A DNA stretch of 50,858 nt, from assembly GCA_905182615.1 (NCBI GenBank), contig CAJJCG010000026.1, positions 1 to 50,858 on the forward strand, in the 5' to 3' direction. Origin of the DNA: Alphaproteobacteria bacterium UBA2964. Lineage in GTDB: Bacteria > Pseudomonadota > Alphaproteobacteria > MPNO01 > UBA2964. Both the position numbers and the translations under genes were made by a program. This document shows, piece by piece, positions 1-50,858 of the stretch (its first letter is position 1; every line of letters starts with the position of its first letter). Under the pieces are notes generated by a model. The model was given only the letters and a program-made list of their open reading frames with translations. It made no database searches and was not told the DNA's origin.

Positions 1-465
1 AAACTGTCTGATTATTTGACCCAGCGGATTTACCGCGAAGTCAAAGACAGTGAGGAACGGCAAGAGATGTTCGATCTCATCCCACCTCTGGTCGAGAAGA
101 TGGCTGGCTCTGGTTATGTCAACGACAAGGAAGCGGCCTCTGCGAAGCTCCGGTCTGCTTTGCGCTCAGGTTATGCAACGAACCGTGCAGTGTATTTGGC
201 GTCGCGGTCTTCGATGGTCGATGGCGAAAAGGTTGGGCAACAACTTGGGGCAGCGCTTGAAGATGCCTTGCCCGATATTGCTACTGATGACTTTGATGCG
301 GCGGAAAGTGCGGCGGGGATGGCTTTATCGGCTCTTCAACGGGCCAAAAGAGGCCCGTTTCGGACTGGGCGCATGGATGAAACTACGGAACGCCGGGATA
401 TTTCGTGGCTCCAACGACGTGGATACAGTTTTGACGATATCAAAAAGGCGATGGGTTTGGATTAG
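1..465 (+). CDS. recX: Regulatory protein RecX, C-terminal part (5' end cut by window edge)
   Basis: The reading frame is open from the first base and ends at a TAG at 463-465, so the true start lies outside the window. About 154 residues are visible. They show the alphaproteobacterial RecX pattern: a first three-helix module ending near a GYVND motif, a second module with RSALRSGYATNRAV, and a C-terminal module with RAKRGPFR and the ending RRGYSFDDIKKAM, typical of the third RecX repeat. RecX binds RecA filaments and limits recombinase activity in the cytoplasm. The assignment rests on these family motifs. A TTG at 16 could be read as a start but would cut into the first helix module, so I treat the gene as truncated by the edge. 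Confidence 0.75.
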   Translation, partial: KLSDYLTQRIYREVKDSEERQEMFDLIPPLVEKMAGSGYVNDKEAASAKLRSALRSGYATNRAVYLASRSSMVDGEKVGQQLGAALEDALPDIATDDFDAAESAAGMALSALQRAKRGPFRTGRMDETTERRDISWLQRRGYSFDDIKKAMGLD

Positions 466-467
466 TC

Positions 468-1730
468 TTACTGATTGCCCTTTTGCTCATCTGGATAGGA
501 TTCAAGGGCGTCTTCCAGCATTTTGAGCCGTCGCCGTGACCATGCCCAGACGCCAATACAAACAATCGCACCGGCAATAATGGGCGGCTGTAATCCAAAG
601 TAAGACGAGAGCCAGCCCATCAGGAGCGCGCCAATGGAAGGGCAGCCCCGGGCAATGAGTGTATAGAAGCTCAACATACGGCCCCGCATCGAGTCATCAA
701 CAGCGACTTGTATCAGCGTTTGTTCAGTAACCCCGATCGCCACGATGGCGTAGCCAACGGCTCCGGTGAAGGCCATCGCGATCCAGAAATTATCGGTAGA
801 AGCAAAGCCGATGACGGCGAGACAAAGAATGAGGGTGTTGAAAATCAGAATTCGGGTGAGACCTTGAACGCCATCGCGTTTGGCTAATGCAATGCTACCA
901 ATAAATGATCCAACCCCTAACATCGAGGTAAGCCAGGCAAAGCCATCAACCCCGCGGTCAAATATCTTGTCCGCAAACCCCGGCAAGAGTTCGATGAAGG
1001 GTCGGCCAAAAATCGCCATCATGACCAATATGATCAGAAGCGGCCCAATACCGGGGTGGTTAAAGGCATAGCGGAAACCGTCCATGATCTCCGTCCCCAA
1101 CGTCGTTGCTTCTTTTGCTTTTTGTCCGGCACTGCTTAACAGCTGAACTTTGTAGAGCATAAAGACGAAGACGAAATCTGCGACGACAGTGAAGATTAAA
1201 ACTGGGCCGACGCCCCAAAATGCAATGGCGGGGCCAGCCAGTGCCGGCCCTCCAATACGGGCGATATTGAAGATGATCGCGTTGATACTGACGGCGGAGG
1301 TGAGCGCCTCTCGGCCAACAAGGGATTGGATAAGGGACAGCCGTACTGGGTAATTGAACGACATGGCTATGCCATTCATCATGACGAGGCCGAACAGAAG
1401 GTAGACAGTGATCTGGTCCGTTAGCGTTAGCCAGACAATTGCCGATGAAATGATCGCAGAGATCGAAACATAGAGCCTAATTGCCTTTAGCCGGTCCATG
1501 CGGTCTGCAAGGGCACCTGCCAAGGGTGCCATGATAACGTTGGGGAAAAAGTCGGCCATTGCCATGGCGCCGAGCCATGTTGGGCTTTTGGTGAGTTCCC
1601 AGGTCAGCCAGCCAACGGCAATACGCTGCACCCACATGCCAGCCTGTGAAAAGAAATTGCCGGCCATGTAATTCCGGAAATTTGGAATTTGCAGGGTGCG
1701 GAAAACGGCGCTGCTGCTGGAGTCGGCCAT
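468..1730 (-). CDS. MFS transporter, EntS/MFS_3-like exporter
   Basis: A 420-residue membrane protein with about 11-12 hydrophobic segments along its length. After the second segment it carries an MFS motif A (GALADRMDRLKA, residues 72-83). The order and the short cytoplasmic ends resemble the MFS_3 group that includes the enterobactin exporter EntS, so proton-driven export of a small molecule across the inner membrane is the likely role; the substrate cannot be read. The start at 1730 is ATG with an AGAGAAA stretch a few bases upstream. It lies 82 bases downstream of the GlcG-like gene on the same strand, so the two may be cotranscribed. Its stop is three bases from the end of recX on the other strand, a tight convergent arrangement. 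Confidence 0.8.
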   Translation of the reverse strand: MADSSSSAVFRTLQIPNFRNYMAGNFFSQAGMWVQRIAVGWLTWELTKSPTWLGAMAMADFFPNVIMAPLAGALADRMDRLKAIRLYVSISAIISSAIVWLTLTDQITVYLLFGLVMMNGIAMSFNYPVRLSLIQSLVGREALTSAVSINAIIFNIARIGGPALAGPAIAFWGVGPVLIFTVVADFVFVFMLYKVQLLSSAGQKAKEATTLGTEIMDGFRYAFNHPGIGPLLIILVMMAIFGRPFIELLPGFADKIFDRGVDGFAWLTSMLGVGSFIGSIALAKRDGVQGLTRILIFNTLILCLAVIGFASTDNFWIAMAFTGAVGYAIVAIGVTEQTLIQVAVDDSMRGRMLSFYTLIARGCPSIGALLMGWLSSYFGLQPPIIAGAIVCIGVWAWSRRRLKMLEDALESYPDEQKGNQ

Positions 1731-1812
1731 ATGGTTTCTCTTGCTGAGGCGAAGGGTAAGCCTGTCTTTGATATTCTATCTCTTTTGCCGCTGAAGCGAC
1801 ACGCTACGGGGT

Positions 1813-2250
1813 CTAGTCGCTTTCTTCGTCGACACGAGCCGTCGCGGCTTCGGGGAACACGGTGTTAATCGCGTGCAGGGCAATTTGTTCGTCCTGTAGG
1901 GCTTTGACACCGGATACGCCCATCGCACAAACCAGATGGTCGTCAATGATGATCGGTACCCCGCCCGCAGCGGCGAGTAGGCCGAAAGTCGCGTAGGCTT
2001 TGTGATCGTTCTGAATCCAACGCTCCCAAACGCTGCTAGGCCGTGCGGTCATAGCGGCGGTGTTGGCTTTACCAAGTGAAATATCGTCATTACCCGGGCG
2101 AGCACCATCCATTCGATGTACCGCAATGATCCGGCCACCATCATTGAGAACGGAGATCACAACCTCCCAGCCCTGACGTTGTGCTTCTTCTTCTGCAGCG
2201 GCCAGCAGTTGTTTGGCATCATCCAGTGTAAGGGCGGGTTTCATAATCAT
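1813..2250 (-). CDS. GlcG/HbpS family (DUF336) protein
   Basis: 145 residues matching the GlcG/HbpS fold: an N-terminal LTLDDAKQLLAAAEEEA helix, the central VSVLNDGG-like strand (here VISVLNDGGRIIAVHRMDGA), and the glycine-rich GLLAAAGGVPI and GVSGVKALQDEQIA segments near the C-terminus. Family members include the Streptomyces haem-binding HbpS and the glc-operon protein GlcG; most have no proven reaction and often sit in catabolic operons. The length is normal and no signal peptide is seen, so it is probably cytoplasmic. The start at 2250 follows an AAAGGATG stretch; a second ATG two codons on is also possible. It probably leads a two-gene operon with the MFS gene and is divergent from marR. 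Confidence 0.8.
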   Translation of the reverse strand: MIMKPALTLDDAKQLLAAAEEEAQRQGWEVVISVLNDGGRIIAVHRMDGARPGNDDISLGKANTAAMTARPSSVWERWIQNDHKAYATFGLLAAAGGVPIIIDDHLVCAMGVSGVKALQDEQIALHAINTVFPEAATARVDEESD

Positions 2251-2364
2251 GGGGTCATCCTTTGATTGGGTATGTGGTCGTTTATATTCAATCGCTACAT
2301 TCTGAAGACAGACGATGAGGCGTCAAAAGACCGTGATCCGTCTTCAGAGTCTGTACTGCATAAT

Positions 2365-2413
2365 ATTAGTTAGCTACCTTACTATTAGCTTGCTTATTAT
2401 AACCTAGCTTATT
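2365..2413. promoter_or_regulatory. AT-rich divergent promoter region with TAGCT repeats
   Basis: The 198-base gap between the GlcG-like gene and marR contains a markedly AT-rich block with TAGCT at 2371, 2386 and 2405 inside longer similar stretches (ATTAGTTAGCT, ATTAGCTTGCTT, CCTAGCTTATT). MarR proteins usually bind AT-rich, partly palindromic sites at their own promoter. This block is therefore the best candidate operator and promoter, but no perfect palindrome is visible. Confidence 0.3.
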
Positions 2414-2448
2414 AATAATCAGCCGACTTCGACAGTAAGGAATTTGCG

Positions 2449-2907
2449 ATGAGTTTTCGGGAGCCCCCCGACCATGTTGGCTATTTGATTGGCGACGTGT
2501 CGCGCATGTTACGAACGGTTTACGACCGCCGGGTAGAGCCGTTGGGGCTGACGCGTGCCCAGTGGCGCGTATTGGCGCGGATCAGCCGCATCGAAGGCTG
2601 TACGCAGACCGAACTCGCCGCTGAGCTAGAGATTGAGAAGCCAACTCTCGGGAAATTAATCGAACGGCTCGAGGAAAAAGAATGGGTAACCAGACGCCCG
2701 GATGAAAATGATGCTCGTACAAAACGGGTGTTTTTGACGAAGCGGGCAGGACCGGTTTTGAATGAAATGTTTTCACTGGCCGATGAGGTGCTGGATGCTG
2801 CAATTGCGGGGCTTAGTCGTAAGGAGGCTGATCAATTAAACGCTGCGTTGTTACAGGTTAAATCCAATCTATCGGAACTGCTGCATTCAGATGGCGGGGC
2901 TAAGTAA
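2449..2907 (+). CDS. MarR family transcriptional regulator
   Basis: 152 residues with the MarR winged-helix layout: an N-terminal dimerisation helix (HVGYLIGDVSRMLRTVYDRR), the helix-turn-helix around residues 50-75 (CTQTELAAELEIEKPTLGKLIERLE), the wing with RRPDENDARTKRV typical of MarR proteins (the DxR motif), and C-terminal helices. MarR proteins usually repress neighbouring efflux or catabolic genes and release DNA when a phenolic or other small ligand binds. The ATG at 2449 has AGTAAGG upstream. The stop overlaps the first codons of the EmrA-like gene, so regulator and pump form one operon and the regulator probably controls its own efflux system. Confidence 0.9.
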   Translation: MSFREPPDHVGYLIGDVSRMLRTVYDRRVEPLGLTRAQWRVLARISRIEGCTQTELAAELEIEKPTLGKLIERLEEKEWVTRRPDENDARTKRVFLTKRAGPVLNEMFSLADEVLDAAIAGLSRKEADQLNAALLQVKSNLSELLHSDGGAK

Positions 2908-3979
2908 ACCAATGGGCCGCGGATCAAAAATTCTGTTGCGGTTGTGTCTGCTTGGCATTGTGCCAATCATCGCCATTATCGTTGGCGGGCATTACTGGGT
3001 CAAAAGCACTCGCTATGTGACTACCGAGAATGCCTATGTGAAAGCACATCATTTGGCGGTCAGTGCTGATATTGATGGCCGGACAATTCGGGTTTTAGTG
3101 AAGGAGAATGATCGGGTCAAACGCGGTGACCTTCTCTTCACACTCGACCCAGAGCCGCATCGGATCAACGTTGCCAAGGCCGAAGCGGAATTGGGTGGTA
3201 TTCGCAATACGCTGCAGGCTCTGCGCGCAGAATACCGACAGGGAATCGCCGAACGTGTTGATGCCCGTCAGGAAGTTTCATATTTCAAACGAGTGTTTGA
3301 TCGACAGTGGAAATTGTCGGCTCGAGGAGTTGCCTCGCGGGCGCGTTATGACGAGGCAGAACGTAATTTGACAAAAGCGCGGCAGTTCGCTCGAACGCTT
3401 GAACAGAAAATTTTGCAGGTTCTGGCCCGTTTGGGTGGGAAGCACACGATCCCGTCAAACCAGCACCCGATGTATTTGGAAGCCGAGGCAAAGTTGCACA
3501 GCGCTGCCCTCAACTTGCGGCGGACACAGATCCGATCTCCATCCGATGGCATTGTCGGCAAGGTGTCGCTACAGGTCGGCGAATATGTTGAAGAGGGAAA
3601 AGCGGTTATTCCGATTATCCAGACTAGTGAGACCTGGGTCGAGGCCAATCTAAAAGAAACCCAACTTACCTATGTTCAGCCTGGGCAAAAGGTAAGTCTC
3701 ACGGTTGATGCCTATCCTGATGTTGAGTTTGAAGCATCCGTGAGCTCCATCAGCCCATCGACCGGTGGAGAACTGTCCGTCCTGCCACCACAGAATGCTA
3801 GTGGCAATTGGGTGAAGGTTGTTCAGCGGGTGCCGGTTCGTATTAAGCTGAAGAAAAAGGGCAAGGGCCCCGCGTTGCGCGCAGGTATGACGGTCTCTGT
3901 TATTATTGATACCAAGCGGAAGCGTACGCTGGCGGGCATCATAAGTTCTGCGTTTGCCCGAATTGGCAACGGCGATTGA
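2891..3979 (+). CDS. HlyD/EmrA family efflux periplasmic adaptor
   Basis: 362 residues with the EmrA/HlyD design: one membrane helix at about residues 13-33, a first half of the lipoyl-like domain (SADIDGRTIRVLVKENDRVKRGDLLF), a long alpha-helical hairpin about 92-190, the second lipoyl half (IRSPSDGIVGKVSLQVGEYVEEGK) and a beta-barrel C-terminus. In tripartite pumps this protein bridges the inner-membrane transporter and an outer-membrane channel. It overlaps marR by 17 bases and is followed 12 bases later by the EmrB-like transporter, so the three are one operon. A second ATG at 2912 is a possible start; neither has a strong ribosome site. No TolC-like outer-membrane gene is present in the window. 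Confidence 0.9.
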   Translation: MAGLSKPMGRGSKILLRLCLLGIVPIIAIIVGGHYWVKSTRYVTTENAYVKAHHLAVSADIDGRTIRVLVKENDRVKRGDLLFTLDPEPHRINVAKAEAELGGIRNTLQALRAEYRQGIAERVDARQEVSYFKRVFDRQWKLSARGVASRARYDEAERNLTKARQFARTLEQKILQVLARLGGKHTIPSNQHPMYLEAEAKLHSAALNLRRTQIRSPSDGIVGKVSLQVGEYVEEGKAVIPIIQTSETWVEANLKETQLTYVQPGQKVSLTVDAYPDVEFEASVSSISPSTGGELSVLPPQNASGNWVKVVQRVPVRIKLKKKGKGPALRAGMTVSVIIDTKRKRTLAGIISSAFARIGNGD

Positions 3980-3991
3980 TCGGCCGGCGCA

Positions 3992-5509
3992 ATGGCGTCT
4001 ATTTCTCAGGAAGCAGATAAATTCGCCGGGATTAACCGGCCACTGATTACGGCGACCGCTATGATGGCGACGACGGTTATCGTCCTCGACATTAATATCG
4101 CGGCGATAGCACTGCCCCACATGCAAGGCGGTCTGTCTGCTAACCAGGACCAGGTCTCGTGGGTGGTCACCACCTATTTCATGATGCAGGCCACGACGAT
4201 GGCCGCGACTGGTTGGCTATCCGCGCGCATTGGCCGTAAGCGGCTGTTTATCGGCGCGCTAATGGGTTTTGCGTTTTGTTCCCTGATGTCTGGCAACGCG
4301 GAATCTATTCCCGAGATCATGTTTTTCCGAGGACTGCAGGGCATGTGTTCTGCGCCTATTGTTCCTATTTCACAGGCTTTGATGCTGGATTCCTATCCCC
4401 GAGAGAAGCACGGGCAGGCGCTGGCGATATGGGGGACCGGTGTCATGTTTGCGCCGGTGATGGGGCCAGTGATTGGTGGTTGGCTAACGGATGAATTCAG
4501 CTGGCGCTGGGTCTTTTATGTCTCGACGCCGTTTGCCATTCTTGGGGTCATTGGCGCGATATTTTCCGTAAAGGGAACCGCGACTGATCGCGATAAGCCC
4601 TTTGATATGATGGGGTACTTGTTCCTCGTCATCGCGCTGGCGTCACTTCAGCTGACGTTGGATCGCGGTGAAATCGAAGGTTGGTTCGAGTCTAACTATA
4701 TCATCATAACGATGAGCGCTGTGGTCCTTGGCCTGTATCTATTTATCGCCCATAGCCTGACAACAAAAATCCCCTTTATCAGTCCCGGTATATTCCGGGA
4801 TAGAAACCTGATGCTGGGTATTGTTTTCCAGTTCATGCTTGGATTTCTAGTCCTGTCGATGAACGTAATTATGCCGCTATTTCTACAAAATTTGCGCGAG
4901 TTCCCCATTCTAATGGCGGCAATGGTCATGATGCCGCGTGGTGTCGGCACATTGATTGGTCTTGTCGTAGCAGGGCGGCTGTCAAACAAGGTCGACCCGC
5001 GGGCGGTTATTATCTTTGGCTTTTGTTGTGTGGCGTTTTCCGCCTGGCGGCTGTCGAATTTTACAGTCGATGTTGGTATCTGGGATTTTGTTATTGCGGC
5101 GTTCTTTAATGGCATTGGCATCGGGGCAATTTGGGTTCCCCTGACGGCTGTCTCGTTCTGGACATTGCCATCTCACCTGAGAACAGAGGCCTCTACCTTT
5201 ACCAGCCTGTTCAGGAACTATGGCAGTGGTATCGGTGTTTCGGTCGTCATCAGCATCTTGTCCCGGTCGCAATCGACAGCGCATGCCCATATGTCGGAGC
5301 GGGCCAATCCGTATTCGGAGGCGATGCAAGAGCCTTGGCTACCCGAACAGTGGAGCTTGAATTCGGTAGATGGGTTGCGGCTCCTGGATTCGGAGATAAG
5401 TCGTCAAGCTCTGTCGATTGGCTTCTTCAACGACTTTTATCTGATCATGATTGGGGCTCTTGCCTCTATCCCCGTCGTTATGCTGCTGCGAAGTCGGCCG
5501 ACGACGTAG
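3992..5509 (+). CDS. DHA2 family MFS multidrug exporter (EmrB-like)
   Basis: 505 residues, the usual size for 14-helix DHA2 drug:proton antiporters. Motif A is GWLSARIGRKR after the second helix and motif C is GVMFAPVMGPVIGGWL in the fifth, both hallmarks of drug exporters. The N-terminal helix contains VLDINIAAIALP, with the LDxTIxNxALP-type signature of EmrB/QacA proteins. Together with the preceding EmrA-like adaptor it should export a toxic or aromatic compound from the inner membrane to the outside. Its position in the MarR operon suggests induction by the exported compound or a related ligand. The actual substrate is not visible. Confidence 0.9.
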   Translation: MASISQEADKFAGINRPLITATAMMATTVIVLDINIAAIALPHMQGGLSANQDQVSWVVTTYFMMQATTMAATGWLSARIGRKRLFIGALMGFAFCSLMSGNAESIPEIMFFRGLQGMCSAPIVPISQALMLDSYPREKHGQALAIWGTGVMFAPVMGPVIGGWLTDEFSWRWVFYVSTPFAILGVIGAIFSVKGTATDRDKPFDMMGYLFLVIALASLQLTLDRGEIEGWFESNYIIITMSAVVLGLYLFIAHSLTTKIPFISPGIFRDRNLMLGIVFQFMLGFLVLSMNVIMPLFLQNLREFPILMAAMVMMPRGVGTLIGLVVAGRLSNKVDPRAVIIFGFCCVAFSAWRLSNFTVDVGIWDFVIAAFFNGIGIGAIWVPLTAVSFWTLPSHLRTEASTFTSLFRNYGSGIGVSVVISILSRSQSTAHAHMSERANPYSEAMQEPWLPEQWSLNSVDGLRLLDSEISRQALSIGFFNDFYLIMIGALASIPVVMLLRSRPTT

Positions 5510-5580
5510 GGACGACGAAATAGGAACAGGGTGCAAATCCCGAATTTTGTTTTAAAGTTCTTGAAACAGGGAGGAACACA

Positions 5581-7242
5581 ATGATTCCAGAAACTAAAGT
5601 TAAAACATTCTCCGTTTCAGAAACGCGGACTCGGAATACTTACGGCGTCGATAAAGAGGCGAAAATTGTATTTGAAGAAGATGTTGCAGCGGAGATGCGG
5701 GACGGCATCAGGCTGATGACCAATGTGTTCCGGCCCGCGAATCCGGGAAAATACCCTGCGATCCTTAGCCTGGCGCCTTATGGCAAGCATTCCTATCCGC
5801 CGGATAAACAGTTTGAGCGCATTCCCAATGTTGGACCTCTGCCATTCTCAGAATATACCGGCTGGGAAATGCCCGACCCGGTTTACTGGGTGCCGAATGG
5901 TTATATCGTTGTCGGGGCTGATTGCCGCGCAACGAACCAGAGCGAAGGTGAGCATTTCGCACATTTTGACCCACAAATTTCTCAGGACTTTCATGATCTT
6001 GTCGAATGGATTGCGGAGCAGGAATGGTGCGATGGCAATGTCGGGTCTAACGGTGTTTCCTATCTCGCAGCCACGCAATGGTTGGGGGCTTCCGAAAACC
6101 CGCCACATTTGAAAGCCGCTATCCCGTGGGAAGGTTTTAACGATTTTTATCGCGAACACGTTACCCACGGAGGTATGCCGGATACGAATTTCTATCGTGA
6201 AATTTGGGGCCGCCGGATGAATTCACAAACCGGGTTTATTGCACAGGGGGCGACCGCGGAAGATTCGGTTGCAGAGCAAAACAACCGTCCGTTGATGGAT
6301 GATTTTTGGCAGGCCAAGCACCCTGACCTTTCCAATATCGAAACAGCGATCTTTGCGGTTGCGAGTTGGGCAACGGCGGGCCTTCATACGCGCGGTTCGA
6401 TCGAGGGGTTTAAGCAGGCGAGTTCAGAAAACAAATGGCTTTACGGTCATGGCCGCAAAGAGTGGGAGACCTATTATGCCCGTGAAGGCCTCGAGATGCA
6501 GAAGCGTTTTTTTGATTGCTTCCTGAAGGGGCAGGAAAACGGCATGCGGGAAACACCGCGGGTACGTATCGAAGTTCGCGACTACTTCTATGATGGCCGC
6601 GAACGGTATTTCGATGATTTCCCGATACCTGAAACGGATTACCGACCGCTCTATCTGGATGCCGCCAATAATTCTTTGAATTCCGCGCCAGTCGATGATC
6701 AGGCGCAATCCCGCTATGCGGCGCAGAAAACTGGGTCAGAGGCGGACAGCACGACCTGGGAATACATTTTCGATGAAGCTGTAGATTTGATCGGCCATAT
6801 GAAGCTCAAGCTCTGGGTCAGCGCTGAAGATGCCAATGATCTCGATCTGCATGTTGCGGTCAAGAAGTTCGATACGCATGGCAACGAAGTGTATTTTCCG
6901 GATTTCCAGCATATCGAAAACGGCCTGGCAGCAAGCGGTTGGTTGCGCGTGTCACATCGTGAGTTGGATGAAGAGAAATCGACACCCTGGCAGCCCTGGC
7001 TGAAACATGAACGGCTCCTCAAGCTGGCACCCGATGACATTGTCCCGTGTGAAGTCGAAATTCTCGCCTCAGCGACCGGTTTTCGCGCTGGTGATAAGCT
7101 ACAGCTGATCGTCCAAGGCTATGATATCATCAGCGTGTTCAATCGTTTCAAACATGAGGATACGGTTAATGCCGGTCATCATGTTATCTATACGGGCGGC
7201 GACTATGATTCACATCTACTGGTGCCTGCCGTAGCTGTTTAA
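5581..7242 (+). CDS. CocE/NonD family hydrolase (X-Pro dipeptidyl-peptidase-like)
   Basis: 553 residues. The N-terminal two-thirds is an alpha/beta hydrolase with the nucleophile motif GVSY (Ser160) after NVGSN, a DCRATNQSEG segment typical of CocE proteins, and a cap region. The C-terminal part is the jelly-roll domain of this family (LIGHMKLKLWVSAEDANDLDLHVAVKKF). Members hydrolyse esters or amides such as cocaine, glutaryl cephalosporins or X-Pro peptides, so an acyl-ester or amide substrate is likely but unknown. No signal peptide is visible. The start follows a strong GGGAGGA site. It lies 71 bases after emrB on the same strand and may belong to the same operon. It converges on the bicupin gene with one base between the stops. 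Confidence 0.85.
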   Translation: MIPETKVKTFSVSETRTRNTYGVDKEAKIVFEEDVAAEMRDGIRLMTNVFRPANPGKYPAILSLAPYGKHSYPPDKQFERIPNVGPLPFSEYTGWEMPDPVYWVPNGYIVVGADCRATNQSEGEHFAHFDPQISQDFHDLVEWIAEQEWCDGNVGSNGVSYLAATQWLGASENPPHLKAAIPWEGFNDFYREHVTHGGMPDTNFYREIWGRRMNSQTGFIAQGATAEDSVAEQNNRPLMDDFWQAKHPDLSNIETAIFAVASWATAGLHTRGSIEGFKQASSENKWLYGHGRKEWETYYAREGLEMQKRFFDCFLKGQENGMRETPRVRIEVRDYFYDGRERYFDDFPIPETDYRPLYLDAANNSLNSAPVDDQAQSRYAAQKTGSEADSTTWEYIFDEAVDLIGHMKLKLWVSAEDANDLDLHVAVKKFDTHGNEVYFPDFQHIENGLAASGWLRVSHRELDEEKSTPWQPWLKHERLLKLAPDDIVPCEVEILASATGFRAGDKLQLIVQGYDIISVFNRFKHEDTVNAGHHVIYTGGDYDSHLLVPAVAV

Positions 7243-7243
7243 A

Positions 7244-8224
7244 TCAGCTCTTCGGTTTTGAGCCGATAAGCGCGAAGACGATCCGGCAGGTCTCAGGTCC
7301 TGAGTTGATCCAGCTGTGCAAATTGGCCTGCTGGATCATCACGTCGCCAGCATTCATATGCACCATCTCGCCGTCGTCGAGCTCCATATCAATCTCGCCG
7401 TTGAGGCAGATGACGTAGTCGACGCTTTCGGTCCGGTGCATACGACCGGGTCCTGGCGGGTAGTCGATGACGCGGCACCATGACCCCAGAGCTGGCGGTT
7501 CTATTTCATTTTCGCGGATGCCGAAATCTTCGTCGATCCATATTTCGGCGGGGGTTTCATCACTGCCCCAGATTAGTGTGGAGACATTGCCCCGTGGGCG
7601 TAAAAGGCGCTGCGGTGCCAATCCGTCATGCATAACCACGGCTTTGCCGCTTTCATCATGCGTCGTCACAATACGCCGAATGGATGGTAAAGGGGGAATT
7701 TTACCTTCCGGGTAGGGTTCGACGGGGGCGAGAGGCTGCGGGCCGGGGCCTTTCAACGCGCCGCCCGGTGGCCGTTTGGCATCGATCAGCACAAAGGCAA
7801 CGCGACAAGTCTCGGTGCCCCGGTTGAGCCATGAATGGACCGTGCCTTGCTGAACGAGAATGTCGTGCGCCCTCATATGGATTGTGACGCCGTCATCCAT
7901 TTCCATATCGACCTCGCCTGACATGCAGATGGCGTAATCCAGCGTGTCAGTGCGATGCATCCTGCCGGGAGTGCCGGGCGGGAATTCGACAATGCGGAAT
8001 CCTGAGCCGTTGGGTTCCGGTTGGATGATGTTTTCGCGCGCGCCGAAATCCTCATTGGTCCAGACTTCAGCCGGGGCTTCAACAGTGCTCCAGATAAAGG
8101 TCGAGATATTACCAAGCTCGCGGATTTGGTGATTGGGGGCGGGGCCATCCATGACGATGGTGGCACGGCCTTGATCTGTGTGTCCGGCGACAATGCGGCG
8201 AATGGCGTATTTGTCTTCATTCAT
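7244..8224 (-). CDS. Bicupin protein made of two tandem cupin repeats
   Basis: 326 residues from the ATG at 8224 (a TTG at 8239 directly after the upstream stop is less likely; GGGGG lies before the ATG). The protein is a clear internal duplication: each half begins IRRIV, contains GN(I/V)ST(F/L)IW, then PGRMHRTE/D, DY-ICLNGE/MSGE, a DDG turn, HM-A-D--IQQ and HSW-N-GPETCR. Each cupin has a single histidine in the first motif (MHRT) rather than the common HxH, plus the histidine of HSW, so metal binding is uncertain. Some bicupins are dioxygenases or isomerases in aromatic breakdown, others are binding proteins. It is cotranscribed with the CMD-like gene upstream. Confidence 0.8.
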   Translation of the reverse strand: MNEDKYAIRRIVAGHTDQGRATIVMDGPAPNHQIRELGNISTFIWSTVEAPAEVWTNEDFGARENIIQPEPNGSGFRIVEFPPGTPGRMHRTDTLDYAICMSGEVDMEMDDGVTIHMRAHDILVQQGTVHSWLNRGTETCRVAFVLIDAKRPPGGALKGPGPQPLAPVEPYPEGKIPPLPSIRRIVTTHDESGKAVVMHDGLAPQRLLRPRGNVSTLIWGSDETPAEIWIDEDFGIRENEIEPPALGSWCRVIDYPPGPGRMHRTESVDYVICLNGEIDMELDDGEMVHMNAGDVMIQQANLHSWINSGPETCRIVFALIGSKPKS

Positions 8225-8239
8225 GATCTGTTCCCCCAA

Positions 8240-8791
8240 CTAGGACGTAAATGGATTTTCGCCGCCGGGGCCTTCGACACCGAAGGACACCAACAGCACG
8301 GCAACGGAAATATAAAACCCGAGTAGAATTATGAATTCGACGAGCGGTTCTTTGCCGAGAGCCGCTTCCGCCTGCTCATACAACGCGTCACTTAATCGGC
8401 GCTGGTTGAGCATCCCTTTGGTTATGTCGTAGATTAGCTTTTCGGTGTCGTCGAAGAAATTCGGAATTTTGCCGGCTTTTAGCGCTTCGATCACAGCATC
8501 ATCCAGGCCAAATCGCCGTGCGCGGCGTTCATGGACAATCCATTCGTATGGTGCCTGATAGGCCTGGGCGATCGTCAGGATAGTCACCTCTTTAAGCTTA
8601 TGAGGGAGCGGTGAATCCGACATGAGCTGGTCGATAAACTGCGATACCGGATCGCAGATATTTGGCGCGTGCAACATGACCGCGAACGGTCCGCCAACTT
8701 GCCCGCCGGTTCGCTGCGCTGCTATTCGGTCGTGCAGCTTGCCCTGTAATTCTGTCATTTGATCGCGTGGAATTGGCGCGAGTCTGGCCAT
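8240..8791 (-). CDS. Carboxymuconolactone decarboxylase (CMD) family protein
   Basis: 183 residues from the ATG at 8791, chosen because GGGAGAG lies just upstream; an in-frame ATG at 8845 would add an 18-residue unlike tail. The CMD core includes LPHKLKEVTILTIAQAYQAPYEWIVHERRA, with the APYEW-x2-H motif. The AhpD CxxC disulfide is absent, so a peroxidase role is not supported; it resembles CMD-family proteins of catabolic operons whose reaction is often unproven. A hydrophobic C-terminus (LVEFIILLGFYISVAVLLV) matches the last family helix. The stop is followed after 15 bases by the bicupin start, so they form one operon and probably serve one pathway. Confidence 0.82.
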   Translation of the reverse strand: MARLAPIPRDQMTELQGKLHDRIAAQRTGGQVGGPFAVMLHAPNICDPVSQFIDQLMSDSPLPHKLKEVTILTIAQAYQAPYEWIVHERRARRFGLDDAVIEALKAGKIPNFFDDTEKLIYDITKGMLNQRRLSDALYEQAEAALGKEPLVEFIILLGFYISVAVLLVSFGVEGPGGENPFTS

Positions 8792-8911
8792 TGTTCTCTC
8801 CCTGAATTTTTTCCGCAGATTGCACGACAGATTGGTTTGCGGCAACGGTAGCGGTGGCTCTATTTCTAAGCCATTCTAAGGGCGTCATTTTACGGGGTAT
8901 TGGGTACGAAG

Positions 8912-9838
8912 ATGAAAGCGATCGAAATCGATAGTTATGGCGGGTCGGAAGTTCTGGTGTACCGAGATGTGATGAATCCGATCCCTGGAGCGGGAGAGGT
9001 GGTTGCTGATATCTATGCGGCCAGCGTCAACCCAGTGGATTGGAAAGTTCGTAATGGTGAACGGCAAGCATCGTTACATCTCAAGTTCCCCCATGTGTTG
9101 GGCGTAGACTTTTCGGGTGTTGTTCGTGCTGTTGGCGATGGAGTTACCCAATTTTCAATCGGTGATGAAGTCTACGGCACCACAGCGCAGGATCAGCGCG
9201 GCTGTTATGCCGAAGCACTGGCGGTTCCCGCCAACCAGCTGGCCTTGAAACCCAAGAGCATGTCGCACAAGGAAGCGGCTGCGATCGCGCTGGTTGGTTT
9301 GACGGCACTGGTGTCATTGGATGATGTTGCGGGGCTCAAGTCAGGTGAAACGATACTGGTTCATGCCGCTGCCGGTGGCGTCGGTGGCTTCGCCGTTCAA
9401 TATGCCAAACATGTTGGCGCCAGAATTTTTGCAACAGCAAGTGCGCCAAATCATGACTATGTCAAAAGCCTCGGAGCTGATGTTGTTATCGATTACCGTA
9501 ATCAGGATTTCACAGAGATCGCGAAAGATTGCGATGTCATCTATGAAACCGTTGGTGGTGAGGTGCAGGCGCGAAGCGTCTCCGTTCTTAAACCTGGCGG
9601 TCGGCTAGTCTATATAACAAAGCCGCCGGAAGGTTTCGTCGCTCCCGACGATATCGAATATCTGAGGCCAAAGGTGCCGCGTGATGGCGGGCATATGGGG
9701 GTGATTAGCAACCTCATTGATCAGGGAGCCGTATGGGCGCCGGAGATCATTGAAATGCCTTTGGATCAAATCAAGAAAGCGCATGAGTTAAGCGCAACGG
9801 AACATGTGCGGGGTAAAATCGTCCTCGCGGTTCGCTGA
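8912..9838 (+). CDS. NADPH:quinone reductase-like zinc-free MDR oxidoreductase
   Basis: 308 residues of the medium-chain dehydrogenase/reductase family, quinone-oxidoreductase branch. The N-terminal GroES-like domain has VNPVDWKVRNG and HVLGVDFSGVV; the Rossmann domain has HAAAGGVGGFAVQYAK at about residues 150-165. The zinc-binding cysteine cluster of alcohol dehydrogenases is missing, in line with zeta-crystallin-type enzymes that reduce quinones or enones with NADPH. I chose the ATG at 8912; a TTG at 8900 would add four residues. The crotonase gene follows after 11 bases, so the pair is likely one operon acting on an unsaturated acid or enone. It is divergent from the CMD/bicupin operon. 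Confidence 0.85.
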   Translation: MKAIEIDSYGGSEVLVYRDVMNPIPGAGEVVADIYAASVNPVDWKVRNGERQASLHLKFPHVLGVDFSGVVRAVGDGVTQFSIGDEVYGTTAQDQRGCYAEALAVPANQLALKPKSMSHKEAAAIALVGLTALVSLDDVAGLKSGETILVHAAAGGVGGFAVQYAKHVGARIFATASAPNHDYVKSLGADVVIDYRNQDFTEIAKDCDVIYETVGGEVQARSVSVLKPGGRLVYITKPPEGFVAPDDIEYLRPKVPRDGGHMGVISNLIDQGAVWAPEIIEMPLDQIKKAHELSATEHVRGKIVLAVR

Positions 9839-9849
9839 GAGAAAAGTAA

Positions 9850-10566
9850 ATGAGTGATGTTCTTCGCATAGAACGAAATGGCGCGCTTCTTCGACTGACG
9901 ATGACACGGTCCGATAAGCGCAATGCGCTTAATTCCGAACTAGTAGAGGCATTGGATACAGCGTTGGCGGAAGCCAATGCAGATGACGCTGTTCAGGTGA
10001 TCATGTTGGCGGCAAAGGGCTCTGTATTTTGCGCTGGCGCAGACATTAGGGAATTTGCGGGCCGAACGGATGACACATCGGCTTTGTCGGCAAAACGCTC
10101 GGCGGGTATGGGACGACTTTTCCTAATGTCTCAAGTGAGGACTAAGCCCGTTATTGCTGTGGTGGATGGCCCGGCGTTAGGCGGTGGTGCGGCACTCGCT
10201 ATTGCTTGTGACATCGTGATGGCCAGCAATGAGGCGAAGTTTGGCTACCCTGAAATTAAGGGTGGTTTCGCCGTGGCCGGTGTTCTCCCGTTACTGGTTA
10301 AGCATGTAGGCCGAAAGGCCGCTTTTGATCTTTGTGCGACGGGCAGAAGCATCGATGTTGAAGAGGCGCGGTTAATGGGGTTGGTAACCTATGTCGTGGA
10401 CTCAGAAGATATTCTTATGGAGGCAGAACGTGTCGCCGAACAATTGGCCGGGTATTCACCTGATGCGCTCTCTGTTATGAAACAGATTGTTCAGAAGTCC
10501 GGTGACCTGCCGCTAGATGAAGCCATCGTCTATGCGCGGACGGTTAAAGCGTTAGGAAACGATTAG
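9850..10566 (+). CDS. Enoyl-CoA hydratase/isomerase (crotonase) family protein
   Basis: 238 residues with the crotonase fold: NALNSELVEAL near the start, the oxyanion-hole segment FCAGADIREF at 60-69, the second oxyanion glycine stretch ALGGGAALAIACD at 109-121, and FGYPEIKGG at 131-139. Of the two catalytic glutamates of rat enoyl-CoA hydratase, the PEI glutamate (Glu135) is kept, but the GGGxE glutamate is alanine (Ala115). A classic hydratase reaction is therefore doubtful; isomerase, hydrolase or decarboxylase activity on a CoA thioester is more likely. It is 11 bases behind the quinone-reductase-like gene and 73 bases before a LysR gene. Confidence 0.85.
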   Translation: MSDVLRIERNGALLRLTMTRSDKRNALNSELVEALDTALAEANADDAVQVIMLAAKGSVFCAGADIREFAGRTDDTSALSAKRSAGMGRLFLMSQVRTKPVIAVVDGPALGGGAALAIACDIVMASNEAKFGYPEIKGGFAVAGVLPLLVKHVGRKAAFDLCATGRSIDVEEARLMGLVTYVVDSEDILMEAERVAEQLAGYSPDALSVMKQIVQKSGDLPLDEAIVYARTVKALGND

Positions 10567-10639
10567 GCGTTTCCATCTCATTATTCTTATAATTGATCGT
10601 GATGATTGCTATGATTGATTTGGCGAATAAGGGCGATAC

Positions 10640-11575
10640 ATGGAAAATCTCGCAAATCTCGACCTGAATTTGCTGAAGGTTCTGAATACTCTCATCGAGG
10701 AACAGAACGTCACGAGGGCTGCTGTTCGTCTTGGCAGAACGCAGCCGGCGATAAGTAATGCTTTGAGCCGTCTGAGAAACCTACTTGGTGACGAACTTTT
10801 AGTCAGAGGTCCCGGCGGGCTTACTTTAACACCCCGAGCTGAAGCCCTGAGAACGCCACTGCATGATTTGATGCAGCTCGCAGAAATATGTGTTTCCGAA
10901 ACAGCGCAGTTCGACCCGTCGACGGCAACGGGTGTTTTACGGATCGGTCTACCGGACCGGCTTAGCCTGCCCGTTTTACCACCTTTGGTAAAACGGTTTG
11001 GAGAGGACGCGCCGGGATTGAGCCTTCATGTGAAGACAGCAGATCGAGGCCAGACGATCAGCCTTTTCGACGATGATGAAATCGATTTGGCGTTGGGATG
11101 GCCCGATAACTTGCCGTCACACTTACGGTCGGAGTGGCTGTTCGATGAAGAGCTAGTCTGCGTGTGTCGTAGTGAGCATCCTGTGTTGTCCAGTGGCAAG
11201 CCCTTTGATGCGCAAGCGCTGGTTTCATACCCCCATATCGTTGTAAGTGCGACCGGTGGCCAAAGAGCGGCGTTTGATAATCTTCTGGCGGATCGGGGGC
11301 TGGAGCGTAGCGCGCGGGTTTTCGTTGCGGGATTCTCTGCGGTGCCCGAGCTCCTTTGTACATCCGACATGATTGCTGTGTTTACCAAGCGGCTGGCGAT
11401 TATTTTTGGTAAAAGTCATGGCCTTATTCAATCAGAATTGCCGTTGGAACTTGGTCCGTTGGGTCACTTTCTGGTCTGGCCGTCGCGCTATGATGGTGAC
11501 CCTCGCCATAGCTGGTGTCGTGACCAAATTCGGGATATTTGTGGCGCTTTGGATGAGCCTGCAGCGCCTATTTGA
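10640..11575 (+). CDS. LysR family transcriptional regulator
   Basis: 311 residues. The first 65 form the LysR winged helix (LDLNLLKVLNTLIEEQNVTR, then RTQPAISNALSRLRNLLGD), followed by a periplasmic-binding-like effector domain (LPVLPPLVKRFGEDAPGLSLHV, and DDEIDLALGW). LysR proteins usually activate an adjacent catabolic gene set on binding a pathway intermediate. Here it stands on the same strand after the quinone-reductase/crotonase pair and not in the usual divergent position, so its target is uncertain. The ATG at 10640 is the first good start; the ribosome site is weak. Confidence 0.9.
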   Translation: MENLANLDLNLLKVLNTLIEEQNVTRAAVRLGRTQPAISNALSRLRNLLGDELLVRGPGGLTLTPRAEALRTPLHDLMQLAEICVSETAQFDPSTATGVLRIGLPDRLSLPVLPPLVKRFGEDAPGLSLHVKTADRGQTISLFDDDEIDLALGWPDNLPSHLRSEWLFDEELVCVCRSEHPVLSSGKPFDAQALVSYPHIVVSATGGQRAAFDNLLADRGLERSARVFVAGFSAVPELLCTSDMIAVFTKRLAIIFGKSHGLIQSELPLELGPLGHFLVWPSRYDGDPRHSWCRDQIRDICGALDEPAAPI

Positions 11576-11587
11576 AATGAACCCTTC

Positions 11588-11606
11588 CACCGCACCCCTT
11601 GCGGTG
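11588..11606 (+). terminator. Hairpin after lysR, possible weak terminator
   Basis: CACCGCA and TGCGGTG form a perfect 7-base stem with a 5-base CCCCT loop 13 bases after the lysR stop. It is followed by CCAAAATTGG rather than a clear run of T, so it may be a weak or factor-assisted terminator or only a messenger-stability hairpin. Confidence 0.3.
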
Positions 11607-11647
11607 CCAAAATTGGTCTAACAACTTATAAAACAGGTTACCTTCGC

Positions 11648-12376
11648 GTGGCTAAGACTTCCAAATCCTCCGACGATATCGTGCTCGTTCATAGCTCTGA
11701 CATTCATGTGGATGACGGGTATACGGCGCGTGCCAATGATGGCGATGGCACAAATCCACTATTAGATGTCTTGAGAACAGCAGAATTAGTCAAAGCCGAT
11801 ATTGTTTTGCTGGTTGGTGATGTTTTTGAACATAACCGGCTGGCCAACGACATTGTCTCAAAAGCGGCACGTATTATGGGGGGTGCCCCGATGCATGTTG
11901 TGGCACTTCCGGGTAACCATGACCCGGCAATACCTGATTCTCCATGGCATCACAAAGAGATGGGGAAGGCGGATAAGCTCCATATCCTCGGCGTAACGCA
12001 TAAGCGGGCTGTACAGTTCCCGGATTTTGATCTGGAAATCTGGGGGCAGGCGCATCGGGACTATGGCGATATGAACCCGTTAGCGAGACCGAGAAAACGC
12101 AAAACACGGTGGCAAGTCGCCTTGGCGCATGGTCATTACGAGCCCGTTGCTGATAGAAAAACGACGCTTCGCGCCTCTTGGCTGCTTGATGATGCAGAAC
12201 TTGCTGCAACCGGTGCTGATTATGTGGCATTGGGGCACTGGAATCGGCCGATAAAGGTCGGTAAGGGCGCTGTTCCGGCCTATTATTCAGGCTCACCTGA
12301 TCTCGCAAAGACGGTCAATGTGATACGATTGACGGCTTCTGGTGAGGTGAAGGTGAAGCGTCAGAAGATCACGTAG
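11648..12376 (+). CDS. Metallophosphoesterase, SbcD/Mre11-like catalytic domain
   Basis: 242 residues from a GTG start. All calcineurin-like motifs are present: SSDIH (Asp18, His20), VGDVFEH (Asp58), PGNHD (Asn90, His91), AHGH (His161, His163) and ALGHWNRP (His197). The last motif, with the arrangement GDVFEHNR and LPGNHDP, is typical of the SbcD exonuclease branch. It is much shorter than full SbcD and lacks the capping domain; no SbcC partner lies nearby. It may be a stand-alone nuclease or phosphodiesterase. It sits alone between a LysR gene and a dioxygenase, so context gives little help. Confidence 0.8.
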   Translation: MAKTSKSSDDIVLVHSSDIHVDDGYTARANDGDGTNPLLDVLRTAELVKADIVLLVGDVFEHNRLANDIVSKAARIMGGAPMHVVALPGNHDPAIPDSPWHHKEMGKADKLHILGVTHKRAVQFPDFDLEIWGQAHRDYGDMNPLARPRKRKTRWQVALAHGHYEPVADRKTTLRASWLLDDAELAATGADYVALGHWNRPIKVGKGAVPAYYSGSPDLAKTVNVIRLTASGEVKVKRQKIT

Positions 12377-12470
12377 ATATTCCCATATAAGTTTACAGGT
12401 ATTTGGCGTTTTGCGATTTCGCTAAATATGTCAGAATAGCGCATCAATTTTGAGAGACAGGATGAAGCAC

Positions 12471-13529
12471 ATGGCTGGGAATACTTGGAAACGCAGTAGC
12501 TTGCCGCGCGAGCCGGCGGAACTTGGGAAACCACTTGTTGATCCCGCCCTCTGGTATCCAAAAGATATTTTGGCCAATGAAGACTGGATTTATCGTCTCT
12601 CTGATAGTGAGATCGCTGAAGTAAAATCGGCCGTCGCCGGCGTTGAAGAACGCGGGCTCGATATCAAAGACATCACTAAAGAAGACTTTCCGCTGCCGAC
12701 ACTGGGGCCTTGTCTGCAGGAAGTTCAGGATGAACTCATGGAGGGGCGCGGTCTTGTTTTGATCAAAGGCCTGCCAATCGATGATTTTAACCGGGCGCAA
12801 TATGCCGCTGCTTTTTGGGGTATTTCGGTTTATGTCGGTCGGGCTCTGTCCCAGAACCGGCAAGGACACGTTCTGGGCCATGTAAAGGATATTGGCGGCG
12901 ATTATTCAAAGACGCGAGGCTATAAGACAAAAGCCCATATGGCCTTTCATTGCGATCAAGCTGACGTCTTAGCGCTTGGCTGCATTCATGACGCGAAAGC
13001 CGGTGGCGAGCATCTCGTATGCAGTGCTGTCGCACTCTACAATGAAATGATGAAGCGCCGCCCTGATCTGGCGGTAGAGCTTGGCTGGAAGTTTTATCGG
13101 CAGCTTTCGACTGAAAAGCATCCGGGACAAAAAGATCCATTTATACGCCAGGGTATTTTCAATTTTCACGATGGCTATTTCGCTGTACGCGGTGTGAGCT
13201 CAGCGTTGAATAAAGGTCAGACGATACCGGGTGTGCCGCAATTTACCGAAGCGCAAAAAGAAGCGCTGCAGATGTTCCGCGATATTGCACCAGAGATCGC
13301 GATCGAGGTTCCGTTGGATCGTGGTGATATAAGCTACGTAATGAACCATGTGACGCTGCATTCGCGAACAGACTTTGAAGATTGGCCGGAGCCCGAACGT
13401 AAGCGGCATCTTCTCCGTTTGTGGATGAATGCCGGTGATCGACGTCCGTTGCCGCCAGAGATTCATAAATTCTCGCAAGGCATATACGATGAAACCACAA
13501 AGTTTGTGGCGCCGCTCGACGCCGAGTAG
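12471..13529 (+). CDS. TauD/TfdA family Fe(II)/2-oxoglutarate-dependent dioxygenase
   Basis: 352 residues from the ATG at 12471, which has AGGA eight bases upstream; an in-frame ATG at 12462 is also possible. The iron-binding facial triad is visible as H160-C-D162 (FHCDQAD) and the distal His297 (TLHSR), and Arg316 in HLLRLW would hold 2-oxoglutarate. Strands such as GRGLVLIKGLPI near residue 92 and GDISYVMNHVTLHS support the double-stranded beta-helix fold. Relatives hydroxylate taurine, 2,4-D, gamma-butyrobetaine and many other acids, so the substrate cannot be named. It is not clearly in an operon; the MmgE/PrpD gene converges on it with 12 bases between the stops. Confidence 0.85.
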   Translation: MAGNTWKRSSLPREPAELGKPLVDPALWYPKDILANEDWIYRLSDSEIAEVKSAVAGVEERGLDIKDITKEDFPLPTLGPCLQEVQDELMEGRGLVLIKGLPIDDFNRAQYAAAFWGISVYVGRALSQNRQGHVLGHVKDIGGDYSKTRGYKTKAHMAFHCDQADVLALGCIHDAKAGGEHLVCSAVALYNEMMKRRPDLAVELGWKFYRQLSTEKHPGQKDPFIRQGIFNFHDGYFAVRGVSSALNKGQTIPGVPQFTEAQKEALQMFRDIAPEIAIEVPLDRGDISYVMNHVTLHSRTDFEDWPEPERKRHLLRLWMNAGDRRPLPPEIHKFSQGIYDETTKFVAPLDAE

Positions 13530-13541
13530 CATCGCGTTATT

Positions 13542-14930
13542 TTATTCAGCGGATGAGCGGAACTCACTCAGTTTTTTGAAATCATCTGACTGAGTGAAAC
13601 CTTCGCAAAAACTTTGAAGTTGGTTGGCGGCACTATCCGGCCACCCACCAAAGGCGACATTTGCTTTAAACTTGGTGACAAGCTCATTGCGCGACAGAGA
13701 TTCTCGGGCTCCGCCTCGCATATGCGGTTGTTCAATCTCTCTTTCGTTTCCGTCTCTTAACGTCGCGCGTAAATGCCCGCTGTAATTGGCGGGATATTCA
13801 TTTTCTGGATCAATCTCGTATGACACGCGATTAGCTAGGTCGCATACGGCCTGATCAGCGACACGCTCATCGGTAAACTGAGCCAGGCCAGCGGCTTGAT
13901 CGATGATCCCGGCGGCAACGCAGTACGGGACGCTGAACTTGGCGGAATAGGCGGTCGATGGGTTCCGTTTTTCCGACAAAGGTTCCCATAGACGATGAAC
14001 CGTGCCTTCACCGACTTTGCAGGTGATGCTGGCGATATCGTCCGGTGAGATGCCCTGTCGCGCTAATTGGATGGCGCAATCGATAAAGGGCTGGGTCATT
14101 GTCCCGCAAGCGTAGGGTTTGAAGGCGATATTCGCAGCGTGCCAGCTCTGTCCGAGGTCCTCGGTGATCTTGGTAAAATCATTTGGAATAGTGGCGGAAG
14201 AGAAGCCATAGAAGAAACCGTGCTCGCCTTCCATGACGGTGCGCGGCCCCATGAACTTTTCACGGCCCAGTAGCGCGGCGCGGACACCGGATTGCGCCGC
14301 CCAACCGGCGTGCAGGCGTTTGGTCCAGCTACCTTCCGCCAGATATTCGATAATGCCGGAGGCAAAGCTCCCGGAAATGCCGATGGCGTCAGTCATTTCC
14401 TGCTTCGTAGAGCCGAGCGCCGCACTGACTCCGGCGGCCGCGCTTATGGCCCCAATGGCGGCGGTCGGGTGGAAGCCTGCCCGATGCACGCCCATCGGTG
14501 CGACGAGCGCCATACGGCACATAAGCTCTGTGCCAACTGCGATACCTCGCAAGGCATCCACGCCTGATAGGTCAAATTGTTCTGCCACTGCAAGAACGGC
14601 GGGTATGATGACGGCACCGGTATGTACCGGCGTGCCCTCGAACGTGTCGTCATAGTCTTCGCCATGCGCCGCGGTCCCATTAATCAGGGCAGCAGATGCC
14701 ACATCAACTGGTGTTTCGTGGCCGATGGCGGTGCAATTGCCCGGTGCTGAACAAGCCCTGATCATTGCGCCGACATAATCGAGGTTTCTGGCAGAGACGC
14801 AGAGCCCGGCATAGTCGAGTACCGCGTTACCGATGGCGTTTTCGACCTCCTTTGGGATCAAATCGCATGTTAGAGATGTTGCCCAGGTGCTGAATTCTTG
14901 GGAGACCGAGGTTTCGGGAAAATCCGTCAT
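13542..14930 (-). CDS. MmgE/PrpD family protein (2-methylcitrate dehydratase-like)
   Basis: 462 residues from the ATG at 14930; the longer frame upstream lacks family similarity. Family features include ALINGTAAHGEDYDDTF, GVHRAGFHPTAAIGAISAAAGVSAALG, the segment LHAGWAAQSGVRAALLG and FKPYACGTMTQPFIDCAIQLA, as in PrpD, MmgE and iminodisuccinate epimerases. The family covers dehydratases, epimerases and decarboxylases of di- and tricarboxylic acids. Members are frequent in tricarboxylate and TRAP-linked catabolic clusters. It is divergent from ubiD copy 1 across 147 bases, which suggests shared control. No methylcitrate synthase is present, so a prpD role in propionate use is not supported. Confidence 0.88.
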   Translation of the reverse strand: MTDFPETSVSQEFSTWATSLTCDLIPKEVENAIGNAVLDYAGLCVSARNLDYVGAMIRACSAPGNCTAIGHETPVDVASAALINGTAAHGEDYDDTFEGTPVHTGAVIIPAVLAVAEQFDLSGVDALRGIAVGTELMCRMALVAPMGVHRAGFHPTAAIGAISAAAGVSAALGSTKQEMTDAIGISGSFASGIIEYLAEGSWTKRLHAGWAAQSGVRAALLGREKFMGPRTVMEGEHGFFYGFSSATIPNDFTKITEDLGQSWHAANIAFKPYACGTMTQPFIDCAIQLARQGISPDDIASITCKVGEGTVHRLWEPLSEKRNPSTAYSAKFSVPYCVAAGIIDQAAGLAQFTDERVADQAVCDLANRVSYEIDPENEYPANYSGHLRATLRDGNEREIEQPHMRGGARESLSRNELVTKFKANVAFGGWPDSAANQLQSFCEGFTQSDDFKKLSEFRSSAE

Positions 14931-15077
14931 AGCGTGGGTTCTACCTATTATTTTATTTTCTGACCTTAACGATCCAAATGAGCTGATGTCTATGGGATGG
15001 GCCCAGTTGCGGCGCTTCAGACTGCCGTATAAAACCAATAAAACACATTTCACGAATTTAGGTTCTGGAGAACACCT

Positions 15078-16535
15078 ATGGCAGATGAAGAAGCGCCGCG
15101 GCGCAACGAAGGTTATCAGGATTTACGCGACCTGTTAGAGCGGTTTGAGGAAATGGGCGAGATCGCTCATGTTGATGGTGCGGACTGGAATTTGGAAGTT
15201 GGCGCTATTTCAGAAATGACGGCTGCCGAAAAGCCGGGACGGGCAAAGGCGATGTTGTTCGACAACATCAAAGGCTATCCCGAAGGCACCCGAATACTCG
15301 CCGGTGGTGCCAATGCCTTTAAACGTCTCGCTGTTGTCTTGGGACTGCCAGAGCCGAAAAACGAGATTGATCTCGTCAAAAGCTATCGCGAGCGGTCAAA
15401 GCGCGAGTTCAAGCTTATTCCGCCTGTCGAGGTGTCGACTGGCCCGGTGATGGAAAACATCATGCGAGATGACGAGGTCGATGTCTGGAAATTCCCGGCA
15501 CCCTTTGTCCATGAACTTGATGGTGGTCGTTATATCGGTACGGATGACGCGGTCATTATGCGTGATCCCGATACAGGCTGGGTAAATTCGGCAACATACC
15601 GCGTCATGGTTCATGACGAGAAGACTGTTGGAATCTGGATGTCGCCAGGTAAGCAGGGCCGTTTGATCAGTGAAAAATATTTTGCCAAAGGTGAGCCGTG
15701 CCCGGTTCTGATTTCCTGTGGCCATGATCCGCTTCTCTTTCTGGTCTCGCATCAGGAGATTGATCATGAAGTTGATGAGTTTGCGTTTGCCGGCGGTATG
15801 CGGGGGCGGGCGCTTGAAGTCATCCCCAGTGAAATTCATGGCCTTCCGATCCCGGCGCATGCCGAGATTGTGCTCGAAGGTGAAATCTACGGTGATGAGT
15901 TGCGCGAAGAAGGACCGTTTGGGGAGTTCATGGGGTATTACGCCTCGACCTCAAGCCAACTGCCGGTCGTCAAAATCAAACGCATTTACCATCGTAACAA
16001 CCCAATTTTGACGCTGGCGGTTCCGTCCCGTCCGCCCGAAAACTTTACCTTCGCCCGTGCCGCGGTGAAATCGGCCATGATTTGGGACGAGTGCGAGAAG
16101 GCCGGGTTGAATGGCATTAGCGGTGTTTGGTGCCACGAAGCCGGCGCTGGCCGTTTGTTCAACGTTATTTCGATTAAGCAGCTCTATCCGGGGCATGCTT
16201 CGCAGGCCGGGATGCTGGCCATGAACTGTCATGCCGGTAATTATGCCGGGCGTTGGGTTGTTGTGGTCGATGACGATATCGATCCGTCTAATATGTTCGA
16301 TGTGATTTGGGCAATGTCGACCCGTTGCGATCCACCAGAGGACGTGCAGTTCGTCAAACGATCCTGGTCGACGCCGCTGGACCCGATATTGCGCGAGCCA
16401 CCGTGGCAGAATAATCGCGGTCTCATTGATGCCTGTCGTCCTTATGGCTGGAAGGATGAGTTTCCGGCCGTCGCTGAAGCAAGTCCGGAACTTAAAACGC
16501 AGATGCGTGACAAGTTCCCGCACCTCTTTGATTGA
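15078..16535 (+). CDS. UbiD family decarboxylase, copy 1
   Basis: 485 residues, normal UbiD length. Alignment by eye to the prenylated-FMN decarboxylases gives Asn170 and Arg175 (NSATYR), Glu234 (DEF), and the acid pair Glu278 and Glu283 (EGPFGE), all conserved. The histidine that helps hold the metal in A. niger Fdc1 (His191) is glutamine here (Gln193, in SPGKQG). The family reversibly removes or adds carboxyl groups on aromatic, heteroaromatic or unsaturated acids, using prFMN made by UbiX; no ubiX is near. Start: ATG with GGAG upstream. The MetE-like gene follows after 47 bases and the MmgE/PrpD gene is divergent. Proximity to catabolic genes makes a ubiquinone role less likely. Confidence 0.9.
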   Translation: MADEEAPRRNEGYQDLRDLLERFEEMGEIAHVDGADWNLEVGAISEMTAAEKPGRAKAMLFDNIKGYPEGTRILAGGANAFKRLAVVLGLPEPKNEIDLVKSYRERSKREFKLIPPVEVSTGPVMENIMRDDEVDVWKFPAPFVHELDGGRYIGTDDAVIMRDPDTGWVNSATYRVMVHDEKTVGIWMSPGKQGRLISEKYFAKGEPCPVLISCGHDPLLFLVSHQEIDHEVDEFAFAGGMRGRALEVIPSEIHGLPIPAHAEIVLEGEIYGDELREEGPFGEFMGYYASTSSQLPVVKIKRIYHRNNPILTLAVPSRPPENFTFARAAVKSAMIWDECEKAGLNGISGVWCHEAGAGRLFNVISIKQLYPGHASQAGMLAMNCHAGNYAGRWVVVVDDDIDPSNMFDVIWAMSTRCDPPEDVQFVKRSWSTPLDPILREPPWQNNRGLIDACRPYGWKDEFPAVAEASPELKTQMRDKFPHLFD

Positions 16536-16582
16536 CTTCCTAAAGATTTGACAAAGAACTCTTTAAGCAGAAAGTTGAATTA

Positions 16583-17725
16583 ATGACTCGTTCTAAGCCA
16601 CCTTTCCGCGCAGACGTTGTTGGTAGTTTTCTGCGTCCTGAACGTTTAAAGGAAGCCCGCCGCAATGCCGGGCTGGAGCTTGAATCAACAGCGGACTTTA
16701 TAGAGGAAGAAAGTATCTCGTTGGATCAGTTGCGGGTCATCGAAAATGAATGCATTCGGGAGCTGGTTGATTTCGAAAAAGAGGCGGGATTGCAGGTAGC
16801 AACCGATGGCGAATTTCGTCGTGGTTCCTGGGCTTACGATTCAATCGGCCGTTTCGAAGGTGTTGATCTTCGCCGCCAGGATGATGGCGCAGCGTTTTCT
16901 GGAACGGGCTTTCAGCCTCCCGTTGCACATACCGATACCAAGATTGACAGGCAGCAGGGCGGCATTGTTTTACAGGATTACCTGTTTCTGAAAAACCTTA
17001 CGGATAGCACCATTAAGGTAACGGTGCCATCGCCGACATTGTTCTATGTGCGCGGTGGCCGCGAAGCGGTGAATAAGGACGTTTATCCAGATATTGAAGT
17101 ATTCTTTGAAGACCTGACACAAGCTTATCGCGATGAAATTCAGGATCTTTCAAACGCCGGATCAACCTATCTGCAAATCGACAATACGGATGCCGCATTG
17201 TTGTGTGATCCCAAATTTCAAGAAGCCGCAAAGCGCAAAGGCCTGGATCCGAAAGAACAGATCGAGCTTCAGGGCAAGCTGGTCAGCATGGCAACGCGCG
17301 ACCGTCCTGACAATATGACCATTAGTATGCATATGTGCCGTGGCAATAATGCCGGTGCTTGGCTGGCCGAAGGCAGTTACGACTTCGTCGCTGAGGCATT
17401 GTTTACGCAGTTCGATGTGGATGCATTCTTTATGGAATATGACACTGAACGCGCCGGCGACTTTTCGGCATTACGCTTTGCCCAGAAAGACACGTTTGTC
17501 GTTCTGGGGTTGGTAACGACGAAGACACCGGAGAATGATTCTAAAGATGTTCTCTTGCGCCGGATAGAAGAAGCATCGGCCTATATTCCGATCGAGAATT
17601 TGGCGTTAAGCCCGCAATGTGGTTTTGCCAGTGTGGCACGCGGTAATCCGATCACTTTCGATGATCAAAAACGTAAGCTTGAACTAATTCTCGAGGTTGC
17701 CGACGAAGTCTGGGGAAGTTCTTAG
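16583..17725 (+). CDS. MetE C-terminal-domain-like methyltransferase (YxjG-type)
   Basis: 380 residues corresponding to the single catalytic barrel of cobalamin-independent methionine synthase, without the MetE N-terminal domain. The four zinc ligands are visible: His250 and Cys252 (MHMC), Glu285 (FMEYD) and Cys346 (SPQCGF). The opening RADVVGSFLRP is also typical. Such short proteins move methyl groups to a thiol, often homocysteine, from donors that need not be folate. It is 47 bases behind ubiD copy 1, so it may handle a methyl group released from the same substrate, for example a methoxylated acid; that is inference. A weak ribosome site precedes the ATG. Confidence 0.85.
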   Translation: MTRSKPPFRADVVGSFLRPERLKEARRNAGLELESTADFIEEESISLDQLRVIENECIRELVDFEKEAGLQVATDGEFRRGSWAYDSIGRFEGVDLRRQDDGAAFSGTGFQPPVAHTDTKIDRQQGGIVLQDYLFLKNLTDSTIKVTVPSPTLFYVRGGREAVNKDVYPDIEVFFEDLTQAYRDEIQDLSNAGSTYLQIDNTDAALLCDPKFQEAAKRKGLDPKEQIELQGKLVSMATRDRPDNMTISMHMCRGNNAGAWLAEGSYDFVAEALFTQFDVDAFFMEYDTERAGDFSALRFAQKDTFVVLGLVTTKTPENDSKDVLLRRIEEASAYIPIENLALSPQCGFASVARGNPITFDDQKRKLELILEVADEVWGSS

Positions 17726-17731
17726 AACTTC
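17715..17731. terminator. Inverted repeat between convergent genes, possible two-way terminator
   Basis: GAAGTTC-TTA-GAACTTC is a perfect 7-base inverted repeat with a 3-base loop. It overlaps the stop of the MetE-like gene and ends two bases before the stop of the dienelactone hydrolase gene on the other strand. The stem is AT-rich and the T run is short (TTT), so it would be weak. Confidence 0.3.
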
Positions 17732-17732
17732 T

Positions 17733-18401
17733 TTAGCCGAGAACTTCATCGAGAAATGCCATTGATTGTGCCCATGAGTTGGGTGCCGCTTCTGGATGAA
17801 AGCTTTTCTGCTCTGGATTAAAGAAGGCGTGTTTGGCGCCCGGATGAACGTGAATGCGAAGCTCCGGGTTTGCGGCTCTAATGGCCTCGATTTCTTCCAT
17901 TGAAACACAGTGGTCTATATCGCCGTAGTGGATCACGGACGGGCATTTTGGCTTGTATTCCAACCGTGCCGGGACATGGCTGCCGTAATAATTGACCATG
18001 GCGTCGAATTTCAGCTTGTCGGAGCTGACCCATGCCCATGTGCCGCCTGTACAAAAGCCGGAAATGACGACCGGCCCATAGCTTCGCAATGTGTCGGCGC
18101 AGGCATCGGTGTCGATCAGAATTTTGTCGCCATCCAATGAGGTAAAATGGGCGATACCGGCTTCAACGCCTTCCGGTTCGTAGCTATTCGTAATGTTCGG
18201 TCCTATGCGGTCAAACAAAGACGGAGCAACAGCGACATAGCCTTCGGATGCCCATTGATCGCAAACATCGGCAAGATGGGGGATGCGTCCGGTTATGGCG
18301 TGAAGAATAACAACGCCACCTTTGACCGTGCCGCTTGGATCGCTGCGCCAAGCATCAAAAACATGTCCGTCAGAAGCGTTAATTTTTATTTCGGTACTCA
18401 T
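17733..18401 (-). CDS. Dienelactone hydrolase family protein
   Basis: 222 residues, close to the family norm. The cysteine nucleophile sits in GFCTGG (Cys117), the acid is Asp163 in HYGDIDH, and the histidine is His191 in GAKHAF. This Cys-Asp-His triad separates dienelactone hydrolases from serine hydrolases. The family opens dienelactones made in chloroaromatic or modified ortho-cleavage pathways, but many members act on other lactones or esters. Cytoplasmic; no signal peptide. The ATG at 18401 follows a G-rich site. It is divergent from the TAXI receptor gene across 143 bases, possibly under shared control. Confidence 0.88.
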   Translation of the reverse strand: MSTEIKINASDGHVFDAWRSDPSGTVKGGVVILHAITGRIPHLADVCDQWASEGYVAVAPSLFDRIGPNITNSYEPEGVEAGIAHFTSLDGDKILIDTDACADTLRSYGPVVISGFCTGGTWAWVSSDKLKFDAMVNYYGSHVPARLEYKPKCPSVIHYGDIDHCVSMEEIEAIRAANPELRIHVHPGAKHAFFNPEQKSFHPEAAPNSWAQSMAFLDEVLG

Positions 18402-18544
18402 TTTATCCCCCCAGAATATTGATGGAGCTTAGTCGGATTTCTCCCTTTCGCCAATACTCTATGACTGGCGTCTATTGACAGGGGATCTATCAATGGTGCC
18501 AAATAGTTTCAATTAAACAAAGTAATTTGGAAGGGAGATTTTCA

Positions 18545-19558
18545 ATGACGAAAACAAGTGCTCGAATTGCCTGCATCGCTGCTTTTGCGGCCATTGCAGT
18601 GTCAACTGCAGCCGAAGCAACGATGAAACGGATCACCATCGGGTCGAACCGACAGGGGTCAGTGTTTTATCTGTTGGCCAGTGGCTTTGCCAAAGAGCTG
18701 CAGCAAAACTTAAAGATCCGCTCGACGGCACAGCCGCATTCGGGTTCTACGGTTTATTTGTCTGTCGTCAACAAAGGCGAGATGACATTGGGTCTTAATA
18801 ACTCGATGGATTCGGGTGCATCGGTGCGCGGTGCCGCGCCCTTTAAAAAGAAGATGAAGAACATCCGCGCGATCGCACGGGTTTGGGTCATTCCCTACGG
18901 GCTGATGGTGAAAGCGAATTCCGGTATTAAGAGTATCGCTGACCTAAAAGGCAAAAAGGTTGTAACAACGACCGGTCCCATCGTTAATTTGACCAAACTG
19001 AATATTGCCTATCTGCATTCTGGCGGCCTATCGATCAAAGACATTACTGCGGTTAAATCAGGCGGCATCGTTGATAATATCAACAAGGTCGTTGAAGGTC
19101 GGGCGGATGCCTCTGCCGTTGCCTTGGGTATGCCTGCTGTACGGAAAGCGCATGCTGGGGTCCCCGGCGGTATTCGGATTATTCCTCTCGGTGCTGGTGG
19201 TTCTGATGCTTTCCTAAATCGTGAGGTGCCTGGATCGCGTGGTCTTATGCAAAAGCCCAGCAAGTTCCGCCCGTTCCTGACGGAGCCCACACGTGTTTCA
19301 GCATTTGACGCTTATTTGAACGCTGGTAAGCAGGTGTCGACGGATGATGCCTATAAGATCATCAAGGTTCTTCACCAGAATTGGAAAAAGTTGCAGAAAG
19401 CCTATGGTCCGTTGCGGGGCGTTAAACAGAATGCGATCACGCCACCGACCAACCCGCATCCGTATCATGCCGGTGTCGTCAAATATATGAAGGAAGTTGG
19501 CAACTGGTCGGCGGCCAACGAAAAGCAGCAGCAAGCGGCTTTGGCAGCAGCCAAGTAA
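18545..19558 (+). CDS. TAXI-family TRAP transporter solute-binding protein
   Basis: 337 residues from the ATG at 18545, which has AAGGGAG upstream. A signal peptide of about 26 residues (hydrophobic IACIAAFAAIAVSTAAEA) directs it to the periplasm. The mature start KRITIGSNRQGSVFYLLASGFAKEL is typical of TAXI receptors (ITIGTxxxGGxYYPxG-like), followed by a periplasmic-binding fold with SIADLKGKKVVTT. TAXI receptors bind carboxylates, including glutamate-like and other organic acids, and deliver them to a fused TRAP permease, which is encoded 45 bases downstream. This is the first gene of a run that continues into hydantoinase genes, so the ligand is probably their substrate. Confidence 0.92.
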   Translation: MTKTSARIACIAAFAAIAVSTAAEATMKRITIGSNRQGSVFYLLASGFAKELQQNLKIRSTAQPHSGSTVYLSVVNKGEMTLGLNNSMDSGASVRGAAPFKKKMKNIRAIARVWVIPYGLMVKANSGIKSIADLKGKKVVTTTGPIVNLTKLNIAYLHSGGLSIKDITAVKSGGIVDNINKVVEGRADASAVALGMPAVRKAHAGVPGGIRIIPLGAGGSDAFLNREVPGSRGLMQKPSKFRPFLTEPTRVSAFDAYLNAGKQVSTDDAYKIIKVLHQNWKKLQKAYGPLRGVKQNAITPPTNPHPYHAGVVKYMKEVGNWSAANEKQQQAALAAAK

Positions 19559-19603
19559 GGCATCGTTTTCTGAGTTAGTATTGCGTAAAGCACGGGGCCG
19601 GAT

Positions 19604-21496
19604 ATGACAGACAAGATTTGCAATCTGGCCCTGTGCATCTTTCTTGCACTAATGCCCTTCTGGGGCATTATGTGGATCCTTTCGGTCCCCGATTATTTTC
19701 AGCTTGGGCTGGTTTCTGAACAGTCCGTCACCATTGTGTTGGGGCTGGGTGTCGCGGCCGCCTTTCTTAAATATCCCTACGGCGAAAAGGCAGGATATCT
19801 TGATCTGTTGCTGGCTGTTGTTGGCTGCGGCGTCTGGATGTGGGCATCATTTAATCTTCAGGATTGGTATCTCGAAGCGGCGGAGCGGCCACCCAAGATG
19901 TGGGTGCCGGCTATTGTCGCGATTTTGACAATGATGGAGGGGATTCGGAAGGCTGCCGGCGGCGTGATCGCCGGCATCGTCTGGGTGATCCTGTTATACG
20001 GATTTCTGGGCAATCATTTGCCCGGTGTTATCGAAGCGGAGGTTTTCCCGCCGACGAAGACATTGGTTTATCTCTATACCGATGTGAATGGTATTCCAGG
20101 CTTGGTGCTCAGGATTATCGTCGAGCTGGTTCTGGCATTCATTATCTTTGGCAAGATGATGGACGTTTCCGGGGCGATGAAGTTCGTCAATGACTTGTCG
20201 CTCGGTCTGATGGGGCATCGCCGTGGTGGCCCCGCAAAAGTCGCTGTCGTCGCCTCATCTGCATTTGGCTCTATCTCAGGGTCTACCGTCGCTAATATCA
20301 TGTCGACGGGCGTTGTAACGATCCCGATGATGAAAGAGACCGGGTTTCAGCCGAAATATGCGGCTGCAATCGAGGCAGTTGCCTCCAATGGCGGACAGAT
20401 TGCGCCTCCCGTAATGGGTGCGACGGCCTTTATCATTGCTGAGTTTTTGGAGCTCCCCTATGGCGAAGTAGCGCTTGCGGCGCTTCTGCCAGCAATAATT
20501 TATTTTTTGGTGTTGTTCCTACAGGTTGATGGCGTCGCCGTTCGGTTTGGTATCAAAGGTCTTCCCAAGGATCAGTTGCCAAATGCCTGGAAAGTTTTGG
20601 TCTCCGGCTGGATCTATTTGGTGCCTCTGGCTGTCCTGATCTATGTCCTGATTGGGCTTGGTTATCGGGCAGGGCTGGCGGGGATGTATGCCTGTGCGTT
20701 GCTACTCGTCTTTATGATCGTCCGGAATCGGCGTCTTCCCAACTGGTCAGAATGGAAAGGCTTCTTTGTTGGTGGTGGTGAAAATCTCGTGCCACTGGTG
20801 ATGATCGGTGGTGGTGCCGGGGTCATTATCGGTTTGATGAATAGTACCGGGCTTGGCTTCCAACTGTCTCTGGCTTTGACGGAGATTGCGCAGGCTTACG
20901 GTATTCTTGCGATGTTATTTCTGACGGCATTCATCTGCATTCTTTTGGGAATGGGGATGCCGACGGCCGCGGTCTATGTTGTTCTTGTGTCGATTATTGC
21001 GCCGGCCTTGGTCGAGATGAAAATTCCGCCATTGGCGGCACATATGTTCATTTTCTATTATGGCTTGCTCAGCATGTTAACGCCTCCCGTTGCGGTCGCT
21101 AGTATGGTCGCGGCACAGATTGCAGGCAGTGATATGTGGCGCACGGGGCTAGTCGGCTTACAGCTTGCTGCGGCGGCCTTCCTGATGCCGTTCCTGTGGG
21201 TCTTTAATCCAGCACTTCTATTGCAGGGAACCACTTTAGAGATCGTCTATGTCGTTATTACCACCGTCATTGCAGGTATTGTGATCGGACAAATGACGAA
21301 AGTCGTCGGTAGTGGCGGTATGATGGGTAGTTTTGGCGTGGTCGGACTTTTGGTCGCTGCGATCTTTATTGGCGGCGGCACTGTCTGGTTTGGAACAACT
21401 CACCCTGCAGCGCTGATTCCTGCGGCCGCTGCGTTGATTATCTTGGTCACCATGCGTATTCTCCGGCAGCGAAAATTAGCAGCTGAAATCGGATAA
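19604..21496 (+). CDS. TRAP transporter fused permease (DctQM type)
   Basis: 630 residues with about 15-17 hydrophobic segments. The N-terminal part supplies the small-subunit helices, and the larger C-terminal part is DctM-like, with GSISGSTVANIMSTGVVTIP, EAVASNGGQIAPPVMGATAF and LGMGMPTAAVYV, all characteristic of the TRAP 4TM/12TM fusion that partners TAXI receptors. It imports the bound organic acid with a sodium gradient across the inner membrane. It ends one base before the ATG of hyuA, so transport and enzyme genes are almost certainly cotranscribed. Confidence 0.93.
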   Translation: MTDKICNLALCIFLALMPFWGIMWILSVPDYFQLGLVSEQSVTIVLGLGVAAAFLKYPYGEKAGYLDLLLAVVGCGVWMWASFNLQDWYLEAAERPPKMWVPAIVAILTMMEGIRKAAGGVIAGIVWVILLYGFLGNHLPGVIEAEVFPPTKTLVYLYTDVNGIPGLVLRIIVELVLAFIIFGKMMDVSGAMKFVNDLSLGLMGHRRGGPAKVAVVASSAFGSISGSTVANIMSTGVVTIPMMKETGFQPKYAAAIEAVASNGGQIAPPVMGATAFIIAEFLELPYGEVALAALLPAIIYFLVLFLQVDGVAVRFGIKGLPKDQLPNAWKVLVSGWIYLVPLAVLIYVLIGLGYRAGLAGMYACALLLVFMIVRNRRLPNWSEWKGFFVGGGENLVPLVMIGGGAGVIIGLMNSTGLGFQLSLALTEIAQAYGILAMLFLTAFICILLGMGMPTAAVYVVLVSIIAPALVEMKIPPLAAHMFIFYYGLLSMLTPPVAVASMVAAQIAGSDMWRTGLVGLQLAAAAFLMPFLWVFNPALLLQGTTLEIVYVVITTVIAGIVIGQMTKVVGSGGMMGSFGVVGLLVAAIFIGGGTVWFGTTHPAALIPAAAALIILVTMRILRQRKLAAEIG

Positions 21497-21497
21497 T

Positions 21498-23597
21498 ATG
21501 GCAGATTCAAGTGGACCGGCACGATACCGGCTCGGTGTCGACGTTGGCGGTACCCATACAGATTTAGTTCTCAACGATATGGCAAGCGGGGCTCTCAGAA
21601 TTGAGAAGCTGCCGTCTTCGCCCGAAAATCCTGCCTTGGCAGTATTGGAAGGGCTAAAGCGGTTATTGGGAACCGGGGTCAAGCCTGACGAGATTGCCTT
21701 TTTCGCCCATGGGACAACCGTTACGACCAATGCTTTGCTCGAAGGCAAGGGCTCGAAGATTGGTCTATTGATCAACCAGGACTTCCGGGCAATTTGTGAA
21801 GTTCAGACGCAGGCCCGCGACGAAGGCAACCCGTTCGATCATCTGTTTCAACGTCCGGCACATCTTGCGCCACCTGAGCTGACGCGGGAAATCCCCGGTC
21901 GGATGGACTATCTTGGAAACGAAATCCAGCGGCTTGATCGAGATGCCATTGCGACGGCAATACAGTCCCTTGTTGCAGAGGATATACACTCGTTCACTAT
22001 TTGCTATCTGTTCTCCTACATGAACGATGCACATGAGCGTGAGACCGCTAATATTATCCGCGATATTGCACCGGGTGCGTTTGTGTCGATGTCGAGCGAG
22101 GTATTGCCGCGGATTCGCGAATGGCCGCGTTTTTCAACGACGCTGATCAACGCCTATCTGGTGCCGGTGCTGGCGAAATATATTGCTGACCTGGCTGCGG
22201 GTCTGGACGACGAAAAAGTTATGACCCGACGTCGGTTTTTGATGCAGTCAAATGGCGGCGTGATGCCTCTCTCCGCCAATGCCGAAGCGCAAACGGTGCA
22301 TACGCTGCTGTCAGGTCCGGCGGCTGGCGTTCAGGGCACAGCCTATTTGCTCGGCATCGAACAAGGCTGGAAGAATATCGTCACCATGGATATGGGCGGT
22401 ACGAGTTGTGATATCGCCTTTGTCGAAAATGGTGCGCCGCTTGAGCACGCTGAAGCAATCGTTGCTGGCCGCATCGTTGCTGTTCCAGCGCTTGATGTTT
22501 CAACGATTTCCGCGGGCGGTGGCAGCATTGCCCGGGTTAATGCCGGAGGACTGCTTGAAGTTGGCCCTGATAGTGCCGGGGCTGCACCCGGACCGGCCTG
22601 TTACGGGAAGGGTGGTAATTTGCCAACCGTGACCGATGCCGATGTTGTCGCCGGCATTCTAAATCCTGACTTCTTCCTAGGCGGCAAGATGCCGCTGGAT
22701 ATGAAAGCGGCGACACAGGCTGTGCAAGATCATGTGGCCACGCCGATGAATATCGAATTATCGGATGCTGCAGCTGGCATCACGCGGGTAATCAATGCCC
22801 GCATGGCGGATGAAATTCGAGTTCAAGCGGCTAAGAAGGGCGTCGATTTATCCGGCTTTACGCTCGTGCCGTTTGGCGGCGCCGGGCCGGTTCATGCCGT
22901 AGCAGTTGCTGAAGATCTGGGCATTCCACGTGTCCTGGTCCCCGCTAGTCCCGGGGCTTTTTCTGCACTTGGGCTGCTCTGCGCCGACGTCGTTCATGAT
23001 TATATTCGGTCGGACCTCCAGGACTTGGACGGTATTGATTCGGATCATGTTGAATCTGCTTTTACGACCTTGGAAGAACGCGCCGCGAAGGAGCTTCAGG
23101 AAGAGGATCTTGGCGATGAGGATAAACACTTCCTCCGCGAAGTTGACCTGCGCTATGCCGGGCAGGGGTATGAGCTGCGCGTGCCCATCGAAGGTATCCC
23201 GACACCACTAGATACCGCAGGGTTTGCGGCGTTGGCGGAACGCTTTCATGAGCGGCACGAGGCTGTGCATGGTCATGCCGCGCGCGGCGCTCTGATCGAA
23301 GTTGTGAGCTATCGTTTGCGGGCGGTCGTGCCGATGCCAAAAATTGAAATGTTATCGTCGATTGATCAGGAAACCACACGTTCGGGGCAGCCATCGGATA
23401 ATAGAGCCTTCCGGGATGCGCGCGGAAATTCGATAGAGGCAGCGGTCTGGCGCCGCGAAGATCTTCCAGCAGAAGGAGACATTGAGGGCCCCATCATTGT
23501 GGAACAGCTTGATGCGACAACAGTTGTGCCGGGCGGTTGGTCGGTCCGGCTCGATGATGCCGGCAATATGGAACTCTTTCGGGAGGATATGGCATGA
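21498..23597 (+). CDS. Hydantoinase/oxoprolinase family protein, A subunit
   Basis: 699 residues matching the ATP-using HyuA family. The phosphate-binding start GVDVGGTHTD is at residues 13-22, HGTTVTTNALLE near 75-86, and DMGGTSCDIAF at about 298-308, as in N-methylhydantoinase A, 5-oxoprolinase, and the acetone and acetophenone carboxylases. The family couples ATP cleavage to opening of a cyclic amide or activation of a ketone. The next gene encodes the B subunit and overlaps by four bases. The upstream TRAP transporter suggests a carboxylate- or imide-like substrate; the exact reaction cannot be chosen between hydrolase and carboxylase types. Confidence 0.92.
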   Translation: MADSSGPARYRLGVDVGGTHTDLVLNDMASGALRIEKLPSSPENPALAVLEGLKRLLGTGVKPDEIAFFAHGTTVTTNALLEGKGSKIGLLINQDFRAICEVQTQARDEGNPFDHLFQRPAHLAPPELTREIPGRMDYLGNEIQRLDRDAIATAIQSLVAEDIHSFTICYLFSYMNDAHERETANIIRDIAPGAFVSMSSEVLPRIREWPRFSTTLINAYLVPVLAKYIADLAAGLDDEKVMTRRRFLMQSNGGVMPLSANAEAQTVHTLLSGPAAGVQGTAYLLGIEQGWKNIVTMDMGGTSCDIAFVENGAPLEHAEAIVAGRIVAVPALDVSTISAGGGSIARVNAGGLLEVGPDSAGAAPGPACYGKGGNLPTVTDADVVAGILNPDFFLGGKMPLDMKAATQAVQDHVATPMNIELSDAAAGITRVINARMADEIRVQAAKKGVDLSGFTLVPFGGAGPVHAVAVAEDLGIPRVLVPASPGAFSALGLLCADVVHDYIRSDLQDLDGIDSDHVESAFTTLEERAAKELQEEDLGDEDKHFLREVDLRYAGQGYELRVPIEGIPTPLDTAGFAALAERFHERHEAVHGHAARGALIEVVSYRLRAVVPMPKIEMLSSIDQETTRSGQPSDNRAFRDARGNSIEAAVWRREDLPAEGDIEGPIIVEQLDATTVVPGGWSVRLDDAGNMELFREDMA

Positions 23598-25246
23598 GCA
23601 TTAAATCAGACAAAGCGGTTGATCCAATAACGGTGCAGATATTGCGCAATCGGATTGGCAGCCTGATGGATGAGATGCATCATCATTTCTTCCGCTCCGG
23701 TTATTCGACGATTGTCCGTGAATCTCGGGACTTTAGCTGCGTTATTCTCGATGCACAGGGGCGGCTTCTCGTTGCCCCGCCGATGTTTTTCCATTCCACC
23801 GCCTATCGGTATTTCGTACAGCGGATATTTGAACTGGTCGGTGATGATGGGCTATGTGATGGCGATGTCTTTATCTCCAATCATCCCTATGACGGCAGCA
23901 TGCCCCACGTCCCCGATATGGGCGTCATCGTTCCGATCTTTCAGAATGAGGAGCTGATCGGTTTTTCGGGCTCCATTGCCCATAAGGCAGATGTCGGCGG
24001 TACCATGCCGGGCTCCACCTGGGGGCAGGCAACGGAACTGTTTCAGGAAGGTATCGTTTATCCGCCAACTCGGCTCTATCGCGCTGGCGTCTATGACAAG
24101 GGCATCGAACGACTGATCGCGACAAACAGCCGTCAGCCTGAACTTACCTTGGGTGATTTGCGCGGGCAGGTTGCCGCCTGCTTTATCGGGCGTGACCGGT
24201 TGCGACAGATTTGCGCGGAATATAGTACGGTTGAGCTTGCCGCGTCTTTGGACGCAATGATCGAAGCGGCCGGGGTCGAATTCCGTACTGCGTTGTCGCA
24301 GTTGCCTAATGGGATACAGGAAGCAGAATCTTCTCTCGATAGCGATGGCATTGACCGTAATAAGCCCGTCCGTATGCATGTCCGCATGACCGTTGAGAAC
24401 GGGCAGGTAGAATTCGATTTTACCGAAAGTGATCCGCAGGGGCGCGGGCCGGTCAATATCCGACGGGCTCTGGTCGAGGCATGCTGCTATCAAGTTTTAA
24501 TAGGCATGATTAACCCGGAGCTTCGTTACAGCGATGCGATACGGGATACGGTTACGATAAAGCTGAAGGAAGGTACGGTTTTAAGCCCGATTCCACCGGC
24601 GCCGTGTAGCTCCTATATGAAAACCTGTATGACCGTAATCGATATGCTCCTCGAAGCGTTCGGCACGTTCTCGACGGATCGCGCGGCCGCCTATAGCGGC
24701 GGCAGTGGTGGTGGGCTTACGGTTGACTGGGGACCTGGTCCCCGCAAGGCGCGTGGCAATCAATATGAGATCTATGGCTCTGCCTATGGCGGGTCAGCCT
24801 CTCAGGATGGTGCGTCAGGGACGACGGTGCATCTGTCGAATATCTATGTAACACCCATTGAGATTGTTGAGACGGAATTTCCCTGTCGGGTGACTAAGTT
24901 TGAGATGATTCCCGGGTCCGGCGGTGACGGAAAACATCGCGGCGGACTCGCATTAAGACGTGAATACGAAATGCTTCAGCCAGGCCTCGTGATTTTCCGC
25001 GGTGATCGGGCTTTACGACCTCCACGCGGTGTCGCCGGTGGCAAGCCGGGGCGGCCCAGCCGTTTCGTTGTTAATCCTGGCAAAGAAAATGAAAAGGAAA
25101 TGCCGATTACCACCAGTGTAAACCTCGAAACTGGCGATACGTTGGTGATGGAGGCGGCTGGTGGTGGCGGGTATGGCGATCCTGCAGAGCGTGATCCAGA
25201 AAAGCGGGCAGAAGATATCCGTCAAGGCTATGTGACGACGGATTAG
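23594..25246 (+). CDS. Hydantoinase/oxoprolinase family protein, B subunit
   Basis: 550 residues of the HyuB family. Visible marks are VDPITVQILRNRIGSLMDEM at the start, ISNHPYDGSMPHVPDMGVI near 95-115, the FDFTESDPQGRGPVN block, and the glycine-rich C-terminus (GSGGDGKHRGGLALRR and AAGGGGYGDPAERDPE). It forms the catalytic complex with the A subunit. The ATG overlaps the hyuA stop (ATGA) and has GGGAGGA upstream, showing translational coupling. No gamma subunit such as that of acetone carboxylase follows, which favours the two-subunit hydantoinase type. Confidence 0.92.
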   Translation: MSIKSDKAVDPITVQILRNRIGSLMDEMHHHFFRSGYSTIVRESRDFSCVILDAQGRLLVAPPMFFHSTAYRYFVQRIFELVGDDGLCDGDVFISNHPYDGSMPHVPDMGVIVPIFQNEELIGFSGSIAHKADVGGTMPGSTWGQATELFQEGIVYPPTRLYRAGVYDKGIERLIATNSRQPELTLGDLRGQVAACFIGRDRLRQICAEYSTVELAASLDAMIEAAGVEFRTALSQLPNGIQEAESSLDSDGIDRNKPVRMHVRMTVENGQVEFDFTESDPQGRGPVNIRRALVEACCYQVLIGMINPELRYSDAIRDTVTIKLKEGTVLSPIPPAPCSSYMKTCMTVIDMLLEAFGTFSTDRAAAYSGGSGGGLTVDWGPGPRKARGNQYEIYGSAYGGSASQDGASGTTVHLSNIYVTPIEIVETEFPCRVTKFEMIPGSGGDGKHRGGLALRREYEMLQPGLVIFRGDRALRPPRGVAGGKPGRPSRFVVNPGKENEKEMPITTSVNLETGDTLVMEAAGGGGYGDPAERDPEKRAEDIRQGYVTTD

Positions 25247-25259
25247 GGAGACAACCGCG

Positions 25260-25694
25260 ATGACCAATGCAGCGCCTGGGTATAGCAATACGCATATAAT
25301 CCGTGTTTTGTGGACTGATGCTGACCCCGCCGGAATTACGTTTTATGGCAATTATTTTAAATGGATGGATGAAGCATCCTACTATCTGTTCAAAGCGGCT
25401 GGCATTCGTTGGGAAGACTGGGGCGAAAAATGGGGCGCCCTTGGCATCCCAATTTTGAGCGCGCATGGCGATTTCAGCTCTCCCAGCATGTTTGGCGATG
25501 AACTTGCCGTCGAGAGCTTCGTATCCGAATGGGGCAATAGCTCCTTTACGATCACTCACCGCTTCAACATTGGCGAGCGCAAGGCGGCAGAGGGTTATGA
25601 GAAGCGTGTGTTTTGTCTCGGAGAGCCGGGAAACCCAGAGACCTTTAAGTCTGCTCGTATTCCCGATGATGTCCGCAAAGCGTTGGGCGGCTAA
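25260..25694 (+). CDS. Acyl-CoA thioesterase, 4-hydroxybenzoyl-CoA thioesterase-like
   Basis: 144 residues of the hotdog fold. The active-site region VLWTDADPAGITFYGNYFKWMDEASYYLF matches the 4HBT/YbgC pattern, with the catalytic aspartate in the D-x-A/D-x2-G-x2-x2-Y-x-x-Y/W block. Members hydrolyse 4-hydroxybenzoyl-CoA or short acyl-CoA esters in the cytoplasm. It lies 13 bases after hyuB with a GGAG site, so it is part of the TRAP-hydantoinase operon. A CoA thioester is therefore likely a late intermediate of that pathway. Confidence 0.87.
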   Translation: MTNAAPGYSNTHIIRVLWTDADPAGITFYGNYFKWMDEASYYLFKAAGIRWEDWGEKWGALGIPILSAHGDFSSPSMFGDELAVESFVSEWGNSSFTITHRFNIGERKAAEGYEKRVFCLGEPGNPETFKSARIPDDVRKALGG

Positions 25695-25729
25695 ATCATT
25701 GGGGCTTGCTTCAGAGGGAGAACATTTTG

Positions 25730-26545
25730 ATGAGTGACCCCACCCATATGGCTGAAAAGGCCTATTTGAATGATGAGTTTCTAAATGGCTCTGACGCTCG
25801 GCCGTTGCGGTTGCTTGCGGAGTACCTTGAACCCTTGGAGCGCTTCGAAGATCATAATATCAAGGATACCATCCTGATATTTGGCTCCGCGCGCCTGATT
25901 TCGCGGGGAGAGGCGGAGCAGGGGGTAAAGGATGTGCAGGAGAATGGCGGAGATATCGCCGCAGCTGAACGAGCTCTGCGCACATCGCGCTACTACGAGG
26001 AAACGCGCGAGTTGTCGTATCGCCTGACCGAGTGGTCAAAAGCGCTATCTGATTCCGAATGCCGCTTTGTGGTTTGTTCCGGTGGCGGGCCTGGCATTAT
26101 GGAGGCAGCGAATAGAGGCGCGTCTGAGGCCAAGGGTGAGAATATTGGGCTCGGTATTTCGCTCCCGTTCGAGCAAAGCAATAATCCCTACATCACCCGC
26201 AAACTCGATTTTCAGTTCCACTATTTCTTTATGCGGAAATTCTGGTTTCTCTATATGGCGAAAGCCGTTGTTGTGATGCCCGGCGGGTTTGGCTCATTTG
26301 ATGAGTTGTTTGAATGCCTGACTCTGGTGCAGTGCGGGAAAATCAAGAAGCATCTGCCGATCGTTCTCTATGGCGATGAGTTTTGGAAAAAGGTTGTCGA
26401 TTTGGATGCTCTGGTCGAGTTTGGGACGATATCTCCCGAAGATGTGAAGCTGTGTCACCGCTCCGATAGTGTAGACGAGGCGTTCGACTATATTACTACG
26501 CAACTGACGGAGCATTCGATTGATCGTCCGGGGCTTGGTTTATAG
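25730..26545 (+). CDS. LOG family protein (cytokinin riboside monophosphate phosphoribohydrolase-like)
   Basis: 271 residues from the ATG at 25730, chosen for the AGAGGGAG site upstream. The Rossmann core has VVCSGGGPGIMEAANRG (about 114-130) and PGGFGSFDE (184-192), corresponding to the LOG motif PGGxGTxxE with serine in place of threonine. The glutamate (Glu192) is kept. LOG enzymes cleave ribose-5-phosphate from nucleotides such as AMP or cytokinin nucleotides; long forms like this one, with about 90 extra N-terminal residues, are common in bacteria and often of unproven function. It follows the thioesterase by 35 bases. Its link to the catabolic operon may be only positional. Confidence 0.85.
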   Translation: MSDPTHMAEKAYLNDEFLNGSDARPLRLLAEYLEPLERFEDHNIKDTILIFGSARLISRGEAEQGVKDVQENGGDIAAAERALRTSRYYEETRELSYRLTEWSKALSDSECRFVVCSGGGPGIMEAANRGASEAKGENIGLGISLPFEQSNNPYITRKLDFQFHYFFMRKFWFLYMAKAVVVMPGGFGSFDELFECLTLVQCGKIKKHLPIVLYGDEFWKKVVDLDALVEFGTISPEDVKLCHRSDSVDEAFDYITTQLTEHSIDRPGLGL

Positions 26546-26822
26546 GCGGCTTTCTGTAGCCGTTCGCATAGTACTATTGGTGTTAGTTTTTGCGGTTGGC
26601 ATTTTCTCACAGCCGACATTGGCGGCTCTATGGGCAGTGCGAGAACTCAGTCAGAAAGATGACGGGACGCTTGCCGCATTAATCTCCCGGCTTGATTTCA
26701 AACACGATCCGAAATGGGTAACCGGCGACGTTGTTGTTGCGCTCACGGACCTAACCGGCAAACGATTTGGCTATGGTCGTGATGCTTGGCGCCAGTGGTG
26801 GCGAGCTCGAAACCGCCCCTAA
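26520..26822 (+). CDS. Small exported or membrane-anchored protein of unknown function
   Basis: A 100-residue frame overlapping the LOG gene by 26 bases and ending one base before the ubiD copy 2 stop. It has no ATG; TTG at 26520 or 26535 or GTG at 26580 could start it. The first 35 residues form a basic-hydrophobic signal or anchor (RRLSVAVRIVLLVLVFAVGIFSQPTLA). The end, LTGKRFGYGRDAWRQWWRAR, resembles the last segment of HEAT-repeat proteins, which often read LTGxxFGYDxxAWxxWW. It may be a short protein of that type or the remnant of a longer one. The hydrophobic leader followed by this motif makes a chance frame unlikely. Confidence 0.5.
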   Translation: MIVRGLVYRRLSVAVRIVLLVLVFAVGIFSQPTLAALWAVRELSQKDDGTLAALISRLDFKHDPKWVTGDVVVALTDLTGKRFGYGRDAWRQWWRARNRP

Positions 26823-28352
26823 TTAATTCTCGATATCATCCAGCGCTGATAGTTTAGGTGGCTGCCCTGGCAGGTTCATTTCTTCCCAACGCGCCGCGAC
26901 GCGGTCGTGGACCGGTTTGCGGATCATCGTGCGGACCGGGAACTCTGCCAGATGTTTGTGCGGCTTGCAGGCATCGATCAGCGCCTTGGAGCCATAGGGA
27001 CGGTCTTCTGGCGGAAATTGGCTGGGGTCGAGGCCGGTCGACCAGGTTCTGCGCTGCAGATCAATGTCATCTGCCGGGTTGGCTCTTGTGCTCAGAGCCC
27101 AGAGAACTTGATTGATATCGGTTGGATCGACGTCGTCGTCGACCGCGATAATCCATTTGGTGAAGTAGGATCCGGCAGGGCATTGCGCGGCTGCGGAAAG
27201 TGTCTGGGCGATGTGACCGGCATATTGCTGCTTGATCGAAACGACAGTCATGCCCCAGCTTGAGGCCGCCGCGGGATGACAATAGACGCCTTCTACACCG
27301 GGAATGCCGAACCGCTGAAGGTCATCCCAAATCGCAGCCGACCGCATAATTGCGTAATAGGCACCAATTTCGCAGGCCGGGTAATCGGCCATCAGGGCAG
27401 CAGTCATGATCGGCTGCTTGCGCATATGCAGCGCCGTCACATTGATCACGGGTTGGGGGTCTTCCGGTCTGCCATAATAGCCGGTGAATTCGCCAAGCGG
27501 GCCCTCCATCTCGAGATCGCCTTTTGCCACAGTGCCTTCGATAACAATTTCGGCACGCGCTGGAATGGGTAGAGATGTCGTGACACCGCTGGTTAATTCC
27601 ATGGGGGTGCCGGTTAACCCTCCAATGATGTCGAGTTCTGAAACATCGCTGCCATAGGATTGCGCCGCGACCATGAACGGGACGGGGTCAATGCCATAGG
27701 CGACCACAACTTCACACTCCTCGCCACGTTTCCACCAGGCTTCGCGATCGAGCAGGCCGTGCTTGCCGGGCGAGCAATACATCCCTACACGCCGCGGGCC
27801 GTGCAGCATTTGGCGATAGCAGCCGACATTGATACGTCCGGAGTCGGGGTTTTTGGTAAAAGTAATATCTCCGGTTCCGATATATTTCCCGCCATCGCGT
27901 GGCCAGAAATGGGGCACCGGCAGCTCGGTTAAATCGATATCGTCTCCGGTCAAGACAATCTCGTTTACCGGCGCGGTATCCGCCGGGACATCAACCGGTG
28001 CCAGCGTTCGCTTGCTGCGTTCGCGGGTCGCCAGGATCAGTTCGCCGGTTGGTAGGTTGGGGTCGAGCCCGACGGCCAGAGCATAGCGACGATTACTGGC
28101 GCCGAGCATATTGCTGAGGATACGGGTGCCTGTTGCGTCGCCTTCCAGGTTTTCAAACAGCAAAGCCGGGGAGTTTTCATCCTGTGCCACCATATAGGTC
28201 GCGGCGGCCAGTTCTTCTTGTGGATCTACCGGTGCCGTGACACGTAGTAATCCGCCATCGGCCTCAATAGCATCCATCCATTCCCGTAAATCGCGCGGGC
28301 CACGTTGATTATCAGTTGCCGCTGCAGGTGGAGATTTTGGTTCATTTGTCAT
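26823..28352 (-). CDS. UbiD family decarboxylase, copy 2
   Basis: 509 residues, the most canonical of the three UbiD proteins here. The prFMN and metal site is intact by eye: Asn175 and Arg180 (NVGCYR), His198 (SPGKHG), Glu239 (VSEL), and the acids Glu283 and Glu288 (EGPLGE). Later family blocks are present (SIKQQYAGHIAQTL, and IIAVDDDVDPTDINQVLWALSTR). It should decarboxylate or carboxylate an unsaturated or aromatic acid using UbiX-made prFMN. It is divergent from a VOC gene and a Rieske oxygenase across 117 bases, which suggests work on the same ring compound. The stop touches the stop of the small gene on the other strand. Confidence 0.92.
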   Translation of the reverse strand: MTNEPKSPPAAATDNQRGPRDLREWMDAIEADGGLLRVTAPVDPQEELAAATYMVAQDENSPALLFENLEGDATGTRILSNMLGASNRRYALAVGLDPNLPTGELILATRERSKRTLAPVDVPADTAPVNEIVLTGDDIDLTELPVPHFWPRDGGKYIGTGDITFTKNPDSGRINVGCYRQMLHGPRRVGMYCSPGKHGLLDREAWWKRGEECEVVVAYGIDPVPFMVAAQSYGSDVSELDIIGGLTGTPMELTSGVTTSLPIPARAEIVIEGTVAKGDLEMEGPLGEFTGYYGRPEDPQPVINVTALHMRKQPIMTAALMADYPACEIGAYYAIMRSAAIWDDLQRFGIPGVEGVYCHPAAASSWGMTVVSIKQQYAGHIAQTLSAAAQCPAGSYFTKWIIAVDDDVDPTDINQVLWALSTRANPADDIDLQRRTWSTGLDPSQFPPEDRPYGSKALIDACKPHKHLAEFPVRTMIRKPVHDRVAARWEEMNLPGQPPKLSALDDIEN

Positions 28353-28469
28353 TGGCGGACTTTGCCATGCAGCCTCTCCAAACGTAAAGGCCGTTACGAG
28401 CGGTGCTTCCTGTTCCCGAGTTTCTCTTATAAGCTTTTCCGCAGCATCGTTACGTTCGGAGATTTAGCC

Positions 28470-28904
28470 ATGCCCATCTTGACCCGCGTCGACCATCTTA
28501 ATGTTCAGGTGCCGCCCGATAGGGAAGCAGAGGCGATTGCGTTCTATCGCGATCTTGTCGGCTTCAAACAACTCCAAAAACCAGACAACTTGGGTCCAAA
28601 AGGCGGACATTTCTGCATTTCTGAAAACCCTTGGTACGAGCTCCATGTCGGTATTGCCCGGGGGACGAACTCTGCGGATATCGATTTCAAGAACACCTTA
28701 CGGAATCATCTGGCATTCCAGGTTGAGGGGTTGGCTGATGCCCGTGTGAAATTCGAAGAGGCGGGTGTTGAGATTATGGAGGCCGAAGCTTCCTATTCGA
28801 AAGACCGGGATTTTCACCAGGACCGGTTCTTTATCCGCGATCCGGGGGGGAATTTGTTGGAAATCATGGAGACGCGACGCGATTACAATGCGGCACCTCA
28901 TTAA
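28470..28904 (+). CDS. VOC/glyoxalase superfamily protein
   Basis: 144 residues from the ATG at 28470; the longer upstream frame overlaps ubiD copy 2 and is not convincing. One vicinal-oxygen-chelate unit is seen: VDHLNVQVPP at the N-terminus with a likely metal histidine, NHLAFQVEGL in the middle, and FFIRDPGGNLLEIMET at the C-terminus with a likely metal glutamate. Such small proteins include glyoxalase I, fosfomycin resistance enzymes and ring-cleavage enzymes. Between a UbiD gene and a Rieske oxygenase, an aromatic-catabolism role is plausible but unproven. Confidence 0.82.
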   Translation: MPILTRVDHLNVQVPPDREAEAIAFYRDLVGFKQLQKPDNLGPKGGHFCISENPWYELHVGIARGTNSADIDFKNTLRNHLAFQVEGLADARVKFEEAGVEIMEAEASYSKDRDFHQDRFFIRDPGGNLLEIMETRRDYNAAPH

Positions 28905-28975
28905 GTGACTTGTTTTCTTTGCCTTCAGGACGACTCCGTTATACAAAATGCCCATCAATTAGCTGATGGATTATC

Positions 28976-30256
28976 GTGACAGACTCCCCTTTTATTATCG
29001 ATCAGCCTGAAGACATGGTGTTTCGGCTTAACCGCCGAACACTGGCCGATCCAGAAATATTGACCCGCGAGCAAACGGAAATTTTTGATAAATCGTGGAT
29101 TTATTGCGGCCATGAATCCGAAGTCTCTAAACCGGGCGATTTTTGTACCCGCGACGTTTGCGGCCGACCAGTCATCTTCAGCCGCGATAGCGCTGGCGAT
29201 GTTCGGGTGTTCCTCAATGCCTGCCGGCATCGCGCGGCGATGGTGTGCCGCGAGCCCTGCGGCAATACCCGGCGCTATAACTGTTTTTACCATGGCTGGA
29301 GTTATAACCAGGATGGTGAACTGGTTGGCGTACCGGGCGAAGACTCATACCCGCCGGGCTTTGATAAGGCGAATTTCTCACTGGCCGAGCCGCCGCGTGT
29401 CGATTCCTATCGCGGCTTCTGGTTTATCAGCTTTAACCCCGACATAAAGGATCTGAAGGAATATCTGGCCGGCGCGACCGAATATATCGATCTCGTTGCC
29501 GATCAGTCGCCAAGTGGTGAAATGCAGGTCATTCAGGGGACGCAGGAATACGATATCCGCGCGAACTGGAAGCTATTGGTCGAGAATAGCTTTGATGATT
29601 ATCACCTGCTGACCACGCACAAGACTTGGCTCGATTATATGAAGGATTCGGGCGTTCAGGTTGAGCCGCCAAAAGGCCAGGGGCTCCTATTGCCATCAAA
29701 GGGTATCGGCAAGGGCCTCGGCAATGGTCATGCCGTTATCGACAATATCAATTTCCGGGGCAGGCCTGTCGCGCGCTGGATTTCGATCTATGGCGAAGAT
29801 GCCAAGGAAGAGATCGAGGATATTCGAACTGAACTGGTTGAACGGCTCGGCGAAAAGCGTGCCGCTCGCGTTGCCGACACCAATCGTAATCTCGTCGTGT
29901 TTCCTAATCTCGTCATTAATGACGGTTCGTCAGTAACCATCCGGACGTTCTGGCCAGTGGCCGCTGATCATATGAAGGTTACAGCGTGGGCATTGGGGAC
30001 CAAGGAAGAGTCTGTACGGGCACGGGCGCGGCGTCTTGATAGTTTTCTGACTTTCTATGGCCCAGGCGGCTTTGCGACGCCTGATGATGTTGAGGCGTTG
30101 GAAGCGGTGCAGGCGGGGTTAGCGACCTGGCGTGAGGTCGAGTGGTCGGAGATGACCAGAGGGCTCAACAAAGAGGGCGAGCAGCTCAATACAGATGAAG
30201 AGCATCTGCGTGCCTTCTGGCGTGAGTGGAATGCCCTGATGACGGTAGACGCATGA
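28976..30256 (+). CDS. Rieske non-haem iron ring-hydroxylating oxygenase, alpha subunit
   Basis: 426 residues from a GTG start with GGA upstream. The Rieske cluster ligands are Cys83, His85, Cys103 and His106 (CRH and CFYH). The mononuclear iron site has Asp208, His210 and His215 (ENSFDDYHLLTTH). These are the complete catalytic marks of aromatic dioxygenase large subunits such as benzoate, anthranilate or terephthalate oxygenases. The beta subunit starts within its stop codon region, giving an alpha-beta enzyme. It hydroxylates an aromatic ring with O2 and electrons from NAD(P)H through a reductase that is not encoded here. Substrate cannot be read. Confidence 0.93.
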   Translation: MTDSPFIIDQPEDMVFRLNRRTLADPEILTREQTEIFDKSWIYCGHESEVSKPGDFCTRDVCGRPVIFSRDSAGDVRVFLNACRHRAAMVCREPCGNTRRYNCFYHGWSYNQDGELVGVPGEDSYPPGFDKANFSLAEPPRVDSYRGFWFISFNPDIKDLKEYLAGATEYIDLVADQSPSGEMQVIQGTQEYDIRANWKLLVENSFDDYHLLTTHKTWLDYMKDSGVQVEPPKGQGLLLPSKGIGKGLGNGHAVIDNINFRGRPVARWISIYGEDAKEEIEDIRTELVERLGEKRAARVADTNRNLVVFPNLVINDGSSVTIRTFWPVAADHMKVTAWALGTKEESVRARARRLDSFLTFYGPGGFATPDDVEALEAVQAGLATWREVEWSEMTRGLNKEGEQLNTDEEHLRAFWREWNALMTVDA

Positions 30257-30744
30257 GTGCCAAGGATATAAGCCGCAGCGACGTCGAAGATTTCCTCTAT
30301 GACGAGGCCGCTTTGTTGGATGAATGGCGGCTCGATGAGTGGCTGAAACTGCTGACCGATGACGCGATCTATCAGATTCCATCGACCGATGCGCCCGATA
30401 GTGATGCCCGCAACGCATTGTTTTTGATTGCCGATGATGCCACCCGTATCAAGGCACGGGTCAAAAGGCTGAATGACACCGAAGCCCATGCAGAATCACC
30501 CCGCAGCCGAACACGGCGAATGATCGCAAATGTGCGGATAACCGAGCGGGATGGCGATACGCTGGCCGTAAGCGCTAATTTCTCGGTTTACCGCTATCGC
30601 CGGAACTCTCCGCTGCGGCACTTTGTTGGCCGATATGAGTTTCGTCTGAGGGTTACGGATAAGGGATTACGCATCGCGGAACGGCGTGTCATTCTGGACC
30701 CGACAGAGCTTGGAACGCTAGGCGCGATCAGCTTTATCCTGTAA
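30253..30744 (+). CDS. Ring-hydroxylating dioxygenase beta subunit
   Basis: 163 residues from the ATG at 30253, which overlaps the alpha-subunit stop by four bases (ATGA), a sign of translational coupling. The sequence matches the SnoaL-like cone fold of small subunits: VEDFLYDEAALLDEWRLDEWLKLLTDDA at the start, the RTRRMIANVRI strand, and FVGRYEFRLRVTDKGLRIAERRVILD at the end. It shapes and stabilises the alpha3-beta3 oxygenase and has no metal. It supports the view that the enzyme belongs to the benzoate/biphenyl-type family rather than alpha-only oxygenases. Confidence 0.9.
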   Translation: MSAKDISRSDVEDFLYDEAALLDEWRLDEWLKLLTDDAIYQIPSTDAPDSDARNALFLIADDATRIKARVKRLNDTEAHAESPRSRTRRMIANVRITERDGDTLAVSANFSVYRYRRNSPLRHFVGRYEFRLRVTDKGLRIAERRVILDPTELGTLGAISFIL

Positions 30745-30831
30745 CAGCTTTAGGCTTTCAGACAGGCCTGCATTGCCATTGTGGCGGCGTGATCATATCT
30801 GAAATAGACATATTAGATTTTGGAGTGGCAA

Positions 30832-31980
30832 ATGACATTTTGTCTTTCTCGCATAATGGCGGGAATTATCGCCATCGCTGTTCTGACTATCGGGGCTTGT
30901 ACCTCGACGGAACTTCCTGCAGAGACGGTTAGCTCTCAACTTCATAAATTTCGGGTCGTGCCGCTTGCCAAAGGTTTGGAACACCCTTGGAGCATCGCTT
31001 TTCTTCCCAACAAGAGCATTTTGATTTCAGAACGCGCTGGCCGTTTACGGCTTTATCAGAATGGCCGTCTCGACTCCAAGCCAGTCGGCAATTTACCAAA
31101 AATTGTCGATAGCGGGCAGGGCGGTCTGTTCGATGTGACGCTGCATCCTGATTTTAGGAAGAACCAGCTTCTCTATCTCGCCTATGCCGCACGCGGACAG
31201 GGCGGCGTTCACACCCGTGTCACGCGGTATCGATATGATGCCAAGGTGCATGCTCTCGCCGATGCAAGACAGATCTTTGATGCTAGTCCTAAAGCTTCTG
31301 GGGGCCGTCATTTCGGCGGACGTATGGTGTTTGATCGTCAAGGGTATCTCTATATTACCCTCGGCGATCGGGGAGATATGGATCGGGCGCAGGATACCGC
31401 CGAACACTCGGGGTCAGTGATCCGCCTGCATGATGATGGCAGGGTGCCGAGTGACAATCCGTTGCGGGCCATAGCTCGAGCCAAACCAGAAATCTACAGC
31501 TTCGGGCATCGCAATCCGCAGGGCATGGCGTTGCATCCCAAGACCGGTGCGATCTGGACACATGAACATGGCGCGCGCGGTGGAGATGAGATTAATATCA
31601 TCCGGCCCGGGCGCAATTATGGCTGGCCCGTAATTACCCATGGAATCGATTATGATGGCTCGAAGATCGGTATTGGCAAGTCCGCACCGGGGATGGAGCA
31701 GCCGCTTTACTATTGGCTGCCGTCGATCGCCCCTGCTGGTATGGCGTTTTACACCGGCAACAAGTTTCCGAAATGGGGCAACAGCCTGTTTGTCGGGGCG
31801 TTGCGCGGTGAGACACTGGTGCGGCTTGAACTCAAAGGAGATCAAGCCGTTAAAGAAGAAAGGCTTCTCCAAAACGCGGTCGGCCGCATCCGCGATGTAC
31901 GGACGGGGCCTGATGGCTTTCTTTACCTCGCCACAGACGACAGCGATGGACGTTTGTTGCGTCTGGAGCCAATTAGGTAA
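30832..31980 (+). CDS. PQQ-dependent aldose sugar dehydrogenase-like lipoprotein (YliI type)
   Basis: 382 residues from the ATG at 30832 with GGAG upstream. The N-terminus is a lipoprotein signal with lipobox IGAC (Cys23), so the protein is anchored at the periplasmic face. The body is a six-bladed propeller of the soluble glucose dehydrogenase family: LEHPWSIAFLPN, GLFDVTLHPDF, and GGRHFGGRMVFD with likely catalytic His160, followed by GHRNPQGMALHP and HEHGARGGDEIN. Related E. coli YliI oxidises aldoses with PQQ. PQQ synthesis genes are not in the window. It converges with ubiD copy 3. Confidence 0.88.
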   Translation: MTFCLSRIMAGIIAIAVLTIGACTSTELPAETVSSQLHKFRVVPLAKGLEHPWSIAFLPNKSILISERAGRLRLYQNGRLDSKPVGNLPKIVDSGQGGLFDVTLHPDFRKNQLLYLAYAARGQGGVHTRVTRYRYDAKVHALADARQIFDASPKASGGRHFGGRMVFDRQGYLYITLGDRGDMDRAQDTAEHSGSVIRLHDDGRVPSDNPLRAIARAKPEIYSFGHRNPQGMALHPKTGAIWTHEHGARGGDEINIIRPGRNYGWPVITHGIDYDGSKIGIGKSAPGMEQPLYYWLPSIAPAGMAFYTGNKFPKWGNSLFVGALRGETLVRLELKGDQAVKEERLLQNAVGRIRDVRTGPDGFLYLATDDSDGRLLRLEPIR

Positions 31981-31986
31981 ACAGCC

Positions 31987-33516
31987 CTAGTTGAACATAT
32001 CCTCCGGGAGGAAGTCTTCAAGATCGACGCTGTCGAAGTTTTTCGGCATTGCGCGGGCGAAACGTTCTCTCTGATCTGGTCTGCTGACAGCAGGCATGGT
32101 GGCATCGATCAGCCACTTGGTGCCCATCCGTTCGAACTGATGGCCTCCTTCGGGAACTGGTGACACCTTATCCAGAGCAAAGGTACGCGTGTTAGGGATC
32201 ATCGTTACGTCATCAGCAGCGTTAACCCGCGTGGTCATTGACCACATCACCTGCCGTAGGTCGCTGGCATCAATGTCTTCATCGACGGCAATGGCTAGCT
32301 TCGGATGGAGATAGGGCCCCGAGAGGGCGGCGAGGAGCGCTGTCTTCGCCTGACCTGAAATCTTGGGCCGCAGTTTGACAACAATCATCATCAGACCGGC
32401 AGCGGCGTGACAGCGGATATCCAGGACATCCATGCCGCCTTCAACCTTGCTCAGATGATCCCAGGTCGCAATTTCGATCCCAATCCCTGTGGTGGCTTGG
32501 GTACAGGTGATCGGTGCGCCGCAATGCAGGGCGTAATAGACCGGGTTCCGACGATGGGTGATGGCCTTGAGATGGAAGACATCGCATTGATCGGCTTCGG
32601 CATAGGTGCCGGGCACTTCACCAAACGGACCTTCGTGGCGCAACTCGCCGGGAATGACTTCCCCTTCGAGAATTATTTCCGCATCGGCGGGAACTTCAAC
32701 ATCAATGGTTTCGCATTTGACCATACGGATAGCTTCGCCGAGGATTCCGCCAGAAACCGAGAGTTCATCTACACCGTAGGTCGTGGTAAAGGCGGAGCCA
32801 AAGAAGATTGCCGGGTGGGCACCGATAACGACGGCGACCGGCATTGCCTTATTTTGGTCGGCATATTTGTCGCTAATACGGCGGGCCTGTCGCGGCAGCA
32901 TCAGGAAACCGGTCGTCTGGGCATCAAAGACTTGCTGGCGATGGATTGAGATATTCCGGATACCGGTTTCGGGGTCCTTCATGATTGCCATACCGGCTGG
33001 AATGAACGGGCCACCATCATCTTCCGAGATCGAGACAACCGGAATGTCAAAGAGGGAGGCTTCGTCACCGATTTTTATGACCTCTTTGCATGGGGCTCCT
33101 TCTGATTCCTGCATCACAGGCTCAATGGGTTTTGCGACCTTGCGCAACATGCCTTCGAGAAATTCGTCTTCCGTGAGATTGACGCCCATAGCCCATTTTT
33201 TACGGTCGGTCAGGATTTGGCTACAGACCTGCCAGTCAGGGTGGCCTTTAACATTGTCGAAGATGGTCGCTTTGCCGTGTTGGTCGTATGTCTTCCACTC
33301 GATGGCTGACAAATTGGTGGCGGGATCAACTTCCTTGGTGACGCGAACCATTTCGCCGGTTTTTTCGAGTTTCTCAAGATATGACCGGATGCCCTGGTCC
33401 TGAGGATTACGAGAAGGGGCAGGTTTCTTTGCGCCGTCTTTGTTCATATCGCGTTTGTCGAGATCGCCGGTTTTGTCTACATTCCGCATAAATCCGCGCA
33501 AGCCGTCGTCGCCCAT
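31987..33516 (-). CDS. UbiD family decarboxylase, copy 3 (divergent)
   Basis: 509 residues. It has an N-terminal extension of about 40 polar residues, rich in Asp and Lys, before the usual start (GIRSYLEKLEKTGEMVRV). Conserved sites: Asn188 and Arg193 (NISIHR), Glu251 (VDEL), Glu295 and Glu300 (EGPFGE). The Fdc1 metal histidine is not kept; the aligned stretch is LPRQARR, with Ala211 at the position and Gln210 beside it. The block SGGILG and the late part (IAVDEDIDASDLRQVMWSMTTR) confirm the family. It is one strand-unit with the tailed crotonase behind it (79 bases upstream), so both may share a promoter. Substrate unknown. Confidence 0.88.
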   Translation of the reverse strand: MGDDGLRGFMRNVDKTGDLDKRDMNKDGAKKPAPSRNPQDQGIRSYLEKLEKTGEMVRVTKEVDPATNLSAIEWKTYDQHGKATIFDNVKGHPDWQVCSQILTDRKKWAMGVNLTEDEFLEGMLRKVAKPIEPVMQESEGAPCKEVIKIGDEASLFDIPVVSISEDDGGPFIPAGMAIMKDPETGIRNISIHRQQVFDAQTTGFLMLPRQARRISDKYADQNKAMPVAVVIGAHPAIFFGSAFTTTYGVDELSVSGGILGEAIRMVKCETIDVEVPADAEIILEGEVIPGELRHEGPFGEVPGTYAEADQCDVFHLKAITHRRNPVYYALHCGAPITCTQATTGIGIEIATWDHLSKVEGGMDVLDIRCHAAAGLMMIVVKLRPKISGQAKTALLAALSGPYLHPKLAIAVDEDIDASDLRQVMWSMTTRVNAADDVTMIPNTRTFALDKVSPVPEGGHQFERMGTKWLIDATMPAVSRPDQRERFARAMPKNFDSVDLEDFLPEDMFN

Positions 33517-33595
33517 CAGGGTCTCCTCATCATTAAAAAGTTCGGTGGAAGTGTTTTAAAAGACGAATGGAGGCGTTTCTACCTCCAATTTCATA

Positions 33596-34459
33596 TTACT
33601 GTCCTTTGAATTTCGCGCGCCGGCCTTCCTTAAAGGCCTTTAGGCCCGCTGCCCGATCCTCTGAGAAGTTGAGCATGTGGGCGAGATCGCCCTCGCCAAG
33701 GAAACCATTGAACCGGCTCTGATCCAGCCCGCGATTGATGGCCTGTTTGCTCATCATCACGCCGAGAGGGCCGTTTTGGGCAATTTCGGCGGCGATTTCT
33801 TTGGCTTTCTTAAGCGCCTGCCCAGCGGGGACGACGTGATTGACGATCCGGTACTCTTTGGCTTCCGCAGCTTTGAGGCGGCGTCCTGTCCAGATCATTT
33901 CCTTGGCAAGCGCTGGGCCGATAAGCCGCGGTAAATTTTGGGTGCCGCCACCGCCTGGAATCAGGCTGTGCCGTACTTCAGGGAGCCCGAACTGCGCATT
34001 CTCCCCGGCAACGATAAAGTCGCCCCACATCGCCATCTCAAATCCACCGCCCAGGCAATAGCCTTCAGCCGCGGTTATGACCGGCTTGGTGTAGAAACAC
34101 AGAACTCGATAGAGCTGGCGGTTTGGCGCGATATTAAAGCGTTCACGATACATATCGAACCGGTCTTCGGGTTTGCTGCCCATACGGCCAAGATCTGCAC
34201 CGGCGCAGAAAGCGCGTTCATTCCCGCTCAAAATGATGGCGACAATTTTGCGATCCTGCTCGACTTCAACGAGGACGTCGCAAATTTCCTGTGCCATTTC
34301 GATATTCATCGCGTTGAGGAACTCAGGCCGATTGAGCTGAATGTTGCAAACACCCTTCCGCTTATTCACCAAAATGAATTTGTATTTTGATTTGCTGGCG
34401 GCCTTTTTCGCTGGTGCTTTCTTGGCAGCGGTCTTTTTTGCAGCTGGTTTTCTAGCCAT
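33596..34459 (-). CDS. Enoyl-CoA hydratase with lysine/alanine-rich N-terminal tail
   Basis: 287 residues from the ATG at 34459, supported by GAGGGGAGA upstream. The first 25 residues are a basic tail of repeated Lys-Lys-Ala/Thr-Ala and Pro-Ala-Lys-Lys units, like histone H1 tails or the bacterial PhaF phasin tail. A complete crotonase follows: FCAGADLGRM, LGGGFEMAM with the catalytic glutamate, and GLPEVRHSLIPGGGGTQ with the second. Both glutamates are present, so true hydratase activity is likely. The 3'-most gene on this strand-unit is ubiD copy 3. It is divergent from the aldehyde dehydrogenase across 177 bases. Confidence 0.88.
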   Translation of the reverse strand: MARKPAAKKTAAKKAPAKKAASKSKYKFILVNKRKGVCNIQLNRPEFLNAMNIEMAQEICDVLVEVEQDRKIVAIILSGNERAFCAGADLGRMGSKPEDRFDMYRERFNIAPNRQLYRVLCFYTKPVITAAEGYCLGGGFEMAMWGDFIVAGENAQFGLPEVRHSLIPGGGGTQNLPRLIGPALAKEMIWTGRRLKAAEAKEYRIVNHVVPAGQALKKAKEIAAEIAQNGPLGVMMSKQAINRGLDQSRFNGFLGEGDLAHMLNFSEDRAAGLKAFKEGRRAKFKGQ

Positions 34460-34584
34460 TGGAAATTGTCTCCCCTCGCTAATGAATTCGCCGGTTTTTA
34501 TCTGTGAAGCGCGATCTTCGGGGGAGGCGGGTGATTCGTCAACCGGTAGGGCGTCAAAAAATAGATTGCGATATGGCACTTATA

Positions 34585-34614
34585 TTGGGGTTGCGCTATA
34601 TAAAGCGTTCCCAA
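34585..34614. promoter_or_regulatory. Imperfect 30-base palindrome, possible operator
   Basis: In the 177 bases between the divergent crotonase and aldehyde dehydrogenase genes, TTGGG and CCCAA flank an imperfect dyad with CGCT and AGCG around an ATATAA centre. A two-way regulator could bind here, but the match is imperfect and the regulator is unknown. Confidence 0.25.
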
Positions 34615-34636
34615 TTTTACCGGAGCAGAAGGCGTT

Positions 34637-36157
34637 ATGGAAACATACAAGATGTATATCGACGGCGAGTTTGTCGATGCGGAAAGCGGCGATCGCAATG
34701 ACTCGATCAATCCTTTTAACGGCGAAACGATTGCCAGCATCCCGCGTGGTAATGCTACGGATGTGAACAAGGCCGTTGCTGCTGCTAGAAAGGCCTTCGA
34801 TCACGGTCCATGGCCCCGTATGTCCGGTGAAGAGCGCAGCGATCTGATTGGCAAGGCTGCAGCTCTTCTCAAAGAACGTATGAAAGATTATGCGCGGCTT
34901 GAATCGCTTGATTCAGGTGGCACTATCAATAAGACCGGGGCCGACGCCTTTTTGGCATCACGTCAATTGGCGTTCTTTGGAGAACAGGCCAAGCGCTTCA
35001 ATGAAGAAGCCGAACCTATCGACGGCATGATGCGTGAAGGACGTTCCTTCAACTATACCATTCGCGAGCCGATGGGGGTTTGCGCTCAAATCATTCCCTG
35101 GAACTTTCCGTATATGATGGCGATCTGGAAGCTCGGCCCTGCTCTGGCGACCGGTAATACGGTTGTTTTGAAGCCTGCCTCCGATACGCCGGTTATGGCG
35201 CTGGAACTCGCCAGGGTTTTTGATGAAGTCGGCTTTCCGCCGGGTGTCGTGAATATCATTAGTGGACCGGGCGGCGTGATAGGCGAAGCGCTAACCACCC
35301 ATCCTGATGTCGATAAGGTCGCCTTTACGGGGTCTACAGAAATTGGTCGCGAGATTATGGCCAAGGCGGCTGCCACGCTGAAGAAAGTTATCCTCGAATG
35401 TGGCGGCAAGGGTGCGAATATTGTTTTAGATGATGCTGACCTTGATATCGCCATCGATGGCTCAATCTGGGCATCGTTCTATCATCAGGGACAGGTTTGT
35501 GAATCTGGCACGCGGCTGATGCTGGATGCCAAGGGCCATGATAATTTCGTTGAACAGATGGTTGAAAAGCTCAACGCGATGACGATGGGCGACCCGCTGG
35601 ATCCATCAACCCAGCTGGGCCCGGTCGTCTCTCAGGGGCAGATGGAATCCGTCCTGAAATATATCGAAATCGGTAAAGCAGAAGGCGCGGTACTGGCCTG
35701 CGGTGGTGGCCGGGCGACGGGCGGTGATCTTGATAAAGGTGCTTTCGTGCGGCCGACATTATTTACCGGCGTTAACAACCAGATGCGGATTGCTCGTGAG
35801 GAAATCTTCGGCCCGGTTCTCGGTGTTTTCAAATATGACAACGTTGATGATGCGATCGAAATGGCAAATGACTCGATCTTCGGTCTGTCTGCTGGTGTCT
35901 GGAGTTCTGACATCGATAAGGCGAAGGGCGTGGCATCGCGTCTGCGTTCAGGGACGATCTGGATCAATGAGTGGCATATGCTTTCTGAGCGGTCACCGTT
36001 CGGTGGCTATAAGCAATCCGGTGTCGGACGTGAATTCGGCGATGTAGGACTGCACGAATATACCGAGCTTAAGACCCTTTATGTCGATGACGCAAAGACC
36101 CGGGATAATAAGCCTTGGTATGACATGGTCGTCGCACGGCCCAAACCAGACGCATAA
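34637..36157 (+). CDS. NAD(P)-dependent aldehyde dehydrogenase
   Basis: 506 residues, standard ALDH length. Catalytic parts are visible: Asn156 in QIIPWNFP, Lys179 in VVLKPAS, the cofactor motif FTGSTEIG (230-237), Glu254 in LECGGKGA, and the nucleophile Cys288 in GQVCESG. The family oxidises aldehydes to acids in the cytoplasm; the broad-specificity betaine/phenylacetaldehyde-like branch fits the motifs. AGAAGG precedes the ATG. A hairpin that may end transcription lies 25 bases after the stop. Its place among catabolic genes suggests oxidation of an aldehyde intermediate. Confidence 0.93.
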   Translation: METYKMYIDGEFVDAESGDRNDSINPFNGETIASIPRGNATDVNKAVAAARKAFDHGPWPRMSGEERSDLIGKAAALLKERMKDYARLESLDSGGTINKTGADAFLASRQLAFFGEQAKRFNEEAEPIDGMMREGRSFNYTIREPMGVCAQIIPWNFPYMMAIWKLGPALATGNTVVLKPASDTPVMALELARVFDEVGFPPGVVNIISGPGGVIGEALTTHPDVDKVAFTGSTEIGREIMAKAAATLKKVILECGGKGANIVLDDADLDIAIDGSIWASFYHQGQVCESGTRLMLDAKGHDNFVEQMVEKLNAMTMGDPLDPSTQLGPVVSQGQMESVLKYIEIGKAEGAVLACGGGRATGGDLDKGAFVRPTLFTGVNNQMRIAREEIFGPVLGVFKYDNVDDAIEMANDSIFGLSAGVWSSDIDKAKGVASRLRSGTIWINEWHMLSERSPFGGYKQSGVGREFGDVGLHEYTELKTLYVDDAKTRDNKPWYDMVVARPKPDA

Positions 36158-36181
36158 GACTTGTTGCTATAACAGTTAACG

Positions 36182-36215
36182 AAGCCCGGTGCTGGTTATG
36201 CGGTGTCGGGCTTTT
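36182..36215 (+). terminator. Possible terminator after aldehyde dehydrogenase
   Basis: AAGCCCG at 36182-36188 pairs perfectly with CGGGCTT at 36207-36213, followed by TT and more T-rich sequence (CGTTTC). The loop is 18 bases. It runs into the end of the MFS gene on the opposite strand. The shape fits a factor-independent terminator with a modest T tract. Confidence 0.4.
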
Positions 36216-37470
36216 CGTTTCTTCGGCTGCAATAAACGAATAACGCCATGATGGCGAAGAACAGGATAACGACGCTGATCCCCAGTGACCAGTGAATGCC
36301 GATATAGCCGCCGCCAATGCCAACGGTTATGCCGCTGAAGGTCCGCATCCCAAGACTGCCTACGTTATAGAGACCAATGGCACGGCCACGCAGATCCGGT
36401 GGCGCATGAATTTGGGCCAACGTTCGGGTCATGGCGTTAAAGGCGAGATCGACGAAGCCCGCAAAGAACAGCAAGGCTACAGCCAGGTAATAGTTTGTGG
36501 TTACGGCGAATCCACCAATTGCCAAACACCAGATTAAAGCGAGGACAAAGGCCGTATTCACCTTTGCGGGCAGTAGACTTTTGGATTCTAGGACGACACC
36601 GGCCGTAAAGGCGCCGGTTGCTGCAGCCGCCAACAAAATAGCGTAGCGGATACTGGTATCGCTAAACCCAAAATCATAGGCGAATTCGGGCATTTGGGCC
36701 TGATGCGCGTTGCCGACGATCATCGCGGCGACACCGGCGAGCATCGTCATCGAGAAGACGACTGGGACTGTGGAGATTTCTTTTATGGCAGCGACAACGT
36801 CTACAAAACTTTTGACCGCGCGTTGGCGTTTTGGTGCTGCCTCTTCGGGGCTTCGAAATTTGGGCCCGTAGGGTGCCTTCCATAACCACAATGCGAGCGG
36901 CACGTAGATCAGAACATTGACTAAAATGCCTATTGCGGGGCCGAACGCGAGCATCAACCCGCCGCCGATCGCGGGGCCCATGAGGAAACCGAGCATCCGG
37001 GCGGAAGACATCATCCTAATCGCGCTTTGTAGCTGTTGGCCGCCAACCATGTCATGCACGAAGAGCTGAGCCGCAGGATTCCAGAGAACACCCGCGATAC
37101 CGTGAATGCTCAACAAGACGACTGCGTGCCATTTTTCCAGACTGTCAGTGACGAAAAAATATCCCCAGCCGAGGGAGGCGAGCATGAAGAGTGCCATGCC
37201 AATTTGAATGATCCGTCTTGGGTCAAATCGGTCTGCCAGGGCACCAGACCAGAATGAAAACAGCAAAAAAGGGAGCCAATGCGAGATAATGGCAAAGCCG
37301 CCGAGTTCCGGTGATTGAAACTTTTCCCACATGATCCAGTAGCTGATCACGTGCTCAATACTGTCGCCCATCATCGCGAGACAGGAGCCAATGAGATATA
37401 CCCGGGCACCAGGATGGCGGAGTGCGGCGAAGGATTTAGGCGCTTCCGCTTCATCTGGTTTTGTATTCAT
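36196..37470 (-). CDS. MFS transporter
   Basis: 424 residues with about 12 hydrophobic segments and motif A (GALADRFDPRRI, residues 76-87) after the second. The layout is again MFS_3-like and similar in style to the transporter at 468-1730, though the sequences differ. It has a short hydrophilic N-terminus (MNTKPDEAEAPKSF) and a basic C-terminus. Transport direction and substrate cannot be told. The start has TAGGACC upstream. It converges on the aldehyde dehydrogenase; behind its promoter lies a structured intergenic region with an inverted repeat at 37519-37550 that could bind its regulator. Confidence 0.82.
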   Translation of the reverse strand: MNTKPDEAEAPKSFAALRHPGARVYLIGSCLAMMGDSIEHVISYWIMWEKFQSPELGGFAIISHWLPFLLFSFWSGALADRFDPRRIIQIGMALFMLASLGWGYFFVTDSLEKWHAVVLLSIHGIAGVLWNPAAQLFVHDMVGGQQLQSAIRMMSSARMLGFLMGPAIGGGLMLAFGPAIGILVNVLIYVPLALWLWKAPYGPKFRSPEEAAPKRQRAVKSFVDVVAAIKEISTVPVVFSMTMLAGVAAMIVGNAHQAQMPEFAYDFGFSDTSIRYAILLAAAATGAFTAGVVLESKSLLPAKVNTAFVLALIWCLAIGGFAVTTNYYLAVALLFFAGFVDLAFNAMTRTLAQIHAPPDLRGRAIGLYNVGSLGMRTFSGITVGIGGGYIGIHWSLGISVVILFFAIMALFVYCSRRNEKPDTA

Positions 37471-37518
37471 GTGGTCCTAAATTTCACTGAAAAATAATAC
37501 AGCGATGATGCTTGTAGG

Positions 37519-37550
37519 TTCGATTGTAATTCACCATCCTTTCAATCGAA
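37519..37550. promoter_or_regulatory. Perfect 8-base inverted repeat TTCGATTG / CAATCGAA
   Basis: Perfect arms at 37519-37526 and 37543-37550 with a 16-base spacer lie 49 bases upstream of the MFS start on the minus strand. The length and spacing suit a dimeric regulator. No regulator gene is adjacent. Confidence 0.4.
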
Positions 37551-37562
37551 TGGCGTGTTCTG

Positions 37563-37589
37563 TTTCCGGTAGGGTTAAGACACCGGAAA
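37563..37589. other. Hairpin-forming inverted repeat
   Basis: TTTCCGGT at 37563-37570 is perfectly complementary to ACCGGAAA at 37582-37589, with an 11-base loop. There is no T tract, so it is not a terminator. It may be the 5' stem of a small RNA ending at 37736 or part of a leader. Confidence 0.35.
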
Positions 37590-37644
37590 ACTGGTAAGGG
37601 CTTGTAAAAAGAGTAGGGCATCGCCGCTCATTGGGGAAGATCAC

Positions 37645-37658
37645 ATAAAAGGTTTTAT
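37645..37658. repeat. AT-rich short palindrome ATAAAA-GG-TTTTAT
   Basis: Six-base perfect arms separated by GG directly before the ATG of the 27-residue frame at 37660. It may be a small operator or may only sequester the AAAAGG ribosome site of that frame. Confidence 0.25.
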
Positions 37659-37659
37659 T

Positions 37660-37743
37660 ATGAGACACATTCTACCCGCTGCAGCGACCGCTGTAGTGGC
37701 CGCGATGGCGTCGCAGAAATGCGGCGCCGTTTTTTTATGGTGA
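37660..37743 (+). CDS. Possible 27-residue hydrophobic small protein
   Basis: ATG with AAAAGG seven bases upstream opens a frame of 27 residues, MRHILPAAATAVVAAMAS followed by a short tail ending FLW, stop TGA at 37741-37743. The middle is alanine/valine-rich and hydrophobic. The last third is encoded by the terminator hairpin and its T run, which is unusual and argues either for a leader-type peptide or for a chance frame inside a small RNA gene. No family is recognised. Confidence 0.22.
   Translation: MRHILPAAATAVVAAMASQKCGAVFLW
37707..37736 (+). terminator. Factor-independent terminator (plus strand)
   Basis: GGCGTCGC (37707-37714) pairs with GCGGCGCC (37721-37728), eight pairs with one G-U, loop AGAAAT, followed by G and seven T. 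This is the strongest terminator shape I found in the window. It points along the plus strand, yet both neighbouring genes are on the minus strand, so it implies a plus-strand transcript in this gap. Confidence 0.65.
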
Positions 37744-37747
37744 AATG

Positions 37748-38554
37748 CTAGGCCTGGGCGACGTCCAGTAAATTGCCATCCGGGTCGGCGAGCGCATAGG
37801 TCCCGTAGGGGCAGCGTTTGTGTAAGGCCAGCCGCGCTTTGCCTTCATCGTTAAAGGCAATCTTGCGCGGCGCGATATGCGGATTGTCATTGGTGAGCCG
37901 TTCTACTTTTTCGATAAACGCATCAAGGTCTGGTACTCTGAACCCGATATGATCCATCGCGGGTTGTTCGATGCCCGAACCGTCAAAATCTGAGATTTTC
38001 CACGGCAGGATCGACATGGTGACCTGGCCATCGGAGAACCGAAAACCGCCGTCTTCACCCGGGTCGTTACTTGGCTCTAGCCCGAAGATATCACCGTAGA
38101 AGGCAGCGACACGTTCTGCTTCGCGAACTCTTATCGCGAAATGGCTGATCGACGTCTCCTGCTGCCAGCTATCCATGTCATAGACCTCTGCGCGGTTGGC
38201 GTGGCCAATCTGAGAGAGGTCAAAGTAGTTACCAGCGGGATCATGGGTACTGAAGCTGGCAAAAGGGCGTCCGCTGGGGCGCTCGACTACTTCTATATAG
38301 GGGTAGCGTTCGGCAAGCTTGGCGCAGGTAGCATCGAAATCCTCTACTTCAATCCCGAAATGATCGATTCCGGCGCGCCGTCCGGCACGGCGCGGTATGA
38401 GGGTGACACCGACGTAACCATCGCCAACGGAAATCGCGCGTCTTTCTCGATCAGTGTCGCCCGATACGTTCATGTCGAAATAGGCCCGGTAGAACATGCC
38501 GAGCGTCGTGTAATTGTCAGTCGTGATCGCAAGATGATTAAGCTTGGCTGACAT
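37748..38554 (-). CDS. Two-domain VOC superfamily protein, extradiol dioxygenase-like
   Basis: 268 residues from the ATG at 38554, preceded by GGTTGGGGGG. The protein has two VOC units: LNHLAITTDNY, IDHFGIEVEDF and DPAGNYFDLSQ in the first, then SHFAIRVREAE, MDHIGFRVPD and DPDGNLLDVAQA in the second. The pattern resembles type I extradiol dioxygenases, but the expected metal glutamate near the end is aspartate or missing (LLDVAQ), so ring cleavage is uncertain. It is divergent from the Gfo/Idh/MocA gene across 131 bases. Confidence 0.8.
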   Translation of the reverse strand: MSAKLNHLAITTDNYTTLGMFYRAYFDMNVSGDTDRERRAISVGDGYVGVTLIPRRAGRRAGIDHFGIEVEDFDATCAKLAERYPYIEVVERPSGRPFASFSTHDPAGNYFDLSQIGHANRAEVYDMDSWQQETSISHFAIRVREAERVAAFYGDIFGLEPSNDPGEDGGFRFSDGQVTMSILPWKISDFDGSGIEQPAMDHIGFRVPDLDAFIEKVERLTNDNPHIAPRKIAFNDEGKARLALHKRCPYGTYALADPDGNLLDVAQA

Positions 38555-38685
38555 TGTCTTCCCCCCAACCTCCAAAAACAAAGTTTGCGCTCTGATTCTG
38601 GTTTGTGCAACGGTGACCGCCCTTGCCCGTGACGCCATAGAGCGGCAAACTTGCGGCAAGGTAATTCAATCAAATAGGCAGATAA

Positions 38686-39669
38686 ATGATCAACGCGGCA
38701 ATTGTCGGTATCGGAAGATGGGGCCAGTACCTTGTAACCTCAGTTCAGGGCAGCAGTGAGCATATCAAGTTCACAGCGGGGGTAACCCGGACCAAGAGCA
38801 AAGCGGAAGCATTCTGTAGTGAGCAAGGCATCGACCTACGGGATGATTATGCCGAGCTGCTAAACGACCCAAATATTGATGCGATCGTTCTGGCGACACC
38901 GCACACGCAGCATGAGGAACAGATCGTTGCAGCGGCTAAGGCTGGCAAGCATGTCTTTACTGAAAAGCCATTCACATTGGATCGCCCGAGTGCGGAACGG
39001 GCCGTCGCGGCCTGTAAGGAAGCCGGTGTTGCGCTGGCTCTTGGTCATAACCGCCGGTTTATGGAAAATACCGTCGCCCTCAAGGCGATGATTGAGGCGG
39101 GTGAGCTTGGCACCTTGATGCATATCGATGGCAATCAATCCTCCGATTTGAATGTTGCTGCAGGAGCTTGGCGGGATTCCCGTGAGGAGAGCCCCGCGGG
39201 TGGTATGACATCGCTTGGAGTTCACGCATTGGATTGCATAATCCATCTCGCGGGCAAGATCAGTGCGATCGACGCCTATAGCACACGCCGTGCGATTGGT
39301 TTTGACATTGATGACACGACTGCCGCGCTCCTTCGGTTTGAGAACGGCATGACGGGAACGTTGGTGACGATGGCTTCAACGGCCAAGATTTGGCACATCC
39401 GGATTGCCGGGTCGAAGGGCTGGGCGGAGATGCGTGATAATAAGACGTTGACGGTTTGTAAATCAGACGGCAGCCCTGAAGACATTGTGTTCGACGATTC
39501 ACCGTACCCGCATATGGGCTCGATTTCGGGAGAGATTGAGGAGTTCGCGCTGGCGGCAGCCGGGAAGGCAAGCTATCGAATTTCACCCGAAGAGATGGTC
39601 CACAACGCGGAAGTTCTGGCTGGGCTTATTACCAGCGCGGAAACCGGCAATCGGGTTACCTTCGGCTAA
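38686..39669 (+). CDS. Gfo/Idh/MocA family NAD(P)-dependent oxidoreductase
   Basis: 327 residues. N-terminal Rossmann fold with VGIGRWGQ (7-14), the family EKP motif at Glu93-Lys94-Pro95, and the catalytic-type histidine His180 with Asp183 (GVHALDC) in the C-terminal sheet domain. Members oxidise sugars, inositols and related alcohols or act on dihydrodiols; some work in aromatic catabolism. The following FAD oxidoreductase begins directly after its stop codon, so they are cotranscribed. Substrate unknown. Confidence 0.9.
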   Translation: MINAAIVGIGRWGQYLVTSVQGSSEHIKFTAGVTRTKSKAEAFCSEQGIDLRDDYAELLNDPNIDAIVLATPHTQHEEQIVAAAKAGKHVFTEKPFTLDRPSAERAVAACKEAGVALALGHNRRFMENTVALKAMIEAGELGTLMHIDGNQSSDLNVAAGAWRDSREESPAGGMTSLGVHALDCIIHLAGKISAIDAYSTRRAIGFDIDDTTAALLRFENGMTGTLVTMASTAKIWHIRIAGSKGWAEMRDNKTLTVCKSDGSPEDIVFDDSPYPHMGSISGEIEEFALAAAGKASYRISPEEMVHNAEVLAGLITSAETGNRVTFG

Positions 39670-40836
39670 ATGGCAGACGGCCAGCACATTGTCATTTTAG
39701 GCGGTGGTTATGCCGGGTTAACAGCGGCTGCGCGGATCGCTGAAGCAGATTCCGGCGTATCGGTAACGCTGATTGATCGTAAGAAAGAGTTTGTCGAACG
39801 TATCCGGCTGCATGAAATTGCTGCTGGCTCGGAACCTCGTGACTTTGGCTACCAAAAGTTTATGGAAAGCAGAGGCGGGGGCTTTCTCCGGGGTGTCATC
39901 TCATCCATTGATTTGGATCAGCAAACCCTTGAAGTTGAGGGTCAGTCCGCACTGCCATGGGATAGGTTGGTTTACGCGCTCGGTAGTCATACGGATACGG
40001 ATAGCGTAGATGGGGTTCGTGAACACGCGGTGTCACTCGACGACATGGCGGCGTGCAAAGCTCTTTATAACCAATTGCACAACTCTCCCGCCGGAACAAA
40101 GGTTTTGGTCGTCGGTGGCGGGCTGACGGCGTTTGAGGCGGCATGTGAATTTGCCGAGAGACTACCCGGGTTGGATATCACGTTGGCGGTAGGGACGCGT
40201 TTTGCTGCATCCGACAAGCCTGGCGGGCTTTCTCACCTCGCCGTTGAGCATCTACAAAATGTTTTCGAAAGATTGAGCGTGAAGCTGAGTGTCGGTTCCA
40301 GAGCGGCCTCTTTGCAACAGGGCAGCGCCACGTTTGAGGGTGGCTCGGCCCAACCGTTTGATGTCTGCTTGTGGGCTGCGGGGTTCTCTGTTCCTGAATT
40401 GGCAAAGCAGTCGGGTTTGTCAGTGAATGATGCTGGTCAGATTAAGAGCGATTACACGCTTGCCTCCATTAGCCATCCAAATGTTCTCACTGTCGGTGAT
40501 GCGGCTGAAGTCGTCGTTGATCCCAGTGGTCGATGCCGGATGAGCTGCGCAGCCGGCCGACCAATGGGAGAGCTCGCCGCGAAGACCGTTCTGGGGCCTG
40601 TCATGTCGTCCGCCAATGATCCTTTTAGCTTTGGCTATAAAATGCGATGTGTAAGTCTTGGTCGTGAGGACGGACTTATTCAGTTTGTTGATGTCCAGGA
40701 CCGACCGATAGAAGACGTCTGGATCGGTGCTCGGGCTGCTCGTTGGAAGGAATATGTTTGCCAGAGAACTCTGCAGGGAATTGGGTTTGAGGTCGATGTT
40801 GGCGATCCACCGGACACGCCACCAGCCCAGCCGTAA
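39670..40836 (+). CDS. FAD-dependent pyridine nucleotide-disulfide-type oxidoreductase (NDH-2-like)
   Basis: 388 residues starting at the base after the Gfo stop. Motifs: FAD-binding HIVILGGGYAGLTAAARI (6-23), a second Rossmann motif VLVVGGGLTAFEAACEF near 145-161, and NVLTVGDAAEVV near 272-283 for the FAD ribityl contact. The layout resembles type II NADH dehydrogenases and related quinone or ferredoxin reductases. No CxxC redox pair is seen. It might pass electrons from NAD(P)H to a quinone or protein acceptor; whether it serves the Rieske oxygenase ten kilobases away is only a guess. Confidence 0.85.
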   Translation: MADGQHIVILGGGYAGLTAAARIAEADSGVSVTLIDRKKEFVERIRLHEIAAGSEPRDFGYQKFMESRGGGFLRGVISSIDLDQQTLEVEGQSALPWDRLVYALGSHTDTDSVDGVREHAVSLDDMAACKALYNQLHNSPAGTKVLVVGGGLTAFEAACEFAERLPGLDITLAVGTRFAASDKPGGLSHLAVEHLQNVFERLSVKLSVGSRAASLQQGSATFEGGSAQPFDVCLWAAGFSVPELAKQSGLSVNDAGQIKSDYTLASISHPNVLTVGDAAEVVVDPSGRCRMSCAAGRPMGELAAKTVLGPVMSSANDPFSFGYKMRCVSLGREDGLIQFVDVQDRPIEDVWIGARAARWKEYVCQRTLQGIGFEVDVGDPPDTPPAQP

Positions 40837-41275
40837 GTGAAGCTTATAAACGCTCCCATTATTTGAGCATGTGTTTGCGCATTGCGGCGTCGGGCAAGGC
40901 ACTACGTCAGTCCCCGGGATACCGCAATTCACCCTGATGATGAACTTCAAAAAGACCTGCCCCCAGCTCTTGGCATCAATCTGTTTAGCCCAGTCGGGGA
41001 GAGCGCGGCCACCTGTTCTGCGGAATAGTTGTACGCGTTCAAACTCTGCACTTGATACGAGCGATAATGCAAAAGGACGTGATATAGGGAATGTTATTGT
41101 TCAACGCCGGGTTGGGGGTAAACTAGTTTATGCTGCGCATGACCTGACATTTGCCTTTGTTTTTCATGCCTTTATTCAGGGTGGTACCCTCTACAAATAG
41201 CGCTCGCAGCGCTGTTGAATCCTTTTCTGGAATGCTCATCCCAGACACCCTATCTTATAGGTAGGGAAGGTAATT
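40837..41275. other. 439-base intergenic stretch without a convincing gene
   Basis: A plus-strand frame of 109 residues (40871-41200) is present but has no family similarity I recognise and no good ribosome site. AGCGCT-CGC-AGCGCT at 41199-41213 could form a short hairpin without a T tract. The last 50 bases hold the likely promoter of the VWA gene. This is where the catabolic region gives way to core-like genes. Confidence 0.5.
41227..41255 (+). promoter_or_regulatory. Heat-shock-sigma-like promoter of the VWA gene
   Basis: CTGGAAT at 41227-41233, 14 bases, then CCCTATCT at 41248-41255. The E. coli sigma-32 consensus is CTTGAAA and CCCCATnT at this spacing; each element differs at few positions. 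Transcription would begin about 14 bases before the ATG. The ACCCTATCT word recurs before clpS at 47960. Confidence 0.35.
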
Positions 41276-41983
41276 ATGACGAGTGGAAACAAAAAAGTTC
41301 CGGCTCAGGTTGGCACCCAAGAAGTCTCTGATTTCCTGGATAAGCTCGCCCGTACGCCCGCCGTGCGATCCTCGGATGGTGTCGGCCGATTGATGTTTGC
41401 GATGGATGCGACAGCGAGCCGTGAGCCGAGCTGGGATAGCGCCTGTCATATTCAAAGTGAAATGTTTAAAGCCACTGATGGACTGGGCGGACTCGAAGTA
41501 CAGCTTGTCTTTTTTAGAGGCTTTGGCGAATGCAAGAATAGCTCGTGGCTCTCATCTTCCGATGATCTCGTCAGGCGCATGACATCCGTTTATTGCCGGG
41601 GTGGTCGCACCCAAATTGGTAAGGTGCTAAGCCATGCCGTCGTCGAGACCAAAAAGCGCAAGGTCAACGCGTTGGTTTATGTTGGCGATGCGATGGAAGA
41701 AGATGTCGATGAACTTTGTCATACGGCGGGTGAACTCGGCGTCTTAGGTGTCCCGATCTTCGTATTTCAGGAAGGGGATGACCCGGTTGCCACGCAGGCA
41801 TTTAAGCAATTTGCCAATCTAACGGGCGGTGCTCATTGCCGGTTCGATGCCTCTTCTGCTAATCAGTTGAAAGAACTATTGGCGGCTGTTGCGGTGTTTG
41901 CTGCGGGAGGGTTGCCTGCCCTCGAAGATTATGGAAAACGGACAGGTGCCGCTGTGGCTCAAATAACCTCTCAGATTAAATAA
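41276..41983 (+). CDS. VWA-like domain protein, partner of J-domain protein
   Basis: 235 residues, no signal peptide. A von Willebrand A fold is suggested by strand LMFAMDATAS, a DxTxS version of the metal-ion-dependent adhesion site (Asp44, Thr46, Ser48), Thr112 in GGRTQIG, and Asp138 in VYVGDAMEE. Thus a divalent-metal protein-binding surface is likely, placed in the cytoplasm. The membrane J-domain gene follows after 29 bases, so the two probably act together, perhaps in chaperone-assisted assembly or quality control. AAGG precedes the ATG. The precise function is not known to me. Confidence 0.75.
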   Translation: MTSGNKKVPAQVGTQEVSDFLDKLARTPAVRSSDGVGRLMFAMDATASREPSWDSACHIQSEMFKATDGLGGLEVQLVFFRGFGECKNSSWLSSSDDLVRRMTSVYCRGGRTQIGKVLSHAVVETKKRKVNALVYVGDAMEEDVDELCHTAGELGVLGVPIFVFQEGDDPVATQAFKQFANLTGGAHCRFDASSANQLKELLAAVAVFAAGGLPALEDYGKRTGAAVAQITSQIK

Positions 41984-42012
41984 TAAAAGCTGAAGGTTGA
42001 ACTGGAACAAAG

Positions 42013-42744
42013 ATGCCATATCTCGTCTTAGGAATAGCTGTCGTCGTCGGCATCATCCTGATTGTCCGTGGCCTGATGGGGCTCAACCGGGCGCGGGTGA
42101 TCAAAGTGCTGGTCGGGGCCTTTGTTTTGGCAGCAATCGCTGGGTCCATATATCTAATTGCGTCACGCGGCTTGGGGATCGTGATGTTTTTTATCGCCTT
42201 TTTGCTGCCATTGCTGCTCCGTTGGCGGGCTACAAAACAATTTTTCAAGAATCTTGGTGGCCCAAGTCAAGGACAAGCCACCGGCGTAAATACGCAGTTT
42301 TTGCGCATGTCGCTGGATCACGATAGCGGGATCTTGGATGGCACGGTTCTCGAGGGGCATTTTAAGGGAAAACGGCTGGGCGAATTGAGCCAGCCTGAAT
42401 TACTAGAGCTCTTGCAGGAATGTCGCGTCGCGGATGAGGAGTCTGCTCAGGTCCTCGAAGCTTATCTGGATCGGGTTCACGGGGCTGCGTGGCGTGCTGG
42501 GGAATCTGGAAATTCTGGAGCTGCGAGTGCAGGTGGAGGAAGTCAGGGTCGCACCACGCCGTGGGGCGGAGGAATGACCCGTGAAGAGGCCTGTGAAGTG
42601 CTCAACATTTCTCTTAATGCGACACCGGATGAGATTAAGGCGGCGCATCATTTGCTGATGAAAAAGAACCACCCAGATCAAGGCGGTTCCAACTATCTCG
42701 CTAGCCAAATCAATCAGGCCAAAGAACTTCTCCTCGGGGAATAA
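42013..42744 (+). CDS. Membrane-anchored J-domain protein (TimB/Tim14-like)
   Basis: 243 residues with three hydrophobic helices near 3-19, 32-50 and 53-70, a middle soluble region, a glycine-rich linker (160-187) and a C-terminal J-domain with the HPD motif at 220-222. J-domains stimulate Hsp70 (DnaK) ATPase. A membrane helix plus C-terminal J-domain is the layout of mitochondrial Tim14 and of Caulobacter TimB, so this is probably the alphaproteobacterial relative. It follows the VWA gene and precedes galU by 107 bases. Confidence 0.82.
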   Translation: MPYLVLGIAVVVGIILIVRGLMGLNRARVIKVLVGAFVLAAIAGSIYLIASRGLGIVMFFIAFLLPLLLRWRATKQFFKNLGGPSQGQATGVNTQFLRMSLDHDSGILDGTVLEGHFKGKRLGELSQPELLELLQECRVADEESAQVLEAYLDRVHGAAWRAGESGNSGAASAGGGSQGRTTPWGGGMTREEACEVLNISLNATPDEIKAAHHLLMKKNHPDQGGSNYLASQINQAKELLLGE

Positions 42745-42851
42745 TGAATTTCTCGAAAAGGGGAGTTTTCTTGCCACTAGGCAGTCGTATGTGGCACAAA
42801 CACACGCCTAATAAACGTATTTTTAGTAAATTGGTTCCAGAGGGTAGTTGA

Positions 42852-43721
42852 ATGGCGCAGCGTGTTCGCAAAGCGGTGTTTCCGGTCGGCGGCATGGGGA
42901 CCAGATTTCTGCCGGCCACAAAGGCGATGCCGAAGGAAATGTTGCCGGTGGTCGACAAGCCGCTGATCCAATATGCGGTTGAGGAAGCGCAAGCGGCCGG
43001 GATTGAAGAGTTTATTTTTGTGACCGGTCGCGGCAAGACGGCGATCGAAGATCACTTCGATCATAATATTGAGCTCGAAAACATCCTCAAGGAAAGAGGA
43101 AAGACGGCGGAGGTCAAGCTGGTTAGTGGCCCGATGCTCCAACCTGGACAAGTAGCCTATACGCGCCAGCAGGAGCCTTTAGGCCTTGGGCATGCTGTGT
43201 GGTGCGCCCGCGAATTGGTCGGCAACGAACCTTTCGCAGTTCTCTTGGCGGATGACCTTGTGATGGCTGAGACACCGTGCCTCAAACAGATGGTTGATTC
43301 GTTCGAGAAGACCAGTGGCAATATCGTGGCTGTGGTCGATGTACCGAAGGAGCACACCAACCGTTATGGCATCGTCGATACCGGCGCTGAAAATGGATCG
43401 CTTGTGGAGGTCAACGGTTTGGTTGAGAAACCAGACCCCAAGGATGCACCCTCTACGTTGTCTGTAATTGGTCGATATGTGTTGCTGCCGGAAGTCTTCG
43501 AGCATTTAGCGCAGAAGGAAAAGGGCGCTAGTGGTGAAATTCAACTAACGGATTCGATGGCTAAGATGATCGGCACATCGCCCTTCCATGGCCTAAGGTT
43601 TGAAGGCCGCCGCTTCGACTGTGGCGATAAGGCTGGTTTCTTCGAGGCCAATTTGGCATTTGCCCTTGCTCGTGATGATTTGCGCGACGAAGTGTCTGCC
43701 CTGATCAAAAAATATGTGTGA
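42852..43721 (+). CDS. galU: UTP-glucose-1-phosphate uridylyltransferase
   Basis: 289 residues with the GalU signature GGMGTRFLPATKAMPKEMLP at 13-32 and the later blocks EQAxxAGI-like (VEEAQAAGIEEFIFVTGRGK), LADDLV, and GRRFDCGDKAGFFEANL near the end. It makes UDP-glucose from UTP and glucose-1-phosphate for envelope polysaccharides. UDP-glucose dehydrogenase and a phosphohexomutase follow, so the three genes form a sugar-nucleotide supply line: mutase, GalU, then dehydrogenase. Confidence 0.96.
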   Translation: MAQRVRKAVFPVGGMGTRFLPATKAMPKEMLPVVDKPLIQYAVEEAQAAGIEEFIFVTGRGKTAIEDHFDHNIELENILKERGKTAEVKLVSGPMLQPGQVAYTRQQEPLGLGHAVWCARELVGNEPFAVLLADDLVMAETPCLKQMVDSFEKTSGNIVAVVDVPKEHTNRYGIVDTGAENGSLVEVNGLVEKPDPKDAPSTLSVIGRYVLLPEVFEHLAQKEKGASGEIQLTDSMAKMIGTSPFHGLRFEGRRFDCGDKAGFFEANLAFALARDDLRDEVSALIKKYV

Positions 43722-43772
43722 TAAATTGGCCGCAATGAATATAGCTTGTGGTCCTTTCCAGGATAAAAGAGT

Positions 43773-45092
43773 ATGAAAATTGCGATGATCGGTACCGGCT
43801 ATGTCGGGCTTGTTTCCGGTGCGTGTTTCTCCGAATTTGGCGTTGAAGTCGTCTGTGTTGATAAGGACGAAGAAAAGATCAATAAGCTGAAGGCGGGTGA
43901 ATGCCCGATCTATGAGCCTGGTCTTGAAAACCTTGTCGCGAACAATGTCGCCTCTAAAAAACTTTCCTTCACAACAGACCTAACCACGGGCGTCAAAGGC
44001 GCGGATGCCGTGTTTATTGCCGTTGGAACGCCGAGCCGTCGTGGCGGTGGGCATGCCGACTTATCCTATGTTTTTGGCGCAGCGAAGGAAGTCGCTGAGG
44101 CGATGGATGGTTATACTGTCATCGTCACAAAATCGACGGTTCCCGTAGGTACAGGGCGGGAAGTAAAGCGGATTGTGGCAGAAGCCCGTCCCGACGCAGA
44201 GTTCGACGTTGCTTCAAACCCTGAGTTTCTCCGTGAAGGTGCTGCGATCAGCGATTTCATGAGACCTGATCGCGTTGTGATTGGGACAGAGACAAAACGG
44301 GCTGCCGACGTTTTGAGTGAACTTTACCGGCCTCTCTATCTCCTTGAAACACCAATCGTCCAAACCACGTTGGAGACTGCAGAGCTAACCAAGTACGCGG
44401 CGAATACCTTCCTGGCGACCAAGATCACCTTTATCAACGAATTCGCGGATCTCTGCGAGAAGGTTGGCGCCAATGTTCAGGACGTCGCCCGGGGAATTGG
44501 TCTCGATGGTCGCATCGGTAATAAGTTTTTACATGCAGGTCCCGGCTATGGCGGGTCGTGTTTTCCCAAAGATACTCTGGCGCTCGTCCAGACCGCCAAA
44601 GATGCGGGCGCTCCAATCCGGATCGTCGAGACTGTTGTCGATATAAACGAGAAACGTAAAACGCAGATAGCGGGGAAAGTTGTCGCGGCTTGTGGTGGGT
44701 CAGTTGCGGATAAGACAATCGCTGTTCTCGGGCTGACGTTTAAACCTGATACGGATGATATGCGGGACAGTCCGAGCCTTGTTATTGTCCCTGAGCTCCA
44801 GAAAGCAGGAGCGAAGATTCAGGCCTTTGACCCTCAGGGGATGAAGGAAGCAGCTCATCTTTTTGATGATGTTGTTTTTTGCGAGGGACCGTACGAGACT
44901 ATGCAGGGTGCCGACGTTCTGGTGATTGTTACGGAATGGAACGCCTTTCGGGCACTCGATTTTACACGGGTTAAGAGCCTTTTAAAAACGCCGACGCTTG
45001 TTGATCTCCGGAACATTTATAATCTTGATGATATGAAGCGTGAGGGGTTTTCGTATTTCAGCGTTGGGCGTGAATCCCTCGCTGCAGAGTAA
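43773..45092 (+). CDS. UDP-glucose 6-dehydrogenase
   Basis: 439 residues. N-terminal NAD fold [18 protein letters not shown] (6-23), the VGTPS block, [17 protein letters not shown], and the catalytic Cys263 in [11 protein letters not shown]. It oxidises UDP-glucose to UDP-glucuronate with two NAD+. It lies 51 bases after galU and its stop overlaps the first base of the mutase gene start, giving tight coupling. The product feeds capsule, lipopolysaccharide or other acidic polysaccharides. Confidence 0.96.
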
Positions 45093-46477
45093 TGGATATG
45101 AGTGGATATCAGCTCGATTCAACAATTCTGCGCGAATACGATATTCGTGGTGTCATTGATGAAACGCTCACGATTGACGGAGCATACGCGATTGGGCGGG
45201 CATTTGGCACAATGGTTGCCGAAAATGGCGGACGAACCGTCTGTGTTGGATATGATGGGCGTCTCAGCTCGCCTGATCTTGAAAAGGCAGTCGTTGATGG
45301 GCTGATGGCCTGTGGTCTATCGGTTATCCGTATCGGCCTTGGGCCGACCCCGATGCTTTATTTTGCGGTGAATACTGTCCCGGCAGATGCAGGGATTATG
45401 ATTTCAGGCTCGCATAACCCGCCTGAATATAATGGCTTTAAAATGATGCTCGGCAAGGCGCCTTTCTATGGAGAGGATATTCTACGCCTGGGAGAAATCG
45501 CGGCGGCTGGTGAGTATGCTGAGGGAACCGGCGAGAGTTCTGAACACCTTGTGCATGACAAATATGTAGCGCGGCTTGCGGTTGATTATGACGGTAAACG
45601 GCCTCTAAAAATTGCGTGGGATGCAGGCAACGGCTCTGCTGGTGATGCCATGCGCGATCTTTGCGCAATGTTACCCGGCACGCACATTCTTCTTAACGAG
45701 AAAATCGACGGTACCTTTCCAGCACACCATCCTGATCCGACTGTGCCTGAATGTCTCGAGCAGCTTCAAGAAGCCGTTCGATCCGAAAACTGTGATTTTG
45801 GTCTGGCGTTTGATGGCGATGGTGATCGGATCGGGGCTGTCGATGGTCAGGGCCGAATCCTGTGGGGAGATCAAATTATGATCTTACTCGCATCCGATGT
45901 CCTTAGGGAGATTCCTGGCGCCACTATTATCGCTGATGTTAAGGCCAGCCAAACCTTGTTTGACGAGGTAGCCCGGATGGGCGGTGAACCGTTGATGTGG
46001 CGAACCGGTCATTCACTCATCAAGGCAAAAATGGCGGAAACCAAAGCGCCATTGGCCGGAGAGATGAGCGGTCATATCTTTTTTGCCGATAAATATTATG
46101 GCTACGATGATGGGTTATACGCAGCCGTTCGGTTGTTAAATCACGTTGCAAACCAGAGCCGGTCTCTGGCTGGTATTCGGGATAGCTTGCCGCAACCGGT
46201 AAACACGCCGGAACTGAGGTTCCCCTGTGGTGAAACTCGTAAGTTTGAGGTTGTTGACGAAGTCTTGGAACGGATGCGTGCGAGAGGCGCAAATCTTAGT
46301 GACGTTGATGGTCTTCGGGTTAAGACAGATGACGGCTGGTGGTTGCTCCGGGCTTCAAACACCCAAGATGTTCTGGTTGCACGATGCGAAGCCAATGACG
46401 ACGGAGGTCTTGATCGCTTGCGTAACGCTCTAGTGGCCGAGCTGACTGAAAGCGGTGTTCAGCCACCTGATTTTTAA
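45092..46477 (+). CDS. Phosphomannomutase/phosphoglucomutase
   Basis: 461 residues of the alpha-D-phosphohexomutase family. Active-site serine Ser107 in SGSHNP, magnesium loop DGDGDR (241-246), sugar-binding GEMSGH, and the C-terminal phosphate-binding RASNTQ. The family, including Pseudomonas AlgC, converts glucose-1-P and glucose-6-P or the mannose equivalents. A second ATG at 45098 is possible. It completes the galU-ugd-mutase set and converges on the carboxypeptidase with three bases between. Confidence 0.94.
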
Positions 46478-46480
46478 AGC

Positions 46481-47692
46481 TTAGCGATCGCCTTGTGAAA
46501 CGGGGTTCTCTTCTCGGATGACAAGACAGGTGATATTTCGCCGTTTGAGGACCCTGCAGGCTTCACGGGCGTTCGCTTCGACTAAACCGACTAGTCGTGC
46601 CCGATAAATTCTTTTGCCTCTTGCTGCGCTAGATTTAACCGAGATACGACTGCGTTTAAGGTCTGGCGCAATTCGGGATGCTCTGAGGGCTGCCAGGTGT
46701 GCCGGCGTAAATCTATCAAAGGCTCCAACTTGGACACTCCAATGGCGCGGTAGCTTTTTCTTGGCCTTTTTACGTTTCTTGGCGGCTTTGCGCTTTGTTA
46801 TCTGGGCTGGTGATAGACCCGCAAAGGTGACTGGCAATCCGCCATTTTTTCTTGCGATATAGCGTGTGCGGTCGGATTTATCCATTTCGTCAAGCATTTT
46901 GAACACCCGTTTAAACAGGGTGATCGCATGCCGGTCGCGTTTGTTGCCTGACTTGCCTCCAAACACTGCCCCAACAAGACGTCGTCTTTTATATTTAACG
47001 GATACCGCGATATTATATCCAGAATCGCGGATGTAACCGGTTTTGATTCCATCGGTCCCTGGCAAACGCTTTAGAAGTTTGTTGTGATTTCTGTGTGTAC
47101 GTCCCCGGTAACGAAATTCAGTGGTCGTGAAGTATTTAAAGCGTTTGGGGAAATCCCGACGCAAAGCAATGGATAGTCTAGCCATATCGCGCGCTGTGGT
47201 TACTTGTTTTTTGTTTGGTAACCCTGAGGCGTTCTTAAAAGTTGTCCGGGACATACCAAGCTTCCGGGCACGATGGGTCATCATGCGGGCAAATTTTTCT
47301 TCTGTGCCGCCAAGCCCTTCAGCGATCACCGTGGCGACATCATTTGCGGATTTTGTTACGAGTGCCTTGATGCCTTGTTGGACGGAAATCGTGCTGCCAC
47401 GTTTAACATAAATTTTGGACTTTGGGCGCCTAGCTGCACGTCTGGAAACTTTAAGGCGAGTACCCAACTTTATTTTGCCGGCTTTTAACTTCTCAAAGAC
47501 TAAATAGAGGGTCATCATTTTTGTCAGTGAAGCAGGATATACCCGCCAATCCGGATTAACTGCGTGTAGCACAGCACCGCTATTTTCATCAACAATGATA
47601 GAGGTGTAGCGCGCTGCCGAAGCCGGCGTAAGCTGGGTAAATACAGCGATGATCAGGATGGCGATCAGTCGGAGGCGCACATGGTCCGCCAT
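46481..47692 (-). CDS. D-alanyl-D-alanine carboxypeptidase with SPOR domain
   Basis: 403 residues. Signal peptide of about 27 residues ending ASA, then the penicillin-binding S11 domain: SLTK at 55-58, SAN at 115-117 and KTG at 217-219. A basic linker (KRKAAKKRKKAKKKLPRHW) leads to a C-terminal SPOR domain of about 75 residues starting WSVQVGAF. The enzyme trims pentapeptides in the periplasm, and the SPOR domain directs proteins to septal glycan lacking stem peptides, so it probably acts at division sites. A CtrA-type site lies upstream, which would suit cell-cycle control. Confidence 0.93.
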   Translation of the reverse strand: MADHVRLRLIAILIIAVFTQLTPASAARYTSIIVDENSGAVLHAVNPDWRVYPASLTKMMTLYLVFEKLKAGKIKLGTRLKVSRRAARRPKSKIYVKRGSTISVQQGIKALVTKSANDVATVIAEGLGGTEEKFARMMTHRARKLGMSRTTFKNASGLPNKKQVTTARDMARLSIALRRDFPKRFKYFTTTEFRYRGRTHRNHNKLLKRLPGTDGIKTGYIRDSGYNIAVSVKYKRRRLVGAVFGGKSGNKRDRHAITLFKRVFKMLDEMDKSDRTRYIARKNGGLPVTFAGLSPAQITKRKAAKKRKKAKKKLPRHWSVQVGAFDRFTPAHLAALRASRIAPDLKRSRISVKSSAARGKRIYRARLVGLVEANAREACRVLKRRNITCLVIREENPVSQGDR

Positions 47693-48033
47693 ATTCGATA
47701 GTTTGCTTTCTGCGTCATATCGAAAGTTATTTGCCTGTTTGTCCCGAAGCTATTGAATTTAAAGAGATTCTAATTGAAAGTCGCTCAGAAGTCCATTTTG
47801 GTCTTGAAAATTTAAGGTTCAATTAACTCTCGTTAACTGATTGTAATTTAGAATTGTTTGAAATCGCTATTGAAATTATGACTTTAGTAGGACGAATCAT
47901 AGGTTATAGATTTTCGGGAATTACCCGGATTGGGGGCAGTTTGTTCTTTCAAGGTGGGTACCCTATCTAATAACATACCTACTCCCTTAGCATTTACGCA
48001 TTAAGTCACAGATTAGAGCATTTTCGAAATACG
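47693..48033. other. 341-base divergent intergenic region between dac and clpS
   Basis: AT-rich gap holding promoters for both directions. It contains TTAAGGTTCAATTAAC at 47812-47827 (CtrA-type box), a neighbouring TTAA-N6-TTAAC at 47823-47837, and ACCCTATCT at 47960-47968, which also occurs before the VWA gene. TTGTTC at 47941 lies 17 bases before TATCTA and could be an ordinary promoter for clpS. No gene is seen. Confidence 0.55.
47812..47827 (+). promoter_or_regulatory. CtrA-type binding box TTAA-N7-TTAAC
   Basis: The sequence reads TTAA, GGTTCAA, TTAAC, a full match to the CtrA consensus known from Caulobacter. A second, overlapping copy with a six-base spacer follows to 47837. It is 120 bases upstream of the carboxypeptidase start and 207 bases before clpS. 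AT-rich sequence can give such a match by chance. Confidence 0.45.
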
Positions 48034-48372
48034 ATGAGCGATAAAGAAACAGACCGGCCGCCTGGCGGAGACGACGACACGAATGTCGGCGTTGTCGTCA
48101 GGAGTAAGCCTAAAACCAAAAAACCGTCGATGTACAAAGTAGTCATGTTAAATGACGATTACACGCCGATGGAGTTTGTCGTTTTGATACTCGAACGTTT
48201 CTTTAGCAAGAGCCACGAAGAAGCCCTAAATATCATGCTTCATGTACATCAGAAGGGTGTCGGTATTTGTGGTGTCTTTACGTATGAGGTCGCAGAGACC
48301 AAAGTAACCCAAGTGATGGACCTGGCGCAGCAGCACCAGCATCCTTTGCAATGCACACTCGAGAAGGAGTAA
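48034..48372 (+). CDS. clpS: ATP-dependent Clp protease adaptor ClpS
   Basis: 112 residues. After a polar flexible N-terminus of about 35 residues, the adaptor core has [17 protein letters not shown] with the N-degron pocket residues, [17 protein letters not shown], and the end [23 protein letters not shown]. ClpS carries proteins with N-end-rule residues to ClpA. clpA begins three bases after its stop; the ribosome site for clpA (GAGAAGGAG) lies in the clpS end. Confidence 0.96.
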
Positions 48373-48375
48373 CGC

Positions 48376-50730
48376 ATGTTGTCGCGGAATCTCGAACGTA
48401 GTCTTCACCAGGCGTTGTCTTGTGCGCGTGAGCGTCACCACGAATATGCAACTCTTGAGCATTTGTTGTTTTCCTTGATCGAGGATCAGGACGCCGTCGC
48501 AGTACTGCGCGCTTGTGGAGTGGATATTGAAAAGCTCAAGGAAGACCTCGTTGATTATCTTGACAACGAGCTGGGAAATTTAGTTGTTAACCGTGACGAG
48601 GACCCGAAACCGACCGCGAGTTTCCAGCGTGTCGTCCAGCGTGCTGCGATCCATGTACAGACAGCTGGCCGTCAGGAAGTTACCGGCGCTAATGTTTTGG
48701 TCGCGATGTTCTCGGAACGTGAATCCCATGCGGTTTACTACCTCCAGGAACAGGAGGTGTCGCGCTTCGATGCCGTTAATTACATCTCACACGGCATCGC
48801 AAAAGTGCCTGGCCGTTCAGAGCCGAGACCGGTTGAAGGTACGGATGGCGATGACGGTGATGAAACTGACATCAAGGAAGGCCATGAGGCACTCGATGCT
48901 TACTGTGTTGATCTGAATAAGAAGGCCGGTGAGGGCAAGATTGATCCTTTAATTGGCCGTGCTGCCGAAATAGAACGCACCATTCAGGTTCTGTGCCGCC
49001 GTCGAAAGAACAACCCGCTTTATGTCGGCGATGCCGGTGTTGGCAAGACAGCGTTGGCGGAAGGACTTGCGAAGCGCATTGTCGATGGCGACGTGCCTGA
49101 GGTTCTCGCCGATGCAACGATTTTTTCTCTCGACATGGGCGCGCTATTGGCGGGAACCCGTTACCGCGGTGATTTTGAAGAACGTCTCAAGGCTGTTGTC
49201 ACTGAACTGGAGGCTTGTGAAGGCGCCATCCTGTTTATTGATGAGATCCATACGGTGATTGGTGCAGGGGCGACCAGTGGTGGCTCGATGGATGCCTCGA
49301 ACCTTCTCAAACCGGCGCTACAAAGCGGAACGCTGAAGTGTATGGGATCGACGACCTATAAAGAATACCGGTCTTACTTTGAAAAAGACCGCGCATTGGT
49401 ACGCCGTTTCCAGAAGATTGATGTTATTGAGCCCTCAATCGAGGATGCCGTGAAAATTCTTCGTGGTTTGAAGCCTTATTACGAGAAACATCATCGTGTC
49501 CGTTATACGGCGGAAGCGATCCGCACAGCGGTTGAACTCGCTGCGCGCTATATCAATGATCGTAAACTTCCTGATAAGGCGATTGACGTTATCGACGAAG
49601 CGGGTGCTGCGCAGATGCTGTTGCCCGAAGGCAAGCGTCGCAAAATGATCACGGTTAAGGACGTCGAAGATGTCGTTGCCAAGATCGCGAGAATTCCGCC
49701 AAAGAGCGTGTCTCGGGATGATCAGGAAACGCTCAAGACATTGGACGATGATCTGAAGCGCGTTGTGTTTGGCCAGGATGATGCGATCTCCGCATTATCA
49801 TCGGCGATCAAACTCTCCCGGGCAGGACTTCGCGAACCTGAGAAGCCAATCGGCTCTTATTTGTTCTCGGGTCCGACCGGTGTCGGTAAAACGGAAGTCG
49901 CACGCCAGCTCGCCATTACGATGGGGATAGAGCTGATCCGGTTTGATATGTCGGAATATATGGAACGCCATACGATATCTCGTCTCATCGGTGCGCCGCC
50001 TGGCTATGTTGGATTTGATCAAGGCGGGTTGCTGACGGATGCGATTGATCAGCATCCCCATGCGGTTCTGCTGCTTGATGAAATCGAAAAGGCCCATCCG
50101 GATCTATTCAACATCCTGCTGCAGGTGATGGATCATGGGCGCTTGACCGATCACAACGGTAAGAACGTTGATTTCCGTAATGTCATTTTGATTATGACGA
50201 CAAATGCCGGAGCCTCCGATATGGCTAAGGAAGCTATCGGCATTGGCCGAACTAAGCGTGAAGGCGAGGATGAAGAGGCTATCAAGCGCATGTTTACGCC
50301 TGAATTCCGTAATCGTCTGGATTCGACTATTGGATTTGCCGGGCTGCCGCCTAAGGTCGTCTCGCTGGTCGTCGACAAGTTTGTTATGCAGCTCGAAGTT
50401 CAGCTCGAAGACCGTAATGTAAGGATTGAGCTCGATAAGGCTTCCCGCAAATGGCTGGTTGATAAGGGCTATGACGAGCATTTTGGCGCGCGTCCGCTTG
50501 GCCGACTGATTCAGGAGAGCATCAAGAAACCGCTAGCCGATGAGTTGCTGTTTGGCAAACTTGTGCGCGGTGGTGTGGTGAGTGTTTCGGTGAAAGATAA
50601 AGAGCTGGCATTTGATATCCGGCCTGAGGATCCAAAAAAGAAGCCAATCAAACCTAAAGCCAAGGGTAAAAGTAAGGATTCAGGGAAAGATAACGGCGAT
50701 GGCAAGAAGGCGCCGGAGCTCGTTGAATAG
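48376..50730 (+). CDS. clpA: ATP-dependent Clp protease ATP-binding subunit ClpA
   Basis: 784 residues. N-terminal domain 1-145 that receives ClpS, a first AAA+ ring with Walker A GDAGVGKT (218-225) and FIDEIH, a second ring with Walker A GPTGVGKT (499-506) and [11 protein letters not shown], and the IGI sequence in the loop that docks on ClpP (IGL in E. coli). It unfolds substrates and feeds ClpP. An unusual tail of about 35 residues rich in Lys, Pro and Gly follows the normal C-terminus ([17 protein letters not shown] and on). clpP is not in the window. Confidence 0.96.
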
Positions 50731-50755
50731 GCCGGTTAGCGGCATCGCGTGAAAG

Positions 50756-50858
50756 TTAAACTTTGATATCTTTGCGATAGGGCGACCGTTCGTCTTCAAG
50801 CGCGTCCATTTCCCATTCGGTTTCTTTCTGTTCACTAACTAGGAATCTCGCGACGGCT
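50756..50858 (-). CDS. C-terminal end of an unidentified gene (cut by window edge)
   Basis: On the minus strand a frame enters at the window edge and ends with TAA at 50756-50758. The last 33 residues are readable and acidic-basic, with FLVSEQKETEWEMDALEDE and the ending RKDIKV. Codon use looks like that of real genes. It converges on clpA with 25 bases between the stops. I do not recognise the family. Confidence 0.55.
   Translation of the reverse strand, partial: AVARFLVSEQKETEWEMDALEDERSPYRKDIKV

Follow-up and report, generated by a model that had tools for sequence, protein, structure and literature searches.

Genes in the window

The window, that is, the whole stretch of 50,858 bp analysed here (contig CAJJCG010000026.1 of Alphaproteobacteria bacterium UBA2964), contained three genes encoding UbiD-family decarboxylases, named UbiD1, UbiD2 and UbiD3. 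They are listed below with their neighbours; G001 is a complete genome from the same genus, assembled as one contig (4,149,033 bp, 37 UbiDs).

12450..13529, + strand: TauD/TfdA-type dioxygenase, near UbiD1, conserved in G001
13542..15053, - strand: MmgE/PrpD protein, absent beside the UbiD1 orthologue in G001
15078..16535, + strand: UbiD1, UbiD-family decarboxylase, 485 aa, intact ORF
16583..17725, + strand: MetE-like cobalamin-independent methyltransferase of the NF005085 family, adjoining UbiD1, conserved in G001
18527..25246, + strand: TAXI-type TRAP receptor, fused TRAP permease, hydantoinase/oxoprolinase A and B
26823..28352, - strand: UbiD2, UbiD-family decarboxylase, 509 aa, intact ORF
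28470..28904, + strand: VOC/glyoxalase-superfamily protein, 144 aa, start re-assigned to ATG 28470
28976..30256, + strand: Rieske ring-hydroxylating dioxygenase alpha subunit, benzoate/anthranilate dioxygenase-like, scoring under the equivalog cut-offs
30226..30744, + strand: ring-hydroxylating dioxygenase beta subunit
31987..33516, - strand: UbiD3, HmfF-like UbiD-family decarboxylase, 509 aa, intact ORF
33596..34459, - strand: crotonase with a Lys/Ala-rich N-terminal tail, same-strand upstream neighbour of UbiD3, a linkage shared by many relatives
34637..36157, + strand: aldehyde dehydrogenase (ALDH), divergent from the crotonase, linked to the crotonase in several further lineages within the order

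An earlier note on this DNA had described the UbiDs at 15078, 26823 and 31987 as mutually dissimilar and in possession of the prFMN acid-base residues, and both points were confirmed. UbiD_N, UbiD and UbiD_C domains were found in each of them, far over the Pfam cut-off, and the pairwise identities were 36.7, 30.6 and 27.5%. Through alignment with AnFdc1, we found that the E-R-E network (equivalents of R173, E277 and E282) was retained in all three, and likewise the equivalents of N168 and E233. The metal-site position H191 is His in UbiD2 and Gln in UbiD1 and UbiD3; it is variable across 70 UbiD paralogues, while the catalytic residues are retained in nearly all UbiDs of the set. In the UbiD3 alignment R193 and E295 were invariant and E300 nearly so. 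The first 38 residues of UbiD3 were predicted with low confidence and are probably disordered. Judged from their sequences, UbiD1-3 are intact decarboxylases of the predicted prFMN type, from three distinct lineages.

UbiD2 is divergent from the VOC and Rieske genes, with a gap of 117 bp, and the immediate surroundings of UbiD3 are composed of the crotonase, the ALDH, a sugar dehydrogenase and an MFS protein. The crotonase probably starts at ATG 34459 rather than at GTG 34579; its tail is linker-histone-like and kept in the genus, and distant relatives have a much shorter one or none. The TAXI-type TRAP transporter is directly followed by the hydantoinase A and B genes.

Phylogenetic and structural placement

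The UbiD tree, which included nine solved relatives, did not gather UbiD1-3 in the ubiquinone clade, the placement that would have contradicted the earlier note. The E. coli ubiquinone UbiD (5m1c) grouped only with protein C45 of the window genome (658 bits to the E. coli protein) and the C45 orthologue. By this grouping C45 is the ubiquinone-synthesis UbiD of the window genome and UbiD1-3 lie outside that clade; they share superfamily and catalytic triad with the E. coli enzyme. Against NF008175 (ubiquinone UbiD, threshold 788) UbiD1-3 scored just 141, 197 and 188.

UbiD1 and UbiD2 fell in one large clade of 25 rows (100/99) together with 7pda, PhdA, the phenazine-1-carboxylate decarboxylase of Mycolicibacterium fortuitum. 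This is also their closest solved relative (341 bits for UbiD1 and 258 bits for UbiD2). The phdA operon carries its own UbiX (phdB) and maturase (phdC) (PMC13040415), whereas the window genes have no UbiX nearby and the phdA-phdB-phdC arrangement was not found. Because PhdA sits on a long branch, its specificity is not transferable to UbiD1 or UbiD2. UbiD1 scored 319 bits against TIGR02724 (phenylphosphate carboxylase beta), under the equivalog cut-off of 469.

UbiD3 was placed on the HmfF/AnInD/AroY side of the tree with C86 and C120 as sisters. Its best match in both sequence (33% identity) and fold was HmfF, the 2,5-furandicarboxylate decarboxylase of Pelotomaculum (6h6v); the predicted model (pLDDT 85.5, pTM 0.84) superposed on it with Z 48.7 and rmsd 1.9 over 443 residues. 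UbiD3 differs from HmfF in the N-terminal extension of about 38 residues, the Gln in place of His at the H191 position, and its crotonase and ALDH neighbours. In the furoate pathway HmfF is accompanied by the molybdenum hydroxylase HmfABC and the CoA ligase HmfD; genes of these types were not found immediately around UbiD3 in the window. Since several reference sequences form long branches, the exact placement among the reference UbiDs is unsure.

UbiX and cofactor supply

UbiX was absent from the ORFs of the window, and the genome search revealed it on contig C58, so that the single remote UbiX proposed in the earlier note does exist. The protein has 202 aa and scores 242 bits against NF004685 (cut-off 188) and also over the cut-off of TIGR00421. 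Among 27 genomes of the order, one UbiX above cut-off was found in 22, two in three, and none in two incomplete genomes. A second flavoprotein match, L002, proved from its sequence to be of the Dfp/CoaBC type.

Neighbour genes and clustering of UbiDs

The neighbour sets that the earlier note assigned to the three genes are present in the window (MetE-like; VOC and Rieske; tailed crotonase), with one qualification: MmgE/PrpD does not accompany UbiD1 stably, because it is missing beside the UbiD1 orthologue in G001. There, the TauD and MetE-like genes accompany UbiD1. The closest relatives (e.g. L067, L068, L070 and G001) share the block UbiD2-VOC-Rieske alpha and beta-sugar dehydrogenase-UbiD3-crotonase-ALDH in collinear form. 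As UbiD2 and the Rieske genes are divergent, it is from this conserved linkage that we infer a shared function. The same gene order was also seen in a locus of about 90% identity in a record titled Flavobacteriales bacterium TMED123 (L069), whose title is probably wrong or whose bin is probably mixed.

The earlier note took the local density as a possible mark of a pathway for polycarboxylated compounds. In one such pathway UbiD1-3 would catalyze successive steps and remove several carboxyls from one (hetero)aromatic molecule. The collinearity from UbiD2 to ALDH, with UbiD1 located near the rest of the block in G001, is consistent with such a pathway, and the UbiDs of G001 are clustered beyond random (6 triples within 21 kb versus 0.53 expected, p 0.0002), as catabolic islands or tandem birth would lead one to expect. 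However, random placement of 37 UbiDs along 4.15 Mb gave one or more triples inside 21 kb (about 20 kb) in 39% of cases, and therefore the triplet alone does not mark one pathway. In distant relatives (about 56-66% identity) the crotonase-UbiD3 linkage is kept, often with ALDH, but the fetched flanks contain neither UbiD1 nor UbiD2. UbiD1 is also spread wider: each of the order's four families has UbiD1 orthologues (74-98% identity), whereas UbiD2 orthologues of at least 70% identity are found only in the window's own family, with relatives of 51-52% in another family. One shared pathway is thus unlikely, and UbiD1-3 are best read as separate modules because linkage and family distribution differ.

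Which kind of module is suggested by the genes adjacent to UbiDs in G001. TauD, VOC, molybdenum-hydroxylase and Rieske families pooled made up 25/177 of these, against at most 4/123 among random genes (p about 0.001); significance was reached in the pooled test alone, the single families giving p 0.06-0.46. An expansion for biosynthesis, of secondary metabolites or by carboxylation, rather than for catabolism of carboxylic acids, has precedents in biosynthetic UbiDs (TtnD, 6da6; bagremycin BagN) and in the reversibility of UbiD reactions (PMC8988006). We regard it as quite improbable, considering that the UbiDs are flanked by dioxygenases, molybdenum hydroxylases, crotonases and uptake transporters of the TRAP/TTT type, that polyketide and peptide synthases are absent from the most frequent neighbour families, and that the UbiD paralogues are scattered over the whole chromosome. 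The catabolic modules remain the preferred reading.

Two UbiDs outside the window have other surroundings of this kind. C40_12822 (L035:7823-13826) scores 822 bits to phthaloyl-CoA decarboxylase (8pmk) and begins a same-strand run that continues with a gene resembling glutamine synthetase, both Rieske subunits (alpha and beta) and TauD; presumably this run resembles the gamma-glutamylanilide/aniline dioxygenase clusters, which we take as a lead. A second phthaloyl-CoA-decarboxylase-like UbiD (L036:1150-3942) adjoins a VanA-type Rieske oxygenase.

UbiD expansion in the genome, the order and beyond

The window genome (2.45 Mb, 123 contigs, 72.7% complete, 0.9% contamination) contains 33 UbiD genes. 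In 25 of the 27 genomes of the order 22-37 UbiDs were found; the remaining two, of 1.3 and 1.4 Mb, are the smallest bins. The same survey included 34 genomes from elsewhere in the class, and these have 0-5. A broader sample covered 289 genomes of the class, with up to 10 matches scored per genome, and its numbers are first-look candidates; beyond the window's family no count exceeded 16, and the majority of genomes had 0-7. An artefact of assembly, binning or contamination might be suspected in a bin of 123 contigs, but it is refuted by the 37 UbiDs on the single 4.15-Mb contig of G001, and the low contamination, the G001 orthologues of all 33 genes and the same pattern in four families likewise speak against it.

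The local UbiD density results from this expansion across genome and order (33-37 UbiDs). We therefore dropped the triplet as specially dense: what the earlier note called unusual holds for UbiDs genome-wide, where they are far over-represented, but a triple is unsurprising given that number. What is unusual is the number of UbiDs, their conservation throughout the order and the single UbiX.

All 33 UbiDs of the window genome have a reciprocal-best orthologue in G001, with 88-96% identity. The dN/dS of these pairs had a median of 0.024 and a maximum of 0.076 where synonymous change was unsaturated; it was 0.013 for UbiD1 and 0.029 for UbiD3, the synonymous sites of UbiD2 being saturated. The median identity between paralogues inside the window genome was 27%. 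Complete orthology, low dN/dS and this low identity indicate that the UbiDs are old, selected paralogues. They are not recent copies, as the earlier note had stated for the three in the window (here 27-37% mutual identity). From such sequence constraint, inactive enzymes appear very unlikely.

Two features of the G001 chromosome were also observed. Between 1.93 and 3.19 Mb, a stretch of 1.26 Mb contains just one of the 37 UbiDs, so this region is avoided. One UbiD (L164:8100-9444), for which the window genome lacks a counterpart, is divided between two frames (402 and 121 aa), possibly as a pseudogene or through a sequencing error.

Elsewhere, a Binatia chromosome has 34 UbiDs and a Deltaproteobacteria bin has 41. 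The highest numbers were seen in groundwater bins: 61 in a 5.2-Mb Betaproteobacteria bin (L142, JACQTO010000269.1; G332), and at least 80 scored UbiDs, with 126 first-look candidates, in an 8.3-Mb Deltaproteobacteria bin (L143, JACQUW010000159.1; G333). Two more genomes from the phylum of the latter have 60 and 63 first-look candidates. Among 198 sampled genomes of that phylum, with up to 14 matches scored per genome, only four exceeded 20, again by first-look count. The UbiD-rich genomes are few and belong to unrelated lineages; therefore UbiD expansion is rare but has arisen more than once. No published UbiD expansion was found in the literature searched, preprints and most subscription papers lying outside its scope.

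Proposed role of the UbiD set

In sequence terms, the picture of three different, old, non-ubiquinone UbiDs that draw on a remote UbiX and lie among genes for oxidative, aromatic-type catabolism is supported. We consider it probable that UbiD1-3 belong to a set of ancient UbiD paralogues, about 22-37 per genome, that extends across the order, and that each paralogue uses the prFMN of the single UbiX on its own acid and feeds a local oxidative module. The UbiX on C58 would make prFMN, and each apo-UbiD would bind and mature it. Each enzyme would have an inferred substrate of its own, either a (hetero)aromatic or an alpha,beta-unsaturated acid, and the decarboxylated product would be passed to the local oxidative module: from UbiD2 to the Rieske dioxygenase, and from UbiD3 to the crotonase and aldehyde dehydrogenase. 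UbiD1 would go with the TauD-type dioxygenase and the MetE-like methyltransferase.

Carboxyl-rich molecules constitute a large, slowly turned-over share of dissolved organic matter, and the enzymes that open them are poorly known. By analogy with the SAR202 bacteria, the whole UbiD set may broaden the range of usable carboxylated organic compounds. In SAR202, paralogue expansions of FMNO, enolase and ring-hydroxylating dioxygenase were proposed to widen the use of refractory organic matter (PMC6946804). The likeness is the lineage-wide radiation of one catabolic enzyme family; the enzyme family and the phylum are different, and UbiD is unmentioned in that paper.

The gene content suggests a lifestyle of the order built on removing carboxyl groups from many aromatic-type acids. 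More tentatively, we might speculate that prFMN decarboxylation is the metabolic hub of this whole uncultured order, with one UbiX and about 35 ancient UbiDs, every one of which opens a separate oxidative module for refractory, carboxyl-rich dissolved organics, and that the expansions in Binatia and in the groundwater bins are separate. How one flavin prenyltransferase supplies some 35 apo-enzymes is a testable question. Dozens of conserved prFMN decarboxylases in one lineage provide a defined enzyme panel for the idea of carboxyl-rich matter use, and for (hetero)aromatic (de)carboxylation the expansion would offer many UbiD specificities yet to be explored.
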